Shown: positions 1-64,000 of the stretch, piece by piece | How positions within the stretch are numbered: position 1 is the stretch's first letter | How the letters are laid out: every line of letters starts with the position of its first letter | Assembly: GCA_907163375.1 (NCBI GenBank) | Contig: CAJQUW010006857.1 | Coordinates: forward strand, 208,501-272,500 | DNA: 64,000 bases | Direction of reading: 5' to 3' | DNA from: Prostheceraeus crozeri | Taxonomy: Eukaryota; Platyhelminthes; Polycladida; Euryleptidae | Made by a program: the position numbers and the translations under genes | The notes under the pieces: model-generated | Databases searched by the model: none | Told to the model about the DNA's origin: nothing | The model's input: only the letters and a program-made list of their open reading frames with translations

Positions 1-704
1 TACTTTTTATAAGCCATGGTACATTTTTACAATCATTTGAAAGTTATTGAATGATATGTTCTTGAAGATGCACAATGTTGGATGACAATGCCTTTGAATT
101 GTCTTTTAAATGACTGGTAACTGTGGATACCAGACACCATGAATATTAAGTGTGTAGCAACTATTTCAAGTGGATAAATATGGCAACTTTGACGCTGCGT
201 TTGAATAATTATAATTTCTTTCCATAAGAAGGCTTGTTGGTCTGACATGTTACTCGAACAGCCATTGTAATAATTTTCATATATGAAATTATTTTTGCAT
301 GTGATTTGTTTGATAGTTTGTATTTTAAAAGACGTAAAAATGAGCGTCGATGAAGAGTGAAAAGCCACGCATTTGCCATAGTATATCTCTCAAGAACTTT
401 TCTTATTTTGTTTACTGATTTTGCCGAGTCCTTTATTAAATGAGATCATGCATGTAATTAAAGAAATTGATTATTAAATAACATATGTATAGGCAAGTGA
501 GTGCCAAAATGCACACCGTAGGGAGGGCGGGGAGCATTGAATATGATTTTAAAACTTTTCCCGACAGTTTGAATTTACTAAATCAGATGAGCCAAAATCA
601 AACTCGGATGGAAAGTTGAGGGCATGCTAATCTGAGTTGTTGGAAGTTTCTGTAAAATTTGATCTTTCTACTAAAGTGGTCCATGTGTGGGTCACATCCC
701 GGTG

Positions 705-866
705 AAAAATTCCGCGTGGATTCGACTTTGGAATTGCTATATATAGATTCTACGTATTACTTTGACCCGGCTCTCCACGTGGATTCGACGTGGATTTATA
801 CCCATGAAATCGACATCGAATCCACCTGGTATCCACGTTTAAACTGTACCTATATCATCCACGTGG
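705..866. repeat. Cluster of CACGTGGA/TCCACGTG motifs with dyad symmetry
   Basis: At least six copies of GTGGAT/ATCCAC occur in both orientations within 160 bases, including CCACGTGGATTCGACGTGGA near 776. They could form local hairpins or be a degraded palindromic repeat. No function is inferred. Confidence 0.35.
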
Positions 867-928
867 AAACATAACGAATTTGCGTAAAAATAAATTTTTG
901 TCGACTTGCTTCAAGAATTCATGGTTTC

Positions 929-936
929 CACAAAGA
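929..936. repeat. 8-bp target-site duplication, left copy (CACAAAGA)
   Basis: CACAAAGA directly precedes CAGGGGTGGCGC at 937 and recurs at 4232-4239 directly after the inverted terminus. Eight bases is the target duplication length of hAT transposases. Confidence 0.6.
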
Positions 937-3900
937 CAGGGGTGGCGCGACGGGGGGTCCTGGGGGGGCACATGCCCCCAAGAAAATTATTGGACCCCCC
1001 GTCGGCAGGGCCACTGTCGGCAGTCGGCCTCCAGCACCTATATTTTGCATTACAATAATAGAGAGTATAGTTACGAATCGTTGCATTGGATATTGACTTG
1101 GATTGCTAGCCAAGTCAGCAACATTACTACAAGCATTTTTGTTTACAACGTTATCTCTTTATCCTGTTTAGCGGTAGAAAGATTGTATAGGGAAGAGATT
1201 TCTCTGTGTCGAGTTTTTGGTTATTTGATAATTGTTGACACGTACACAACTATAATAGATCATTAAACACAAGATAAAAGTTTGTTATCGTCTTGTTAAG
1301 GTTCGGTATCACGTTTCTGAGATCTTATTCTGAGACATAACTTTAATTAATAATTAGAGCAGCTGACAATATGAAGGAGCAATTGTCATTTTTGATGATT
1401 TTGCCGTGTTGAGAATATACGAGCGTATTTTGTCTAATAGATTTGCTACCTATTAACATGTAGCATTATAACTGATTTCTCAGTGGATTTTTTGAATGAT
1501 GAGGATGAGATAGGATAATAGATAAGCGATTTTCTACTAGAGATTTCCACCTGCTAATACAATCAATCAACAGATCGTCTATCTTGAGAGACAAGGAGCT
1601 AATTCACATTTCGGTAGTGGTGTGATCGATCAAATTTTGCGCGAGCGTAGCGAGCGTGCGTACACCATATCGTGCGATGATCTTGCTATTTTACCAATGA
1701 GTATGGTCCAACTATGCTACAGTCATGTGATTTGCTTTCATTTGGATGTTTAAAGGAAAACGAAACGCCACATCTGCACCATTTCTGAAGTCGCACGACT
1801 GATTCAACAGTCAATAGAACGCCTGTTGTTCGCGTTGTCGGGTAGTTCAAACGGCAAGTCGATCTGCTACACAGAATGTCAAATTATGAATTGATGCCTT
1901 TCTTTCAAAGTCAGTGGTACAGTAAGCGTCGTTTCTGGAAGCAGTTCCGACTAACTTCGACGTGTCGGCCCTCGCTACTGGGACATCATCCCAGGTGGTT
2001 GACAATGGCGAGAATGTGGAATTTTTCCGCTGAGTGAAGCAGTCGAAGGAAAAAATGAAGGCATAGATGTACCACTGACTTGGCCATGAGAAGTAGGGAC
2101 ACCCCAGTGACGGCTGGCCACCACTTACAGTATGTTTTAATAGAAATTAAGATTTCCTCCCCTACTTCGTTTGAATGACCTGTCTGGGTGTAGTGTCGAA
2201 AGCAACAACTTTGACAATCTGAGAGGGACCGGCCTGAAAGTGGAGACGGAAGTCTAAAATTGCAATCGATTCGACAGCAGCTTCAAACATGAGATCTTGG
2301 CAAGTCTCATTTTGGAAGTGGTTAAGATAGGCTTTAATAATAATTACAAATATACTTTGAAAGTGCTCAAGAAAAATTTGCATCTTTTTGACTGAAAATC
2401 CCTTTTACTATTGCGAAATACAGAAGTCACATAGATTCAGATATACATGCAGTGTAACCTACAGTATGGGTAGTCATATAACCATAGCATCTGTGTAGGC
2501 AAATAGTCTGCATCCCATGCAGTCAAATGGTCAGTCATACAAAATGCTTTGTAGTTAAGCGCAAGGTTGTAGTTCCTAAGTGATAGTCATAATAATGCAA
2601 TATACATAATTTGCATGCAATTGGACATAAATGCACATTTAGTATGCCTATGTCTAAATTTCACTTTTTATATAGGCCCCTAATCGAAATATTTCTTATT
2701 CAATTTGTAGGAGTCTAGATAAAAAGGTTAAACTTTCTCCGGGTTCAACTTAGCCAGGCTAAGGAGTTATGAAACAAATCAAGCAGACGGGCTTTGTGAT
2801 GCTTGTGGTCTTGAAAAAAACAAGCACTAGAAAAAGAATTAGAAAACATTCGAAATGTTTAAAAAACAGTGTAGTTGTGTCTTCGCTAGGATCCTCTTCC
2901 ATTATTGATTTCCGCACACAAGTATTTTATCCGATAATTGATCTTTGTATGAACGAGATGAACCGATGATTTTACGAGGAAAATAAGGTTATCATGAAAG
3001 GTATATCGGCACTGACCCCTGGAAGCAAAGCTTTTTTAACGTAGGATATCATCCGAACCTTCGGAGAAATTTACAATGCTCAACAAGACGATCTTGATAT
3101 TGAGGCAAAAAGTATGATGCGATTACTATCAAGAAAAAAGGACGGCATTGATCATTGTCCTTAGTGTTATTTTCTCTGTTTATGTATAAAATAGCATCAC
3201 GAATAGCAATTACTTTTGTAGACCTATCTCATTTCAGTTTTTGCTCGTATCTTTTGTAAATGTAGGCCCAATACTGATTTAAACGAAGTTATAACTTGCA
3301 AGGTCTATCCATTTGCTTTTGTACATAAATGATATTGTTTCTTGAAAATCGTGTCCTAACACGTTAGGAAAAGTACATGTGTACATCCCATGTCTTTCGA
3401 AGTTTTATGACATATGCATGTGGCAGTTCCTTGTCCTCACCATTTGTACATAGAAAATTCAAATATTTTCCCTATATACCTTTTTCTTAAATTAAATTTG
3501 GAAAAAAATGCATAAAGTTCCTACATAGGCTCTGATTATTTGAGTTGCATGCATGCACTAACATTAAATCGATTGACATAGTTGATAGCTTTTATGGTGT
3601 AGTCGAGAACTCATAGAAAATAGAGCGCATGACGAAGGTCATCATCACGCACGCTACATGAGTCAAAGCATCCTCGTATTTATACAACACGTAGCGTTTA
3701 CCAGGCGGCGAAGATGCTTTCAGTTCGTAGCTACTTATTTACGAATTTTAATTGTTCCCGAAAGAAGAAATTTAACAAACCGTTACAAAACTTGCTACCT
3801 GCTCTTATGCAATGTACACGAGGTAAGCCAACAGGCATTTGTTTCAAATTTCTCAAAGTTAACATACATGCATCACGTAAGATTTTGAAAGAAAATCATA

Positions 3901-4231
3901 GATTTACTCGCTATTAATAATTAAAGAAATCTCAGATACAGGAACACATTTTTGGTGACAGTTAACATGTAAATTGTCTGAAAGAAGAAATCGGACATAT
4001 GTGTAGGTGCATAACAAAGAGCGCATCGATTGCACAATTTTTTGTGTGTGCAAACATTGCACATTTATAACTCAATTACACAATTGACATGTGCATGTAT
4101 AGCCCACAAGTAGGCATAGCTGTTCATAGATTACAACAATTAGCCGGTATAGCCTGTCGGCACCTCGGTTGAAACCGTCGGCACAACGCTTCCATGGACC
4201 CCCCAGCTCTAGGACCCTGGCGCCACCACTG
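937..4231. mobile_element. Candidate non-autonomous hAT-like DNA transposon (3.3 kb)
   Basis: The left end reads CAGGGGTGGCGC and the right end is the inverted CAGTGGTGGCGC (11 of 12 match). The pair is flanked by identical 8-bp direct repeats, CACAAAGA. Terminal CAG...CTG and an 8-bp target duplication are hAT hallmarks. Both ends carry G-runs and GTCGGCA/TGCCGAC motifs just inside. I found no transposase: the open frames inside are short and featureless. The insertion lies between 13-bp inverted repeats (900-912 and 4248-4260), so the target seems to have been palindromic, or an outer element exists. An accidental pairing of two unrelated repeats cannot be excluded. Confidence 0.55.
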
Positions 4232-4239
4232 CACAAAGA
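4232..4239. repeat. 8-bp target-site duplication, right copy (CACAAAGA)
   Basis: Identical to 929-936 and directly abuts the CACTG terminus of the hAT-like element. Confidence 0.6.
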
Positions 4240-4856
4240 GAATGCTCGAAGCAAGTCGACAAAACTCTGTTTCTACTAAAACTAAAAATTGCATTGGCCA
4301 AAAATTATTTAAGGGGACACGTGAAACAAATTCACAGTCATTACACCTGCAAATAGCCATAAGGTGGTGATGTGGACACTGTTTGATATTTTTTTTGAGA
4401 GCTATGCGGAATGAACCAGTTATTAGAAATGAAATTAAACTTTGCTTGAAAATTACCCAAAAATAATGATTGACATGTACTCTTATTAGATGACACGAAT
4501 TTTGACATATTTTATAAGCTTATTTTTCCGTGAAGTAAAATATTTTGCAAATGACTTTCATTACAGTCAAACCAAAATTTTGAAAAACAATGGTTTCTGT
4601 GCATAATTATTCATGTTTTCCAGGAATAAGTTACTTCGTAGTCATCTTCCTCATATTGCATAGTTAATTGTATGCAACATTCGAGCTTCATGGATTTTAA
4701 AGTGTTCGAAATTATTTTTTGAAATCGGGTTGATATGACATGTATGATACATGTTTCTCATTTTCATCAAACAGCTATCTATTGCAATTTGCCAATGCAA
4801 ATTTGGACCAGATTTGATGACAGTGAACGTGGAAAGATTTGAAATGAAGGCCCTTA
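4240..4856. other. Host sequence between hAT-like element and Polinton shell
   Basis: AT-rich, no gene recognised. Homology to the Polinton ATPase begins abruptly at about 4857, marking the truncated left edge of element 1. Confidence 0.5.
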
Positions 4857-4998
4857 ATCAGTTATTTGTAGAAGATCAGGATGTGGAAAAACATATTTAT
4901 CATTTAAAACTTTAACGACTCCAAATTTTTTGGATTATAACAATTAATATTGATAAAAAAATTCATGATAGAGTTATCGAACAATTGTTCTCTGACTA
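4857..4998 (+). pseudogene. Element 1 packaging ATPase remnant
   Basis: Two pieces of the A32/FtsK-HerA-type packaging ATPase remain. The first covers the P-loop (GRSGCGKT-like, here with a stop-creating change just before it) to LDYNN. The second is the C-terminal stretch ending IEQLF before a stop near 4998. They are joined directly, so about 0.55 kb including Walker B is missing compared with the copy at 21496-22263. The 5' end is also lost at the element boundary. It is convergent with polB, as in the other two elements. Confidence 0.85.
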
Positions 4999-5122
4999 GG
5001 CATCATCCCGACTAGGCGTTTGAGATAGAAAATATTTTCGTGGAGTGATATTTTTTTCTTCTCGACTGATTTAAATAATAAAAATTTTTTTCTAGACGGA
5101 TTTAAATAATAATAAATAAACT

Positions 5123-8100
5123 TTAAAAAGGTAAAGTAGTTATTCCATCAGGTAAAATTTTTCTTTTATCATCAAATGGATCTAATGCTAATTTATGTTC
5201 CTCTTTTAAATACATTTTATGTTTCTTTGAATTAAGTCTATAATTACATGCTGTTTTTATTTCATTATTAAATAATGCATTCTCATAGTCTTGAAATGTT
5301 ATTTGGTTAGCCACTGATGCCTTTGAAATTCCTTTTAATGTTTTATGTGTTTTAATATTATTAGTTGTAGTATAGCAATAACATTTGGATTTTAAAAATA
5401 TAGCTTCTGTTATGTACTCTTTATTTCCTTCTAGTTCATCTTTTACTTTACATAAATCAGAAGGATGAATTACATCTTTTATTTTATTAATTTCTTCGTC
5501 AAGTGAAGAATTATGCGGTATTGTTAACTCTAAGAAAACAGAGTCGGTATCTGTAAAGTGTAATTTATAGTTTTCGCCATAAGCAGGTGCTAAATAATCA
5601 TATATAAATCTATACATAAATAGTTTAGCTGATTCTAATATAGTGAATCCAATAAAATTAAACTTATCATGTTTTACGCTGATTCGACGTAAATGTACAG
5701 CACATAGTTCATCACTGAATCTAGTAGTTCTTTTATATGTAGGTTTCCTTGTTAAATTTTGAAACCTATCTCTATCATAAACTATTTCAATATTTTGTCT
5801 ATTACGCACATTTTCTAAAGTCTTACCATAAAATGCATTATTCATTAATTTAAAGAATACGTTTCCGAAATCATCTTTATTTCTTTAGCTATTTTACGTT
5901 TTTTAATATTGATCTCTATATAAATTTTTTAACCATTCAGATTCTTGATAGACTAGTTTTCGATGTATTTTAGTGAGAATCATCCCATGTTCTAAATACC
6001 AATCTAGCATTCTTCCTTCAACAACATACTTTCCTTTATTACTTTGTGTTAACATAAGTTTTTTGTTGGTCTGTATTTCTTAGGAATTAAAGATTTTTGA
6101 TAATCTGAAAAATCTTCTATATTGGGAATTTTGTTTTCAGGGCAGAATGGAAAATATTTTGTTGTATCTTTTATTTCATCAGGATATACTAAATCAACTT
6201 CATATATATAACCATAATTATGAACGCCATCATATGTTTTTTGGTAATCAAGAATATTACACCATGCCATTTCACCTGTTGGTAATTCTTGTATGATACA
6301 AGAAGAATATAAGCTATTAAAATCATAATATAACAAATAGTTTTCTCTCATGAATTCATCAAATGCCGCTTGACTCTCTTCATTTGATATAAGTCCTTCT
6401 ATATTTTGATTAAAAAATTTTATAAACTGATCGCTTTCTTCTGGAGATAAAAGTTGATATATTCCATAATCATCAGGATTTACTTTCTTATTATAACATT
6501 TAACATATCTATTACCTAAAACTGATGAAACACCACCTCTAATCCCAGATTCAAAAAATAATAATTTATCATATGTATTTTCTTTATAATGTTTAAGCTA
6601 AATTTATAATGTGGAATGTCATTTGAAGTTTAACACCAGTATGTTTTAATCCTGCTAGCCATGTTAAACCTGGTGTAGAATAACAATAACATGGATCTAT
6701 TCCATAATATTCTAAACACATGTCACGAAAGTTTTCAAAAAGATCAGTAAGGATTAATACATCTATCTGAAGATATTTCATTGTATAATCATACATTGTT
6801 CTATAATTAAATTCTCTCCAATTTTTTCAGCTTCTGAATAATCTTCTTCAGATAATTGTGATTGTTTTAATGTTGATTTAAATTTATTTATTGGAGGAAG
6901 TTTTTGTTCTTTCATTTATTTGTTGTTGTTATAATTTTTTAGATGAAAATAAATCTTTCATTACTAAATAGAAATCATATTTAGAACCATTGTAGAAATA
7001 TAAAGGAACAAAGTTATATTTAAATTTATTAGCATTAAGATTACAAGAGTTATGTGCTGCACCTCTATATAATCCATTTAGATGATCATGATCTTTTACT
7101 TTTATCAATATATCTACCTCTGCCACTTTTATAATTATTTTTAAATTCTTTTCCACAGTAATAACATTTTGTTTCATCAATAAAATGATATTTTTCTTCA
7201 TCCGTTAATGGAAGCATTGGTATATTTGTTTCAAGCAATTGTGAAAAACGTTCTTGTAATTCTTCTACTTTCTTTGTAAACATTTCTGAACTATCTTCAC
7301 CATAGTATTGATAATATTCTGATTTAAATAATTCAGGATAATTTGAATGAATGTACATTCCCCAACATAATGGTTTTTGTTCAAATAAATATTTTTCTTT
7401 ACTTTGTTCAGGTTCAGAACTTTTTTCATATTTACCATTATCAGAATTTTGTGTTATGTTAACATTATATGCTTCGAAATCACAATAAATAGTAAAGGGT
7501 ACTTTATTTTTGAAATAATGTCTATTATATATTAAATAATCATCTTTCGGAAAAGTGTTTTCAACTGCTTCATTTTGTTGGCAATTCTCCAAATGTCTAT
7601 TCATTTCTTCTTTAGTATTAAAGCTCGTCATACATTGGAGACAGGGAAAATAAGCATTATCTGAAGTTTTTGTAAATATAGAAACATCTTTACACAATAT
7701 AAAATGTCCCTGATAATATAATATATTCGCTTGTGCTGATTGTTTTGTTTGTTTTAATTTTTCAAATTGATCTTGATATATTTCATGTGTTGAATCGATG
7801 TATCTTGTAAGATGTTTTGTAGACTGTTGATAATTTTTCTGCTCAATTATGTCTAACTGATAATTACTTTCTTTATAATATTGTTCTTTATATTGTTGTT
7901 GACAGTTTTTAAAACATTCATTTAATTCTTTATTTAAATTTTGTAGTTTTTGTTGATATTCTAAAGATAAAGATGAATAATTGGAATCATAATCATAATC
8001 ATAATTAAAACTACGTCCTTTATAATTATTATGATTAATCATTATTGGTGATAATGTTTTAACAATTTCATATTTTTCAGTACATATTATATTTCCTTGG

Positions 8101-8841
8101 TAAAAAATATTTTTCTTTGTGATATGGTGCAGGATGTAAATGTGCTATAATACTCCACAGAAAACAACGTTCATCTTCATTTTTTATGTTGATTATTTGT
8201 GTAGAACGGAAAGGAAGGTGTATGTAACTACCACCAGTATTATTTTTACATTTATCAATTACTATTTTCTTGGATAGTATTTTAACAAATCTCCAACCAG
8301 ATTCACGTAACTGGGCTTCAATTGTACAATTTTCTAATTGATTTATCACTTTTTCAAATATGGGTTGTATATTATTTACATTATGAATTGTATAAAGTAC
8401 TTCTACATTTATATAACATTTGAAAGATTTATTAAATATTTTGAAAAAATTTGTTAATACATCATAAAAAGTTTTATCGGTTTCATTATATTCAACAGAC
8501 TCATCAAATAAATATTTTATATCTGTTACAGCTTCATCAAATTCATCTATTTCGTTAAATTCATCAGTGTCGCTAAATAAATATCTTCAATTTGCTACAT
8601 GTTCATCTTCACTATTACAAACTTTTTTATATTCCGAATGTGAATATTCATCAAATATCTTTTCAACTTTTATATCAGTAGGTAATGTTTCAAGAAAGTT
8701 TTCATAATTATTTAATTTTGTTATATTTTCTTCATTAGCTCGATCTACATTTTGTAAATGTATTTTACTTTTTAAATGAGATTGACAACTTCTTTTTGTT
8801 TGCAACTTTCTTTTACATCAGATACAATAAAACTTTTCCAT
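5123..8841 (-). pseudogene. polB: Element 1 protein-primed DNA polymerase B, degraded
   Basis: This family B polymerase copy is broken into several frames. It keeps the N-terminal zinc-finger region (stop inside the first CxxC), the LWSIIAHLHPA region, the exonuclease motif YCDFEAY, the CYYCGKEF...DHDH insert, the palm motif DFNSLYSS, NNAFYGKT and TDTDSVF. Lesions include a deletion after the HPAPYHKEK region, a frameshift in AEKNWRE, a duplicated stretch near 6596-6640 and a private deletion near 6920 of about 240 bp. Most lesions are shared with element 3. It alone retains Gly in NAFYGK, where the other two copies have Asp. Confidence 0.92.
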
Positions 8842-8984
8842 TTTTTAGATTTTAAAGAAAAAATTTGTGTATTAATTTTATTCAAGAAATCTTATAAATT
8901 TTAGATTTTATGAACTTTAGATTTTACAAATTTTAGATTTTATAAATCATATAAACTTTTCTTAAATAAAGGGGGAAAATTTAA

Positions 8985-9057
8985 TTAATGCAATGTTTTT
9001 AAATCATAAAGTGTTAAATGTTCTTTACTAATTGCCAAAAATACTCGCAAACTTCTT
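8985..9057 (-). pseudogene. Element 1 gene X, 3' part (interrupted by element 2)
   Basis: This encodes the C-terminus (LRVFLAINKEHLTLYDLKTLH) of the 110-aa protein intact at 38530-38859. The reading frame is cut at CTTCTT by element 2 and resumes at 27032. Function unknown. Confidence 0.85.
9052..9057. repeat. 6-bp target-site duplication of element 2, left (CTTCTT)
   Basis: CTTCTT lies just before the terminal AGTAATGGGC and again at 27032-27037 just after GCCCATTACT. The uninterrupted gene X in element 3 has a single CTTCTT at this spot, which shows the empty site directly. Confidence 0.95.
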
Positions 9058-9715
9058 AGTAATGGGCAAAAGACCGTTCCAGGACACCATAAAATTCAAA
9101 AAAATAGTATCTTTAAAAACGACATAAATTCATGAATTTAGTCCTTTTTTCAGGTTTTTAAGACCTAAATACATGAATTTAGTCCATTCAAAAAGTATCA
9201 TTTTTTCAAAAAATGACATTTTTAAAAACGACATAAATTCATGAATTTGAACCCTTTTTCAGGTTATGAAGACCTAAATTCATAAATTTGGGCGTTTTTA
9301 AAAATACCCAATTTTCAAATTTTTCAAAATCTCAAATTTGAGAATTACAATTTTCACCCCCAAAATCATGACCGTTCAAGGACACCGAAAATCATAAAAG
9401 TTAAGAATCACAAATTTGAGATTAAGATCATTTTTTTACTTTGAAAATCATGACCGTTCAAGGACACCGAAAAAATCATAAAAGTTAAGAATCTCAAATT
9501 TGAGAATTACAATTTTCATTGCTTAAATCATGACCGTTCAAGGACACCAAAAATCATAAAAGTTGAGAATTTCAAATTCATGAATTTTATCCATCTTTCA
9601 GGTTTTTAAAATATATCATGTGACTAATAATATTTATTTAAAAATGGAAGAAACAAAAGTGGAAGAAGCCGCAAGAATATATCCTTCAATATAATATGAA
9701 CGTAGTTCTACTACC
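9058..9715 (+). repeat. Element 2 left terminal inverted repeat with iterons
   Basis: Matches the complement of 26461-27031 plus 24872-24937. The terminal GACCGTTCCAGGACACC recurs as GACCGTTCAAGGACACC near 9370, 9449 and 9530, about 80 bp apart, each followed by AT-rich palindromic words such as CTCAAATTTGAG and AATTCATGAATT. The inner end holds the first codons of the membrane protein gene (ATG at 9643), which breaks off after SIYPSI-like codons. Confidence 0.9.
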
Positions 9716-9717
9716 CC

Positions 9718-9766
9718 CTCCCTTCTAACTTCTAGGGGTCCCTTCTGACTTCTAGGGGTCCCTTAA
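9718..9766. repeat. Short tandem repeat CTTCTAGGGGTCCCTTCTRA
   Basis: Two to three 20-bp units lie between the left TIR and the protease start. They replace the DNA that in elements 1 and 3 holds the rest of the membrane gene and the cargo. Confidence 0.6.
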
Positions 9767-9785
9767 GAAATTTTTTTATTATAAA

Positions 9786-10214
9786 ATGAACAACATAAAT
9801 GAGTTTTTAAAATTATATGGAACGCAAACTACGACAAATTTCGACCTAAAGAAAATCGCAAATGAATTAGGAATAAAGAATTTTCATGTTCTAATGAGAG
9901 ACGAATTACAATTCCTAAAAAATAAGCCAACAGGAACCTTCAGTTCCCGGAACAAAGTTCCATCAATAACTGTAAATTTCGTAACCAATCTTCACACTTC
10001 AGACCAAAAAGGCGTACATTGGTCAGCAGGCGTTAAAAATTATCAGCAGAACTATTATTTTGATTCATACGGTTTGCCCCCTACAAATGAAGTAACAGAA
10101 TTACTTGGAACGGGAACATACAATACGTTTCAAATTCAAACACCAGGCACTACCTATTGTGGACAATTATGTTTATACGTTTTGTACAAATTACAAAAAG
10201 AGTACCATTTCTAG
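9786..10214 (+). CDS. Adenain-like cysteine protease (Ulp1 fold)
   Basis: This 142-aa protein is the virion maturation protease of Polintons and adenoviruses. The catalytic set is visible: His78 in GVHWSAG, Asp93 in YYFDSYGLPP, Gln118 before GTTYCG, and Cys125 in the CGQLC motif. It should cleave capsid-associated precursors during assembly. The N-terminal YGTQTTTNFDLKKIANELGI is shared with the element 1 and 3 copies. A double-hairpin insert at 9933-9961 adds codons near residue 50. Compared with element 1, a one-base loss near 10196 shortens the C-terminus by about ten residues, leaving the catalytic core intact. It is transcribed away from the left TIR and converges on the integrase gene. 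Confidence 0.9.
   Translation: MNNINEFLKLYGTQTTTNFDLKKIANELGIKNFHVLMRDELQFLKNKPTGTFSSRNKVPSITVNFVTNLHTSDQKGVHWSAGVKNYQQNYYFDSYGLPPTNEVTELLGTGTYNTFQIQTPGTTYCGQLCLYVLYKLQKEYHF
9933..9961. repeat. Double-hairpin insert in protease gene
   Basis: GGAAC-CTTCA-GTTCC followed by GGAAC-AAA-GTTCC. It is absent from the element 3 protease at the same place, and the frame is kept. Confidence 0.7.
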
Positions 10215-10233
10215 ATATAATGTTAGAATTGAA

Positions 10234-10263
10234 CGAACCGTAGGTTCTATGGCTACGCCTAAT
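10234..10263. repeat. Double-hairpin insert, intergenic (30 bp)
   Basis: CGAACC-GTA-GGTTC, TA, TGGC-TAC-GCCT: two stems with 3-nt loops, in the convergent space between protease and integrase genes. Same layout as the coding-region copies. Confidence 0.75.
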
Positions 10264-10277
10264 AATAATAATGATAA

Positions 10278-10364
10278 TTAAAAATCACTTCGTTGTAATT
10301 CATTTTGATAAAATCGGCCTCTGATATCTTCATCATCTAAATCTTTGATTTCGTAAGTAATCGG
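10278..10364 (-). pseudogene. Former C-terminal tail of the integrase protein
   Basis: The frame continues past the TGA that ends the integrase at 10365. It encodes a tail similar to the element 1 and 3 integrases (PITYEI-DLD-E-I-GRFY-NEL) up to TAA at 10278-10280. Element 1 has Tyr at the stop position. The stop thus removes about 27 residues, unless it is read through. Confidence 0.65.
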
Positions 10365-11594
10365 TCAACTTTGATTTATTTTAGAAATTTCAAATATCTC
10401 TTTCGTCCAGTATCCGACGAAGCCTTTTTCAAATTTATTCTTATATTTAAATATTCTAACTCTATCTCCAATTTTAAATTTCGGCTTAAGTTTCTGCAAA
10501 TTCGGATTACTCTCATTCAAATTATTATTCTCGAATATTTTTTTTCTTATCAAATCAGGGTCGACAGAAGCATTCTTTGGAGTTTCTTCAATACCAGAAT
10601 GAACTTTATTATTGTACTCTTCTACAATTCCTGGTAATATCTTCAACCATTTCTGATTTCTTTGCTCAGTAAATTTCTTGAATAATTTATTTTTTAACGA
10701 CCGATTGAATCTTTCTATCACTACAGCTTTTCCAGCGTTTTCAGTTGAATAAACAGTTTCAAATAGTGGCTGAACGTTTCGGTTATAAAATTCCGACCCT
10801 TTATCAACAAACAATTTCCTTGGCTTTCTATTACTTTCTTTAAAGATTTCTTCAAACGCATATTTAACTGATAGACCACTTTTATTTTTTGAAGGCTTTA
10901 CCCAAGCGTATCGTGTATATGAATCTATAACGGTCAATGCGTATTTGTAGTCCCTTTCATTCGGCATATGAATAAGATCTGCACTCCAAATATCATCTTT
11001 ATTAAATACTTTTACTTTCAATAAATATTTAGGCCTTCTGTATTCTTTATGAATTTCAGACGCGTAGGTTCGAGCGTTGCTCTCAGAGTTATTAGTTCGA
11101 GCGTTGCTCTCAGACAGCTTAGCTGTCGTTTCATTTAAACCCTGTCCGAATAATATTTTAGCTTGTAAAGCTTTCTTAACAAACATTCTTTCAATTTTTT
11201 CTCTAAATGTTGGATTTTGAATACTATCTAATTCTTGAATCATCTTCTTATCAGCTGCATGTCGAGAACTTAGATCATGATTTCGATAAGCTAAATCATG
11301 CCTGTAAGCTGCGGCATCTACTTTATTTATTGGTTCTTCACCTGGTTTCGGATTATTATTCTCATCTAGTCTTATATCTAATCGAGTTCCTGGACCGGTA
11401 TATGAATGACCAGGAAGATGTTTTTCTTTCGAATATTTACTCCAAATAAATCCAGGAAAGTTTTCTAATGTTTTTTGTATGTCACCTCCAATATGCTGAC
11501 AATTTGAGTTTTCATTTTTGTTTAATAGGTAATTCAATAAATCTAAATTAGAAATTTTTAATTTAATTAAATTTTCGGAATTTGTAGAATTCAT
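10365..11594 (-). CDS. Fused phospholipase A2-like domain plus retroviral-type integrase
   Basis: One 409-aa frame holds two domains. Residues 60-120 resemble the parvovirus VP1/adintovirus PLA2 domain: the calcium loop YTGPGT, then RHDLAY with His99-Asp100, then RHAADK. Residues 185-409 are a DDE integrase: Asp206 in WSADL, Asp264 in FVDKGSEF and Glu294 in VIERFNR, then an SH3-like tail (KFKIGDRVRIFKYK). The D-to-E gap is 29 residues, shorter than the usual 35. No HHCC zinc-binding domain is visible. PLA2 normally serves membrane escape of virions and integrase inserts the DNA, so a fusion is odd unless the protein is cleaved, perhaps by the element protease (inference). The linker (151-180) carries hairpin inserts. 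Confidence 0.9.
   Translation of the reverse strand: MNSTNSENLIKLKISNLDLLNYLLNKNENSNCQHIGGDIQKTLENFPGFIWSKYSKEKHLPGHSYTGPGTRLDIRLDENNNPKPGEEPINKVDAAAYRHDLAYRNHDLSSRHAADKKMIQELDSIQNPTFREKIERMFVKKALQAKILFGQGLNETTAKLSESNARTNNSESNARTYASEIHKEYRRPKYLLKVKVFNKDDIWSADLIHMPNERDYKYALTVIDSYTRYAWVKPSKNKSGLSVKYAFEEIFKESNRKPRKLFVDKGSEFYNRNVQPLFETVYSTENAGKAVVIERFNRSLKNKLFKKFTEQRNQKWLKILPGIVEEYNNKVHSGIEETPKNASVDPDLIRKKIFENNNLNESNPNLQKLKPKFKIGDRVRIFKYKNKFEKGFVGYWTKEIFEISKINQS
11071..11135. repeat. Tandem hairpin inserts in the PLA2-integrase linker
   Basis: CGAGC-GTT-GCTC occurs twice, followed by CAGC-TTA-GCTG. Elements 1 and 3 have a shorter linker without these units. In protein they give the repeat SESNART, and the frame is preserved. 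Confidence 0.7.
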
Positions 11595-11643
11595 TTTAAA
11601 AGATAAAAAAAATTTAAAAGATATAATAAATGTTTTACCTAAT

Positions 11644-11702
11644 GGAACTTTGTTCAGAGGCTTTAGCCGATCGGACCAAAGGTCCTGAGGTTATTACCGA
11701 AT
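11644..11702. repeat. Two double-hairpin units between integrase and pX genes
   Basis: Unit 1 is GGAAC-TTT-GTTC, AGA, GGCT-TTA-GCC. Unit 2 is GGACC-AAA-GGTCC, TGA, GGTT-ATT-ACC. In element 3 the flanking DNA (TTTTACCTA then ATCATACTAGG) is continuous, so about 59 bp were inserted. Confidence 0.85.
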
Positions 11703-12171
11703 CATACTAGGACTTAGATATATTCCAGAACCATCTTTAGTTTCTTTAATTTCAATTAAATCATCAACATTGTGGAGAATATTTTTAAGAACTCGTTTTC
11801 CTTCATCAACTAATTTTAATTTACTAATAAAATTATCTACTACTCCTTCACCCCTAGCAACTTTCTCTAACTCTCTATTATGTCGTTTTTGTTCTTCTAA
11901 TGCTGCCTTCTCTGATTTATTTTTATTTACTGCTGGGACAATACCAGCTGTCCCACCTGCAACACTTCCTGCAGCTGCTATGCCACCTATTATTAGGGGA
12001 ATTAATGGGAGAATTCTGCCATTCTTTTTTTCTTGTAATTGAATATTCTCTATCATTGGTTTACTTATGTAATACTTTTTTTGTTAATCGTAATAGTTTT
12101 AGGGGTATTTTTGTCAACAATATTACGTAATTTTAATTCAACAGTTTTATTATTACTTTTCGCTTGCGACA
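11694..12171 (-). CDS. pX-like virion core protein (frameshifted near 12076)
   Basis: The main frame (12056-11694, 120 aa) has a hydrophobic Gly/Ala segment at residues 15-43 (LPLIPLIIGGIAAAGSVAGG) after a basic start, then a charged helix. This pattern recalls adenovirus/adintovirus core protein X, which is basic and ends in a hydrophobic stretch; the identification is by pattern only. In element 1 the frame extends upstream. Here the ATG at 12171 is in another frame because one base is missing near 12076, so the N-terminal 38 or so codons are disconnected. It lies between capsid and integrase genes and reads the same way. Confidence 0.6.
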
Positions 12172-12204
12172 TTTTTAATAAAAAAATTTTAAATTAGGAA
12201 TTTT

Positions 12205-12302
12205 TAATCTATTCTAGTTATGAAAAAATTTTAATCTATTCTAGTTATGAAAAAATTATAAGTTAAGAATTTTTAATCTATTCTAGTTATGAAAAAAATT
12301 TT
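12205..12302. repeat. Three tandem copies of TTTTAATCTATTCTAGTTATGAAAAA
   Basis: A unit of about 27-40 bp is repeated three times between the capsid stop and the pX start. Elements 1 and 3 lack it. Confidence 0.8.
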
Positions 12303-12304
12303 AA

Positions 12305-13639
12305 TTAACTTATCCTTACCATCTTTCCATGAAGAATTTCAATAGAATATTTTACATCTTCTAGCAATAAACCATAAGCCATCAATGAAGTTGTAGAATC
12401 TTTCTTTTCAATATTAATTGTTACATCACAACCATTTTTAATAATATCTTCAGATTGTGCACTTAAATCGAAACAGAAAATTGGATATAAATGTCTCCAA
12501 TCTCCAGGAGTTAATTGTGGTTCAACTCCAAATTCTATACAAAGATTTCGATAAGAATCATATCCTTCCATAAATTGATTATTGGTATCATCGAATCTGA
12601 ATGGATCAATTGGATATCGGGTTTGATTTAATGAAACTTGTAAACTTCGAATTGTATTAATATGGAAGAGATTATTGTTCTTATCAAAACTTGGAGAATT
12701 ATTTATTTGAAAAGTTAGTAATAAATATCTTGGTGTATTCGCAGTTCTAGTAAAATGCCAGTTAAATCTTTGTTCGGAAAAAGTTACTGAACTAGCAGTA
12801 CGCTTTAGAAAATTTACTGGAATTGGTTTGTTAGTATTTAATCTTTTTGCAATAGCTGTTTCAACCTCTAAACTGGGAGTAATATGCTTAATCCACCATT
12901 CAAGTCTATCAATTTTTAAATATGCTTTTTTCCCAGTCTTACCAAAAAAGATTAATTCATTATTTGCTGTACGATGAATTATTAATTTAAATTTTAATTG
13001 ATATGATATTTTATCATAATCTAAATATCCGAATAATGGAGACAATGACCAATTAACTGTCTGTTTACTTTTCTTGTTAAATTCACGTCTTTCTTTATAT
13101 GCATCATTATTTGTTTTATTTAAATGTTTTGCAATATTTTCTACATCTTTCGCAATTCCTGCGGCATCTGTTCCAGCGTAAGTTAAATCATCAACAATTA
13201 TACCATCATTAGTATCAGGAAACCAACCTTCGATTTCATGCTTTTTATTATTTTCACCATTTGTTATAAATCTAAGCATTGTATCAATTACACCTGGAGA
13301 ATCACTTATTGTTTCTATATTTTGAGTTGCAACATCTAAACGCATTTGTGTAAATAATCTTGGAAAAAAATTATTCTCTAATGCAATATTATCGGTTTCT
13401 GGTAATGGTGTTGTAAAATTAGCATCACTATATAAAGAATATTCACAATGTAAAAACGAATCAGGTAAATATATATAACTCTGCTGATTATCAACTTCAA
13501 AAATTAAATCACCTCCAGTATTTACTCTACTGGAAGATCCGGGATTCATAGCAATTCTTATATAGTCATTCTTTTTTTGATTATTACTGACGAACGGAGG
13601 ATCGTCTAATCCAAATTTATTTTCGATAAGCGAAGACAT
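12305..13639 (-). CDS. Major capsid protein (double jelly-roll, hexon-like)
   Basis: This 444-aa protein is the Polinton major capsid protein. The N-terminal part has the family pattern NPGSSSRVNTGGDLIFEVDNQQSY, then a strand-rich first barrel and a conserved ALENNFFPRLFTQMRLDV segment followed by IETISD. The second barrel covers roughly residues 215-420. Length fits double jelly-roll capsid proteins. The gene is open from ATG to TAA with no lesion, and it is the best preserved of the three capsid copies here. It should trimerise to build the icosahedral shell with the penton-like protein at 22389-23177. Confidence 0.9.
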   Translation of the reverse strand: MSSLIENKFGLDDPPFVSNNQKKNDYIRIAMNPGSSSRVNTGGDLIFEVDNQQSYIYLPDSFLHCEYSLYSDANFTTPLPETDNIALENNFFPRLFTQMRLDVATQNIETISDSPGVIDTMLRFITNGENNKKHEIEGWFPDTNDGIIVDDLTYAGTDAAGIAKDVENIAKHLNKTNNDAYKERREFNKKSKQTVNWSLSPLFGYLDYDKISYQLKFKLIIHRTANNELIFFGKTGKKAYLKIDRLEWWIKHITPSLEVETAIAKRLNTNKPIPVNFLKRTASSVTFSEQRFNWHFTRTANTPRYLLLTFQINNSPSFDKNNNLFHINTIRSLQVSLNQTRYPIDPFRFDDTNNQFMEGYDSYRNLCIEFGVEPQLTPGDWRHLYPIFCFDLSAQSEDIIKNGCDVTINIEKKDSTTSLMAYGLLLEDVKYSIEILHGKMVRIS

Positions 13640-13734
13640 TTTTATAAAAAATAATTTGACTTTTTGTTTTTCTCAAACACAGAAAAAATTCTGCTAAAAT
13701 AAATTTACTAAAAAAATTTTACTAAAATATAACT

Positions 13735-14343
13735 TTAGAATTTTGCTAGACCAGCTCCGCTACAGCTTTGCTGGTTAGACCGAAGGTTGCTGCTCACGCC
13801 ATTTCCTCTTATTTCTTCAATTGAACGAACCGTAGGTTCAATTGAACGAACCGTAGGTTCGATTGAACGTTTTATGGCTACGCCTGATTTCTTCTTATGT
13901 TTACTATCAGACGGAGCTCCGCTCCTCAAGGTTTCCCCAACAGCTATGTTAGCAATTTTGTTTTTTGTTTCCTCTGAAAGTTTTTTTAAATTTTTTAGTT
14001 CTTCGGAATCATTCCTAAGTTTACGAATAGCTTCTAGTTGTTTTAATTCGTTTTGAGACTAGACAGCATTTGATATTGCACTAGCTGTACTACCTATAGC
14101 AGCTGCTCCTTTTGCGGCAGATGTAATCAAATCTTTATTATTTTTAATTAAGTTAACGATACTACCAATACCAGAGAAGATCCCAGCTCCTTCCGTGTGA
14201 ACGGCACCTGCGGTGCCTAGGAACTTTTGTGTTCCGACTGTTTCTCTATTATCATAATGATAAACAGGATTCATACGTGGTTCATGAGCAATTTTTTGAT
14301 TTGAAGCAAAATGTTTAAGATTGTGTTTATAAATTATAGGCAT
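13735..14343 (-). CDS. Small Gly/Ala-rich virion protein (possible membrane-active, VI-like)
   Basis: The start at 14343 is conserved in elements 1 and 3. The N-terminus is MPIIYKHNLKHFAS; residues 50-92 form a Gly/Ala/Ile-rich amphipathic segment (IFSGIGSIVNLIKNN...AAKGAAAIGSTASAI), then a charged helix. Position and composition recall the membrane-lytic minor proteins of adenovirus-like viruses (inference). A TAG at 14059-14061 replaces a Lys codon present in element 1, after which the frame stays open to 13735. Hairpin inserts lie in frame at 14202-14238 and in the C-terminal part, where they create the RSIEPTV repeat. Confidence 0.6.
13747..13926. repeat. Cluster of hairpin inserts in the 3' end of the small virion gene
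   Basis: Contains CAGC-TTT-GCTG, GACC-GAA-GGTT, two copies of GAACC-GTA-GGTTC, GGC-TAC-GCC and, at 13913-13926, GGAGC-TCC-GCTCC. The same gene end in element 3 (37000-37060) is compact and lacks all of these. Confidence 0.8.
14202..14238. repeat. Double-hairpin insert in the small virion gene
   Basis: GGCACC-TGC-GGTGCC, TA, GGAAC-TTTTGT-GTTCC: two stems in frame, adding about 12 residues (GTQKFLGTAGAV) that are absent from element 1. Confidence 0.75.
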
Positions 14344-14383
14344 TTTTTAGGATTAAATTTGACTTTTGAGAAAAAATATTTAC

Positions 14384-14452
14384 GATCGGCTAAAGCCTCT
14401 GAACAAAGTTCTATTGGTTAGTAGTTAGTAACCTGAGGAGCTTCGCTCCGAT
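14384..14452. repeat. Double-hairpin units between small virion and fibre genes
   Basis: GGC-TAA-AGCC, GAAC-AAA-GTTC, then GGAGC-TTC-GCTCC, in the gene gap. Related units sit at the same place in elements 1 (28210-28298) and 3 (37518-37611), so insertion here predates their divergence. Confidence 0.8.
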
Positions 14453-15339
14453 TAAGATTTACGTTTGTGAATGGACAACAACTTCGAGATAACTTTATTA
14501 ATTGACTGTTGCACTTTATCTATTGCGTCAAGCAGCGTGTGATGTACTTTAATTTCTTTTCTATTAACTTGCATTTTCTGCTGATTAATCTTCAATGCCG
14601 TTTTAAGAGCATTTAACTTAATTTTAAGAACATCTAATTGTCTTTTAACAGAATCTAACTGTTCTTTATTTTCTTTAGAGTTTTCTTGTAAATTTTTCTT
14701 TAATTCATTTTCTAAATTGATTTTAAGAGTTTTCATTTTATCAACTCTTTGATTAAGTGAGTTTACTACATTTATTATTCTATTCATCTTTTTCATTTGT
14801 TGAGTAATTTTAGAACTCAATTCATCAACACTTTTTTGGAATGTAGTTTGTAACTGCTTTAAATTTTTTTTAATTCTTTCAGGTAGATTTTCTATTTCAT
14901 CTTCTAATTGTTCTTTTAACATTTTTATCTGATGTTTATTTTTAATTACAGCAGATTTTAAATTTAAAGAAAGTAATATTAAAATTTTTGAATGTTCAGA
15001 AATCTTTTTAAAAAGTTTTGCTATATCTGCTTCTAGCTCTCTATCCTTTTTATCAAGTTTTAATAATTTTTCGTTTAATGATTTGTCATTAAGTTTAAGC
15101 AACTTCAATTCATTCATCAGTGGAGCCAAAACATCGTTTATATATTTTTCTTTTAAATCATTGATTTGTGTATCAACATATTGTTTATTTGTTAACTCTG
15201 TATTTTGTTGCGGAAGAATAGAAAGATGCAATGGACCAGATAAAACGTCTCCAGTTTTCATGATATAATTTTCTATCTCTATTTCTAATTCACGATTATT
15301 CGGGATATATGCACCTCCACCGACATTTGGTAACATCAT
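14452..15339 (-). CDS. Fibre-like coiled-coil virion protein
   Basis: A 295-aa protein. It opens with MMLPNVGGGAYIPNN and a segment resembling phage tail-fibre repeats (GDVLSGPLHL..., then LTNKQYVDTQINDL). From about residue 60 to the end it is heptad-rich, highly charged coiled coil. It is likely a trimeric, elongated virion or attachment protein (inference from fold signals, not from a named family). The gene is intact here and broken in elements 1 and 3. Its start is divergent from the gene at 15384, so the 45-bp AT-rich gap probably holds both promoters. Confidence 0.7.
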   Translation of the reverse strand: MMLPNVGGGAYIPNNRELEIEIENYIMKTGDVLSGPLHLSILPQQNTELTNKQYVDTQINDLKEKYINDVLAPLMNELKLLKLNDKSLNEKLLKLDKKDRELEADIAKLFKKISEHSKILILLSLNLKSAVIKNKHQIKMLKEQLEDEIENLPERIKKNLKQLQTTFQKSVDELSSKITQQMKKMNRIINVVNSLNQRVDKMKTLKINLENELKKNLQENSKENKEQLDSVKRQLDVLKIKLNALKTALKINQQKMQVNRKEIKVHHTLLDAIDKVQQSINKVISKLLSIHKRKS

Positions 15340-15383
15340 TTTTTAACAATGAAAAAATAAATTTTTTTCTAATAAAAAAAAAA

Positions 15384-16697
15384 ATGGAAACCCCAAATTT
15401 AAAAAAATTATATTCGTCCGCATCATCCTGTTCTTCTTATTCGACGAGATCAACGGGATTTGAAAATAAATGCTTTGATAATAATAATAATAATAATCCA
15501 TGTATAGATGTTAATCTTTTGTTTCAATTACAAGCCGAAATATTTAGAGAACAGACTAAAGGTTTACCTTCTATAGAAACTAACTATTGTTTATTTCCAG
15601 GAGACCCGTTTATAAAATTTATGGAGATTGTAAGCAAATATAATGATGTAGCTTATGTTGAATTAAATAAAGAAAATATGGTTATAATAGGTCATAATAA
15701 TGTTTTCGGATTTATTAGAGCAGTTTTGCCGATTAGTAATACTGATTGGATAGAAAATAAAATTATTAATTATATCAATATTAAAGAATTAGTTAAAAAA
15801 TTAAAATCTTTTTCCAAAGAAAAAATAAGATTATTTGTTGATGAACAAAATCAATATAACATTCACATAGAGAGTAAAAAACATAATGAAGAATTATTAT
15901 GTCAAGTTTATTATAGAGACACAATTTATAAACAAGAAACATTAGAAATGCCCCAAAGATATGATGATGATACGTATATAGGATTATATTCCAACTTAAA
16001 TATTAATTTATTAAAATCTTATATAAATGGTTTAGCTCAACAAGAGAAAATTTATATGTGGACTACACCTTATACTATTAACAATGACCATAATCATAAT
16101 AAACGAACCGAAGGTTCTAGGGCTTTGCCCGATCTTAAAGAATCTTATGATAATAATGATAATAATATAGATGATAATAATATAGATGATGATAATATAG
16201 ATGATGATTCAGAAACATCTGAAAATGGTGTAAATGGTAAAAAAGATTATAAAAAGATTAGTAATTATAAAAATTTATCTAAATTTCATTTTCTTACAAT
16301 TGAAAATAATAATGATGGTATAGTTGAAGATACTGTTAGACAACTATGTGTCGGGTCTACAAAATTTAAATTAGGATTTACATCTAATCAATTTAAAATT
16401 TTATCATCTTTAATAAAAACTAAAAGTGATTCAGATTATAGTGGTGTTATTAAATTTTCCAAAAGAGAACAAAGACCAATATTTTTCTCTATTATATTAT
16501 TATCAGATAAGAAATGTAATTTAGAATTAGATATTCCAATAAGAGAATGGTATCCAATCCCAAAAAGTGTAATTTATGATGATGATGAAGAATCAATTTA
16601 TGATGATGAAGAATCAATTTATGATGATGAAGAATCAATAGTTAGTGAAAATAAATTTAAATTATCTTTTGATAAAACATTATATGATGAAACTTAA
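15384..16697 (+). CDS. Unknown protein with possible sliding-clamp-like halves
   Basis: Start chosen at METPNL (15384), after an A-rich leader. The 437-aa protein has a Ser/Asn-rich N-terminus. A segment with the feel of a PCNA domain follows (FIKFMEIVSKYNDVAYVEL, then INIKELVKKLKSFSKEKIRL), then an Asp/Asn-rich spacer with one 10-residue hairpin insert (RTEGSRALPD). A second alpha/beta segment is FKLGFTSNQFKILSSLI...LELDIPI, and the end carries YDDEESI repeats. A clamp next to polB would make sense, but the call is weak and needs structure prediction. Elements 1 and 3 have an unrelated 110-aa gene here. Confidence 0.45.
   Translation: METPNLKKLYSSASSCSSYSTRSTGFENKCFDNNNNNNPCIDVNLLFQLQAEIFREQTKGLPSIETNYCLFPGDPFIKFMEIVSKYNDVAYVELNKENMVIIGHNNVFGFIRAVLPISNTDWIENKIINYINIKELVKKLKSFSKEKIRLFVDEQNQYNIHIESKKHNEELLCQVYYRDTIYKQETLEMPQRYDDDTYIGLYSNLNINLLKSYINGLAQQEKIYMWTTPYTINNDHNHNKRTEGSRALPDLKESYDNNDNNIDDNNIDDDNIDDDSETSENGVNGKKDYKKISNYKNLSKFHFLTIENNNDGIVEDTVRQLCVGSTKFKLGFTSNQFKILSSLIKTKSDSDYSGVIKFSKREQRPIFFSIILLSDKKCNLELDIPIREWYPIPKSVIYDDDEESIYDDEESIYDDEESIVSENKFKLSFDKTLYDET
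16104..16133. repeat. Double-hairpin insert, in frame (30 bp)
   Basis: C, GAACC-GAA-GGTTC, TA, GGGC-TTT-GCCC, GAT. Encodes RTEGSRALPD within the low-complexity spacer of the 15384-16697 protein. Confidence 0.85.
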
Positions 16698-16750
16698 TAT
16701 GATAAAACTTAATATGATAAAACTTAATGCGATTAAACTTAATATGATAA
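16681..16750. repeat. 17-bp tandem repeat AATATGATAAAACTT at gene 3' end
   Basis: About four imperfect copies start at the stop codon of the preceding gene and run downstream. It probably grew by slippage. Confidence 0.75.
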
Positions 16751-16869
16751 AGAAAAAAAAACTAAAGAACGTGTAATATATAATAATATAAAATAACACT
16801 CAAGTCCTTGATATTAAAATGTTTATATCTAAAATTAAAACACAAATTTTTTCTTTAAAAATTAAAAAA

Positions 16870-19800
16870 ATGGAAAATACCAAGTTTTATTGTAACTTAT
16901 GTAAAAAAAAGTTGCAAACAAAAAGAAGTTATCAATCTCATTTAAATAGTAAATTGCATTTACAAAATGTAGAACGAGTTGATGAAGGAAATATATTAAA
17001 ATTAAATAGTTATAAAAACTATCTAGAAACATTGTCTACTGATATAAAAGTTAAAATAATGTTTGATGATTATTCACATTCGGAATATAAAAAAGTTTTT
17101 AATAGTGAAGATGAGACCCTACAAACCGAAGGTTCTAGGGCTTGGCCCGTACCAGATGGAAGATATTTATTTAGCGATACAGATGAATTTGATGAAGCTG
17201 AACGAAACGATGAAGCGGTAACAGATATAAAATATTTATTTAATGAATCTGTTGAACATAATGAAACCGATGAAACTTTTTATAATGTATTAAAAAACTT
17301 TTTCAAAATATTTAAGAAATCTTTCAAATGTTATATGAATGTAGAAGTACTTTATACAAAAAATGGACCTGATGGAATTCCTGAAGAAATAATACAAGGA
17401 CATTTTACAAATTCACAAGAAATTCATAATGTAAATGATATACAACTCATATTTGAATCGATGATACTTAAATTAGAAAATTGTATAATTGAAGCCCAGT
17501 TACGTGAATCTGGTTGGAGATTTGTTAAAATACTATCTAAGAAAATAGTAATTGATGAATATAAAAATAATACTGGTGGTAGTTATGTTCCTTTGCCTTT
17601 CAGTTCACCACAAATAATCAACATAAAAAATGAAGATGATTATTGTTTTCTGTGGAGTATTATAGCACATTTACATCCTGCAAAATATCACAAAGAAAGA
17701 CTAAGTCATTACAATAAAGAAGAATACATAAATGAATTTGATCTTTCTGATGGCTTAGATGAATTTCCATATGATTATAATAGGTTAAAAAAGTTTCATA
17801 AAAAGAATAAAAATTTAATAGAAGTAAATGTTTTTGAATTAAATGTGAATTACGTTTCTATTGGTAAAATTACTCCACTTTACTGAGATTCAAAAAAATT
17901 TTATTTGAATAATAAAAATTTATGTCAATCAGAAATAGTATATAATGATAGGGGAAATTACATGCATCATAATATTTTTTACCAAGGAAATATAATATGT
18001 ACTGAAAAATTTGAAATTATAAAAACACTATCACCAATAATGATTAGTCATAATAATTATAAAGGACGTAATTATAATTATGATTATGATACCGATTATT
18101 TATCTTTATCTTTAGAATATCAACAAAAATTACAAAATTTAAATGAAATTTTACAAAAATGTAAAACAGATTATCAACAACAAACAAAAATATTAGTACA
18201 AGAATATGGCCATAAATATCAAAATAAGATAGAAACGATTCAAAAATTAAATGAAGACAATAAAGAATTAAATAATGAAGAAAATGAAACCAATCAAAAA
18301 ATAAATGAATCTTTAAAAAAATGTCTACAACAATATAAAGAACAATATGATAAAGAATATAGTTATCAGTTACAAATATTAAATCAAACTTTTCATCGAA
18401 ATACATTTAATCTTACAAAAGAAATTGATGAAACACATGAAATATATAAAGATAAATTTGAAAAACTAGAACAGACAAAACAGCCAGCACAAGCGAATAT
18501 ATTATATTATCAGGGTCATTTTATATTGTGTAAAGATGTTTCTATATTCACAAAAACTTCAGATAATGCTAATTTTCCTTGTCTCCAATGTATGACGAGC
18601 TTTAGAACTAAAGAAGAAATGAATAGACATATGGAGAATTGCCAACAAAATGAAGCAGTCAGGAACACATTTCCTAAAGATGATTATTTAGAATATAATA
18701 AATGGTATTTTAAAAATAAAGTACCCTTTACTATTTATTGTGATTTCGAAGCATATAGTGTTAATATAACACAAAATCAAACGGAAAGTTCCAGGGCTTC
18801 ACCCGATTCTGAAAATGATAATTCTGGAAAAAGTGCGCCTGAACAAAGGAAAGAAAAATATTTATTTGAACAAAAACCATTATGTTGGGGAATGTACATT
18901 CATTCAAATTATCCTGAATTATTTAAATCAGAATATTTTCAATACTATGGTGAAGATAGTTCAGAAATGTTTACAAAGAAAGTAGAAGAATTACAAAATT
19001 ATTTTTCACAATTGCTTGAAACAAATATTCCAATGATGCCATTAACAGAAAAAGAAAAATTAAATTTTATTAATGAAACAAAATGTTATTACTGTGGAAA
19101 AGAATTTACAAAAAATTATAAAAATGGCAAAGGTAGATATCTTGATAAGGTAAAAGATCATGATCATCTAAATGGATTATATAGAGGTGCAGCACATAAT
19201 TCTTGTAATCTTAATGCTAATAAATTTAAATATAACTTTGTTCCTCTATATTTCTATAATGGTTCTAAATATGATTTCCATCTAGTAATGAAAGATTTAT
19301 TTTCATCTGAAAAATTACAACAACAACAAATAAATGTACTATGTAAAACAGAAGAAGAATATTTTTCAATGCAATTAGGTTGTATTAGAATTTTAGATGC
19401 ATTTAGATTTTTTACTCCTTATTCATTAGATGTTATGGGAAAAACTTTGAAATCTGAACAATGTAAAATATTAAATAAATATAATTTAAAACCTTTAAAA
19501 GGAATATTTCCGTATGAGTACATAGCCTGCGGCTCACAGTCGAAGACTGATATAACTGGAGATTTTAATTCTGTGAATAAAATTATGGAAGAAGAACAAC
19601 TTCCTCCAATAAATAAATTTAAATCAACATTAAAACAATCAAAATTATCTGACGAAGACTATGCAGAAGCTGAAAAGAATTGGAGAGAGTTAAATTGTAA
19701 AACAATGTATGATTATACAATGAAATATCTTCAGATAGATGTATTAATACTAGCTGATCTTTTCGAAAACTTTCGTGACATGTGTTTAGAATATTACGGA

Positions 19801-21377
19801 ATGGATCCATGTTATTGTTATTCTACACCAGGTTTAACATGGCTAGCAGGATTAAAACATACTGGTGTTCAAGCCGATGGCTCTAGGACAAAGTCCGTTA
19901 AACTTAAACATTATAAAGAAAATACATATGCTAAATTATTATTTTTTGAATCTGGAATTAGAGGTGGAGTTTCATCAGTTTTAGGTAATCGTTATGTACA
20001 GTGTTACAATAGAAAAGTAAATCCTGATGATTATGGAATACTGAAACCTTTATCTCCAGAAGAAAGTGATCAGTTTATAAAATTGTTTAATCAAAATATA
20101 GAAGGACTTATATCAAATGAAGATAGTCAAGCAGCAGTTGATGAAATCATGAGAGAAAACTATTTGTTATATTATGATTTTAATAGCTTATATTCTTCTT
20201 GCATGATACAAGAATTACCAACAGGTGAAATGTCATGGTGTAATATTCTTGATTATCAAAAAACATATGATGGAAATTATAATCATGGTTATATATATGA
20301 AGTTGATTTAGTATACCTGATGAAATAAAAGATAAAACAAAATATTTTCCTTTCTGTCCCGAAAACAAAATTCCTAATATAGAAGATTTTTCAGATTATC
20401 AAAAATCTTTAATTCCTAAAAAATACAGACCAACAAAAAAACTTATGTTAACACAAAGCAATAAAGGAAAGTATGTTGTTGAAGGAAGAATGCTAGATTG
20501 GTATTTAGATCATGGAATGATTCTCACCAAAATACATCGAAAACTATTTTATCAAAAATCTAGGTGGTTAAAAAATTATATAGAGTTCAATATTGAAAAA
20601 CGCAAAATAGCTAAAAGAAATAAAGATGATTTTGGAAACGTGTTCTTCAAATTAATGAATAATGCATTTTATGATAAGACTTTAGAAAATGTGCGTAATA
20701 GACAAAATATTGAAATAGTTTATGATAAAGATAGGTTTCAAAATTTAACAAGGAAACCTACATATAAAAGAACTACTAGATTTAGTGATGAACTATGTGC
20801 TGTACATTTATGTCGAATCAGCGTAAAACATGATAAGTTTAATTTCATTGGTTTCACTATATTAGAATTAGCTAAACTATTTATGTATAGATTTATATAT
20901 GATTATTTAGCACCTGCTTATGGCAAAAACTATAAATTACACTTTACAGATACCGATTCTGTTTTCTTAGAGTTAACAATACCGTATAATTCTACATTTG
21001 ATGAAGAAATTAATAAAATAAAAGATATCATTCATCCTTCTGATTTATGTAAAGTAAAAGATGAATTAGAAGGAAATGAAGATTTCATAACAGAAGCTAT
21101 ATTTTTAAAATCTAAATGTTACTGTTATGATACAACTAATAATATTAAAACACATAAAACATTAAAAGGAATTTCAAAGGCATCAGTGGCTAATCAAATA
21201 ACATTTCAAGATTATAAAAATGCATTATTTAATAATGAAATAAAAACAGCATGTAATTATAGACTTAATTCAAAAAAACATAAAATGTATTTAAAAGAAG
21301 AACATAAATTAGCATTAGATCCATTTGATGATAAAAGAAAAATTTTACCTGATGGAATAACTACTGAACCTTTTTAA
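16870..21377 (+). CDS. polB: Zinc-finger plus protein-primed DNA polymerase B (two breaks)
   Basis: The start at 16870 (METNTKFYC-like MENTKFYCNLC) is conserved in all copies. Order of domains: C2H2 finger (YCNLC...H...H); LWSIIAHLHPAKYHKERLSHY region; charged coiled coil; second finger FPCLQC...H...C near 18571; ExoI YCDFEAY near 18735; a CYYCGKEF...DHDH...RGAAH-SCN treble-clef insert near 19084-19215; ExoII YNGSKYDF; ExoIII YLQIDVLIL; palm motif A DFNSLYSS near 20177; motif B NNAFYDKT near 20656, with Asp where Gly is usual; motif C TDTDS near 20950. It replicates the element by terminal-protein priming. A TGA at 17884-17886 and a one-base loss near 20313 interrupt the frame. Three hairpin inserts lie in frame. 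Confidence 0.93.
17122..17151. repeat. Double-hairpin insert, in frame (30 bp)
   Basis: AAACC-GAA-GGTT, CTA, GGGC-TTG-GCCC. Encodes QTEGSRAWPV in the N-terminal region of polB. Element 3 has a shorter sequence at this point. Confidence 0.85.
18778..18807. repeat. Double-hairpin insert, in frame (30 bp)
   Basis: AAAC-GGAAA-GTT, CCA, GGGC-TTC-ACCC (one mismatch). It adds exactly ten codons (QTESSRASPD) just after the ExoI motif; elements 1 and 3 read straight through. Confidence 0.85.
19522..19551. repeat. Double-hairpin insert, in frame (30 bp)
   Basis: AGCC-TGC-GGCT, CAC, AGTC-GAA-GACT. Adds ten codons (IACGSQSKTD) between FPYEY and the TGD that directly follows it in element 3. Confidence 0.88.
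19870..19899. repeat. Double-hairpin insert, in frame (30 bp)
   Basis: AGCC-GAT-GGCT, CTA, GGAC-AAA-GTCC. Adds ten codons (QADGSRTKSV) after LKHTGV. GTT is present on both sides, a possible 3-bp target duplication. Confidence 0.88.
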
Positions 21378-21495
21378 TTTTCTAATTTCTAAGATAGACA
21401 AATTTGATATATACATAAAATAAAAAATAATAAAATATTATAACACTATATTTGTATATTTTTTATCACTCGGTAAACAAATGTTCTATCGACTT

Positions 21496-22263
21496 TCAGT
21501 CAGAGAACAATTGTTCGATAACTCTATCATGAATTTTTTTATCAATATTAATTGTAATGAAGCCATAATCTTTTGACCAAGCATTGTTACACGATTGTTT
21601 AAATTCATCTTTATTTCTTACACATAAATCTCTTAACAAATCACTTAAGTTTCTTGCATTTATTTCAAATAGTATAAATATATTTGCATTCTTTCTAATA
21701 ACACTTCCGTTTAATGAATACATACTTTGTGTTAAATAAAAAACACTACAGTTATTATGTCTACCTCTTGTGAAATAATTTCTCTGAACTGACTGATTTC
21801 TATCATTAACACAATCATCAAAAATTACACAATGTTTCATTGTTTTATCTAGTTTACTAGGATCTTGCATATTACCACTATCATCTATTAATTGTATCTT
21901 TATATGCTTATTTTTATTGAATTCTACTAACTGATTATTTTTTGTTGCTTCTTCACACCACGAACTTATTTCTTCTTCATCTTCAGATTTTTCATATTCT
22001 TTGAATAATGAAGCAATTGCTGTTTATTTAAGATTATTGTCAAATCCATATTTTAAAAATTGATAGAAGGGTTGTTCTGCCGTTGTTGTATAAATTATAA
22101 GATTGTTATAATCCAAAAAATTTGGAGTCGTTAAAATTTTAAATAATAGATATGTTTTTCCACATCCTGATCTTCCACAAATAACTGACAAAACTTTATT
22201 AGATAAATTTGGATGATGATTAAATTTAAGTTTTTTTTTATTTAATGGAGGTAGTTCACTCAT
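21496..22263 (-). CDS. A32-like DNA packaging ATPase (one in-frame stop)
   Basis: About 255 codons from MSELPPLNKKKL. Walker A is CGRSGCGKTY at about residues 29-38. Walker B is CVIFDDCVND, followed by the family pattern YFTRGRHNN...FYLTQS. It belongs to the FtsK/HerA class of genome-packaging motors of Polintons and nucleocytoplasmic viruses and should pump DNA into capsids. A TAA at 22024-22026 splits the frame after residue 79; the rest stays in the same frame. The gene converges with polB, as in elements 1 and 3. Confidence 0.9.
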
Positions 22264-22330
22264 TTTTTAATAAAAAAAATCATTTTTATTTTATTTTTAT
22301 TTTAAAAGAAGAAGAAAATTAAACTTCTCT

Positions 22331-22401
22331 AGCTTCGCGTGGGAGTTTATACCTCTCGAACGGGAGTTTATACCTCCCGAACGGGAGTTTATACCTCTCG
22401 A
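22331..22401. repeat. Three 21-bp tandem hairpin units at the penton gene stop
   Basis: GGGAGTTTATACCTCYCGAAC is repeated three times, preceded by AGC-TTC-GCG. Element 3 goes directly from CTTCTCTA to ACCAAAAGATC. On the minus strand the inserted unit itself supplies the last codons and TAA, restoring the same ending (VREV) as without the insert. Confidence 0.85.
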
Positions 22402-23177
22402 ACCAAAAGATCTATCATAATCTCTTCACCTCCAAGATTTATTTCTTGTCCTTTCTCATCAGTGATTCTAATGTTAATGTTGTTAATAGTTTTTCTGGTA
22501 ATAGGGAAATATATTAATGTTTGTGGAATTACATTTAATCTATAACCAATGGGTACAGTAAAAGCTGGAAAACTGAATATTAAATTTGATAATTTACCAT
22601 TTATATATCCTCCTTCAATAATGTCACAATGTACAACAATTGAATTTATTTCAGTTATCTTTGGAATCTTCTCACCTAAATGATAACCTTGACTATAGGT
22701 TTGTTTATTAAATCCTAATAGCTTTGACAATGATCTATCATGATTAAAATCAACTTGATGATTTTCGTCTAAAGTAAGAGAAACTTTATTAACTGCCGGT
22801 TCAACTGCAAAATGTAATTGTTTCTTATCTTTAAATGGTATACCTAAATGTCTCTTAATTTCATTTAATATTGTTTCAACTTCGTAAGAACCAGGAAGAA
22901 AAGTTAGTATTTTCCATGTTTTGCCTTTATCAGTAGAATATCTAAATTGATCATTCACATCTTTGATAACGTTTTGAATAGTGTTAAATGTAGAGAAACT
23001 AGTCAATGCAATTTGATAATTTTTATTTTGTTCCAAATGTAGAATGGGTTCTAAATTACAAGTGTGTGATGAAGTAGTTGTTATAATTTTTAACGTCGTA
23101 CTAAATTTTGATGAACCCAAAATCTCTGTCAAATTTTCTAAATGATTATTAATTTTGTCTAAATCTGCTGAACACAT
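22389..23177 (-). CDS. Penton-like minor capsid protein
   Basis: A 262-aa protein matching the single jelly-roll minor capsid (penton) proteins of Polintons. Its N-terminal half has strands with SFSTFNTIQNV and TFLPGSYEV. The C-terminal half has GYRLNVIPQTLIYFPITRKTINNINIRITDEKG, then INLGGEEIMIDLLV, the characteristic last strands. It would occupy the fivefold vertices. The frame is intact. It follows the ATPase start by about 120 bp on the same strand. Confidence 0.82.
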   Translation of the reverse strand: MCSADLDKINNHLENLTEILGSSKFSTTLKIITTTSSHTCNLEPILHLEQNKNYQIALTSFSTFNTIQNVIKDVNDQFRYSTDKGKTWKILTFLPGSYEVETILNEIKRHLGIPFKDKKQLHFAVEPAVNKVSLTLDENHQVDFNHDRSLSKLLGFNKQTYSQGYHLGEKIPKITEINSIVVHCDIIEGGYINGKLSNLIFSFPAFTVPIGYRLNVIPQTLIYFPITRKTINNINIRITDEKGQEINLGGEEIMIDLLVREV

Positions 23178-23241
23178 TTTTTAGTTAAAATGTTAAATAA
23201 ATATTTTTTTAAATAAAAATTAGAAACAACATATTTCAGCT

Positions 23242-23280
23242 ACGGGGGAAGCCCTGGAGGACATCAGAGATGTCCAGTTA
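23242..23280. repeat. Double-hairpin insert at a gene 3' end
   Basis: GGGG-GAA-GCCC, TGGA, GGACATC-AGA-GATGTCC. Element 3 is continuous here. The insert changes the last codons and supplies the stop of the 23264-24084 gene. Confidence 0.8.
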
Positions 23281-24084
23281 CACTTTTATTATCCTCTTCA
23301 TTTAGAATCTTCTTTTCTAACAGTCTTTTCAATATAGCATGAATTTCATTGAAACTAGAATTATGTCCTTCTTTTATTGCAGATATTAAAATATTTAATC
23401 TATTTAGTAATTCTTGTGGATCATCTGGTAAAAATATGGTTGTTTCTGTTTTCTGTTTTTCAGATAAACCTTTTCCTACTTTAACTCCCGTTGATAATAA
23501 ATTTCTAATTGTTTATAGCGTCTTAGAGATTTTACTGCACCAACTCTGTCTAACATAGCTTTATATTTTATAAGATCTTCTACAGCATAATTATTTAAAG
23601 CTGCTCCTCTTAAAAGATCAACAAAATTTCTATCTAAATTAAAAGGAGATTTATCTGGTGAAAAAATTAAACCTCGAAAAGGTTGTGGAAATATTTCTTT
23701 TTGTCCGAGATAAAATCTAGGTATTATTTTTCCATCTATAAATGAAATAGAATGTTCAAATTGCATAGATTTTGGTAATTTCTTATTAATGTTTGATTCT
23801 AGTAATCCATAGTCATCTAATATAGTTTTGTGCTCTGGATCTGTTATATCAATTTGTTTATCATTATTTGTACTTTCTTTTTCAAGAGTTTTAAATGGTT
23901 TCATAGTTTTTTCAAAATCAGTTTTTACTTGCTCGGTTTGCTGCATTTTTTCAAACATATCAGATTGAATACCAGCTTTTATCATTCTATGTTGAAGATG
24001 ATTTTCTTTCATAATATTTCTTTGTTTTATTAACTCTTCTAATTGTTTTATTCTTTTAAAATTATCAGCTCTAATTTTATCCAT
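23264..24084 (-). CDS. Conserved Polinton protein of unknown function (frameshift near 23490)
   Basis: Start chosen at MDKIRADN. The N-terminal 90 residues are charged and helical; then SISFIDGKIIPRFYLG, LIFSPDKSPFNLDRNFVDLLRGAALNNYAVEDL and LDRVGAVKSLRRYKQLE. The C-terminal helical segment is LPDDPQELLNRLNILISAIKEGHNS. A one-base loss in a T-run near 23490 separates the C-terminal 75 codons; element 3 has the extra base. The gene sits between penton and membrane protein genes in elements 2 and 3. I recognise the type from other Polintons but know no function. Confidence 0.65.
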
Positions 24085-24205
24085 TTTTAAAATATAATAT
24101 TTGAATTTTGTGGTAACATTGGAATACGGCAAAAACATTTTACTGAACAAATTATTTTTTTATTGCTTTGTTGTGTGACATCTTTTCGTTTAAAGTTTTC
24201 TCGTT

Positions 24206-24934
24206 TTAAGTTTTGTTTAATAAAGTTTTGTTTAATAAAGTTTTGCTTAAATTTTCGCTTAAAGTTTTTAGCTCTTCTAAAAAAAATTTGTCATTTTCTT
24301 CATTAGAAATTTTACCACCAGTAAAAGTTTTACCATCACTAGAAATTTTGCCACCCTGTTTATTCTTATCATCAACTTTTTCTGACTGTAATTGAAATGA
24401 TATTTGATTTACTTCATTAGCTATTTGATCAAATTTTTCAATCTCATCTAACGTAATAACATTATCATCACATACTCTTTGAAAGTAGTAATGTAGTTTA
24501 TCATAGACTTCTTTAATATGTAAATGCTTAGTTTTTAATGATTTTCGTTTCTTAGTTATTAAAGATTTATCTAACATTGTAACAAGTGAAGTTGCAAAAA
24601 CACCCGTACCTGTTAAAGCTGTAGCAACTACTGGAATTAATAAAACACCTGAAGATATAACAATAGTGAGAGCGCCTAAACTTATTGTTAAGAATATGCC
24701 AATTCCTTGTGTTACATTCTTAACTTTAGTCCATCTCTTTCTTCATTTTTTATAATGCTCTAATCTTAATAATAATTGAGATTCCTTATCTTTCATATAG
24801 CGTACTCTATCTTTGTGTTTTTCAATGTTCATTTTTTCAATGTTAATCTTTTCAATGTCCATTAAAGTAGAACTACGTTCATATGATAACGAAGGATATA
24901 TTCTTGCGGTTTCTTCCATTTTTGTTTCTTCCAT
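24206..24934 (-). CDS. Membrane/coiled-coil protein whose start lies in the TIR (one stop)
   Basis: The first 30 codons (MEETKMEETARIYPSLS) are part of the terminal repeat, so copies of this start occur at both element ends. A helical segment (IEKMNIEKHKDRVRYMK) is followed by a hydrophobic stretch in the 24580-24720 region, whose residues IGIFLTISLGALTIVISS and LIPVVATALTG suggest two membrane helices, then a charged helical tail. A TGA at 24743-24745 interrupts the frame where elements 1 and 3 have a sense codon. It is likely a virion or host-membrane protein (inference). Confidence 0.6.
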
Positions 24935-24984
24935 TTTTTAAAGAAATATTTTGAATAAATATTTTGAAAACAATCTTCTGAAAT

Positions 24985-25131
24985 GCTATTTAAATCGAAA
25001 TACGTAGTTGTTTGTTTGTCGTATATTTCTAAGAACTCAGTCATGTTATTAACCTGAGGTAATATATCACCTATATTACTCAGTATAACTGTCGGATTTT
25101 CATCATTCATTTTAAATGAAATAAATTCCAA
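24985..25131 (-). pseudogene. Protease N-terminal fragment
   Basis: Encodes a sequence like the protease start (FLEIYDKQTTTYFDLNSI compared with FLKLYGTQTTTNFDL). It lacks His, Asp and Cys. Its presence at the ATPase-side end suggests that the end was rebuilt from a protease-side end. Confidence 0.7.
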
Positions 25132-25233
25132 TAACTGTAATAATGTCTACTTCTTGTACAGGAAAATGAAAACAACGGCAGTGTATTTTGCATCAAATAT
25201 AATAATACAACAATCAATCTTATCATACAATTG

Positions 25234-25339
25234 TACAATGTCAGTCTTCTACCATGAGACTGGAGAACAAAAGAAAATAGAATTACATTTCAAAATAATC
25301 CAAAATGTGTTACTACTTATAAAGAAGTCTTCATAAATA
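25234..25339. repeat. 106-bp direct duplication, copy 1
   Basis: Essentially identical to 25375-25480, with 35 bp between. It begins TACAATGTCAGTCTTCTACC and ends CTTCATAAATA. Not recognised elsewhere in the window. Confidence 0.9.
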
Positions 25340-25374
25340 CCAAAGATTATGTTACATACTGAAGTATAGATCTA

Positions 25375-25480
25375 TACAATGTCAGTCTTCTACCATGAGA
25401 CTGGAGAACAAAAGAAAATAGAATTACATTTCAAAATAATCCAAAATGTGTTACTACTTATAAAGAAGTCTTCATAAATA
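25375..25480. repeat. 106-bp direct duplication, copy 2
   Basis: Second copy of the unit at 25234-25339. The lack of visible divergence points to a young duplication. Confidence 0.9.
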
Positions 25481-25544
25481 TGTATACATCAAATATGTAT
25501 GTACATTGCACATATCTTAAAAAGTGAAACAACACAGTTAATGT

Positions 25545-26150
25545 TCATTCATCTTGGGAACCAAACCTCATTTCTTCTATAGTTGTCGGTTGATTCAATT
25601 TTTCTATATAAATTTTGATTTCTTTAAAATGTTTTCTAACAAAACTAATGGGCATTGATGAATTTAAAAATAATACGTGTGGTAGAATTAGATCTGATAA
25701 GTTCATCAAGAAATAACAATAACTTACGTTATAGGAAATTCTAAATAGTTCCAAGTTTACCACAAATCTGTTTTTTTTATTGTCACTCAATTCCAGAATT
25801 CTTTTAAATCCATAACCTTGATAAGCAGCACTTCTCAGCAACGACCCATGGTGCACTTTATCACTTGCAATCAGTTTTGAAATCATAGTAGCACTATCTT
25901 CGATGGTAATGAAATGTTCTTTTGTAACATTGAACTGAGGAATTGTAGTAGTGTTAAGATACTGTTCTATTTTTACTGTAATATCCTCCACTTGTTTTTG
26001 AGAGTCCAATTTGTTCTTCTTTCTCGATTGAATTTCTAACTTCCACTCTTCAAAGTATTTATTCGCAGTTTCCTTGTGCTCTTCTTTAATTAAGTTTAGT
26101 AAAATCGGCATGTAAAACGAAAAAGCTTCTGCGGCAGTACGTTTTGGCAT
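25545..26150 (-). CDS. Unknown cargo protein of about 200 aa
   Basis: Start chosen at MPKRTAAEAF, inside a slightly longer frame that opens at 26177. It is helical and charged at residues 20-70 (KEEHKETANKYFEEWK, QSRKKNKLDSQKQ), then has ITIEDSATMISKLI and HHGSLLRSAAYQGYGFKRIL, and hydrophobic stretches near residues 135-165 (YNVSYCYFLMNLSDLILPHVLF). No family recognised. Base composition is less AT-extreme than the viral genes, and the gene is absent from elements 1 and 3, so it looks acquired. It reads inward from the right TIR. Confidence 0.55.
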   Translation of the reverse strand: MPKRTAAEAFSFYMPILLNLIKEEHKETANKYFEEWKLEIQSRKKNKLDSQKQVEDITVKIEQYLNTTTIPQFNVTKEHFITIEDSATMISKLIASDKVHHGSLLRSAAYQGYGFKRILELSDNKKNRFVVNLELFRISYNVSYCYFLMNLSDLILPHVLFLNSSMPISFVRKHFKEIKIYIEKLNQPTTIEEMRFGSQDE

Positions 26151-26460
26151 TTTGCAATAAGGAAAGAAAACAGTCACTAGTTATGATTAATGGAATTGTA
26201 AATGAAGTCTTACTTCCTACATGCTGCACTTATATTCCACGTCTTACAAATGAATAAGTGGGTGTAGCAGCTGTTTGTTCTTTCATACATTGTTTCCTTT
26301 CAAATGTTTGAGTTGGAGGTCACAGCTCTTTACACTGAAATGCCTTTTATTCATAAATGCGAGAAGCAGATGTTCTCTACAATTGAGTGATCATCTGAGT
26401 GCAAAGCAGTAACAATAACAGGCATTGTGAGAGATTGTGTTACATTCTTAAAGAAATATT

Positions 26461-27031
26461 ATTAGTCACATGATATATTTTAAAAACCTGAAAGATGGAT
26501 AAAATTCATGAATTTGAAATTCTCAACTTTTATGATTTTTGGTGTCCTTGAACGGTCATGATTTTGGGGGTGAAAATTGTAATTCTCAAATTTGAGATTC
26601 TTAACTTTTATGATTTTTTCGGTGTCCTTGAACGGTCATGATTTTCAAAGTAAAAAAATGATCTTAATCTCAAATTTGTGATTCTTAACTTTTATGATTT
26701 TCGGTGTCCTTGAACGGTCATGATTTTGGGGGTGAAAATTGTAATTCTCAAATTTGAGATTTTGAAAAATTTGAAAATTGGGTATTTTTAAAAACGCCCA
26801 AATTTATGAATTTAGGTCTTCATAACCTGAAAAAGGGTTCAAATTCATGAATTTATGTCGTTTTTAAAAATGTCATTTTTTGAAAAAATGGTACTTTTTG
26901 AATGGACTAAATTCATGTATTTAGGTCTTAAAAACCTGAAAAAAGGACTAAATTCATGAATTTATGTCGTTTTTAAAGATACTATTTTTTTGAATTTTAT
27001 GGTGTCCTGGAACGGTCTTTTGCCCATTACT
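26461..27031 (-). repeat. Element 2 right terminal inverted repeat
   Basis: Complement of the left TIR with few differences. It contains the terminal GGTGTCCTGGAACGGTC and three inner GGTGTCCTTGAACGGTC copies near 26533, 26620 and 26703. It ends GCCCATTACT. Confidence 0.93.
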
Positions 27032-27037
27032 CTTCTT
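27032..27037. repeat. 6-bp target-site duplication of element 2, right (CTTCTT)
   Basis: Direct copy of 9052-9057. Gene X of element 1 resumes here. Confidence 0.95.
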
Positions 27038-27303
27038 AAACAGAGTGGAAAATCATTTGTTGTGGTATATTTTGATATACCGTGTTTTATTTTATAATCT
27101 TTTACAAATTGCATATATTTATGGTGATAATAAATTTTAACTTCTTGTTTTGGAGTAAGAGGATTTGTAGGATGACGATAATCTTTTAAAACTGGTACAT
27201 GGTCTATTTTATATATTTTATCATTTTATCGTGTAAATTTTTATAGTTGAAATTTTTTATCGTAAAACTCTTTTCTCCAAGATTGATCTATTCCATCGAA
27301 CAT
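27032..27303 (-). pseudogene. Element 1 gene X, 5' part
   Basis: N-terminal part of the gene seen whole at 38530-38859. It is interrupted at the 3' side by element 2 and has its own frame breaks near 27225-27240. Confidence 0.8.
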
Positions 27304-27341
27304 TTTTTAGAAAAAAAATACTTTTTTATTGTTAAAAAATT

Positions 27342-28208
27342 ATGTTACCAAATGTCGGTGGAGGTGCATATATCCCGAATAATCGTGAATCAGAATTAGA
27401 AGTAGTAAATTATATCATGAGAACTGGAGACGTTTTGTCTGGTCCATTGCATCTTTCTATTCTTCCGCAACAAAATACAGAGTTAACAAATAAACAATAT
27501 GTTGATACACAAATCAATGACTTGAAAGAAAAACGTATAAACGATGTTTTAATTCCAATGTTTAATGAATTGAAATTGACTAAACTTAATGACAAATCAT
27601 TAAACGAAAAATTATTAAAACTTGATAAAAAAGATAGAGAGCTAGAAGCAGATATAGCAAAACTTTCTTAAAAAATTTTAATGTTATTTTTTATAAAGTT
27701 AAAATCTGCAGTCATTAAAAATAAACATCAGATACAACTATTGAAAGAACAATTAGAAAATGAATTAGAAAAACTTCCTAAAATTTTTTTAAAAATTTAC
27801 ATAAGTTACAAGCTACATTCCAAAAACGTGTGGATGAATTCAGTTCTAAAATTACTCAACAAATGAAAAAGATGAATAGAATAATAAATGAAGTAAACTC
27901 ACTTAATCAAAAAGTTGATAAAATGAAAACTCTTAAAGTCAATTTAGAAAATGAATTAAAGAAAAATTTACAAGAAAACTCTAAAGGAAATAAAGAACAG
28001 TTAGATGCTGTTAAAAATCAGTTAGATGTTGTTAAAGTTCAATTGAATGCTCTTAAAAACGGCGTTGAAGATGAATCAGCAGAAAATGCAAGTTTATAGA
28101 AAAGAAATTAAAATACCTCACACTCTGCTTGACGCAATAGATAAAGTGCAACAGAAAATTAATAAAGTTATCACGCGGTTGTTGTCCATTCACAGACGTA
28201 AATCTTGA
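27342..28208 (+). pseudogene. Element 1 fibre-like protein, broken
   Basis: Starts MLPNVGGGAYIPNN like the intact copy at 14452-15339. It has a stop near 27669 after LEADIAKLS, more frame breaks near 27790, and again after SAENASL near 28097. Tail-fibre-like NKQYVD and coiled-coil parts are still recognisable. Confidence 0.85.
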
Positions 28209-28209
28209 T

Positions 28210-28298
28210 AGAACATTGTTCAGATGCTTTAGCCGATCGGACCAAAGGTCCTCAGGTTACTAACCTATAGAACCTTGTTCAGAGGCTTTAGCCGATCA
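28210..28298. repeat. Double-hairpin units in element 1
   Basis: GAAC-ATT-GTTC, AGAT, GGACC-AAA-GGTCC, GGTT-ACTA-ACC, GAAC-CTT-GTTC, GGCT-TTA-GCC. Same family as in element 2; the mirror copy is at 37518-37611. Confidence 0.85.
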
Positions 28299-28355
28299 TA
28301 AACGTAAATATTAACGTAAATATTTTTTCTCAAAAGTCAAATTTATTCCTAAAAA

Positions 28356-28836
28356 ATGCTTATAATTTATAAACACAATCTTAAACATTTTGCTTCAAAT
28401 CGAAAAATAGCACATGAATCATCTATGAAATCTGTTTACCACTATAACAATGTAGAAACTATTCAAAAAGGGAGGGGATGGTGTAAATCGCGAAGCTGGA
28501 ATATTTTCTGGAATCACTGATAATATAGGAAGCATCGTTAACCTAATTAAAAATAACTAAGATTTGATTACATCTGCTGCAAAAGGAGCAGCTGCTATAG
28601 GTAGTACAGCTAGTGCAATATCCAATGCTGTTAAGTCTCAAAACGAATTAAAACAACTAGAAACTATTCGTAAACTTAAGAATGATTCTGAAGAACTAAA
28701 AAAATTAAAAAAATTTTCAGAGGAAACTAAAAGCAAAGTTGCTAACATAGCAGTGACAGGTAAAACCTTGTGGAGTGGTACTCTATCAGAGAGTAAACAT
28801 AAGAAATCAATTGAAGAAATAAGAGGTAATGGTTAA
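28356..28836 (+). pseudogene. Element 1 small Gly/Ala-rich virion protein, broken
   Basis: Homologous to 13735-14343. The first 65 codons contain frame breaks near 28470 and a stop near 28558. The part from the AAKGAAAIGSTASAI segment to GNG is open and lacks the hairpin inserts of element 2. Confidence 0.8.
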
Positions 28837-28914
28837 GCAAAATTCTAAAATATAATTTTAGTAAAATTTTTTGTGTGTGAGAAAAGCAAAAAAGTCAAAT
28901 TATTTTTCATAAAA

Positions 28915-30221
28915 GTGTCTTCTCTTATCGAAAATAAGTTTAGATTAGACGATCCTCTGTTCGTCAGTTACAATCAAAATAAGAATGACTATATAAGAGT
29001 TGCTATGAATCCCGGATCTTCTAGTAGAGTAAATACTGGAGGAGATTTAATATTTGAAGTTGATAATCAGCAAAGTTATTTATATTTACCTGATTCCTTT
29101 TTACACTGTGAATATTCTTTATATAGTGATGCCAATTTTACAACACCATTACCAGATAGCGATAATATTGCATTAGAGAATAATTTCTTTCCAAGATTAT
29201 TTACACAAATGCGTTTAGATGTTGCAACTCAAAATATAGAAACAATAAGTGATTCTCCAAGTGTAATTGATACAATGCTTAGATTAGTAACAATTGGTGA
29301 AAATAATGAAAAGCATGAAATCGAAGGTTGGTTTCCTGATACTAATGATGGTACAATTGTTGATGATTTAACTCACGCTGGAACAGATGCAGCAGGAATT
29401 GCAAAAGATGTAGAAAATATTGCAAATCATTTAGATAAAACAAACGATAGTGCATATAAAGAAAGACATGAATTTGACAAGAAAAGTAAACAGACAGTAT
29501 ATTGGTCATTGTCTCCATTATTCGGATATTTAGATTATGACAAAATATCATATCAATTAAAATTTGAATTAATAATTCATCGCACAGCAAATAATGAATT
29601 AATCTTTTATGGTAAGACTGGAAAAATAGCATATTTAAAAATTGACAGACTTGAATGGTGGATAAAACATATTACTCCTAGCTTAGAGGTCGAATTAGCT
29701 ATTGCAAAAAGATTAAATACTAACAGTACTGCTAGTTCTGTAACTTTTTCTGAACAAACATTTAACTGGCATTTTACTAGAACTTCGAATACTCCAAGAT
29801 ATTTATTACTAACTTTTCAAAGAAATGATTCTCCAAGTTTTGATAAGAACAACAATCTTTTTCATATTAATACAATTCGAAGTTTACAAGTTGCTTTAAA
29901 TCAAACCCGATATCCAATTGATCCATTCAGATTCGATGATACCAATAATCAATCTATGGAAGGATATGATGCTTATAGAAACCTTTGTATAGAATTTGGA
30001 GTTGAACCACAATTAACTCCTGGAGATTGGAAACATTTATATCCTGCTTTCTGTTTCGATTTAAGTGCACAATCTGAAGATATTACCAAGACTGGTTGTG
30101 ATGTAACAATTAATATTGAAAAAAAGATTCCACAACTTCAGTTATGGCTCATGGTTTATTGCTAGAAGATTTAAAATATTCTATTGAAATTCTTAATGGA
30201 AAGATGGCTAGGATTGGTTAA
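28915..30221 (+). pseudogene. Element 1 major capsid protein, broken
   Basis: Nearly full-length homologue of 12305-13639. The start codon is GTG where element 2 has ATG, a change shared with element 3. It has a small internal deletion after KRLNTN and a one-base loss near 30125 that scrambles the last 33 codons. The conserved NPGSSSRVNTGGDLIFEVDN and LFTQMRLDV motifs are intact. Confidence 0.9.
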
Positions 30222-30275
30222 TTTTTTTAGTAACTTAAAATTTGTTCTTATTTTTTTAAAATTTTTTTATTAAAA

Positions 30276-30759
30276 ATGTCGGAAGCGTAAAGTAACAATA
30301 ATAATAGAACTGTTGAAATAAAATTACGTAACATTGTTGACAAATACACCTAAAACTATTACGATTAGCAAAAAGAAATATCACATAAGTAAACCAATGA
30401 TAGACAATATTAAATTACAAGGAGAAAAGAATGGCAGAATTCTCCCATTAATTCCACTAATAATATGTGGCATAGCAGCAGCAGGAAGTGTTGCAGGTGG
30501 GACAGCTGGTATTGTTCAAGCAGTAAATAAAAATAAATCAGAGAAGGTAGCATTAGAAGAACAAAAACGTCAAAATAGATAGTTAGAGAAAGTTGCTAGG
30601 GGTGAAGGAATAGTAGATAATTTTATTAGTAAATTAAATTTAGTTGATGAAGGAAAACGAGTTCTTAAAAACATTCTCCACAATGTTGATGATTTAATAG
30701 AAATTAAAGAAACTAAAGATGGTTGTGGAATATATCTAAGTGCTAGTATGATTAGGTAA
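30276..30759 (+). pseudogene. Element 1 pX-like core protein, broken
   Basis: Starts at 30276 but has a TAA at its fifth codon. Frame loss occurs near 30345 and a TAG near 30580. The Gly/Ala segment (LPLIPLIICGIAAAGS) is preserved. Confidence 0.8.
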
Positions 30760-30786
30760 AACATTTATTATATTTTATCTTTAAAA

Positions 30787-32097
30787 ATGAATTCCACAAA
30801 TTCTACAAGTTCTACAAATTCTACAAGTTCTACAAATTCCGAAAATTTAATTAAATTAAAAATTTCTAATTTAGATTTATTGAATTATCTCTTAAAAGTA
30901 CATTCTGGTCATCGGCTGGAAACCGGTCGGCTGCACACCGGAGGTGACATACGAAAAACATTAGAAAACTTTCCTGGATTTATTTGCGGTAAATATTCAA
31001 AAGAAAAGCACCTTCCTGGTCATTCATATACCGGTCCAGGAACTCGATTAGATATAAGACTAGATGAGAATAATAATTCAAAGCCAGGTGAAGAACCAAT
31101 AAACAGAGTTGATGCAGCAGCTTATAGACACGATTTAGCTTATCGAAACCATGACCTATTCTCGACATGAAGCAGATAAGAAAATGATTCAGGAATTAGA
31201 TAGTATTTAAAATCCTACATTTAGAGAAAAAATTGAAAGATTGTTTGTTAAGAAAGCTTTACAAGCTAAAATATTGTTCGGACAGGGTTTAGACAAAACT
31301 CATAACTCTGAAACCTACGCCTCCGAAATTCACAAGGAATATAGAAAGCCAAAATATCTATTGAAAGTAAAAGTATTTAATAAAGATGATATTTGGAGTG
31401 CTGATCTAATCAATATGCCGAATGAAAGAGTGTTTAAGTACGCATTGTCCCGTTATAGATTTATATACACGATACGCTTGAGCAAAGCCTTTAAAAACAA
31501 AAGTGGTCTGTCAGTTAAATATGCGTTTGAAGAAATCTTTAAAGAAATTAATAGAAAGCCAAAAAAATTGTTTGTTGACAAAGGATCTGATCTTTATAAC
31601 AGAAATGTTAAGCCATTATTTGAAACTGTTTATTCCACAGAAAATGCCGGCAAAGCTGTAGCAATAGAGAGGTTTAATAGAAAAAATAAAATATTCAAGA
31701 AATTTACAGAACAAGGTAATCAGAAATGGTTAAAACATTACCAGGAATTGTTGAGGATTATAACAATAAGATTTATTCAAGTATTGAAGAAACTCCAAAG
31801 AATGCTTCTGACGATCCTGATTTGATACGAAAGAAAATATTCGAAAATAATTATTCGAATGAGAATAATCCGAATTTACAGAAACGTAAGCCGAAATTTA
31901 AAATTAGAGATAGGGTACGAATATTCAAATATAAAAATAAATTCGAAAAAGGTTTCGTAGGTTATTGAACTAAAGAGATATTTAAAGTTTGTAACATAAA
32001 TCAAACTTATCCGATTACTTATGAAATTAGAGATTTAGATAATGAGGAAATCAATGGCAGATTCTATAAAAACGAATTACAAATAACTGATTTTTAA
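30787..32097 (+). pseudogene. Element 1 PLA2-integrase protein, broken
   Basis: The same domain fusion as 10365-11594, with NST-SST repeats at the N-terminus. The PLA2 signature GPGT and RHDLAY are kept. A frameshift after RNHD (about 31155), a stop near 31208, two compensating shifts around 31440-31490 (before KNKSG) and a shift near 31735 break it. The three acidic residues of the integrase can still be found. The lesions are shared base for base with element 3. Confidence 0.9.
30913..30941. repeat. GC-rich hairpin insert in the PLA2 region
   Basis: CTGG-AAA-CCGG (one G-T pair) followed by CGG...CCG. A GC island inside an AT-rich gene, absent from element 2. Also at 35291-35326 in element 3. 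Weaker match to the hairpin family. Confidence 0.5.
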
Positions 32098-32133
32098 TTT
32101 TTGGAACTAACGTTTTTCGGGAATGAAATTCCT

Positions 32134-32570
32134 TTATTCAATTCCCTTACTCAATTCTAACATAATATCAAGAAATGGTACTCCTTCCTGTAATTTAAAT
32201 AAAACATGAAGACATAACTGACCGCAAAAAGTTGTTCCGGGTTATTGAATTTATAATGTATTATAAATTCCATTTCAAGTAATTCTCTTACTTCATTTGT
32301 AGGTGGAAGTCCATAAGAGTCGAAATAGAAATTAGAACCGTTTTTATTTCTTTGACCCGCAGACCAATGTACTCCTTTTTTGATCTGACCTGTGGAGATC
32401 TGTTACAAAATTCACTTCAGGTACATCTTTTATAAATAGTAATTCATCCCTCATCAATATGTGAAAATTCTTTATTCCCAATTGATTAGCAATTTTCTTA
32501 AGATCAAAATTTGTAGTTGTTTGTTTACCGTATTGTTTTAGTAACTCAGTTAGGTTAATTATTTTAAATG
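32134..32570 (-). pseudogene. Element 1 adenain-like protease, degraded
   Basis: Recognisable from FDLKKIANQLGI, GVHWSAG and CGQLC to a stop at 32134-32136. Its C-terminus is longer than in element 2. The likely ATG reads ATA, and frame breaks lie near 32230 and 32390. Element 3 inserted just upstream of it. Confidence 0.85.
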
Positions 32571-32599
32571 GAATAAAATCTATTTCAGAAATTTCTCAC

Positions 32600-32605
32600 A
32601 AGAAT
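32600..32605. repeat. 6-bp target-site duplication of element 3, left (AAGAAT)
   Basis: AAGAAT directly precedes AGTGTAGGGAATAAGACC and recurs at 54552-54557 directly after the inverted terminus. Confidence 0.9.
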
Positions 32606-33136
32606 AGTGTAGGGAATAAGACCGTTCCAGCACAGGACACAAAATTCTCAAATTTTTTCGTATTTAAAAGAACGACTAAATTTAAGAATTTTGGTCTTTT
32701 GTCAGGTTATGAAGACCAAAGTTCTTAAATTTAGGCGTTTTTAAAAATACTATGTTTTTGAGATTTTTTCAAAATCTTAAATTTTAGAATTATAATTTTT
32801 TTATCTCGAAAATCATGACCGTTCCAGGACACCGAAAACCATAAAAGTTAAGAATCTCAAATTTGAGAATTATAATTATTTTCTTGCTCAAATCATGACC
32901 GTTCCTGGACACAACATCAGAAAAGTTAAGAATCTCAAATTTGTGATTATGATTTTTTTCTTGCTCAAATCATGACCGTTCCAGGACACCGAACATCAGA
33001 AAAATTGGTAATTTTAGGAGTAGTTAAAATAGCCCTCAATTTTCCCTAAATTTATGAATTTTTAATCATTTTTATGCCCAAATCAGGTTAAGAACCCTCT
33101 AATTCATATTTAAAATAAGTCTAGGGGAAAAATATT
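32606..33136 (+). repeat. Element 3 left TIR with iterons
   Basis: Terminal GACCGTTCC...AGGACAC at 32630, then TGACCGTTCCAGGACACCG near 32816, TGACCGTTCCTGGACAC near 32896 and TGACCGTTCCAGGACACCG near 32971. Same architecture as element 2 with diverged sequence. Confidence 0.9.
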
Positions 33137-33145
33137 TCTTTAAAA

Positions 33146-33375
33146 ATGGAAACCTCAGAAAAGGAAGAAACCTCAAAAGTGGAAGGAACTTCGAGAATAT
33201 ATCCTTCGTTATCACAATTAAAAATAACTGAATTGAACATCGAAAAGATGAATAAAGAAAAACACAAAGATGGAGTTAGGTATATGAAAGATAGGGAATC
33301 TTAATTATTATTAAGATTAGAGCATTATGATAAATTAAGAAGGAGATGGTCAAAAGTTAGGAATGTAACGCAATC
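33146..33375 (+). pseudogene. Membrane protein gene, 5' part, element 3 left end
   Basis: METSEKEETSKVEGTSRIYPSLS... is homologous to 24743-24934. It has a TAA near 33302 and is cut after SKVRNVT, where cargo sequence begins instead of the membrane helices. Confidence 0.75.
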
Positions 33376-33744
33376 TCTTACAATGTCTGTTATTGTTACT
33401 GCTTTGCACTTTGATGAACACTTAATTATAGGGAACAGCTGATACCCGCATTCATGAACCATTGCATTACAGATCAAACAGCTGTTATCCGCACTTATGT
33501 CGTTCTCTTCCCCCACTTGCCAACTGCGCTGCCATTTTTCCATTCGCGACCACATTTGGATCCAAAACCGCTTTGTTAGTCAAGCAGGCAGAGAAATTGG
33601 CAGCGATTCATTGGTTACCTGAACTCTATTGTTTTAGAAAGTTACAATTGTCTCGTCAACGTTGTCATAGGGATTTCATGATACATGTAAACTGTTTCAC
33701 ATTTATCAAATTGTTGACAGTTAATAGAATTTATTTCATTTAAA
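33360..33744. other. Cargo remnant between membrane and protease genes
   Basis: GAATGTAACGCAATCTCTTACAATG onward resembles the complement of 26380-26450 in element 2 (shared TGTTATTGTTACTGCTTTGCACT). A CAATGGTTCATGAATGCGGG-like stretch is also found near 54610 in element 1. No gene recognised. Confidence 0.6.
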
Positions 33745-34081
33745 ATGAATGGTGATAATCTGACTGAGTTATCTCCCAGAGCTTTTTGTCTGACTGAGTT
33801 ACTAAAACAATACGGTAAACAAACAACTACAATTTTGATCTTAAGAAAATTGCTAATCAATTGGGAATAAAGAATTTTCACATATTGATGAGGGATGAAT
33901 TACTATTGACAAAGAATGTACCTGAAGTGAATTTTGTAACAAATCTCCACAGGTCAGATCAAAAAGGAGTACATTGGTCTGCGGGTCAAAGAAATAAAAA
34001 CGGTTCTAATTTCTATTTCGACTCTTATGGACTTATACCTACAAATGAAGTAAGAGAATTACTCTATCCCGAAAAACGTTA
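33745..34081 (+). pseudogene. Element 3 protease, truncated
   Basis: Keeps the N-terminus, GVHWSAG (His) and FYFDSYGL (Asp). A deletion joins ELLYPEKR to a stop, so the CGQLC catalytic cysteine region is gone. A short insertion lies near 33770. Confidence 0.85.
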
Positions 34082-34136
34082 GTTCTAATGATAATTTAGA
34101 AAATCAAGCGAAGCTGGCTAAAGCGCCACCTAAAGG

Positions 34137-35447
34137 TTAAATTTCGGTTATTTCTAATTCATTTTTATAGAATCTGCCATTGATTTCCTCATTATCTAAA
34201 TCTCTAATTTCATAAGTAATCGGATAAGTTTGATTTATGTTACAAACTTTAAATATCTCTTTAGTTCAATAACCTACGAAACCTTTTTCGAATTTATTTT
34301 TATATTTGAATATTCGTACCCTATCTCTAATTTTAAATTTCGGCTTACGTTTCTGTAAATTCGGATTATTCTCATTCGAATAATTATTTTCGAATATTTT
34401 CTTTCGTATCAAATCAGGATCGTCAGAAGCATTCTTTGGAGTTTCTTCAATACTTGAATAAATCTTATTGTTATAATCCTCAACAATTCCTGGTAATGTT
34501 TTAACCATTTCTGATTACCTTGTTCTGTAAATTTCTTGAATATTTTATTTTTTCTATTAAACCTCTCTATTGCTACAGCTTTGCCGGCATTTTCTGTGGA
34601 ATAAACAGTTTCAAATAATGGCTTAACATTTCTGTTATAAAGATCAGATCCTTTGTCAACAAACAATTTTTTTGGCTTTCTATTACTTTCTTTAAAGATT
34701 TCTTCAAACGCATATTTAACTGACAGACCACTTTTGTTTTTAAAGGCTTTGCTCAAGCGTATCGTGTATATAAATCTATAACGGGACAATGCGTACTTAA
34801 ACACTCTTTCATTCGGCATATTGATTAGATCAGCACTCCAAATATCATCTTTATTAAATACTTTTACTTTCAATAGATATTTTGGCTTTCTATATTCCTT
34901 GTGAATTTCGGAGGCGTAGGTTTCAGAGTTATGAGTTTTGTCTAAACCCTGTCCGAACAATATTTTAGCTTGTAAAGCTTTCTTAACAAACAATCTTTCA
35001 ATTTTTTCTCTAAATGTAGGATTTTAAATACTATCTAATTCCTGAATCATTTTCTTATCTGCTTCATGTCGAGAATAGGTCATGGTTTCGATAAGCTAAA
35101 TCGTGTCTATAAGCTGCTGCATCAACTCTGTTTATTGGTTCTTCACCTGGCTTTGAATTATTATTCTCATCTAGTCTTATATCTAATCGAGTTCCTGGAC
35201 CGGTATATGAATGACCAGGAAGGTGCTTTTCTTTTGAATATTTACCGCAAAAAAATCCAGGAAAGTTTTCTAATGTTTTTCGTATGTCACCTCCGGTGTG
35301 AAGCCGACCGGTTTCCAGCCGATGACTAGAATGTACTTTTAAGAGATAGTTCAATAAATCTAAATTAGAAATTTTTAATTTAATTAAATTTTCGGAATTT
35401 GTAGAACTTGTAGAATTTGTAGAACTTGTAGAATTTGTGGAATTCAT
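34137..35447 (-). pseudogene. Element 3 PLA2-integrase protein, broken
   Basis: Almost identical to element 1 30787-32097, including the frameshift after RNHD, the stop near 35030, the double shift before KNKSG and the shift near 34505. The GPGT, HDLAY, WSADL, FVDKGSD and IERFNR motifs are present. Confidence 0.9.
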
Positions 35448-35474
35448 TTTTAAAGATAAAATATAATAAATGTT

Positions 35475-35688
35475 TTACCTAATCATACTAGGACTTAGAT
35501 ATATTCCAGAACCATCTTTAGTTTCTTTAATTTCTATTAAATCATCAACATTGTGGAGAATGTTTTTAAGAACTCGTTTTCCTTCATCAACTAAATTTAA
35601 TTTACTAATAAAATTATCTACTATTCCTTCACCCCTAGCAACTTTCTCTAACTCTCTATTATGACGTTTTTGTTCTTCTAATGCTGCC
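35475..35688 (-). pseudogene. Element 3 pX-like protein, C-terminal part
   Basis: A deletion fuses the capsid gene (ending EDITKTG) to the pX gene at AALEEQK near 35688. This removes the capsid C-terminus and the pX hydrophobic segment, about 0.5 kb compared with element 1. Confidence 0.85.
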
Positions 35689-36867
35689 AGTCTTGGTAAT
35701 ATCTTCAGATTGTGCACTTAAATCGAAACAGACAACAGGATATAAATGTTTCCGATCTCCAGGAGTTAATTGTGTTTCAACTCCAAATTCTATACAATGG
35801 TTTCTATAAGCATCATATCCTTCCATAAATTGATTATTGGTATCATAGAATCTGAATGGATCAATTGGATATCGGGTTTGATTTAAAGAAACTTGTAAAC
35901 TTCGAATTGTATTAATATGAAAAAGATTGTTGTTCTTATCAAAACTTGGAGAATCATTTCTTTGAAAAGTTAGTAATAAATATCTTGGAGTATTCGAAGT
36001 TCTAGTAAAATGCCAGTTAAATGTTTGTTCAGAAAAAGTAACAGAACTAGCAGTACTGTTAGTATTTAATCTTTTTGCAATAGCTAATTCGACATCTAAG
36101 CTAGGAGTAATATGTTTTATCCACCATTCAAGTCTGTCAATTTTTAAATATGCTATTTTTCCAGTCTTACCATAAAAGATTAATTCATTATTTGCTGTGC
36201 GATGAATTATTAATTCAAATTTTAATTGATATGATATTTTGTCATAATCTAAATATCCGAATAATGGAGACAATAACCAATATACTGTCTGTTTGATTTT
36301 CTTGTTAAATTCATGTCTTTCTTTATATGCACTATTGCTTGCTTTATCTAAATGATTTGCAATATTTTCTACATTTTTCGCAATTCCTGCTGCATCTGTT
36401 CCAGCGTGAGTTAAATCATCAACAATTGTACCATCATTAGTATCAGGAAACCAACCTTCGATTTCATGCTTTTCATTATTTTCACCAATTGTTACTAATC
36501 TAAGTATTGTATCAATTACACTTGGAGAATCACTTATTGTTTCTATATTTTGAGTTGCAACATCTAAACGCATTTGTGTAAATAATCTTGGAAAGAAATT
36601 ATTCTCTAATGCAATATTATCGCTATCTGGTAATGGTGTTGTAAAATTGGCATCACTATATAAAGAATATTCACAGTGTAAAAAGGAATCAGGTAAATAT
36701 AAATAACTTTGCTGATTATCAACTTCAAATATTAAATCTCCTCCAGTATTTACTCTACTAGAAGATCCGGGATTCATAGCAACTCTTATATAGTCATTCT
36801 TTTTTTGATTGTAACTGACGAACAGAGGATCGTCTCATCTAAACTTATTTTCGATAAGAGAAGACAC
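35689..36867 (-). pseudogene. Element 3 major capsid protein, truncated
   Basis: Homologous to 12305-13639. It has GTG instead of ATG at the start, as in element 1, a shift near 36838, and loss of the last 40 or so codons by the deletion at 35688. Confidence 0.9.
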
Positions 36868-36998
36868 TTTTATGAAAAATAATTTGACTTTTTAGTTTTC
36901 CTCACACACAGAAAAAAAATTCTCACACAGAAAAAAAAGTTCTCACATACAGAAAAAATATTTTCTTAGGTCCTTTCGAATATATTTTAGAATTTTGC

Positions 36999-37461
36999 TT
37001 AACCATTACCTCTTTTTTCTTCAATTGATTTCTTATGTTTACTCTCTGATAGAGTACCACTCCACAAGGTTTTACCTGTCACTGCTATGTTAGCAACTTT
37101 GCTTTTAGTTTCCTCTGAAAATTTTTTTAATTTTTTTAGTTCTTCAGAATCATTCTTAAGTTTACGAATAGTTTCTAGTTTTTTTAATTCGTTTTGAGAC
37201 TTAACAGCATTGGATATTGCACTAGCTGTACTACCTATAGCAGCTGCTCCTTTTGCAGCAGATGTAATCAAATCTTAATTATTTTTAATTAGGTTAACGA
37301 TGCTTCCTATATTATCAGTGATTCCAGAAAATATTCCAGCTCCTTCGTTTTTGAATAGTTTCTACATTGTTATAGTGGTAAACAGATTTCATAGATGGTT
37401 CATGTGCTATTTTTTTATTTGAAGCAAAATGTTTAAGATTGTGTTTATAAATTATAGGCAT
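36999..37461 (-). pseudogene. Element 3 small Gly/Ala-rich virion protein, broken
   Basis: Matches 28356-28836 including the stop before LITSAAKG. It is open from there to GNG and has a further deletion near 37350. Confidence 0.8.
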
Positions 37462-37517
37462 TTTTGAGGAATAAATTTGACTTTTGGGAAAAAATTATTA
37501 CGTTAATATTTACGTTT

Positions 37518-37611
37518 ATGATCGGCTAAAGCCTCTGAACAAGGTTCTATAGGTTAGTAACCTGAGGACCTTTGGTCCGATCGGCTAAAGCATCTGAACA
37601 ATGTTCTATCA
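37518..37611. repeat. Double-hairpin units in element 3
   Basis: Mirror of 28210-28298: GGC-TAA-AGCC, GAAC-AAG-GTTC, GGACC-TTT-GGTCC and GAAC-AAT-GTTC in the gap between small virion and fibre genes. Confidence 0.85.
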
Positions 37612-37612
37612 A

Positions 37613-38494
37613 GATTTACGTCTGTGAATGGACAACAACCGCGTGATAACTTTATTAATTTTCTGTTGCACTTTATCTATTGCGTCAAGCAGCGTGTGAG
37701 GTATTTTAATTTCTTTTCTATAAACTTGCATTTTCTGCTGATTCATCTTCAACGCCGTTTTTAAGAGCATTCAATTGAACTTTAACAACATCTAACTGAT
37801 TTTTAACAGCATCTAACTGTTCTTTATTTCCTTCAGAGTTTTCTTGTAAATTTTTCTTTAATTCATTTTCTAAATTGACTTTAAGAGTTTTCATTTTATC
37901 AACTTTTTGATTAAGTGAGTTTACTTCATTTATTATTCTATTCATCTTTTTCATTTGTTGAGTAATTATAGAGATTAATTCATCAACACTTTTTTGGAAT
38001 GTAGCTTGTAACTTATGTAAATTTTTAAAAAAATTTTAGGAAGTTTTTCTAATTCATTTTCTAATTGTTCTTTCAATAGTTGTATCGGATGTTTATTTTT
38101 AATGACTGCAGATTTTAACTTTGTAGAAAATAACATTAAAATTTTTGATTGTTCTGAAATTTTTTAAGAAAGTTTTGCTATATCTGCTTCTAGGTCTCTA
38201 TCTTTTTTATCAAGTTTTAATAATTTTTCGTTTAATGATTTGTCATTAAGTTTAAGCAATTTCAATTCATTAAACATTGGAATTAAAACATCGTTTATAC
38301 GTTTTTCTTTCGTCATTGATTTGTGTATCAACATATTGTTTATTTGTTAACTCTGTATTTTGTTGCGGAAGAATAGAAAGATGCAATGGACCAGATAAAA
38401 CGTCTACAGTTTTCATGATATAATTTACTATTTCTATTTCTCATTCACGATTATTCGGGATATATGCACTTCCACCAACATTTCGTAACATCAT
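37613..38494 (-). pseudogene. Element 3 fibre-like protein, broken
   Basis: Counterpart of 27342-28208 with mostly the same lesions. The MLRNVGGSAYIPNN-like start and NKQYVD motif are recognisable. Confidence 0.85.
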
Positions 38495-38529
38495 TTTTTA
38501 ACAATAAAAAAGTAATTTTTTTTCTAAAA

Positions 38530-38859
38530 ATGTTCGATGCATTATCTGAATCTTGGAGAAAAGAGTTTCACGATAAAAAGTTTCATGATAAAAATTTACA
38601 TGATGAAATATATAAAATAGACCATGTACCAGTTTTAAAAGATTATCGTCATCCTACAAATCCCCTTACTCCAAAACAAGAAGTTAAATCTCATTATCAC
38701 CATAAATATATGCAATTTGTAAAAGATTATAAAATAAAACACGGTATATCAAAATATACTACAACAAATGATTTTCCACTCTGTTTAAGAAGTTTGCGAG
38801 TATTTTTGGCAATTAATAAAGAACATTTAACACTTTATGATTTAAAAACATTGCATTAA
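38530..38859 (+). CDS. Gene X: 110-aa unknown protein, intact
   Basis: Start at MFDALSESW. Basic and His/Lys-rich, with three HDK/HDE repeats early on, then DYRHPTNPLTPKQEVKSHYHH and LCLRSLRVFLAINKEHLTLY. No family recognised. It takes the place that the possible clamp-like gene holds in element 2 and diverges from the fibre gene. It is the only open gene of element 3. Its element 1 copy is the insertion site of element 2. Confidence 0.6.
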   Translation: MFDALSESWRKEFHDKKFHDKNLHDEIYKIDHVPVLKDYRHPTNPLTPKQEVKSHYHHKYMQFVKDYKIKHGISKYTTTNDFPLCLRSLRVFLAINKEHLTLYDLKTLH

Positions 38860-39002
38860 TTAAATTTTCCCCCTTTATTTAAGAAATATTTATATGATTT
38901 ATAAAATCTAAAATTTGTAAAATCTAAAGTTCATAAAATCTAAAATTTATAAGATTTTTTGAATAAAATTAATACACAAATTTTTTCTTTAAAATCTAAA
39001 AA

Positions 39003-42000
39003 ATGGAAAAGTTATATTGTATCTGATGTAAAAGAAAGTTGCAAACAAAAAGAAGTTGTCAATCTCATTTCAAAAGTAAAATACATTTACAAAATGTAGA
39101 TCGAGCTAATGAAGAAAATATAACAAAATTAAATAATTATGAAAACTTTCTTGAAACATTACCTACTGATATAAAAGTTGAAAAGATATTTGATGAATAT
39201 TCACATTCAGAATATAAAAAAGTTTGTAACAGTGAAGATGAACATGTAGCAAATTGAAGATATTTATTTAGCGACACTGATGAATTTAACGAAATAGATG
39301 AATTTGATGAAGCTGTAACAGATATAAAATATTTATTTGATGAGTCTGTTGAATATAATGAAACCGATAAAACTTTTTATGATGTATTAACAAATTTTTT
39401 CAAAGTATTTAATAAATCTTTCAAATGTTATATGAATGTAGAAGTACTTTATACAAAAAATGGGCCTGATGGAATTCCTGAAGAAATAATACAAGGACAT
39501 TTTACAAATTCACGAGAAATTCATAATGTAAATAATATACAACCCATATTTGAAAAAATGATAAATCAATTAGAAAATTGTATAATTGAAACCCAGTTAC
39601 GTGAATCTGGTTGGAGATTTGTTAAAATACTATCCAAGAAAATAGTAATTGATAAATATAAAAATAATACTGGTGGTAGTTACATACACCTTCCTTTCAG
39701 TTCTCCACAAATAATCAACATAAAAAATGAAGATGAACGTTGTTTTCTGTGGAGTATTATAGCACATTTACATCCTGCACCATATCACAAAGAAAAATAT
39801 TTTTTACCAAGGAAATATAATATGTACTGAAAAATATGAAATTGTTAAAACGTTATCACCAATAATGATTAATCATAATAATTATAAAGGACGCAGTTTT
39901 AATTATGATTATGATTATGATTCCAATTATTCATCTTTATCTTCAGAATATCAACAAAAATGACAAAATTTAAATAAAGAATTAAATGAGTGTTTTAAAA
40001 ACTGTCAACAACAATATAAAGTTAATAATAAATAAAAACAATAAAGTTCAACAATCAAAAATGTTACTACAAGAATATCTCCATAAATATCAAAATAAGA
40101 AAGAAACAATTCAAAAATTAAATGAAGAAAGAAAAGAATTAAATGAAGATAATAAAGAATTAAATGAAGATGATAAAGAATTAAATGAAGATAATAATAA
40201 ATTAAATGAAAATAATACAGAATTGAATGAAGATAATGAAGAATTAAATGAAGATAATAAAGAATTAAATGAATGTTTTAAAAAATGTCAACAAAAATAT
40301 AAAGAACAATATAATAAATAAAATAATTATCAGTTAGAAATATTAAAACAATATTTATCGACAGTCTACAAAACATCTTACAAGATATATCGATTCAACA
40401 CATGAAATATATCAAGATCAATTTGAAAAATTAAAACAAACAAAACAATCAGCACAAGTGAATATATTATATTATCAGGGACATTTTTTTGTGTAAAGAT
40501 GTTTCTATATTTACAAAAACTTCAGATAATGCGAATTTTCCCTGTCTCCAATGTATGACGAGCTTTAGAACTAAAGAAGAAATGAATAGACATTTGGAGA
40601 ATTGCCAACAAAATGAAGCAGTTGAAAACACTTTTCCTAAAGATGATTATTTAATATATAATAGACATTATTTCAAAAATAAAGTACCCTTTACTATTTA
40701 TTGTGATTTCGAAGCATATAATGTTAACATAACACAAAATTCTGATAATGGTAAATATGAAAAAAGTTCTGAACCTGAACAAAGCAAAGAAAAATATTTA
40801 TTTGAATAAAAACCATTATGATGGGGAATGTACATTCATTCAAATTATCCTGAATTATTTAAATCAGAATATTATCAATACTATGGTGAAGATAGTTCAG
40901 AAATGTTTACAAAGAAAGTAGAAGAATTACAAGGACGTTTTTCACAATTGCTTGAAACAAATATACCAATGCTTCCATTAACGGATGAAGAAAAATATCA
41001 TTTTATTGATGAAACAAAATGTTATTACTGTGGAAAAGAATTTACAAATAATTATAAAAGTGGCAGAGGTAGATATATTGATAAAGTAAAAGATCATGAT
41101 CATCTAAATGGATTATATAGAGGTGCAGCACATAACTCTTGTAATCTTAATGCTAATAAATTTAAATATAACTTTGTTCCTTTATATTTCTACAATGGTT
41201 CTAAATATGATTTCTATTTAGTAATGAAAGATTTATTTTCATCTAAAAATTACAACAACAACAAATAAATGTACTATGTAAACAAGAAGAAGAATATTTT
41301 TCAATGCAATTAGGTTGTATTAGAATTTTAGATGCATTTAGATTTTTTACTCCTGATTCATTAGATGTTATGGGAAAAACCTTGAAACCTGAACAATGTA
41401 AAATATTAAATAAATATAATTAAAAACCTTTAAAAGGCATATTTCCATATGAATATTTAACTGGAGATATAAATAGAATAAATGAAATAATGAAAGAACA
41501 AAAACTTCCTCCAATAAATAAATTTAAATCAACATTAAAACAATCACAATTATCTGAAGAAGATTATTCAGAAGCTGAAAAAATTGGAGAGAATTTAATT
41601 ATAGAACAATGTATGATTATACAATGAAATATCTTCAGATAGATGTATTAATCCTTACTGATCTTTTTGAAAACTTTCGTGACATGTGTTTAGAATATTA
41701 TGGAATAGATCCATGTTATTGTTACTCTACACCAGGTTTAACATGGTTAGCAGGATAAAAACATACTGGTGTTAAACTTCAAATGACATTTAACATTATA
41801 AATTTAGTTTAACATTATAAAGAAAATACATATGATAAATTATTATTTTTTGAATCTGGGATTAGAGGTGGTGTTTCATCAGTTTTAGGTAATAGATATG
41901 TTAAATGTTATAATAAGAAAGTAAATCCTGATGATTATGGAATATATAAACTTTCATCTCCAGAAGAAAGCGATCAGTTTATAAAATTGTTTAATCAAAA

Positions 42001-42499
42001 TATAGAAGGACTTATATCAAATGAAGAGAGTCAAGCGGCATTTGATGAATTCATGAGAGAAAACTATTTGTTATATTATGATTTTAATAGCTTATATTCT
42101 TCTTGTATGATACAAGAATTACCAACAGGTGAAATGGCATGGTGTAATATTCTTGATTACCAAAAAACATATGATGGCGTTCATAATTATGGTTATATAT
42201 ATGAAGTTGATTTAGTATATCCTGATGAAATAAAGGATACAACAAAATATTTTCCATTCTGCCCTGAAAACAAAATTCCCAATATAGAAGATTTTTCAGA
42301 TTATCAAAAATCTTTAATTCCTAAGAAATACAGACCAACAAAAAACTTATGTTAACACAAAGTAATAAAGGAAAGTATGTTGTTGAAGGAAGAATGTTAG
42401 ATTGGTATTTAGAACATGGGATGATTCTCACTAAAATACATCGAAAACTAGTTTATCAAAAATCTAAATGGTTAGGAAATTATATAGAGTTCAATATTG
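39003..42499 (+). pseudogene. polB: Element 3 DNA polymerase B, part before LINE A
   Basis: Same start as 16870. A TGA lies inside the first CxxC finger (also in element 1), another stop near 39255, and a deletion after HKEK. It has expanded ELNEDNK-type coiled-coil repeats at 40120-40270 and several stops. ExoI YCDFEAY, the CYYCGKEF insert, ExoIII, DFNSLYSS and MLDWYL are recognisable. It is cut by LINE A at ATTG. Confidence 0.92.
42496..42499. repeat. Possible 4-bp target duplication of LINE A (ATTG)
   Basis: ATTG at 42496-42499 and 46075-46078. The polB reading resumes exactly there (EFNIEKRK). Confidence 0.55.
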
Positions 42500-45400
42500 C
42501 ATTCGACTCCTAGCGCTCGGTGTGGACGGTCGTCCCGTCCTGCGCTGGCGCTCTCTCAGAATCCTATCATCGCCACTGCTGTATATCGCCTTGCTTCGTC
42601 TGCTTCATGTTTTATATTGACGTAAAGTACTTTTCCTGGTCTACTGAGCTATCCCTCTCTCACACCTGATCATCCTGGCTTTGAGTTGCTGTGCTCAAAT
42701 TTCCTCAATTACATCTGCGTTTTTTCCCTACTTTCTCCCCTACATCGCTCCGCGTTATGTCATCGACTTCTTCGCGCTACACGCGGGATGAACTCCGCCG
42801 CCTAAATTCCTCGTATTTCCCCATCACCCGAAGTGTTAAGCGGAAACTCTGGTTCCTTCGTCTGCTAAGGGGAAATACAGTATCACCGAGGCCGGACGCA
42901 CTGCCCAGTCATTCCCTATCCCACTGTGCCGCTGTGAGCAAGTATCTGCAGTCTCCTTCGTTACGCACACACGCGTCGCCTAGACAACTGCAACCTCTAC
43001 CTCGTGCTGACCGCCGTATTAATCCTGTGCAAATCTCCCTGAAGTTTGGCCTCCTGAACATCCGATTACTTGCAAATAAAGTTGATGATGTAATCGCCAT
43101 CCTACGCGACCACTCTATACAGGTTCTCCTCCTCGTGGAAACATGGCATGACTCTGACTCTGCCAGTCTCCGGCTTCTACGATCTGCTAGCCTGACCGTG
43201 CTTGATCGCGCACGCCCAAGAAAGCGCGCTGACTCCCTCCTCACAAATCATGGTGGCGTAGTCGCGATTGCTGCTCCCAATGTGAAGATGAACCGACTGA
43301 CCTTCCCCAAACTTTCGACCTTCGAATGCCTCGCCTTCCGAATTACATCTCGTTCTGTATCTGCTATTGTCATTCAGATCTAGAGAACCGGCGCAGTGTC
43401 CACGCTATTCTTCCCTGAACTCTCTAACATCATTGATATCTTCATTACCTCTAACGAGCCAATTTTCATCGCCGGTGACCTCAATATTCACGTCGAAAAT
43501 GACAGCGATCATCATGCTACTTCTCTCCTACAGCTACTCAGTGCCTACGGCCTAGTCTGTCATGTTCCAGGTCCGACTCATGACCGTGGCGGTACACTTG
43601 ACCTTGTTGTCTCGAGAGCTGACTTTCCTACACCTCCTACTGACATCCTTGATTGCGGTCTCTCCGATCACCGTCTCGTAGTTTGGCACTCATCTTTACC
43701 TCGCCCACCCCCTATTTATCGCACGATCACAACTCGCCCGTGGCGGTTCCTTAACACCCTTGACCTTCGAACATCCATCGCCAACTCCGCTATCTGTTTT
43801 CATCCGTCATGTGCATCCAACATCGACGAGCTAGCTGAACTGTTCAACAACGAACTAGTGTCTGTGCTGAATACTGTTGCACCCTGGAAGACAGTACGCT
43901 GTAGGATCCGACCATCTGATCCCTGGTTTGATCAAGAGTGTAAAATTTCAAAACAGCAAGTACGTCGACTTGAACGTCACATCGAACGTGTCGATGCTGA
44001 GTCTGCTGCTACTATGCTATCGGAGTTGAAACTGTGTAGACGGCAGTACAAACAGCTCACTCGCCAGAAGCGCGAGGATTTCTGGAAGGCCAAAATCGAC
44101 TCAGAGAAGAAAAATCCTCGACTGGCCTGGACATCAATTAACGCCCTCATGGGACGCAGCCGGTGCAACCCTAACTCTAACATCTCAGCCCTAGCCTTTC
44201 ATCAGCACACCCTAGACAAGGTCAGATCCATCCACGATGCCACATCAAACGCCCCTCCGCCTACCTTCTCAACTGTACCCTCGAGCTGTGATTTATCCGA
44301 ATTTCGTCCCCTCGAATTAACGGATGTCATCAACGCCCTCATCAAACTGCCCCCTAAGCACAATGCACGCGATACTCTCCCATCTGAGTTTCTAAAGTTG
44401 AACATCGATCTCGTTGCAACTTTCCTACACCATCTGTTCAACCAATCACTATCTTCTGGTTCTGTCCCGCGTTTTTGGAAGGAGGCGGTTATAAACCCCA
44501 CTTTGAAAAAGGGCAATCCTGATCCAAATGACGTCTCTTCGTACAGACCCATCTCCAAGCTCTGCACCCTCTCCAAAGTCCTTGAACGGCTGGTCGCCAA
44601 ACAGATTTGCTCCTACATGAACTCCGAAGACCTCTTTCCACAACTGCAGTCAGCGTATCGTTCTAATCATTCGACCGAAACTGCCTTCTTAAAGATCTCA
44701 TCCGACATCCTCACCGTGATTGACCAAGGCAAGGCAGTGCTCCTCTCCCTCCTTGACCTCTCATCGGCCTTCAATTCGGTCCATCATGGTATTCTTCTCC
44801 AACGTCTGGAAATCTCCTTCGGCATCAAGGGCCAGGTCTTATCTTGGCTAAACTCATTCCTGTCTGAGCGTTCTTACAGTGTGAAATGTGAAACCTCTCA
44901 ATCCATCCCTTCTCCGGCTCGACATGGTGTCCGTCAAGGTTCTGTGCTAGGCCCCCTTCTGTTCCTCATTTACACTGCTGACCTTCCCAAAATCATCGAG
45001 TCATATAGGTCTCTCCTACCATATCTACGCAGAGGACTTACAGATTTTTGGATCTTGTCATCCATCTGACTCCGCCACCCTCGCTTCCCGTATGTCAAGC
45101 TGCATCTCCGACGTTCGGAAATGGCTGAGCTCAAATCATCTTCTCCTCAACACTAGCAAGACTGACATCATGTGAATCACCTCTCAAAGGCGTCGTCACC
45201 AAGCCCCAAACCACCCTATCGTAATTGATGGCACCACGATCTCTCCTGCAAGCAAACTCCGCAATCTTGGTGTGCTTATTGACCCCTGCCTTTCAATGCG
45301 ACCCCATATCTCCGACACTACGGCAAAGTGCTTCTCTGCCCTCCGTCAATTGTGGTCCATCCGACGGTGTATCTCTGAGCCTGTGGCCAAGACTCTTGCC

Positions 45401-46074
45401 ACTTCTGTTATCCACTCCAGACTCGATTATTGCTCCACTATTCTCTATGGCCTTCCCGACAACTCCCTCTCCAAATTTCAACGTATCCTGAATGCAACCT
45501 GTCGCCTCGTCCGAAACATTCGAGCACGCGACCACGTGACTCCAACTCTTTTATCCCTCGAATGGCTACCAATACGTGACCGTATTAACTTTCGTGTTGC
45601 CGTGATCGTTTTCAAATGCCTTCATGGCCTTGCTCCACCTTACCTTAATTCTTATCTTCAACTTTCCTCATCCATCGAATCCAGGCGCTCGTTGCGCTCC
45701 TCTTCCTCCTCGAACCTTATGCTGCCCTCTTCTCGCCTCAAGACTGTGGGCGCTCGTGCGTTTCCTGTAGCTGCCGCACGGGTTTGGAACTCCCTTCCTT
45801 CCTCTCTTAAATCAATTCCATCCCTTTCCACCTTCAAGTCCGCCCTGAAGGCAGAACTGCTACGTTCCTCTTTTTCATTATTTTTCATTTTTTTCTCTCT
45901 CTCCCTTTCTCTGTCTATGTGTGTCTGTCCACTGCCTTTACATGTAGACCTATCTGCCGCACCATGCTATGGATCGCATTTTTTGTATCTTCTGGCGATT
46001 GTTTTTTCGTTTTTATGTAAAGTGCCCTTGAAGTCTTCGGACAAAATGTCACTGTAAACAGTTTCGTTCAAAAA
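42500..46074 (+). mobile_element. LINE A: CR1/L2-like non-LTR retrotransposon
   Basis: A 3.6-kb GC-richer insert in AT-rich polB. It encodes an apurinic-type endonuclease and reverse transcriptase with a C-terminal extension typical of the Jockey superfamily (CR1/L2 group). There is no poly-A tail; the 3' end is CAAAATGTCACTGTAAACAG followed by TTCGTTCAAAA. The low number of lesions suggests a young copy. Confidence 0.88.
42757..45995 (+). pseudogene. LINE A endonuclease-reverse transcriptase polyprotein, frame-broken
   Basis: Start near MSSTSSRYTRDELRRL. Endonuclease motifs: LLNIRLLANK, VETWHDSD, GDLNIHV and SDHRLV. RT motifs: NPTLKKGNPDPNDVSSYRPIS, SAYRSNHSTET, LLDLSSAFNSVHH and GVRQGSVLGPLLF. 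The C-terminal region has LDYCSTILYGLP, LEWLPIRDRI, LAPPYLNSYL and AARVWNSLPSSLK. Breaks: a stop at 43381 and a shift just before the YADD position near 45018, plus a stop near 45174. As it stands the polymerase active site is not in frame. Confidence 0.85.
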
Positions 46075-46860
46075 ATTGAAAAACGTAAAATAGCTAAAAG
46101 AAATAAAGATGATTTTGGAAACGTGTTCTTTAAATTAATGAATAATGCATTTTATGATAAGACTTTAGAAAATGTGCGTAATAGACAAAATATTGAAATA
46201 GTTTATGATAGAGATAGGTTTCAAAATTTAACAAGGAAACCTGCATATAAAAGAACTACTAGATTCAGTGATGAACTATGTGCTGTACATTTACGTCGAA
46301 TCAGCGTAAAACATGATAAGTTTAACTTTATTGGATTCACTATATTAGAATTAGCTAAACTATTTATGTATAGATTCATATATGATTATTTAGCACCTGC
46401 TTATGGCGAAAACTATAAATTACACTTTACAGATACCGATTCTGTTTTCTTAGAATTAACAATACCGTATAATTCTTCACTTGACGAAGAAACTAATAAA
46501 ATAAAAGATGTAATTCATCCTTCTGATTTATGTAAAGTAAAAGATGAACTAGAAGGAAATAAAGAGTACATAACAGAAGCTATATTTTTAAAATCCAAAT
46601 GTTATTGCTATACTACAACTAATAATATTAAAACACATAAAACATTAAAAGGAATTTCAAAGGCATCAGTGGCTAACCAAATAACATTTCAAGATTATAA
46701 GAACGCATTATTCAATAATGAAATAAAAACAGCATGTAATTATAGACTTAATTCAAAGAAGCATAAAATGTATTTAAAAGAGGAACATAAATTAGCATTA
46801 GATCCATTTGATGATAAAAGAAAAATTTTACCTGATGGAATAACTACTTTACCTTTTTAA
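46075..46860 (+). pseudogene. polB: Element 3 DNA polymerase B, part after LINE A
   Basis: The frame is open from the insertion point to TAA. It holds motif B (FKLMNNAFYDKT, Gly to Asp as in element 2), motif C TDTDSVFLEL and the thumb region KGISKASVANQITFQDY, ending PDGITTLPF. Confidence 0.92.
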
Positions 46861-46995
46861 AGTTTATTTATTATTATTTAAATCCGTCTAGAAAAAAGTT
46901 TTTATTATTTAAATCAGTCTAGAAAAAAAATTTATTATTTAAATTTATCTAGAAGAAAAAATTTTTTTATTATTTAAATCAGTCTAGAAGAAAAA
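46861..46995. repeat. Tandem AT-rich repeat in polB-ATPase convergent gap
   Basis: About four copies of a 30-bp unit containing TTATTATTTAAATCAGTCTAGAA. Element 1 has two copies at 5063-5112. It lies where two genes converge, so it may serve transcript ends, but no terminator is shown. Confidence 0.75.
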
Positions 46996-47048
46996 AATAT
47001 CACTCCACAAAAATATTTTCTATCTCAAACGCCTAGTCGGGACGAAGC

Positions 47049-47744
47049 CTAGTCAGAGAACAATTGTTCGATAACTCTATCATGATTTTTTTATCAATAT
47101 TAATTGTAATGAAGCCATAATATTTTGACCAATATTACACGAATGTTTAAATTCATCTTTATCTCTTACACACAAATCTCTTAACAAATCACATAAATTT
47201 CCTGCATTTATTTCGAATAGTATAAATATATTTGCATTCTTTCTAATAACACTTCCATCTAATGAATACATACTTTGTGTTAAATAAAAACACTACAGTT
47301 ATTATGTCTACCTCTTGTGAAATAATTTCTCTGAACTGACTGATTTCTATCATTAACACAATCATCAAAAATTACGCAATGTTTCATTGTTTTATCTAGT
47401 TTACTGGGATCTTGCATATTACCACTATTATCTATTAATTGTATCTTTATATGGTTATTTTTATTGGATTCTACTAACTGATTATTTTTTGCTGCTTCTT
47501 CAGACCACGAACTTATTTCTTCTTCATATTCAGATTTTTCATTTTCTTTGAATAATGAAGCAATTGCTGTTTTTTAAGATTATTTTCAAATCCATATTTT
47601 AAAAATTGATGGACGGGTTGTTCTGCTGTTGTTGTATAAATTATAAGATCGTTATAATCAAAAACATTTTAAACAATATTTTTTCCACATCCTGATCTTC
47701 CACAAATAACTGACAAAACTTTGTTAGATAAATTGAGATGATGA
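47049..47744 (-). pseudogene. Element 3 packaging ATPase, C-terminal and middle part
   Basis: Contains the Walker B region and FYLTQS-type motif with frame breaks near 47130, 47290 and 47571, and a small deletion after LDYNN. The N-terminal codons are separated by LINE B and resume at 51485. Confidence 0.88.
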
Positions 47745-47951
47745 ATAACCATCAACTGTCGAACTGTGCGGTCGTATCATTACATCGTCTCTGATCACGT
47801 AAACGCGAAATAGTTCATTCATATTATTACAATAACAGTCCATAGACATATCATACATTAATCGAATCGGAAAAGGCTACTCTTCAAGAATATTGCAACA
47901 GTTTTCTATTTCAACGGCTACTTAATAAGATATTGGCAAAAATCTGCACCA

Positions 47952-48738
47952 GTGAATTCTTGTCAACGAATCATTATTGAAATGGCTGGAAGAAAGAATA
48001 GCGATGTGACAATTAGCAAAACTGTGTGTCATGGTTGCATGAATGTATTGGACGGTGACTCTATAGCATGCGTGCTTTGCATGAAAGGTTTCCACATGAA
48101 GAAGGAATGTAGTGGCGTACCAAGTAATGTCTGCAAAACGATCGTTAATACGGATAATATCTCATTCACGTGTGATACGTGTAAAGCTATTGATATACAT
48201 GAACTGTTAAAACGTTTTGTACGGATCGAGTCGGAATTACAAAGCCTCAAAGAGGAAATGAACTCAAAACTTGCTTTGGATGTTCAAGCTATTGTTAGTA
48301 CCACTCTAAATGAATACTCAGAGAGACAAAATAAGAAAAACAATTTGATAATCTTCGGTATTGAAGAAAATGATGTGGATGATGACGAATTGAAACATGA
48401 ACAAGAGCAAATCGACGATATTTTTCATGCTCTGTCAGTTTCAAATGATTCGGTTGTTTTCAAATCTCGTCTTGGGAAGCGAAAACATGGCAACCAGAGA
48501 AGACCTCTTAAAGTGACTTTTTCGTTCTTATGAGGAGAAAATGAGTGTTTTCAATAATAGGCACAAACTAAAGCGCTACAATTTGGTGAATTCTTCTCGT
48601 ATATCAATTCGTCATGACAAAACACGTGCTCAGATTGAATTTGATAAGCAACTTTATGAGGAATATTCTGCCAAGATAAAGGAAGGAAAAAATGTAGAAA
48701 TTCGTGGAGGAAAAGTAATTGAGAAAATTTCAATGTGA
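47952..48738 (+). pseudogene. LINE B ORF1 protein with PHD-like zinc finger
   Basis: MNSCQRIIIEMAGRKN, then a Cys4-His-Cys3-like array (CHGCMNVL, CVLCMKGFHMKKEC, CDTCKAID), a coiled coil (IESELQSLKEEMNSK) and QNKKNNLIIFGIEEN, the usual start of the ORF1 RNA-binding part. A stop at 48531 is followed by the continuation FNNRHKLK...REKIS. It is the nucleic-acid chaperone type protein of CR1-like LINEs. Confidence 0.75.
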
Positions 48739-48769
48739 CCAAATATACAAAAATCCCTCCCCTCTATTT

Positions 48770-51357
48770 GTTTATTCAAAGCAAGGTCACTCCTGAACAC
48801 ACTGGATGAACTTTACATTTTCACAAAAGTTCACTTACCTGATATCATATGTGTTGTAGAAACATGGTTGGATTCATGCGTTTGTGATCAATCATTGAAT
48901 ATTTCGAATTATGTTTTTCATCGTGCAGATCGTTTAACAAGTAAACAGGGAGGTGGAATAAGTTGTTGGGTTAAATCGTCATTTACATCCGAGACTCTCT
49001 TCAAAAACTCGGAACATCCGGAAGTTGAACTATTGATCATCAAAATTTCGATTCACCATTTTCAATGTCTGCTGGTTATTTCTTATTTTCCTCATGGTGG
49101 AAGACTATGTGAAAACGTATCGATTTCATTGATAGATTATACAATATCCATTGTAGACCGCTTACTTCTTAAGTATCCAAATTTCTTGGTTTATATGGCA
49201 GGCGACTTCAATCATTTTGATACAACTACGTTTCAAGCATCGTTTTGTATTGAAAATATCATCCACCAGCCTACAAGGCAACATACTATTCTAGATCTGA
49301 TACTGGTTCCAGACCAACACATCCATTTGTTTAAGGAAGTGGAGATATATCCCCCAATGGGTATGAGTGATCACAATACTATCCTTGTTAAACCGGTTTC
49401 TGAACTTTCAATGACTGCACAGTTCACTAAAGTACTTGATCTTCGAGATTCAAATCTCTTGAACGCATGTTCTGTGTTGGATATAGACTGGGATAAGAAG
49501 TTGCAAGGGTTGGAATTGAATGATTCGTGTGAAGTGTTTTATTCTTTCCTGAACAGGGCGATTAATTCCATTCCATACAATTTGGTGAGAAGAAGCACTT
49601 CGGATAAGCCTTGGATAACTAATGTAATTAAAGTAACAATTAATAAGCGATATAATGCCTATCAACGAAAAGACTGGGCCCAATATTCGCACTACAAAGA
49701 GAAAGTAAAGCAAGTGATTTACGATTCTAAAAGAAAGTGGAGTAATCGCATGATATCAAATCGTTCAATTTGGGATATAAAGAAGTGTGTGATTGATAAC
49801 AAAGTACATAACGAACAATGGTTGTCTCAATGTGAACCAGACAAGAGTGTCAATGAAATTTTGACGATTGCTAATTAAAAACTTATCATCAGAGTTTATC
49901 AATGACCCAATGATTGATATGCCCATGCATTTTCTCGTGCCTTTTCTTTTCACTGAGACTCAGGTGCATGATTTATTATCCAACATTTCAGCAAACACCA
50001 GCCCTGGATCTGACAGTGTACCTTCAATTATATGGTCAAAATTTGCCGATTTTTTGTCAAAACCATTAACTATTTTATACAACTATTGTTTGTTTTCCGC
50101 TGACTTACCGACATTTATGGAAGAAAGCGGACATATCTCTGTTTCCGAAGACAAATCCACCAAGTATAAAGAGCATTCGCCCTATTTCTTTGCTTCCCAT
50201 TACGGAAAGAATTTTTTGAAAAGCAAATTATGAAACTCATGGGTATGCAGATAACCTCAAAGATTGACGCAAGCCAGTATGGGTATCGTTCAGGTAGCTC
50301 GACTACCTGTGGCTCTATTAAACATTGAAGACTACATCACTCGTAATTTACAAAGCTCCAACATCACAGCTTGCCAAATGTTATCTTTGGATCTAACTAA
50401 AGGCTTTGATAAGATTTCATATCGCCTACTACAGGAAAAGCTGCATCGTGGATAACATTAACCCATTCCTTATCGCATTTATTTGCAATTATCTTACTGG
50501 AAGGTTACAGAGTACAAGATGGAAAAATGGGTACATTGAGTTTTTACCTGTCATGAGTGGAATACCTCAGGGCTCATCAATTGGGCCCATCATATTTGGT
50601 TATTATACTTCTGATATGGTTTTACAATGTTCAAATAAAGACAATGTATGCTTTACTAAATACGCATGACATACTCATCGTGGGAGCGATATTAAAAAAC
50701 ATAGTGGAAAGTCCCATTCTTTCGGCCTATGCGAACATTATTGATTGGGTGACTCATAATAAAATGGAAATCAAGGAAGAAAAGTGCTCTCAAATTTTCA
50801 TTACGTCCTCAAACAGTCATGATTTTTCAGACTATTCAATCCCAACCATTCCAGTCAAATCCGCTATTAAATTTCTGGGAATCACATTTGATGAACATTT
50901 TAAGTGGAAACTACATGTAGACATGATTACCAGAAAAGCGTCATCAAAACTCTCCATATTAAGGCAATTGAAACCATTTATTGATCATGATGGGCTCTTG
51001 ACAGTATATCAATATTGTATCAGAGGAGTTCTTGGATACGCCGCACCCATATTTGTGAATCTGCCAAAAAGAGAGACAAATCAAATTGAAAAAATCCAGG
51101 GACGCGCACACAAAATTATTTGTGGAACATCAACCTGTGATTGCGCGAACTTTGTACCGCTAGAATATCGAACACTCATGATAGGCATTCGACTTTTCAG
51201 TAAGCTAGTTCAAGATGAATCACATCCGCTACATAATTTAACTCCCGAAATAAATCAGTATTCCAGAACATATAGAATACCCAAAATTTCAGCGGCGATA
51301 AGGCAAAAATCTTTTCTTATTACTATGATTCGACTCGCAAATAGTGGATTTTCTTGA
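48770..51357 (+). pseudogene. LINE B endonuclease-reverse transcriptase, decayed
   Basis: Endonuclease: FTKVHLPDIICVVETWLDS, GDFNHFD and MSDHNTILV. RT: ANTSPGSDSVPS, QYGYRSGSSTT, LDLTKGFDKISYRLL and GIPQGSSIGPIIF. The active site reads YAHD instead of YADD, and VKFLGI-like FLGITFDE follows. Frame breaks occur near 49876, 50130-50230, 50452 and 50668. Not functional. Confidence 0.82.
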
Positions 51358-51484
51358 CTGTTAATTGTTTCTTGTTATTTGATTTTTATGATTATTGCCA
51401 GTACTTTGTTTAACTTTGTAAAGATGCCTCACGATTTCCAATATTGAGGCAATGCAAATATAAACGTATATTATTATTATTATT

Positions 51485-51531
51485 ATGATTAAATTTAAGT
51501 TTTTTTTATTTAATGGGGGCACTTCACTCAT
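51485..51531 (-). pseudogene. Element 3 packaging ATPase, N-terminal codons
   Basis: Encodes MSE-PPLNKKNLNLI-like residues before the LINE B insertion point; one base is missing in the T-run compared with element 2. Confidence 0.8.
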
Positions 51532-51572
51532 TTTTAATAAATTTTTTTTATTTTTTAAGAAGAAGAAGAAAA

Positions 51573-52371
51573 TTAAACTTCTCTAACCAAAAGATCTATC
51601 ATAATCTCTTCACCTCCAAGATTTATTTCTTGTCCTTTCTCATCTGTGATTCTAATGTTAATGTTGTTAATAGTTTTTCTTGTAATAGGGAAATATATTA
51701 ATGTTTGTGGAATTACATTTAATCTATAACCAATGGGTACAGTAAAAGCTGGAAAACTGAATATTAAATTTGACAATTTACCATTTATATATCCTCCTTC
51801 AATAATGTCACAATGTACAACAATTGAATTTATTTCAGTTATTTTTGGAATCTTCTCACTTAAATGATAACCTTGACTATAGGTTTGTTTATTAAATCCT
51901 AATAGTTTTGACAATGATCTATCATGATTAAAATCAACTTGATGATTTTCGTCTAAAGTAAGAGAAACTTTATTAACTGCCGGTTCAACTGCAAAATGTA
52001 GTTGTTTCTTATCTTTATATGGTATACCTAAATGTCTCTTAATTTCATTTGATATTGATTCAACTTCGTAGGAACCAGGGAGAAAAGTTAGTATTTCCCA
52101 TGTTTTACCTTTATCAGTAGAATATCTAAATTGATCATTTACATCTTTGATAACGTTTTGAATAGTGTTAAATGTAGAGAAACTAGTCAATGCAATTTGA
52201 TAATTTTTATTTTGTTCCAAATGTAGAATGGGTTCTAAATTACAAGTGTGTAAAATAGTTGTTATAATTTTTAACGTCGTACTAAATTTTGATGAACCCA
52301 AAATCACTGTTAGATTTTCAAATGATTATTAATTTTGTCTAAATCTGCTGATGATAATTCTCTCGAAGACA
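51573..52371 (-). pseudogene. Element 3 penton-like minor capsid protein, frameshifted at 5' end
   Basis: Very close to 22389-23177 over 244 residues to VREV. The start here is MSSRELSSADLDKINNHL, with a one-base loss near 52318 that separates the first 18 codons. It lacks the 21-bp hairpin array of element 2. Confidence 0.88.
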
Positions 52372-52414
52372 TTTTTTTATAAAAAAATTTGTATTAAATA
52401 TTTTTTTATAAAAA

Positions 52415-53226
52415 TTAAAAACAACAACATATTTCAGCTATACTTTTATGATCCTCTTCATTTAGAATCTTCTTTTCTAACAGTCTTTTCAATATAGCAT
52501 GAATTTCATTGAAACTAGAATTATGTCCTTCTTTTATTGCAGATATTAAAATATTTAATCTATTTAGTAATTCTTGTGGATCATCTGGTAAAAATACAGT
52601 TGTTTCTGTTTTAAATCCTCTTCCTACTTTTACTCCCGTTGATAATAAATTTTCTAATTGTTTATAACGTCTAAGAGATCTTGCTGCACCAACTCTATCT
52701 AACATAGCTTTATATTTTATGAGATCTTCTACAGCATAATTTTTAAATCTGCTCCTCTTAAAAGATCAACAAAATTTCTATCTAAACTAGAAGGAGCTTT
52801 ATCTGGTGAAAAAATTATACCTCGAAAAGTTTGTGGAAATATTTTTTTTGTCCGAGATAAAATCTGGGTATTGTTTTTCCATCTATAAATGAAATAGAAT
52901 GTTCAAATTGCATAGATTTTGGTAATTTCTTATTGAAGTTTGATTCTAGTAATCCATAGTCATTTAATATAGATTTGTGAGCTGGATCTGTCATATTAAT
53001 TTTTTTATAATTATTTGTAAGTTATTTTTCAAGAGTTTTAAATGGTTCCATAGTTTTTTCAAAATCAGTTTTTACGTGCTCGGTTTGCTGCATTTTTTCA
53101 GACATCAAATTGAATACCAGCTTTTATCATTCTATGCTGAGTATGATTTTCTTTCATATTTTTTTGTTTTTTTAACTCATCTAGTTGTTGGATTCTTTTT
53201 TGTTTATCCGCTTTAATTTTATCCAT
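52415..53226 (-). pseudogene. Element 3 unknown conserved protein, broken
   Basis: Counterpart of 23264-24084. The C-terminal 96 codons are open and end in EICCCF instead of the hairpin-derived end in element 2. Breaks lie near 52740, 52850, 53010 and 53100. Confidence 0.8.
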
Positions 53227-53329
53227 TTTTAAAATATAATATTTGAATTTTGTGGTAACATTGAAATACAACAAAAACATTTTACTGAAAAAATTATTTT
53301 TTTTATTGCCTTGGCGTCTGACATCTTTT

Positions 53330-54013
53330 CGTTTTAAATTTTGTTTAATAAAGTTTTGCAGAAAGTTTCGCTTAAAGCTTTTAGTTCTCCTAAAAAAACT
53401 TTATCAGTTTCCTCAATAGAAGTTTTACCATCACTAGAAATCTTGCCATCCTTTTTATTGTTGTCATCAACTTTTTCTGACTGTAATTGAAATAATATTG
53501 ATTTAATTCATTAGCTATTTGATCAAATTTTTCAATCTCATCTAGCGTACTAACATTATCATCACATACTCTTTGAAAGTAGTAATGTAATTTGTCATTC
53601 ACTTCTTTAATATGTAAATGTTTAGTTTTTAATGATTTTCGTTTCTTAGTTATTAAAAATTTATCTAACATTGCGAAGTTGTAAAAACATCCGTACCTGT
53701 TAAAGCAGTAGCAACTACTGGAATTACTAAAACACCTAAAGATATAACAATTGCAAGAGCGCCTAAACTTATTGTTAAAAATATTCCAATACCTTGTGTT
53801 ACATTCTTAACTTTATCTTTCTTAAATTTTGTAATGCTCTAATCTTAATAATGATTGAGATTCCTTATCTTTCATATACCTAACTCTATCTTTTTGTTTT
53901 TCTTTATTCATCTTTTCGATGTTCAATTCAGTTATTTTTAATTGTGATAACGAAGGATATATTCTCGAAGTTCCCTCCACTTTTGAGGTTTATTCCATTT
54001 CTGAGGTTTCCAT
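53330..54013 (-). pseudogene. Element 3 membrane/coiled-coil protein, right copy, broken
   Basis: Start at 54013 inside the TIR. Stop near 53990, break near 53820; the two hydrophobic stretches near 53690-53800 and the KRKSLKTKHLHIKEV part are preserved; another shift near 53500. Confidence 0.8.
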
Positions 54014-54551
54014 TTTTAAAGAAATATTTTTCCCCTAGACTTATTTTAAATATGAATTAGAGGGTTCTTAACCTGGTTTAGACATGAAAATGATTAAAAA
54101 TTCATAAATTTAGGGATAATTGGGGTTATTTTAACTACTCCTAAAATTATCAATTTTTCTGATGCTGTGTCCTGGAACGGTCATGATTTGAGCAAGAAAA
54201 AAATCATAATCACAAATTTGAGATTCTTAACTTATCTGATGCTGTGTCCTGGAACGGTCATGATTTGAGCAAGAAAATAATTATAATTCTCAAATTTGAG
54301 ATTCTTAACTTTTATGATTTTCGGTGTCCTGGAACGGTCATGATTTTCGAGATAAAAAAATTATAATTCTCAAATTTGAGATTTTGAAAAAATTTGAAAA
54401 ATTAGGTATTTTTAAAAGAACGCCTAAATTTATGAATTTAGGTCTTCATAACCTGAAAATGACCAAAATTCTTAAATTTAGTCGTTCTTTTAAATACAAA
54501 AAAATTTGACAATTTTGTGTTCTGTCCTGGAACGATCTTCTTCCCTATACT
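54014..54551 (-). repeat. Element 3 right TIR
   Basis: Complement of 32606-33136. Iterons GTGTCCTGGAACGGTCATG near 54168, 54248 and 54325, and the terminal TGTCCTGGAACGATC near 54513. Ends CCCTATACT. Confidence 0.9.
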
Positions 54552-54557
54552 AAGAAT
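54552..54557. repeat. 6-bp target-site duplication of element 3, right (AAGAAT)
   Basis: Copy of 32600-32605. Element 1 resumes after it. Confidence 0.9.
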
Positions 54558-54814
54558 TGGCGTGTAGCAGCTGCTAAAATTGTGACAGCTGATGGGGGTG
54601 AGGCAAATCACAGACAATGGTGCATAATGCGGGTTGTGAAATCTCATTCACACTATAAGAACGAAAGAACAAATACAATCTAAACACAATAGACATATGA
54701 GAGAGAGAGAGATAGAGAGGATAAATGAATAAATGAATGTGCATTTCTATTCATTTTGGTTTCCATAACAATCATTCATGCGACATTATTTTGAATGGAA
54801 AAATACACCGACTG

Positions 54815-54905
54815 TCGAACCATGTCGGCGCTTTCATCGACAACTATGTCGGCGCTTTTATCGACAACCATGTCGGCACTTTTATCGACAGCCATGTCGA
54901 CAAAC
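54815..54905. repeat. 27-bp minisatellite (ATGTCGGCGCTTTTATCGAC)
   Basis: Three to four tandem units with single-base differences. Confidence 0.85.
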
Positions 54906-55080
54906 ATTCTGACACATTTTCTGACACTTTTTCTGGCTCCCAGAACGGTTTTAGTGTAAATTTCCATTAGCGTTCAAGGTCATTCTATTAAAAGCATACG
55001 GGAATTATTCTCATTGAAGACAAACAATTGTTTTAAAGAATGCATGTCATTGTGAATACAATATTCCTGTAACAGACAGG

Positions 55081-55083
<3 letters not shown>

Positions 55084-55144
<61 letters not shown>
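55084..55144. repeat. (GA)n microsatellite
   Basis: About 30 uninterrupted AG dinucleotides. Confidence 0.97.
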
Positions 55145-55148
<4 letters not shown>

Positions 55149-55352
55149 CCCGCTGCTCCGTAGAAGTTATAATTGTGTTGTCCAACCAAACAATGTCATG
55201 TCATGATATACATATCATATAACACGGATCAACAAAGACAATGAATAGACATCAGATCACTCAGTCAATTAGCATCATCATGAGAACAATTGTCAAGTGC
55301 GATTGTCAGTTATGTCAATGAGTAAGAAGAAAGAGATCTCATCACGAGCAAT

Positions 55353-55633
55353 TTCAATACCATGTGTTACATTCTTAACTTTAGACCATCTCTTTCTTAT
55401 TTTTTTATTATGCTCTAATCTTAATAATGATTGAGATTCCTCAACTTTCATATAACGCACTCTATCTTTGTGTTTTTCGATGTTCATCTTTTCGATGGTC
55501 AATTCAGTTATTTTTAATTGAGATAACGAAGGATATATTCTTGCGGTTTCATCCATTTTCGTCGTTGCCGTCCCCGTCGAGGTTCCTTCCATTTTCGTCC
55601 CCGTTGAGGTTTCTCCATTTTTGAGGTTTCCAT
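55353..55633 (-). pseudogene. Element 1 membrane protein gene, 5' part
   Basis: Starts at 55633 in the TIR. An internal duplication of the GTSTG...KM part shifts the frame; then ARIYPSLSQLKITEL and KHKDRVRYMK as in other copies, to VKNVTHG, after which cargo begins. Mirror of 33146-33375. Confidence 0.75.
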
Positions 55634-56283
55634 TTTTAAAGAAATATTTTTCCCTTAGACTTATTTTAAATATGAATTAGAGGGTTCTTAACCTGATTTG
55701 GACATAAAAATGATTAAAAATTCATAAATTTAGGGATAATTGGGGTTATTTTAACTACTTCTAAAATTACCAATTTTTCTGATGCTGTGTCCTGGAACGG
55801 TCATGATTTGAGCAAGAAAAAAATCATAATCACAAATTTGAGATTCTTAACTTATCTGATGTTGTGTCCAGGAACGGTCATGATTTCAGCAAGAAAATAA
55901 TTATAATTCTCAAATTTGAGATTCTTAACTTTTATGATTTTCGGTGTCCTGGAACGGTCATGATTTTCGAGATAAAAAAATTATAATTCTCAAATTTGAG
56001 ATTTTGAAAAAATTTGAAAAATTAGGTATTTTTAAAAGAACGCCTAAATTTATGAATTTAGGTCTTCATAACCTGAAAATGACCAAAATTCTTAAATTTA
56101 GTCGTTCTTTTAAATACGAAAAAATTTGAGAATTTGGGTATTTTTAGAAACGCCTAAATTTAAGAATTTTGGTCTTCATAACCTGAAAAAATGACCAAAA
56201 TTCTTAAATTTAGTCGTCCTTTTAAATACGAAAAAATTTGAGAATTTTGTGTTCTGTCCTGGAACGATCTTCTTCCGTATACT
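55634..56283 (-). repeat. Element 1 right TIR, with an internal duplication
   Basis: Matches the element 3 TIR closely and ends TTCCGTATACT. Iterons near 55788, 55868, 55945 and terminal at 56254. A unit of about 115 bp containing CCTAAATTTAAGAATTTTGG (56110-56235) is an extra copy compared with element 3. Confidence 0.88.
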
Positions 56284-57840
56284 TCGTACTGCCGAGGCCT
56301 CAAGACGACCGAGGTTGTAGGGATCATTGAATATGCTTCAAAAAGCTAGGCATGATTATTATTGTAGTGAATGCGTGCTATGATTCATGTACGTACATGT
56401 AAGAGCATTTGGAAGTTTCTGTCTACATACATAGTGGTTTTTGATTCAGTAGACGGCAACAATTACGATGATTGCCGGCTTTGTGATAGCATCAATGAAA
56501 TAATACCTCATAGCATTCACTTCAATAGCAATTGAAAGCTAATCATAAAGTTATCTACCTATAATAGAGATGGCACAACAGTGAGATGAGCAGCATTCTG
56601 CTGAAATGCAGCAATTCTCGTTAGAGATATGGTGTTATGAGTATGCGACAAGTCGACAAGCCAATTAGCTAATAAAACAGCACATGCCGACTGCATGGAA
56701 GCGGTTTCATAGATCGGTCCGATATCTGGGATTCTTAAAACTCATACATCGAGACGCAATGTCAGTTTGACAGAAAAATTTGGCGACAATTCGGCTACAC
56801 CCACAGAGTTAGATTGTTTAACCTATCACTATGCTAGAAGTGCAAATTGATTCAAACCAATGGCACATGGAGGAACTTATTAATTGGGCAAAACTAAATT
56901 TTCTATGCCTTTCCGAGATGGGAAAAATATCGTGCGCCACTTGCGGATTGCTGTGAATTCGTTCAAAGTGCTTTGATCGCTACGATTCCTTCAGATTCGA
57001 AGAATTCAGAACATTGCGCAAAAAGTTTCTCGATAATGTTGGGCCCTCCGATCATTACTAAAGAAGTTAGTAGCCCACGAAAAAACGTTCACAAACCTCT
57101 CTGTAGAACTTGACATCGACTGTGTCTTTTGGCTGTGTGATCCGGTTGATAACAGTCACTGAAGCTTCCCACAATTTGGCGTATTTAATGTTGAGTTGGC
57201 TGCTTATTGTTCAATTGCTATGGTATTACGTCAGCAGATTGTGCCATTTTATTAACTTTACATGTTCCAATACCTCCTTTCTAGTCAAACAGTAGAAGAG
57301 ACGACCTGTCTAATTCAGTGGTTGCACCACTATCGATTGAACTCGCGCCTCGCGCTCGTGGTGTGAAATTTAATTGCTGCCTTGATTGCTATCAGTAGAT
57401 AATTGGAATCTGGTAATTGATTGGGGAAATATTTCGATGGCTGCTTTACTTGCAATGCTATCGATCACGTTCACCATCGTGAGACAAACATTGCACCTTC
57501 AGTGATTTATTTATATGCAAGGAAAACATCAGTCACAGACTGATCACTGTCTGGATTCTGATCAGCAGCTATTCAGTGCTCAACCTTGGCATCTCTATAT
57601 TTTAATGCTTTTCTCATGGCTGTTATTTAACTATGTATTGTGTTCTGTTATCAGACACATGTATTCACTTGTTTCAATAATTGGTTATGAACATGGCATG
57701 AACTTCAGTAAAGCCATTTATCAATACCTGCATTCAATCAAGAATGTAGTTACATATGCATGGATCTACACTGTAAATCGCCGAATACAAAAATTACATG
57801 CAAACACATAAGTAGTAAGCACATTCTAGACGCAAGGATA
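56284..57840. other. Host DNA, no gene recognised
   Basis: Less AT-extreme than the Polintons. Short open frames (57110-57295, 57515-57811) show no domain; no splice-supported model is proposed. Confidence 0.45.
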
Positions 57841-57849
57841 AAATGTGAA

Positions 57850-58620
57850 ATGCTGACTCAGCCCCCACCCCCACCCCACCCCAACCCTTTGGAAGGAAGG
57901 TGAGGGAGTTCGTCAAGGATGTGCTGGGAGGAATGGGTCCGTGAGGAGGAAACGGGTCCCCCACCCCCATCCCCATCCCCTCCTGTCACACTTCCACCTT
58001 TGGTTGTAGAGATGGTAGAAAGTCGTGCCATAGCTCATTTGAAAGCTGAGAATGAGAAAAAGGCAGTGAAAAGCTCAGTTTGGACTCATTTTCTTGGGTT
58101 TAGGGAGGAAAATGGCAGGAAACTGTCAGAGTTGGAAAAAGTCAGGTTTTGGAGGTTTTGGGATGAGAAAAGTCGTTTTTCGGGCAGAAGGAGTGCTTGG
58201 ATGGGAAAATAGAGTCGAAATTCGGACGTTTTGGTCAAAGTTGGGTCTAGGAACGTCTTCCTAACTCAATCGGAGAGAAAAAGTTCTGACCCCCACCCCC
58301 CCTTGACACCCCCACCCCCTCCTGTCACACTTCCACCTTTGGTTGTAGAGATGTTAGAAAGTCGTGCAATAGCTCGTTTGAAAGCTAAGAGTGAGACAAA
58401 TTCAGTGGAAAACATGGCTTGTTCGTATCTGCCTTCGTTTAGATGTGATGCGTCATTTAAGATTTTGGGACATTGGCGAAAAACGACAGAGTTAGAATGT
58501 TTATGAAAATCGCTCTAGCGGGTGAAGCAAGCGTCGGACGGGCAAACAGAGACCAGATTTGGAATCAGCGTCAAATTTGAGACAAATGATGTTTTGACCC
58601 CCACCCCCTCTTATCGATTG
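57850..58620. repeat. C-rich runs with a duplicated segment (two to three copies)
   Basis: TCCTGTCACACTTCCACCTT and the following TTGGTTGTAGAGATG...GAAAGTCGTGC...TTTGAAAGCT occur at about 57975-58055 and 58320-58385, each preceded by a CCCCCACCCC run. A third C-rich run is at 58598. This is a diverged tandem duplication of about 345 bp. Confidence 0.8.
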
Positions 58621-58633
58621 CATATTCACAGGG

Positions 58634-58641
58634 TATATAAG
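58634..58641 (+). promoter_or_regulatory. Candidate TATA box (TATATAAG)
   Basis: GGGTATATAAGAATGGG stands about 30 bp upstream of TTTCACTAAG, a plausible transcription start. It is followed by CTACAG|GTAAGT at 58689, a textbook 5' splice site. The short first exon would be non-coding. Confidence 0.4.
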
Positions 58642-59039
58642 AATGGGATCGGGAGAGGAATTTCACTAAGTTGAGAAACTGACTACAGGTAAGTCGTTTC
58701 TCTTGAGTTCCGATATCGGACTTCTGACTTTCCATTGCTGATATCAGCTAAGGTGTCAGACTTATAGGTTAGTCAGTATAGCATGACTGACCATTTGATG
58801 ATAGTAGGCCGAAATCTTCAAACGGCTATAACTTTGCTTCTACAAGTCCTTTAGACTTGATTCAAAAAACATTCGACAGCTCTTGCTGTGCTGTAGGTGA
58901 CAGACTACTTATAAACGTTTTATGAGTATTACTAAAATACTGAAATATTTAAATTCATATTTAATGATAATAATTAAAATTTTTGAATAAAAAGCAGTCG
59001 TTTATTAGTCTCTGTGACTTGGGTCGTTTCCTCTTGTAA

Positions 59040-59420
59040 ATAACTCCACCGGTTTTCATGTCTGAGCCACATATGGACTAAGCAGCTTTTCACTGAAAAC
59101 GAGCAAGACACGGAGTTTTGCTGTAATATTCCACTGACAGGTTGTTCCTTCGGGACGGCGGACGATGCCGTAGTGATAAGTGTGGCAAGGGAGTGTGTCA
59201 TAGTTTAGACCGAAACCGCTGGGGCAACTCATGTCTCATGTTGGGCATTTGACACAGTTCTCAACGTAGCACTTTGAACGCCAATCGGTTGAGTCTTAGC
59301 TATCTTGTCATGGGTGGCCTCTAAACATCTCCATTGCAAAACGCTGGTGAATCACGGCTTGCTATCAAGCTGATCAAAGTCTGTCCACCTCTTACCAACT
59401 CCACCGGTTTTCATGTCTGG
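59040..59420. repeat. Diverged direct repeat (AACTCCACCGGTTTTCATGT)
   Basis: AACTCCACCGGTTTTCATGTCTG occurs at 59041 and 59397, 356 bp apart, in similar contexts. No gene recognised around it. Confidence 0.7.
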
Positions 59421-59669
59421 CGATCAAGTCATGGACGGTACACGATTTTCGGTGTGATACTTCCTGTGGGTGATTTCGAGACAGCGGTGAAGTCCGTAGC
59501 TGCACGGGACGTGGGCAATGGTAATCCTTGTGAAACCTCTCTGCGTCATGTTTGCAATTTTTCGTCTCCGTGATAGAGACAAGCAGAACTGATGAATGGA
59601 ATGAAGGGAGGACATTCATGCGCCACACGCAACACATCACAGACTTCTCTCTTTGCTAGTGAACAAGCT

Positions 59670-60770
59670 CTTGTCAGTGTCGTCAGAAACTTTATCATGT
59701 CGTACAAAAGTTTTATTGCAACACAGGTTGATGTATAGTTAGAAAGTTTGATCATCAACGGTTTATTCATAAGTCTAGTCAGAAACTGTATCATGGTTTG
59801 CAAAAGTTTTATTTCAACACAGGTTGATGTATAGTTAGAAAGTTTGATCATGACGTTTATTCGTAAGTCTAGTCAGAAAGTGTATCATGGTTTGTAAAAG
59901 CAAAGTCTAGTATAGTCAAATATTTTTACTGTAACACAGGTTGATGATGTATAGTTAGTCAAGTTTGATCATCAACGTTGTATTCGTAAGTCTAGTCAGA
60001 AACTTTATCATGTTGTACAAAGGTTTTATTGCAACACATGTTTGTGAAAATAAAATTTGATCATTGAAGTTTTGCGAAACACAAGTGTCATGAAATGCAA
60101 GCGTTAGTGTAGTCAACTAGTATTACTGCGACACATGTTTGTGAAAATAAAGTTTGATCATTGACGTTTTTTATTCGTAAGTCTAGTCAGAAACTGTAAC
60201 ATGGTTTGTAAAAGCAAAGTTAGTGTAGTCAAGTAGTTTTACTGTGACACACGTTTGTAAAAGTAAAGTTTGATCATTGAAGTTGTATTCGTGTCATGTT
60301 TTGTAAAAAGTTTTACTGCTACACAGGTTGATGTACAGTTAGAAAGTTTGATCATGACGTTTATTCGTAAGTCTAGTCAGAAACTTCATCATGTTGTACA
60401 AAGGTTTTACTGCAGCACAGGTTGATGTATAGTTAGAAAATTTGATCATTGAAGTTGTATTCGTAAGTCTAATCAGAAAGTGTATCATGGTTTGCAAAGT
60501 TAGTGTAGTCAAGTAGTTTTACTGTGACACACGTTTGTAAAAGTAAAGTTTGATCATTGACGTTGTATTCGTAAGTCTAGTCAGAAACTTTATCATGGTT
60601 TGCAAAAGTTTTTATTGCAACACAGGTTGATGTATAGTTAGAAAAGTTTGATCATGATGTTTTATGAAACACATATGTCATGAAATGCAAGTGTTAGTGT
60701 AGTCAAATAATTTTACTACGACACACGTTTGTGAAAATAATGTTTGATCATTGACGTTGTATGACTGACC
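59670..60770. repeat. Minisatellite, about 95-130 bp diverged units
   Basis: About eight to ten copies of a unit containing GTCTAGTCAGAAACT, ATCATGGTTTG, AGTTTTATTGCAACACAGG and AGTTTGATCATTGACG. Units differ by substitutions and deletions, and some are half units. Related AGTTTTA words continue to about 61030. Confidence 0.85.
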
Positions 60771-62170
60771 GAACTCATCACAGCATTAGAAAGTTTTAGA
60801 AGGTTTTACTGCACAGTGTAGATTGTCTTGTAACTTACTTTCACAGTGTTAGAAAGTTTTATGGGAGACAGTTGCCAACTGTTTCCCTATTAGAAAATTC
60901 AAACTTCATGACTGTTAGATTCGCTTCATCAGGTTTACTAAAAGCAGTTTTCTACTGCAATGAGAGTTTAGAATGTTATATGAAAACAGTGTTCGCCACA
61001 GCACTAGAAAGTTTTTATCCTTAGTTGAGATCCGGACTGCAGTGTGTAAAATTTTTTATGTGACAGTCTTTTCACAAACGGTGAAGTGTAAATTCAGAGT
61101 GAATACATCTGTTAGGTAGTCATTAACTTTGGATGTGAAGAAAAGCGAATCTGTGTACAGAATGAATTGAATATTAGACAACGCATGCAAGTTTTTGACG
61201 ACTTGAGTGGTTGAAACCAAGTCTAAGTTTAACATGTTGGATATAAAAGTGAGATGGATAGGAATAAGTGTTGAATGTTTTATAAAACCAGATGTTGTCA
61301 CACACGTTGAGTGTGATTCCATGACATTGAATCGCCTGGGTTGTAAAGTCCATCATCCAAGGCTAGGCTCCTCTATGGTTGGATTTAGGGTTTTATATCA
61401 CATTTGTTAACCGTTCGTGTAGAATAGGTGAAGCACATGTTCGCTTAAATGCAAATGTTGAAATAAGTTTGTAAGAAGTCTTTGACAGGTTGTTGTGAAA
61501 CTTAGCGAACGTTGAAAAAAGTTTTATGAAATGTTTCTTCAGTCACACTCGTTAGCGTACCAGCTTTACTAAATGTGTTGTTTGCCTTTATCAAATTGAA
61601 TGTGTGTGTTTTGTAAATAAAGACAGCGTGTTTGCACTCTGCATCGACAGCATACAAGTATAGACATAACAACTTGTTGTTAGTCGAATGCATATGAGAT
61701 AGGAAACATTATGTGTGAGATAAAAATCAACCTGCTAGATGAAGTGAAACACAAAAGTGTCACAACTAGTTTACGGGAAATAAAGGAGAACTGTGACAAC
61801 GTTTACACTCATCATAGACAGATGAACATACAAATCTGACATTCAAATGAAAGTCGTAAACATGAACTGCGGTGTAAGAAACTTTATGTCAACAAACTTT
61901 ATGTTGATAAAACTTTCATAGATTGCAGGCGTGTTGAAAGCTGATATAAAGACCTGTAGAAACGCATAAGTCTTAGTTCAATGACTCGACCCTTGAACTC
62001 ACACAATGAATACGTCTGTGTAGAAAACTCATTTGTAGGAAACAGCATTTTCTGTGTGAATGCAGACGATGTAAACATGACATTTAACATGGCTTGCAAT
62101 AGTCAACATGCTGCCATTCAAAATGTTTATCATGAAACCTATCAGTGAAAAGCCCCTCCTGTGCCCACAA
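60771..62170. other. Host DNA, no gene recognised
   Basis: AT-rich with scattered minisatellite-like words. 61340-61445 matches 63448-63565 (see hairpin family). No open frame with a recognisable domain. Confidence 0.4.
61340..61450. repeat. Hairpin-repeat family, copy 1
   Basis: Shares AAAGTCCATCATC-AAGG, TGGATTTAGGG and TGTAGAATA-GTGA-GCA-ATGTTCGCTT with 63448-63565. Confidence 0.7.
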
Positions 62171-62208
62171 AGAATCATAAGTGCTCTCTGACGCCTGTTT
62201 GTCTCGCT

Positions 62209-62315
62209 AGCCCCTCAGCAGATAGAGTAGAACACAAAGATGAATGACAGCGCAGCAGGTGGGCAATCGTCTGTCGCGCTAGCCCCTCAGCAGATAGAGT
62301 AGAACACAAAGATGT
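62209..62315. repeat. Two-copy tandem repeat (TAGCCCCTCAGCAGATAGAG)
   Basis: A 36-bp segment ending in CACAAAGATG occurs at 62209 and 62279, 70 bp apart. Confidence 0.85.
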
Positions 62316-62667
62316 ACGCGCTCTCTCTCTGGCGCCCGTCTGCCACATGAAACAGAGATGTATCGCATCTGTCCCACGAGCAAGGATGCAGGAACGTATC
62401 GCCATCTCCGACCTCCCACCTAGCTGATTCCCACACAGCTCATTGCTATCGCGTCGAAGAGATTATCGTGGGTGGCTGAAAGGATTCTCACGTTGACAAT
62501 TCGTTACTGTACACTCCGCGCGCGCGCAAGTCACCATTTGCTGTTAAAGCATGGACACTGTCGATTTGTTTCAATTCTTCAATGTCTTGCTAGCCAGTTA
62601 CAAAAATGTGTGAGAAATATAAGGGAGACGTTCACACTCATTCATCAATTACAAGTCGTTTGAAGCA

Positions 62668-62904
62668 ATGTCTTTCGATATCGCTTTCTTTGACATGAGT
62701 CGAACCCTTGAGCTCCGCTGTGGATGCAGGGTGAAGATGGGGAAAGTCTTTCTCCTGGCTGCTTTGCAGGCAGAGAAAGGCGAAGCAATTCGCTGCCCCG
62801 TCCATCTTATTCCACATGAGCTTGTGGAGAACCCTTTATTTAGGGATATGGCGCTAGAATATCTGGCGTTGATGAGAATTCAGCGTCCGGAATACTTCGA
62901 GTAA
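62668..62904 (+). CDS. Small ORF of 78 codons, unknown; possible terminal exon
   Basis: Starts MSFDIAFFDMSR. It has a possible zinc-binding pair CGC...CPVH at residues 18-45 and an amphipathic C-terminal half (LVENPLFRDMALEYLALMRIQRP). Codon use and GC content are clearly above the surroundings, in favour of real coding. No family recognised. The stop codon lies in the loop of a perfect 12-bp hairpin (62889-62916). It could be a whole small gene or a last exon; a T-rich tract with TTGCTAG lies about 75 bp upstream. Confidence 0.4.
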   Translation: MSFDIAFFDMSRTLELRCGCRVKMGKVFLLAALQAEKGEAIRCPVHLIPHELVENPLFRDMALEYLALMRIQRPEYFE

Positions 62905-62916
62905 TCGAAGTATTCC
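62889..62916 (+). repeat. Perfect 12-bp hairpin around the stop of the 78-codon ORF
   Basis: GGAATACTTCGA, loop GTAA, TCGAAGTATTCC. The loop contains the TAA stop. It might act in RNA 3' processing or be a palindrome by chance. Confidence 0.7.
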
Positions 62917-63439
62917 ATCGGTCCTTCCGAGGGCCCGGTCACCAATTCGTTGGAGGCCACCCTATTAACAAAGAAAAGTTACAGACTGTGCCACACACAA
63001 ACACTAGATTCAAGGATCTCTATCTTTCTTAGAAAATGGAGAAGCTCTTATTAAATTCATCTGATGAGAACTCAACTTCATGACAAGGTGTCCAACACAC
63101 ATCTTCAAAGGTCTAACTGCCATGAAATCATCATGTTTAAAGTTTTAAGGCCCCTATGATAAGTAGCAAGGATCTTTTACATGATGTAAAATATAAACGT
63201 GTGTAGAGAGAGGTTTTGACCTGAAGTCATGAATTTATTTCTTCACTAAACCCTCAAATGGAAAGAGTAAGGGTGGTGGAAGAATCATCAGAGCAACATG
63301 TTGTATAGTAATGCAGGCAATGACAGCCACGGTTGGACTTACAGATTTAGCGTTTTATATAACATACATCAATGATAACTGTTGTTGTAGAGTGTATACA
63401 TGCATTTACTAACTTAGCCATTGGTGAATGACACAGCTA

Positions 63440-63570
63440 AATTGCTAAAGTCCATCATCTAAGGGGTAGGGCTACCTACCGCTGGATTTAGGGACTTAGG
63501 GATTTGGATAATACAAATGAACGATCTCTTTTAGTGTAGAATACGTGATGCATATGTTCGCTTTATAAAA
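63440..63570. repeat. Hairpin-repeat family, copy 2
   Basis: CTAAATTGCTAAAGTCCATC pairs imperfectly with GGATTTAGGGACTTAGGGATTTGG across a GGTAGGGCTACC core. See copies at 61340 and 63897. Confidence 0.7.
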
Positions 63571-63896
63571 TGACTTTGAAGGCAAGACTAATTCTCATGG
63601 TGAAAAGACAGATTTCATATCGTTGATGAGAGATAGTTACATGCTCATTACGTTATACACTTTACATTTGATGTGGTGAGCTGAAAGGTGATTGATACAT
63701 GTTCAATAGAAGAGTTGTATGTATCTTAGTGATTGGAATCATAAGTGTGTAAAGAGTTTGATGAAAAATATATAATAGTCAACGCAGGAAAGTTTCTTGT
63801 TATCCAAGCTAGGAATATATGAGCATCATTCATCAGTCAGTGTTGTATTTTAAAAGTCGTATGCTGACAGAGACATAAGTTTACTAAATTATACAG

Positions 63897-63972
63897 CAAA
63901 ACTCCTAAATCACTAAAACCATAGGATAGGTATCCTGTGTTAAGATTTAGGGATTTAGAGTTTTAGAAGTAC
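63897..63972. repeat. Hairpin-repeat family, copy 3
   Basis: AAAACTCCTAAATCACTAAA pairs with TTTAGGGATTTAGAGTTTT around GGATAGGTATCC. About 18 of 20 arm positions match. Confidence 0.75.
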
Positions 63973-64000
63973 AAGTTACTTTGATAAATCACTAAGTCCA

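Follow-up and report, generated by a model that had tools for sequence, protein, structure and literature searches.

Organelles and intracellular bacteria are known to carry hairpin elements of the size considered here, and how such elements move is a long-standing question. Rickettsia palindromic elements are longer, imperfect palindromes of ~100-150 bp, and REP elements are moved by RAYT HUH transposases. In the mitochondrial double-hairpin elements of Allomyces and the GC clusters of yeast mitochondria (GC42), short GC-rich hairpins are sporadically present in AT-rich DNA, are bordered by short repeats (AG or ACT in yeast) and are merged or shuffled at one site (excerpts of PMC4478555 and PMC2800124). 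The protein-coding palindromic elements of Rickettsia and Wolbachia are inserted in frame at diverse places, as a rule in protein parts that are non-structured (cited in an excerpt of PMC2996958). Repetitive hairpin-forming elements of sponge mitochondria are hairpin inserts, a few of which lie in protein genes without a frameshift (part of PMC2800124), and REP elements are 20-40 bp palindromes of high copy number (part of PMC3733652).

The units described here, from a 64,000-nt stretch of DNA (the window), resemble each of these systems in the features given with a citation above. The mitochondrial double-hairpin elements and GC clusters are organellar and mostly intergenic, whereas the units are found in nuclear-integrated Polintons (the flanks of 70 of 70 sampled loci were Polinton) and 13 of the 22 listed sites lie inside genes. 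The sponge elements are likewise organellar, and their inter-genomic mobility was not demonstrable, population samples being lacking, as far as the excerpt of PMC2800124 goes. In-frame insertion into protein genes is shared with the Rickettsia elements; those of Rickettsia and Wolbachia are bacterial, whereas the present unit comprises two hairpins with 3-nt loops in Polintons. REP elements are prokaryotic and extragenic, in contrast to units located in Polintons and partly in genes. The combination of terminal inverted repeats with a fixed-length target duplication that marks MITEs was not found, the duplication ranging from 0 to 3 bp over 15 sites. The closest known systems are the mitochondrial double-hairpin elements and the Rickettsia palindromic elements. 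The first-pass annotation knew of no such inserts in Polintons, and no paper on them was among the open-licence PMC papers listed in literature searches.

Double-hairpin units in the window

The carrier elements were assigned to Polintons from Pfam matches to double-jelly-roll capsid proteins and to an rve integrase that is fused with a PLA2-like domain, and from polB, which was identified through its relatives, the nearest with PF03175. A homologue search with ORF 15309-16697 found none. Within these AT-rich elements the unit consists of two adjacent GC-rich hairpins with 3-nt loops, ~26-31 nt in all. A covariance model (R1) was built from 12 hand-picked units (training rows of alignment A2, chosen by eye). 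The carrier and the units are as follows.

9058..24950 (ends approximate), no strand assigned: Polinton copy E1, bearing most units (self-alignment, repeats, Pfam)
9933..9961, + strand: degenerate double hairpin GGAACC..GGAAC (stem scan), in a region unlike E2 and E3; absent from the R1 matches
10234..10263, + strand: 30-bp type-A-like unit, noncoding (R1 36.4 bits, training row); L108 compared with E2 has a 29-bp insert near this place
11094..11127, - strand: 33-bp double-hairpin insert in the PLA2/integrase gene, empty in L106, with a 3-bp duplication GTT; it adjoins a 27-bp coding tandem repeat
11672..11701, + strand: noncoding unit lying 5' to the start of the integrase gene (R1 29.0 bits, outside the training rows)
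13826..13888, + strand: nested or duplicated type-A-like unit in a small ORF (R1 18.6 bits, E 0.028), seen as a 63-bp gap when E1 is compared with E2 and E3
14421..14450, - strand: unit GGAGC-GAA-GCTCC / GGTTACTAACC, noncoding (R1 28.8 bits, training row); 31-bp differences among copies occur nearby
16104..16133, + strand: type A unit in ORF 15309-16697, peptide RTEGSRALPD (R1 43 bits, training row), empty in L031 and L032
17122..17151, + strand: type A unit in polB (N-terminal zinc-finger part), peptide QTEGSRAWPV (R1 37.4 bits, training row), absent from E3 and E0; some copies have a 39-bp unit instead
18778..18807, + strand: type A unit in polB, peptide QTESSRASPD, empty in E3 and E0, with an AT duplication
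19522..19551, + strand: type D unit in polB, peptide IACGSQSKTD, empty in E3; 6 filled and 11 empty sequences, overlapping loci counted separately
19870..19899, + strand: unit in polB, peptide QADGSRTKSV, empty in L004, L008, L039, L045, L049 and L050, with a GTT duplication
23243..23275, - strand: type E-like unit, noncoding, empty in E3; L030 has a 31-bp type A unit at the same site
28238..28267, + strand: unit in copy E2 (R1 27.5 bits, training row)
37550..37579, - strand: orthologous unit in copy E3 (R1 27.5 bits, sequence identical to a training row; inverted repeat I3)

At E < 1e-3, R1 gave 10 matches in the window, all within Polinton copies (10234-37579); nine of them are its own training sequences, and the sole new match is 11672-11701. 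With the more degenerate candidates at 9933, 11099, 13826, 13905, 14203 and 23243 included, there are about a dozen units or more, in agreement with the dozen or more sites claimed at first sight. A strict perfect-stem scan of the window found 5 units, compared with a mean of 0.23 and a maximum of 3 in 100 shuffled windows; the lack of such an excess had been named as grounds for rejecting the family. The family of double-hairpin units in this window is confirmed as real. A looser hairpin scan that admitted AT pairs gave 129 doubles in the window, 56 of them with a score of at least 25 versus 20-31 in five shuffles; it was uninformative, and later scans were therefore restricted to GC-rich structures. 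The 86 units found over 181 kb of fetched loci (0.0 in shuffles) cannot be read as a density because the set includes overlapping loci (L010/L011, L016/L017, L023-L025, L027/L028, L031/L032) and 30 loci fetched for carrying type A, so that the window scan provides the fair figure. The Rfam gathering scan of the whole window gave 0 matches.

The commonest hairpins are C-GNA-G triloops, but GNA loops account for only 8 of the 27 distinct hairpin cores (P = 0.015; the rows are related). Single-stranded DNA mini-hairpins with GNA and GNNA loops are described as unusually stable and nuclease-resistant (excerpt of PMC4686876). Taken singly, the units show no more than a moderate gain in folding over shuffled DNA (z from -1.0 to -2.3). 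The suggestion that the stems have undergone compensatory change held in part: among the 12 rows picked by eye, 12 cells were changed on both sides versus a shuffled mean of 3.6, and 0 of 500 shuffles reached this value, but further pair types in the stems showed no excess (475 of 500 shuffles were as high as observed).

Filled and empty sites

The gap table of aligned copies contains ~22 sites with both filled and empty copies, whereas confinement to orthologous positions with no insertion polymorphism was the other outcome that had been named as refuting the family; neither refuting outcome was borne out. The polB copies L007 and L008 are 99.70% identical, yet differ at two unit sites, and the same is true of L003 and L004 (99.58%). 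Mobility is supported by these filled and empty sites together with the near-identical copies that differ in units. Inserts present in a single copy were found in L043 (24 bp; 1 filled, 19 empty, overlapping loci again counted separately), in L075 (antisense) and in L088 (at 20243). One site can carry different hairpins among copies, orientation varies, and one noncoding site holds 30, 31, 32, 38 or 39 bp depending on the copy. Whole or partial units are tandemly duplicated at 11067, 13785 and 17208.

Clean insertions of 30 bp had been claimed at 18778, 19522 and 19870. The first two are clean against element 3; the third is not, a different rearrangement being present there, but is clean against genome copy L050. 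Against L008 the flanks of the 19870 insert are mismatched, and the database polB without the insert reads HTGV-KLKHYKENT.

Target duplications, which the first-pass annotation had proposed to look for together with a frame bias, are present: at 15 hand-picked sites, some with a few mismatches between flanks and empty copies, they measure 0-3 bp, mostly 2-3 bp, with a mean of 2.07 versus 0.70 by chance (P = 0.0001). Their length varies (0 at 17218, 1 at 16131 and 22345), unlike that left by a classical transposase. The 9086 record, which is the 9285 target in the other orientation, was dropped from both the duplication and the frame test. With this record kept, the duplication mean is 2.06 over 16 sites (P 0.00015) and the frame comparison below becomes 15/15 versus 4/10 (P 0.0012).

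Reading frame and protein context

Insert length is a multiple of 3 at all 15 of the coding sites and at 3 of the 9 noncoding ones (Fisher P = 0.0006), in a comparison that omits the sites in small ORFs at 13750-13840 (of unclear coding status; lengths 18, 21, 30, 42, 48), gaps in AT or tandem repeats (9553, 9718, 9733, 14200, 16057, 16064, 16548, 16559, 17208, 24919) and records that are composites or duplicates (11058, 11067, 11077, 11659, 16103, 17125, 17136, 17144, 17181, 17236, 19530). When coding sites 10753 and 11052, which are not clear double hairpins, are omitted as well, the proportions are 13/13 and 3/9 (P = 0.0011). The coding records include lengths not divisible by 3, namely 29 bp (17116) and 47 bp (16103); the second comes from L023-L025, overlapping pieces of a single place. 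Records of both 28 and 30 bp exist for site 11646, and one of 29 bp for site 9349.

The encoded peptides had been described as sharing one frame. This holds at five E1 sites in + strand genes and also at 17218, 17251, 19560 and 20243, which are inserts in other copies; the antisense insert in L075 (E1 position 18822) uses another open frame. Type A is without stops in four of six frames. All six polB inserts touch loops (coil) of the predicted structure (chance ~0.005).

Abundance and occurrence in Polintons

The exact type A pattern has 5,781 matches in the 2.05-Gb genome and 0 for the reversed control. Since no more than eight sites are occupied by type A among the sampled loci, 70 in number, these matches mostly reflect Polinton copy number. 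The sample (70 of 100 listed type A places: the first 30 and 40 hand-picked) lay in Polinton DNA throughout, on both sides at 69 loci and on the right side only at L026. Positions 9349, 9427 and 9511 represent a single target that is repeated in tandem. Exact unit patterns had 0 matches in the viral-contig and genome-contig collections, and the units are absent from three related database polB proteins. Among viral contigs, query P0001 alone found no polB relatives, and alignment A3 found two (L116, L117), both without units.

Proposed origin and spread of the units

Because of their many insertions, often within genes and without a frameshift, the units look like very small selfish DNAs on another selfish DNA. 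We propose, with a probability of about 0.6, that they are parasites of Polintons in the form of mobile, non-autonomous double mini-hairpins, perhaps spreading during replication. Of the two roles first suggested, a tiny selfish element or a replication or packaging signal, the former is supported by the same unit at unrelated sites with empty counterparts, by near-identical copies that differ, by the kept frame and by the six loop-touching polB inserts.

Polinton PolB is probably strand-displacing. The units may move while Polinton DNA is single-stranded in the course of protein-primed, strand-displacing replication by this polymerase, when each strand could fold into two compact hairpins. 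A hairpin copy would be joined at a break or through a template switch using 2-3 bp of homology. Adding 2 bp to a unit of ~28 bp would give 30 bp, and thus the frame would be kept; selection would then retain those inserts that lie at loops of the protein, and they would be reshuffled as Polintons recombine with one another. The Pfam hits obtained for 20 ORFs of the window included no HUH transposase, and no enzyme or donor for unit movement was found. The narrower proposal that 30-bp single-stranded mini-hairpin parasites move only in Polinton replication, have spread through Polintons and have been shaped to be harmless in genes (length, mostly stop-free, flexible peptide) is tentative, and we would put it somewhat below even odds.

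It is rather unlikely that a few old hairpin insertions have simply been redistributed by homologous recombination or gene conversion among Polintons, with little or no present transposition. Every pair of three polB sites shows all four filled and empty combinations, mixed unit types occur at one site, type A is limited to its eight sites, and yeast mitochondrial GC clusters are likewise exchanged via flanking recombination (excerpt of PMC4478555); the single-copy inserts (L043, L075, L088) and the occurrence of one unit at several unrelated sites still need past insertion. Four-combination patterns are obtainable from recombination alone.

A functional Polinton signal for replication, packaging or transcription, tolerated in genes, would account for units that are structured, abundant and Polinton-confined in the sample. 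It is very improbable, as many sites are empty in some copies (the gap table being unable to display sites filled in every copy), hairpins at one site are interchangeable, orientation is variable and related polB proteins are without units; the signal half of the early suggestion was left without support, although some units at sites filled in every copy could conceivably have such a role. Very little credence is due to MITE- or SINE-like repeats dispersed through the host genome, with Polintons among their targets: short target duplications agree with them, but 0 of 70 sampled loci lie outside Polintons and, in the window, R1 matches nothing outside the Polintons at E < 1e-3. De novo formation of hairpins at each site by local slippage or foldback, with likeness by convergence, fits the tandem duplications noted above and the templated foldback insertions known in yeast (excerpt of PMC11724301), but one 26-mer is exactly repeated at unrelated sites; scarcely probable overall, it is already hard to hold for type A and could still explain some rare types.

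Significance for Polintons

With at least 40 scored polB copies and 1,239 first-look candidates available, the many related copies with filled and empty sites make the insertion rate, target choice, duplication length and frame selection measurable. The dependence of the units on Polinton replication is testable. If the reading as mobile mini-hairpins is true, Polintons have parasites of their own, which rewrite Polinton proteins by about ten residues per insert.

Polintons Carrying the Inserts

The window contains three Polinton copies, together with part of a fourth:

E1, about 9.06-24.95 kb
E2, about 26.4-32.6 kb, inverted
E3, about 33.8-42.5 kb and 46.07-53 kb, split by a non-LTR retrotransposon
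E0, below 9.06 kb, an inverted piece that includes polB

Pfam matches on these copies comprise an rve integrase fused to a PLA2-like domain, double-jelly-roll capsid proteins and zinc fingers; endonuclease VII is matched weakly. The phospholipase A2-like domain and the rve integrase core occupy a single ORF at 10365-11690 (minus strand). The polB of the window was identified through its relatives; its frame in E1 (16819-20328) is broken by stop codons, and databases contain intact relatives. The retrotransposon within E3 (42500-46070) is GC-rich. The terminal regions of the Polintons (9058-9649, 26440-27031, 32739-33014 and 53994-56000) include tandem repeats around GACCGTTCCAGGACACC, only some of which bear the hairpin unit. 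A long GA microsatellite is found at 55085-55145.

Structure of the Units

Type A, which occurs most often, reads C-GAACC-GAA-GGTTC-TA-GGGC-TTC-GCCC-G, with two more bases after it. Its first hairpin has a 5-bp stem and its second a 4-bp stem, each closed by a 3-nt loop, and 2 nt separate the two. The remaining forms share this layout but differ in their stems:

type D, AGCC-TGC-GGCT and AGTC-GAA-GACT
type B, GGAGC-GAA-GCTCC
type E, longer first hairpin (GACATC-GGA-GATGTC), second hairpin that of type A
24-bp form, in polB of comparison locus L043

The feature is real and beyond chance. The first-pass annotation had made the family depend on enrichment over shuffled sequence, and this was found: a strict scan of the window returned 5 units, against a mean of 0.23 and a maximum of 3 in 100 shuffled windows. 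Over 181,129 bases of window and comparison loci, which overlap and include 30 chosen for carrying a unit, the scan gave 86 units of 16 kinds (mean 0.0 in three shuffled sets). In 12 rows picked by hand, pairing holds in 82% of cells, falling to 44-54% when the structure is shifted by one column, and two-sided stem changes number 12 versus a shuffled mean of 3.6 (0 of 500 shuffles as high). A stem intermediate occurs at site 19522, where AGCC/GGCT, AGCC/GGTT with a G.T pair (L008) and AACC/GGTT (L039, L040, L044) are present.

Filled and Empty Sites

All-against-all alignment of loci L002-L115 and the window pieces produced 489 gap records of 18-70 bp. In this table, which is blind to any site filled in all copies, about 22 E1 positions have unit-like inserts for which an empty counterpart is also present:

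coding: 11094, 11479, 16131, 17116, 17218, 17251, 18775, 18822, 19146, 19521, 19560, 19866, 20243
noncoding: 9285, 9349/9427/9511 (one target, tandem copies), 9624, 10244, 11646, 14418, 14450, 22345, 23240

Filled and empty sequences range from 20 and 2 (site 18775) to 1 and 19 (site 19146). When polB sites 18778, 19521, 19563 and 19868 were scored in 22 copies of one stretch, each pair among the last three showed all four combinations. Loci L007 and L008 share 99.70% identity across the 1,659 unit-free columns kept, yet differ at two unit sites; the same number differs between L003 and L004 (99.58% identity). Sites 17116, 17251 and 23240 are occupied by either type A or type E, and the insert at noncoding terminal site 9624 measures 30, 31, 32, 38 or 39 bp depending on the copy. 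Hairpin merger and shuffling are likewise described for yeast mitochondrial GC clusters in passages of PMC4478555.

One 28-bp double hairpin (GGCTAAAGCC TCT GAACAAAGTTC) is inserted at two noncoding E1 sites, 11646 and 14450, in different copies. A coding 27-bp tandem repeat with a double hairpin at its end (11071-11125) varies in number, L109 being 54 bp longer. In noncoding DNA (22320-22400; L030), palindromes resembling CGGGAGTTTATACCTCCCGAA are arrayed in tandem beside a 28-bp length difference. At 41780-41820, the place of the 19870 unit, E3 and E0 bear another AT-rich rearrangement of similar size.

Apparent Confinement to Polintons

The pattern GAACCnnnGGTTCnnGGnCnnnGnCC has 2,953 + 2,828 = 5,781 matches in the assembly (2,048,925,868 bp, 14,165 contigs), and its reversed control has 0. 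From 100 listed places 70 were sampled, 30 as tool-given loci and 40 picked by hand. Polinton DNA flanks both sides in 29/30 loci of the first set (L026 matches on one side only) and of 43/43 units in the second. As 0/70 sampled loci placed a unit outside Polinton DNA, it is unlikely that more than a few percent of type A lies elsewhere. Just eight sites are represented among these loci, namely the terminal repeats, taken together as a single site, and 16104, 17116, 17218, 17251, 18778, 20243 and 23240; the match count therefore mostly represents Polinton copy number and not thousands of transpositions.

Reading Frame and Protein Context

Main insert length is divisible by 3 at 15/15 coding versus 3/9 noncoding sites (Fisher P = 0.0006). 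The coding set is made up of the 13 coding positions listed above and two sites at which a double hairpin is not clear, 10753 and 11052; without these two the comparison is 13/13 versus 3/9 (P = 0.0011). The type A peptide in the used frame, RTEGSRASPD, is the most hydrophilic of four open frames (mean Kyte-Doolittle -1.85 versus -0.41 to -0.64). The single reading frame initially proposed for the unit peptides holds at nine sites in plus-strand genes (16104, 17122, 18778, 19522, 19870, 17218, 17251, 19560 and 20243) and fails at the antisense insert of L075 (18822), which uses a different open frame and reads GQALEPSV. On an AlphaFold2 model of the related database polB P0001 (mean pLDDT 84.9, pTM 0.80), 6/6 polB insert sites touch coil, versus 41% of junctions (chance about 0.005). 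Because the frame is kept and the polB sites touch coil, the units seem to insert into Polintons whose proteins remain under selection.

Possible Mechanism

Target duplication was assessed at 15 sites, selected because their empty counterparts are clear. Counts of duplicated or ambiguous bases at these sites are 2, 2, 2, 2, 3, 1, 0, 2, 2, 3, 3, 3, 3, 1 and 2 (mean 2.07); the same inserts placed randomly in E1 average 0.70, the observed sum being reached in 0.01% of 40,000 trials. The picture is the same with 16 sites, one of them non-independent. Since the duplication is short and not constant in length, microhomology-guided joining would explain it better than the action of one classical transposase. 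The analysis identified no transposase, donor or RNA behind the units.

Polinton PolB is expected to replicate by strand displacement. Each strand of type A contains one C-GAA-G triloop hairpin. According to passages of PMC4686876, single-stranded DNA mini-hairpins with a GNA loop are extraordinarily stable and nuclease-resistant. Such a loop occurs on one strand in 8/27 distinct hairpin cores versus 1/8 expected (P = 0.015), a weak excess, as the rows are related. Given the stability of these hairpins and the expected strand displacement, a proposed single-stranded DNA route of movement is favored here. The main rival is recombination among Polintons, which probably contributes.

Relation to Known Elements

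No such insert was seen by eye at the window polB sites covered by P0001-P0003, close database relatives (58-72% identical), nor was a unit found in two more distant viral contigs or in an exact search of viral and prokaryotic contigs. Among open-licence PMC full texts, no publication on hairpin inserts in Polintons was found; passages of PMC5799277 concern other hairpins. In kind, the units belong with the double-hairpin elements of organelles and the in-frame palindromic elements of bacteria, and differ from both in carrier and setting. We know of no earlier case with this carrier and setting. In their behavior the units resemble a family of very small mobile elements that reside within Polintons.
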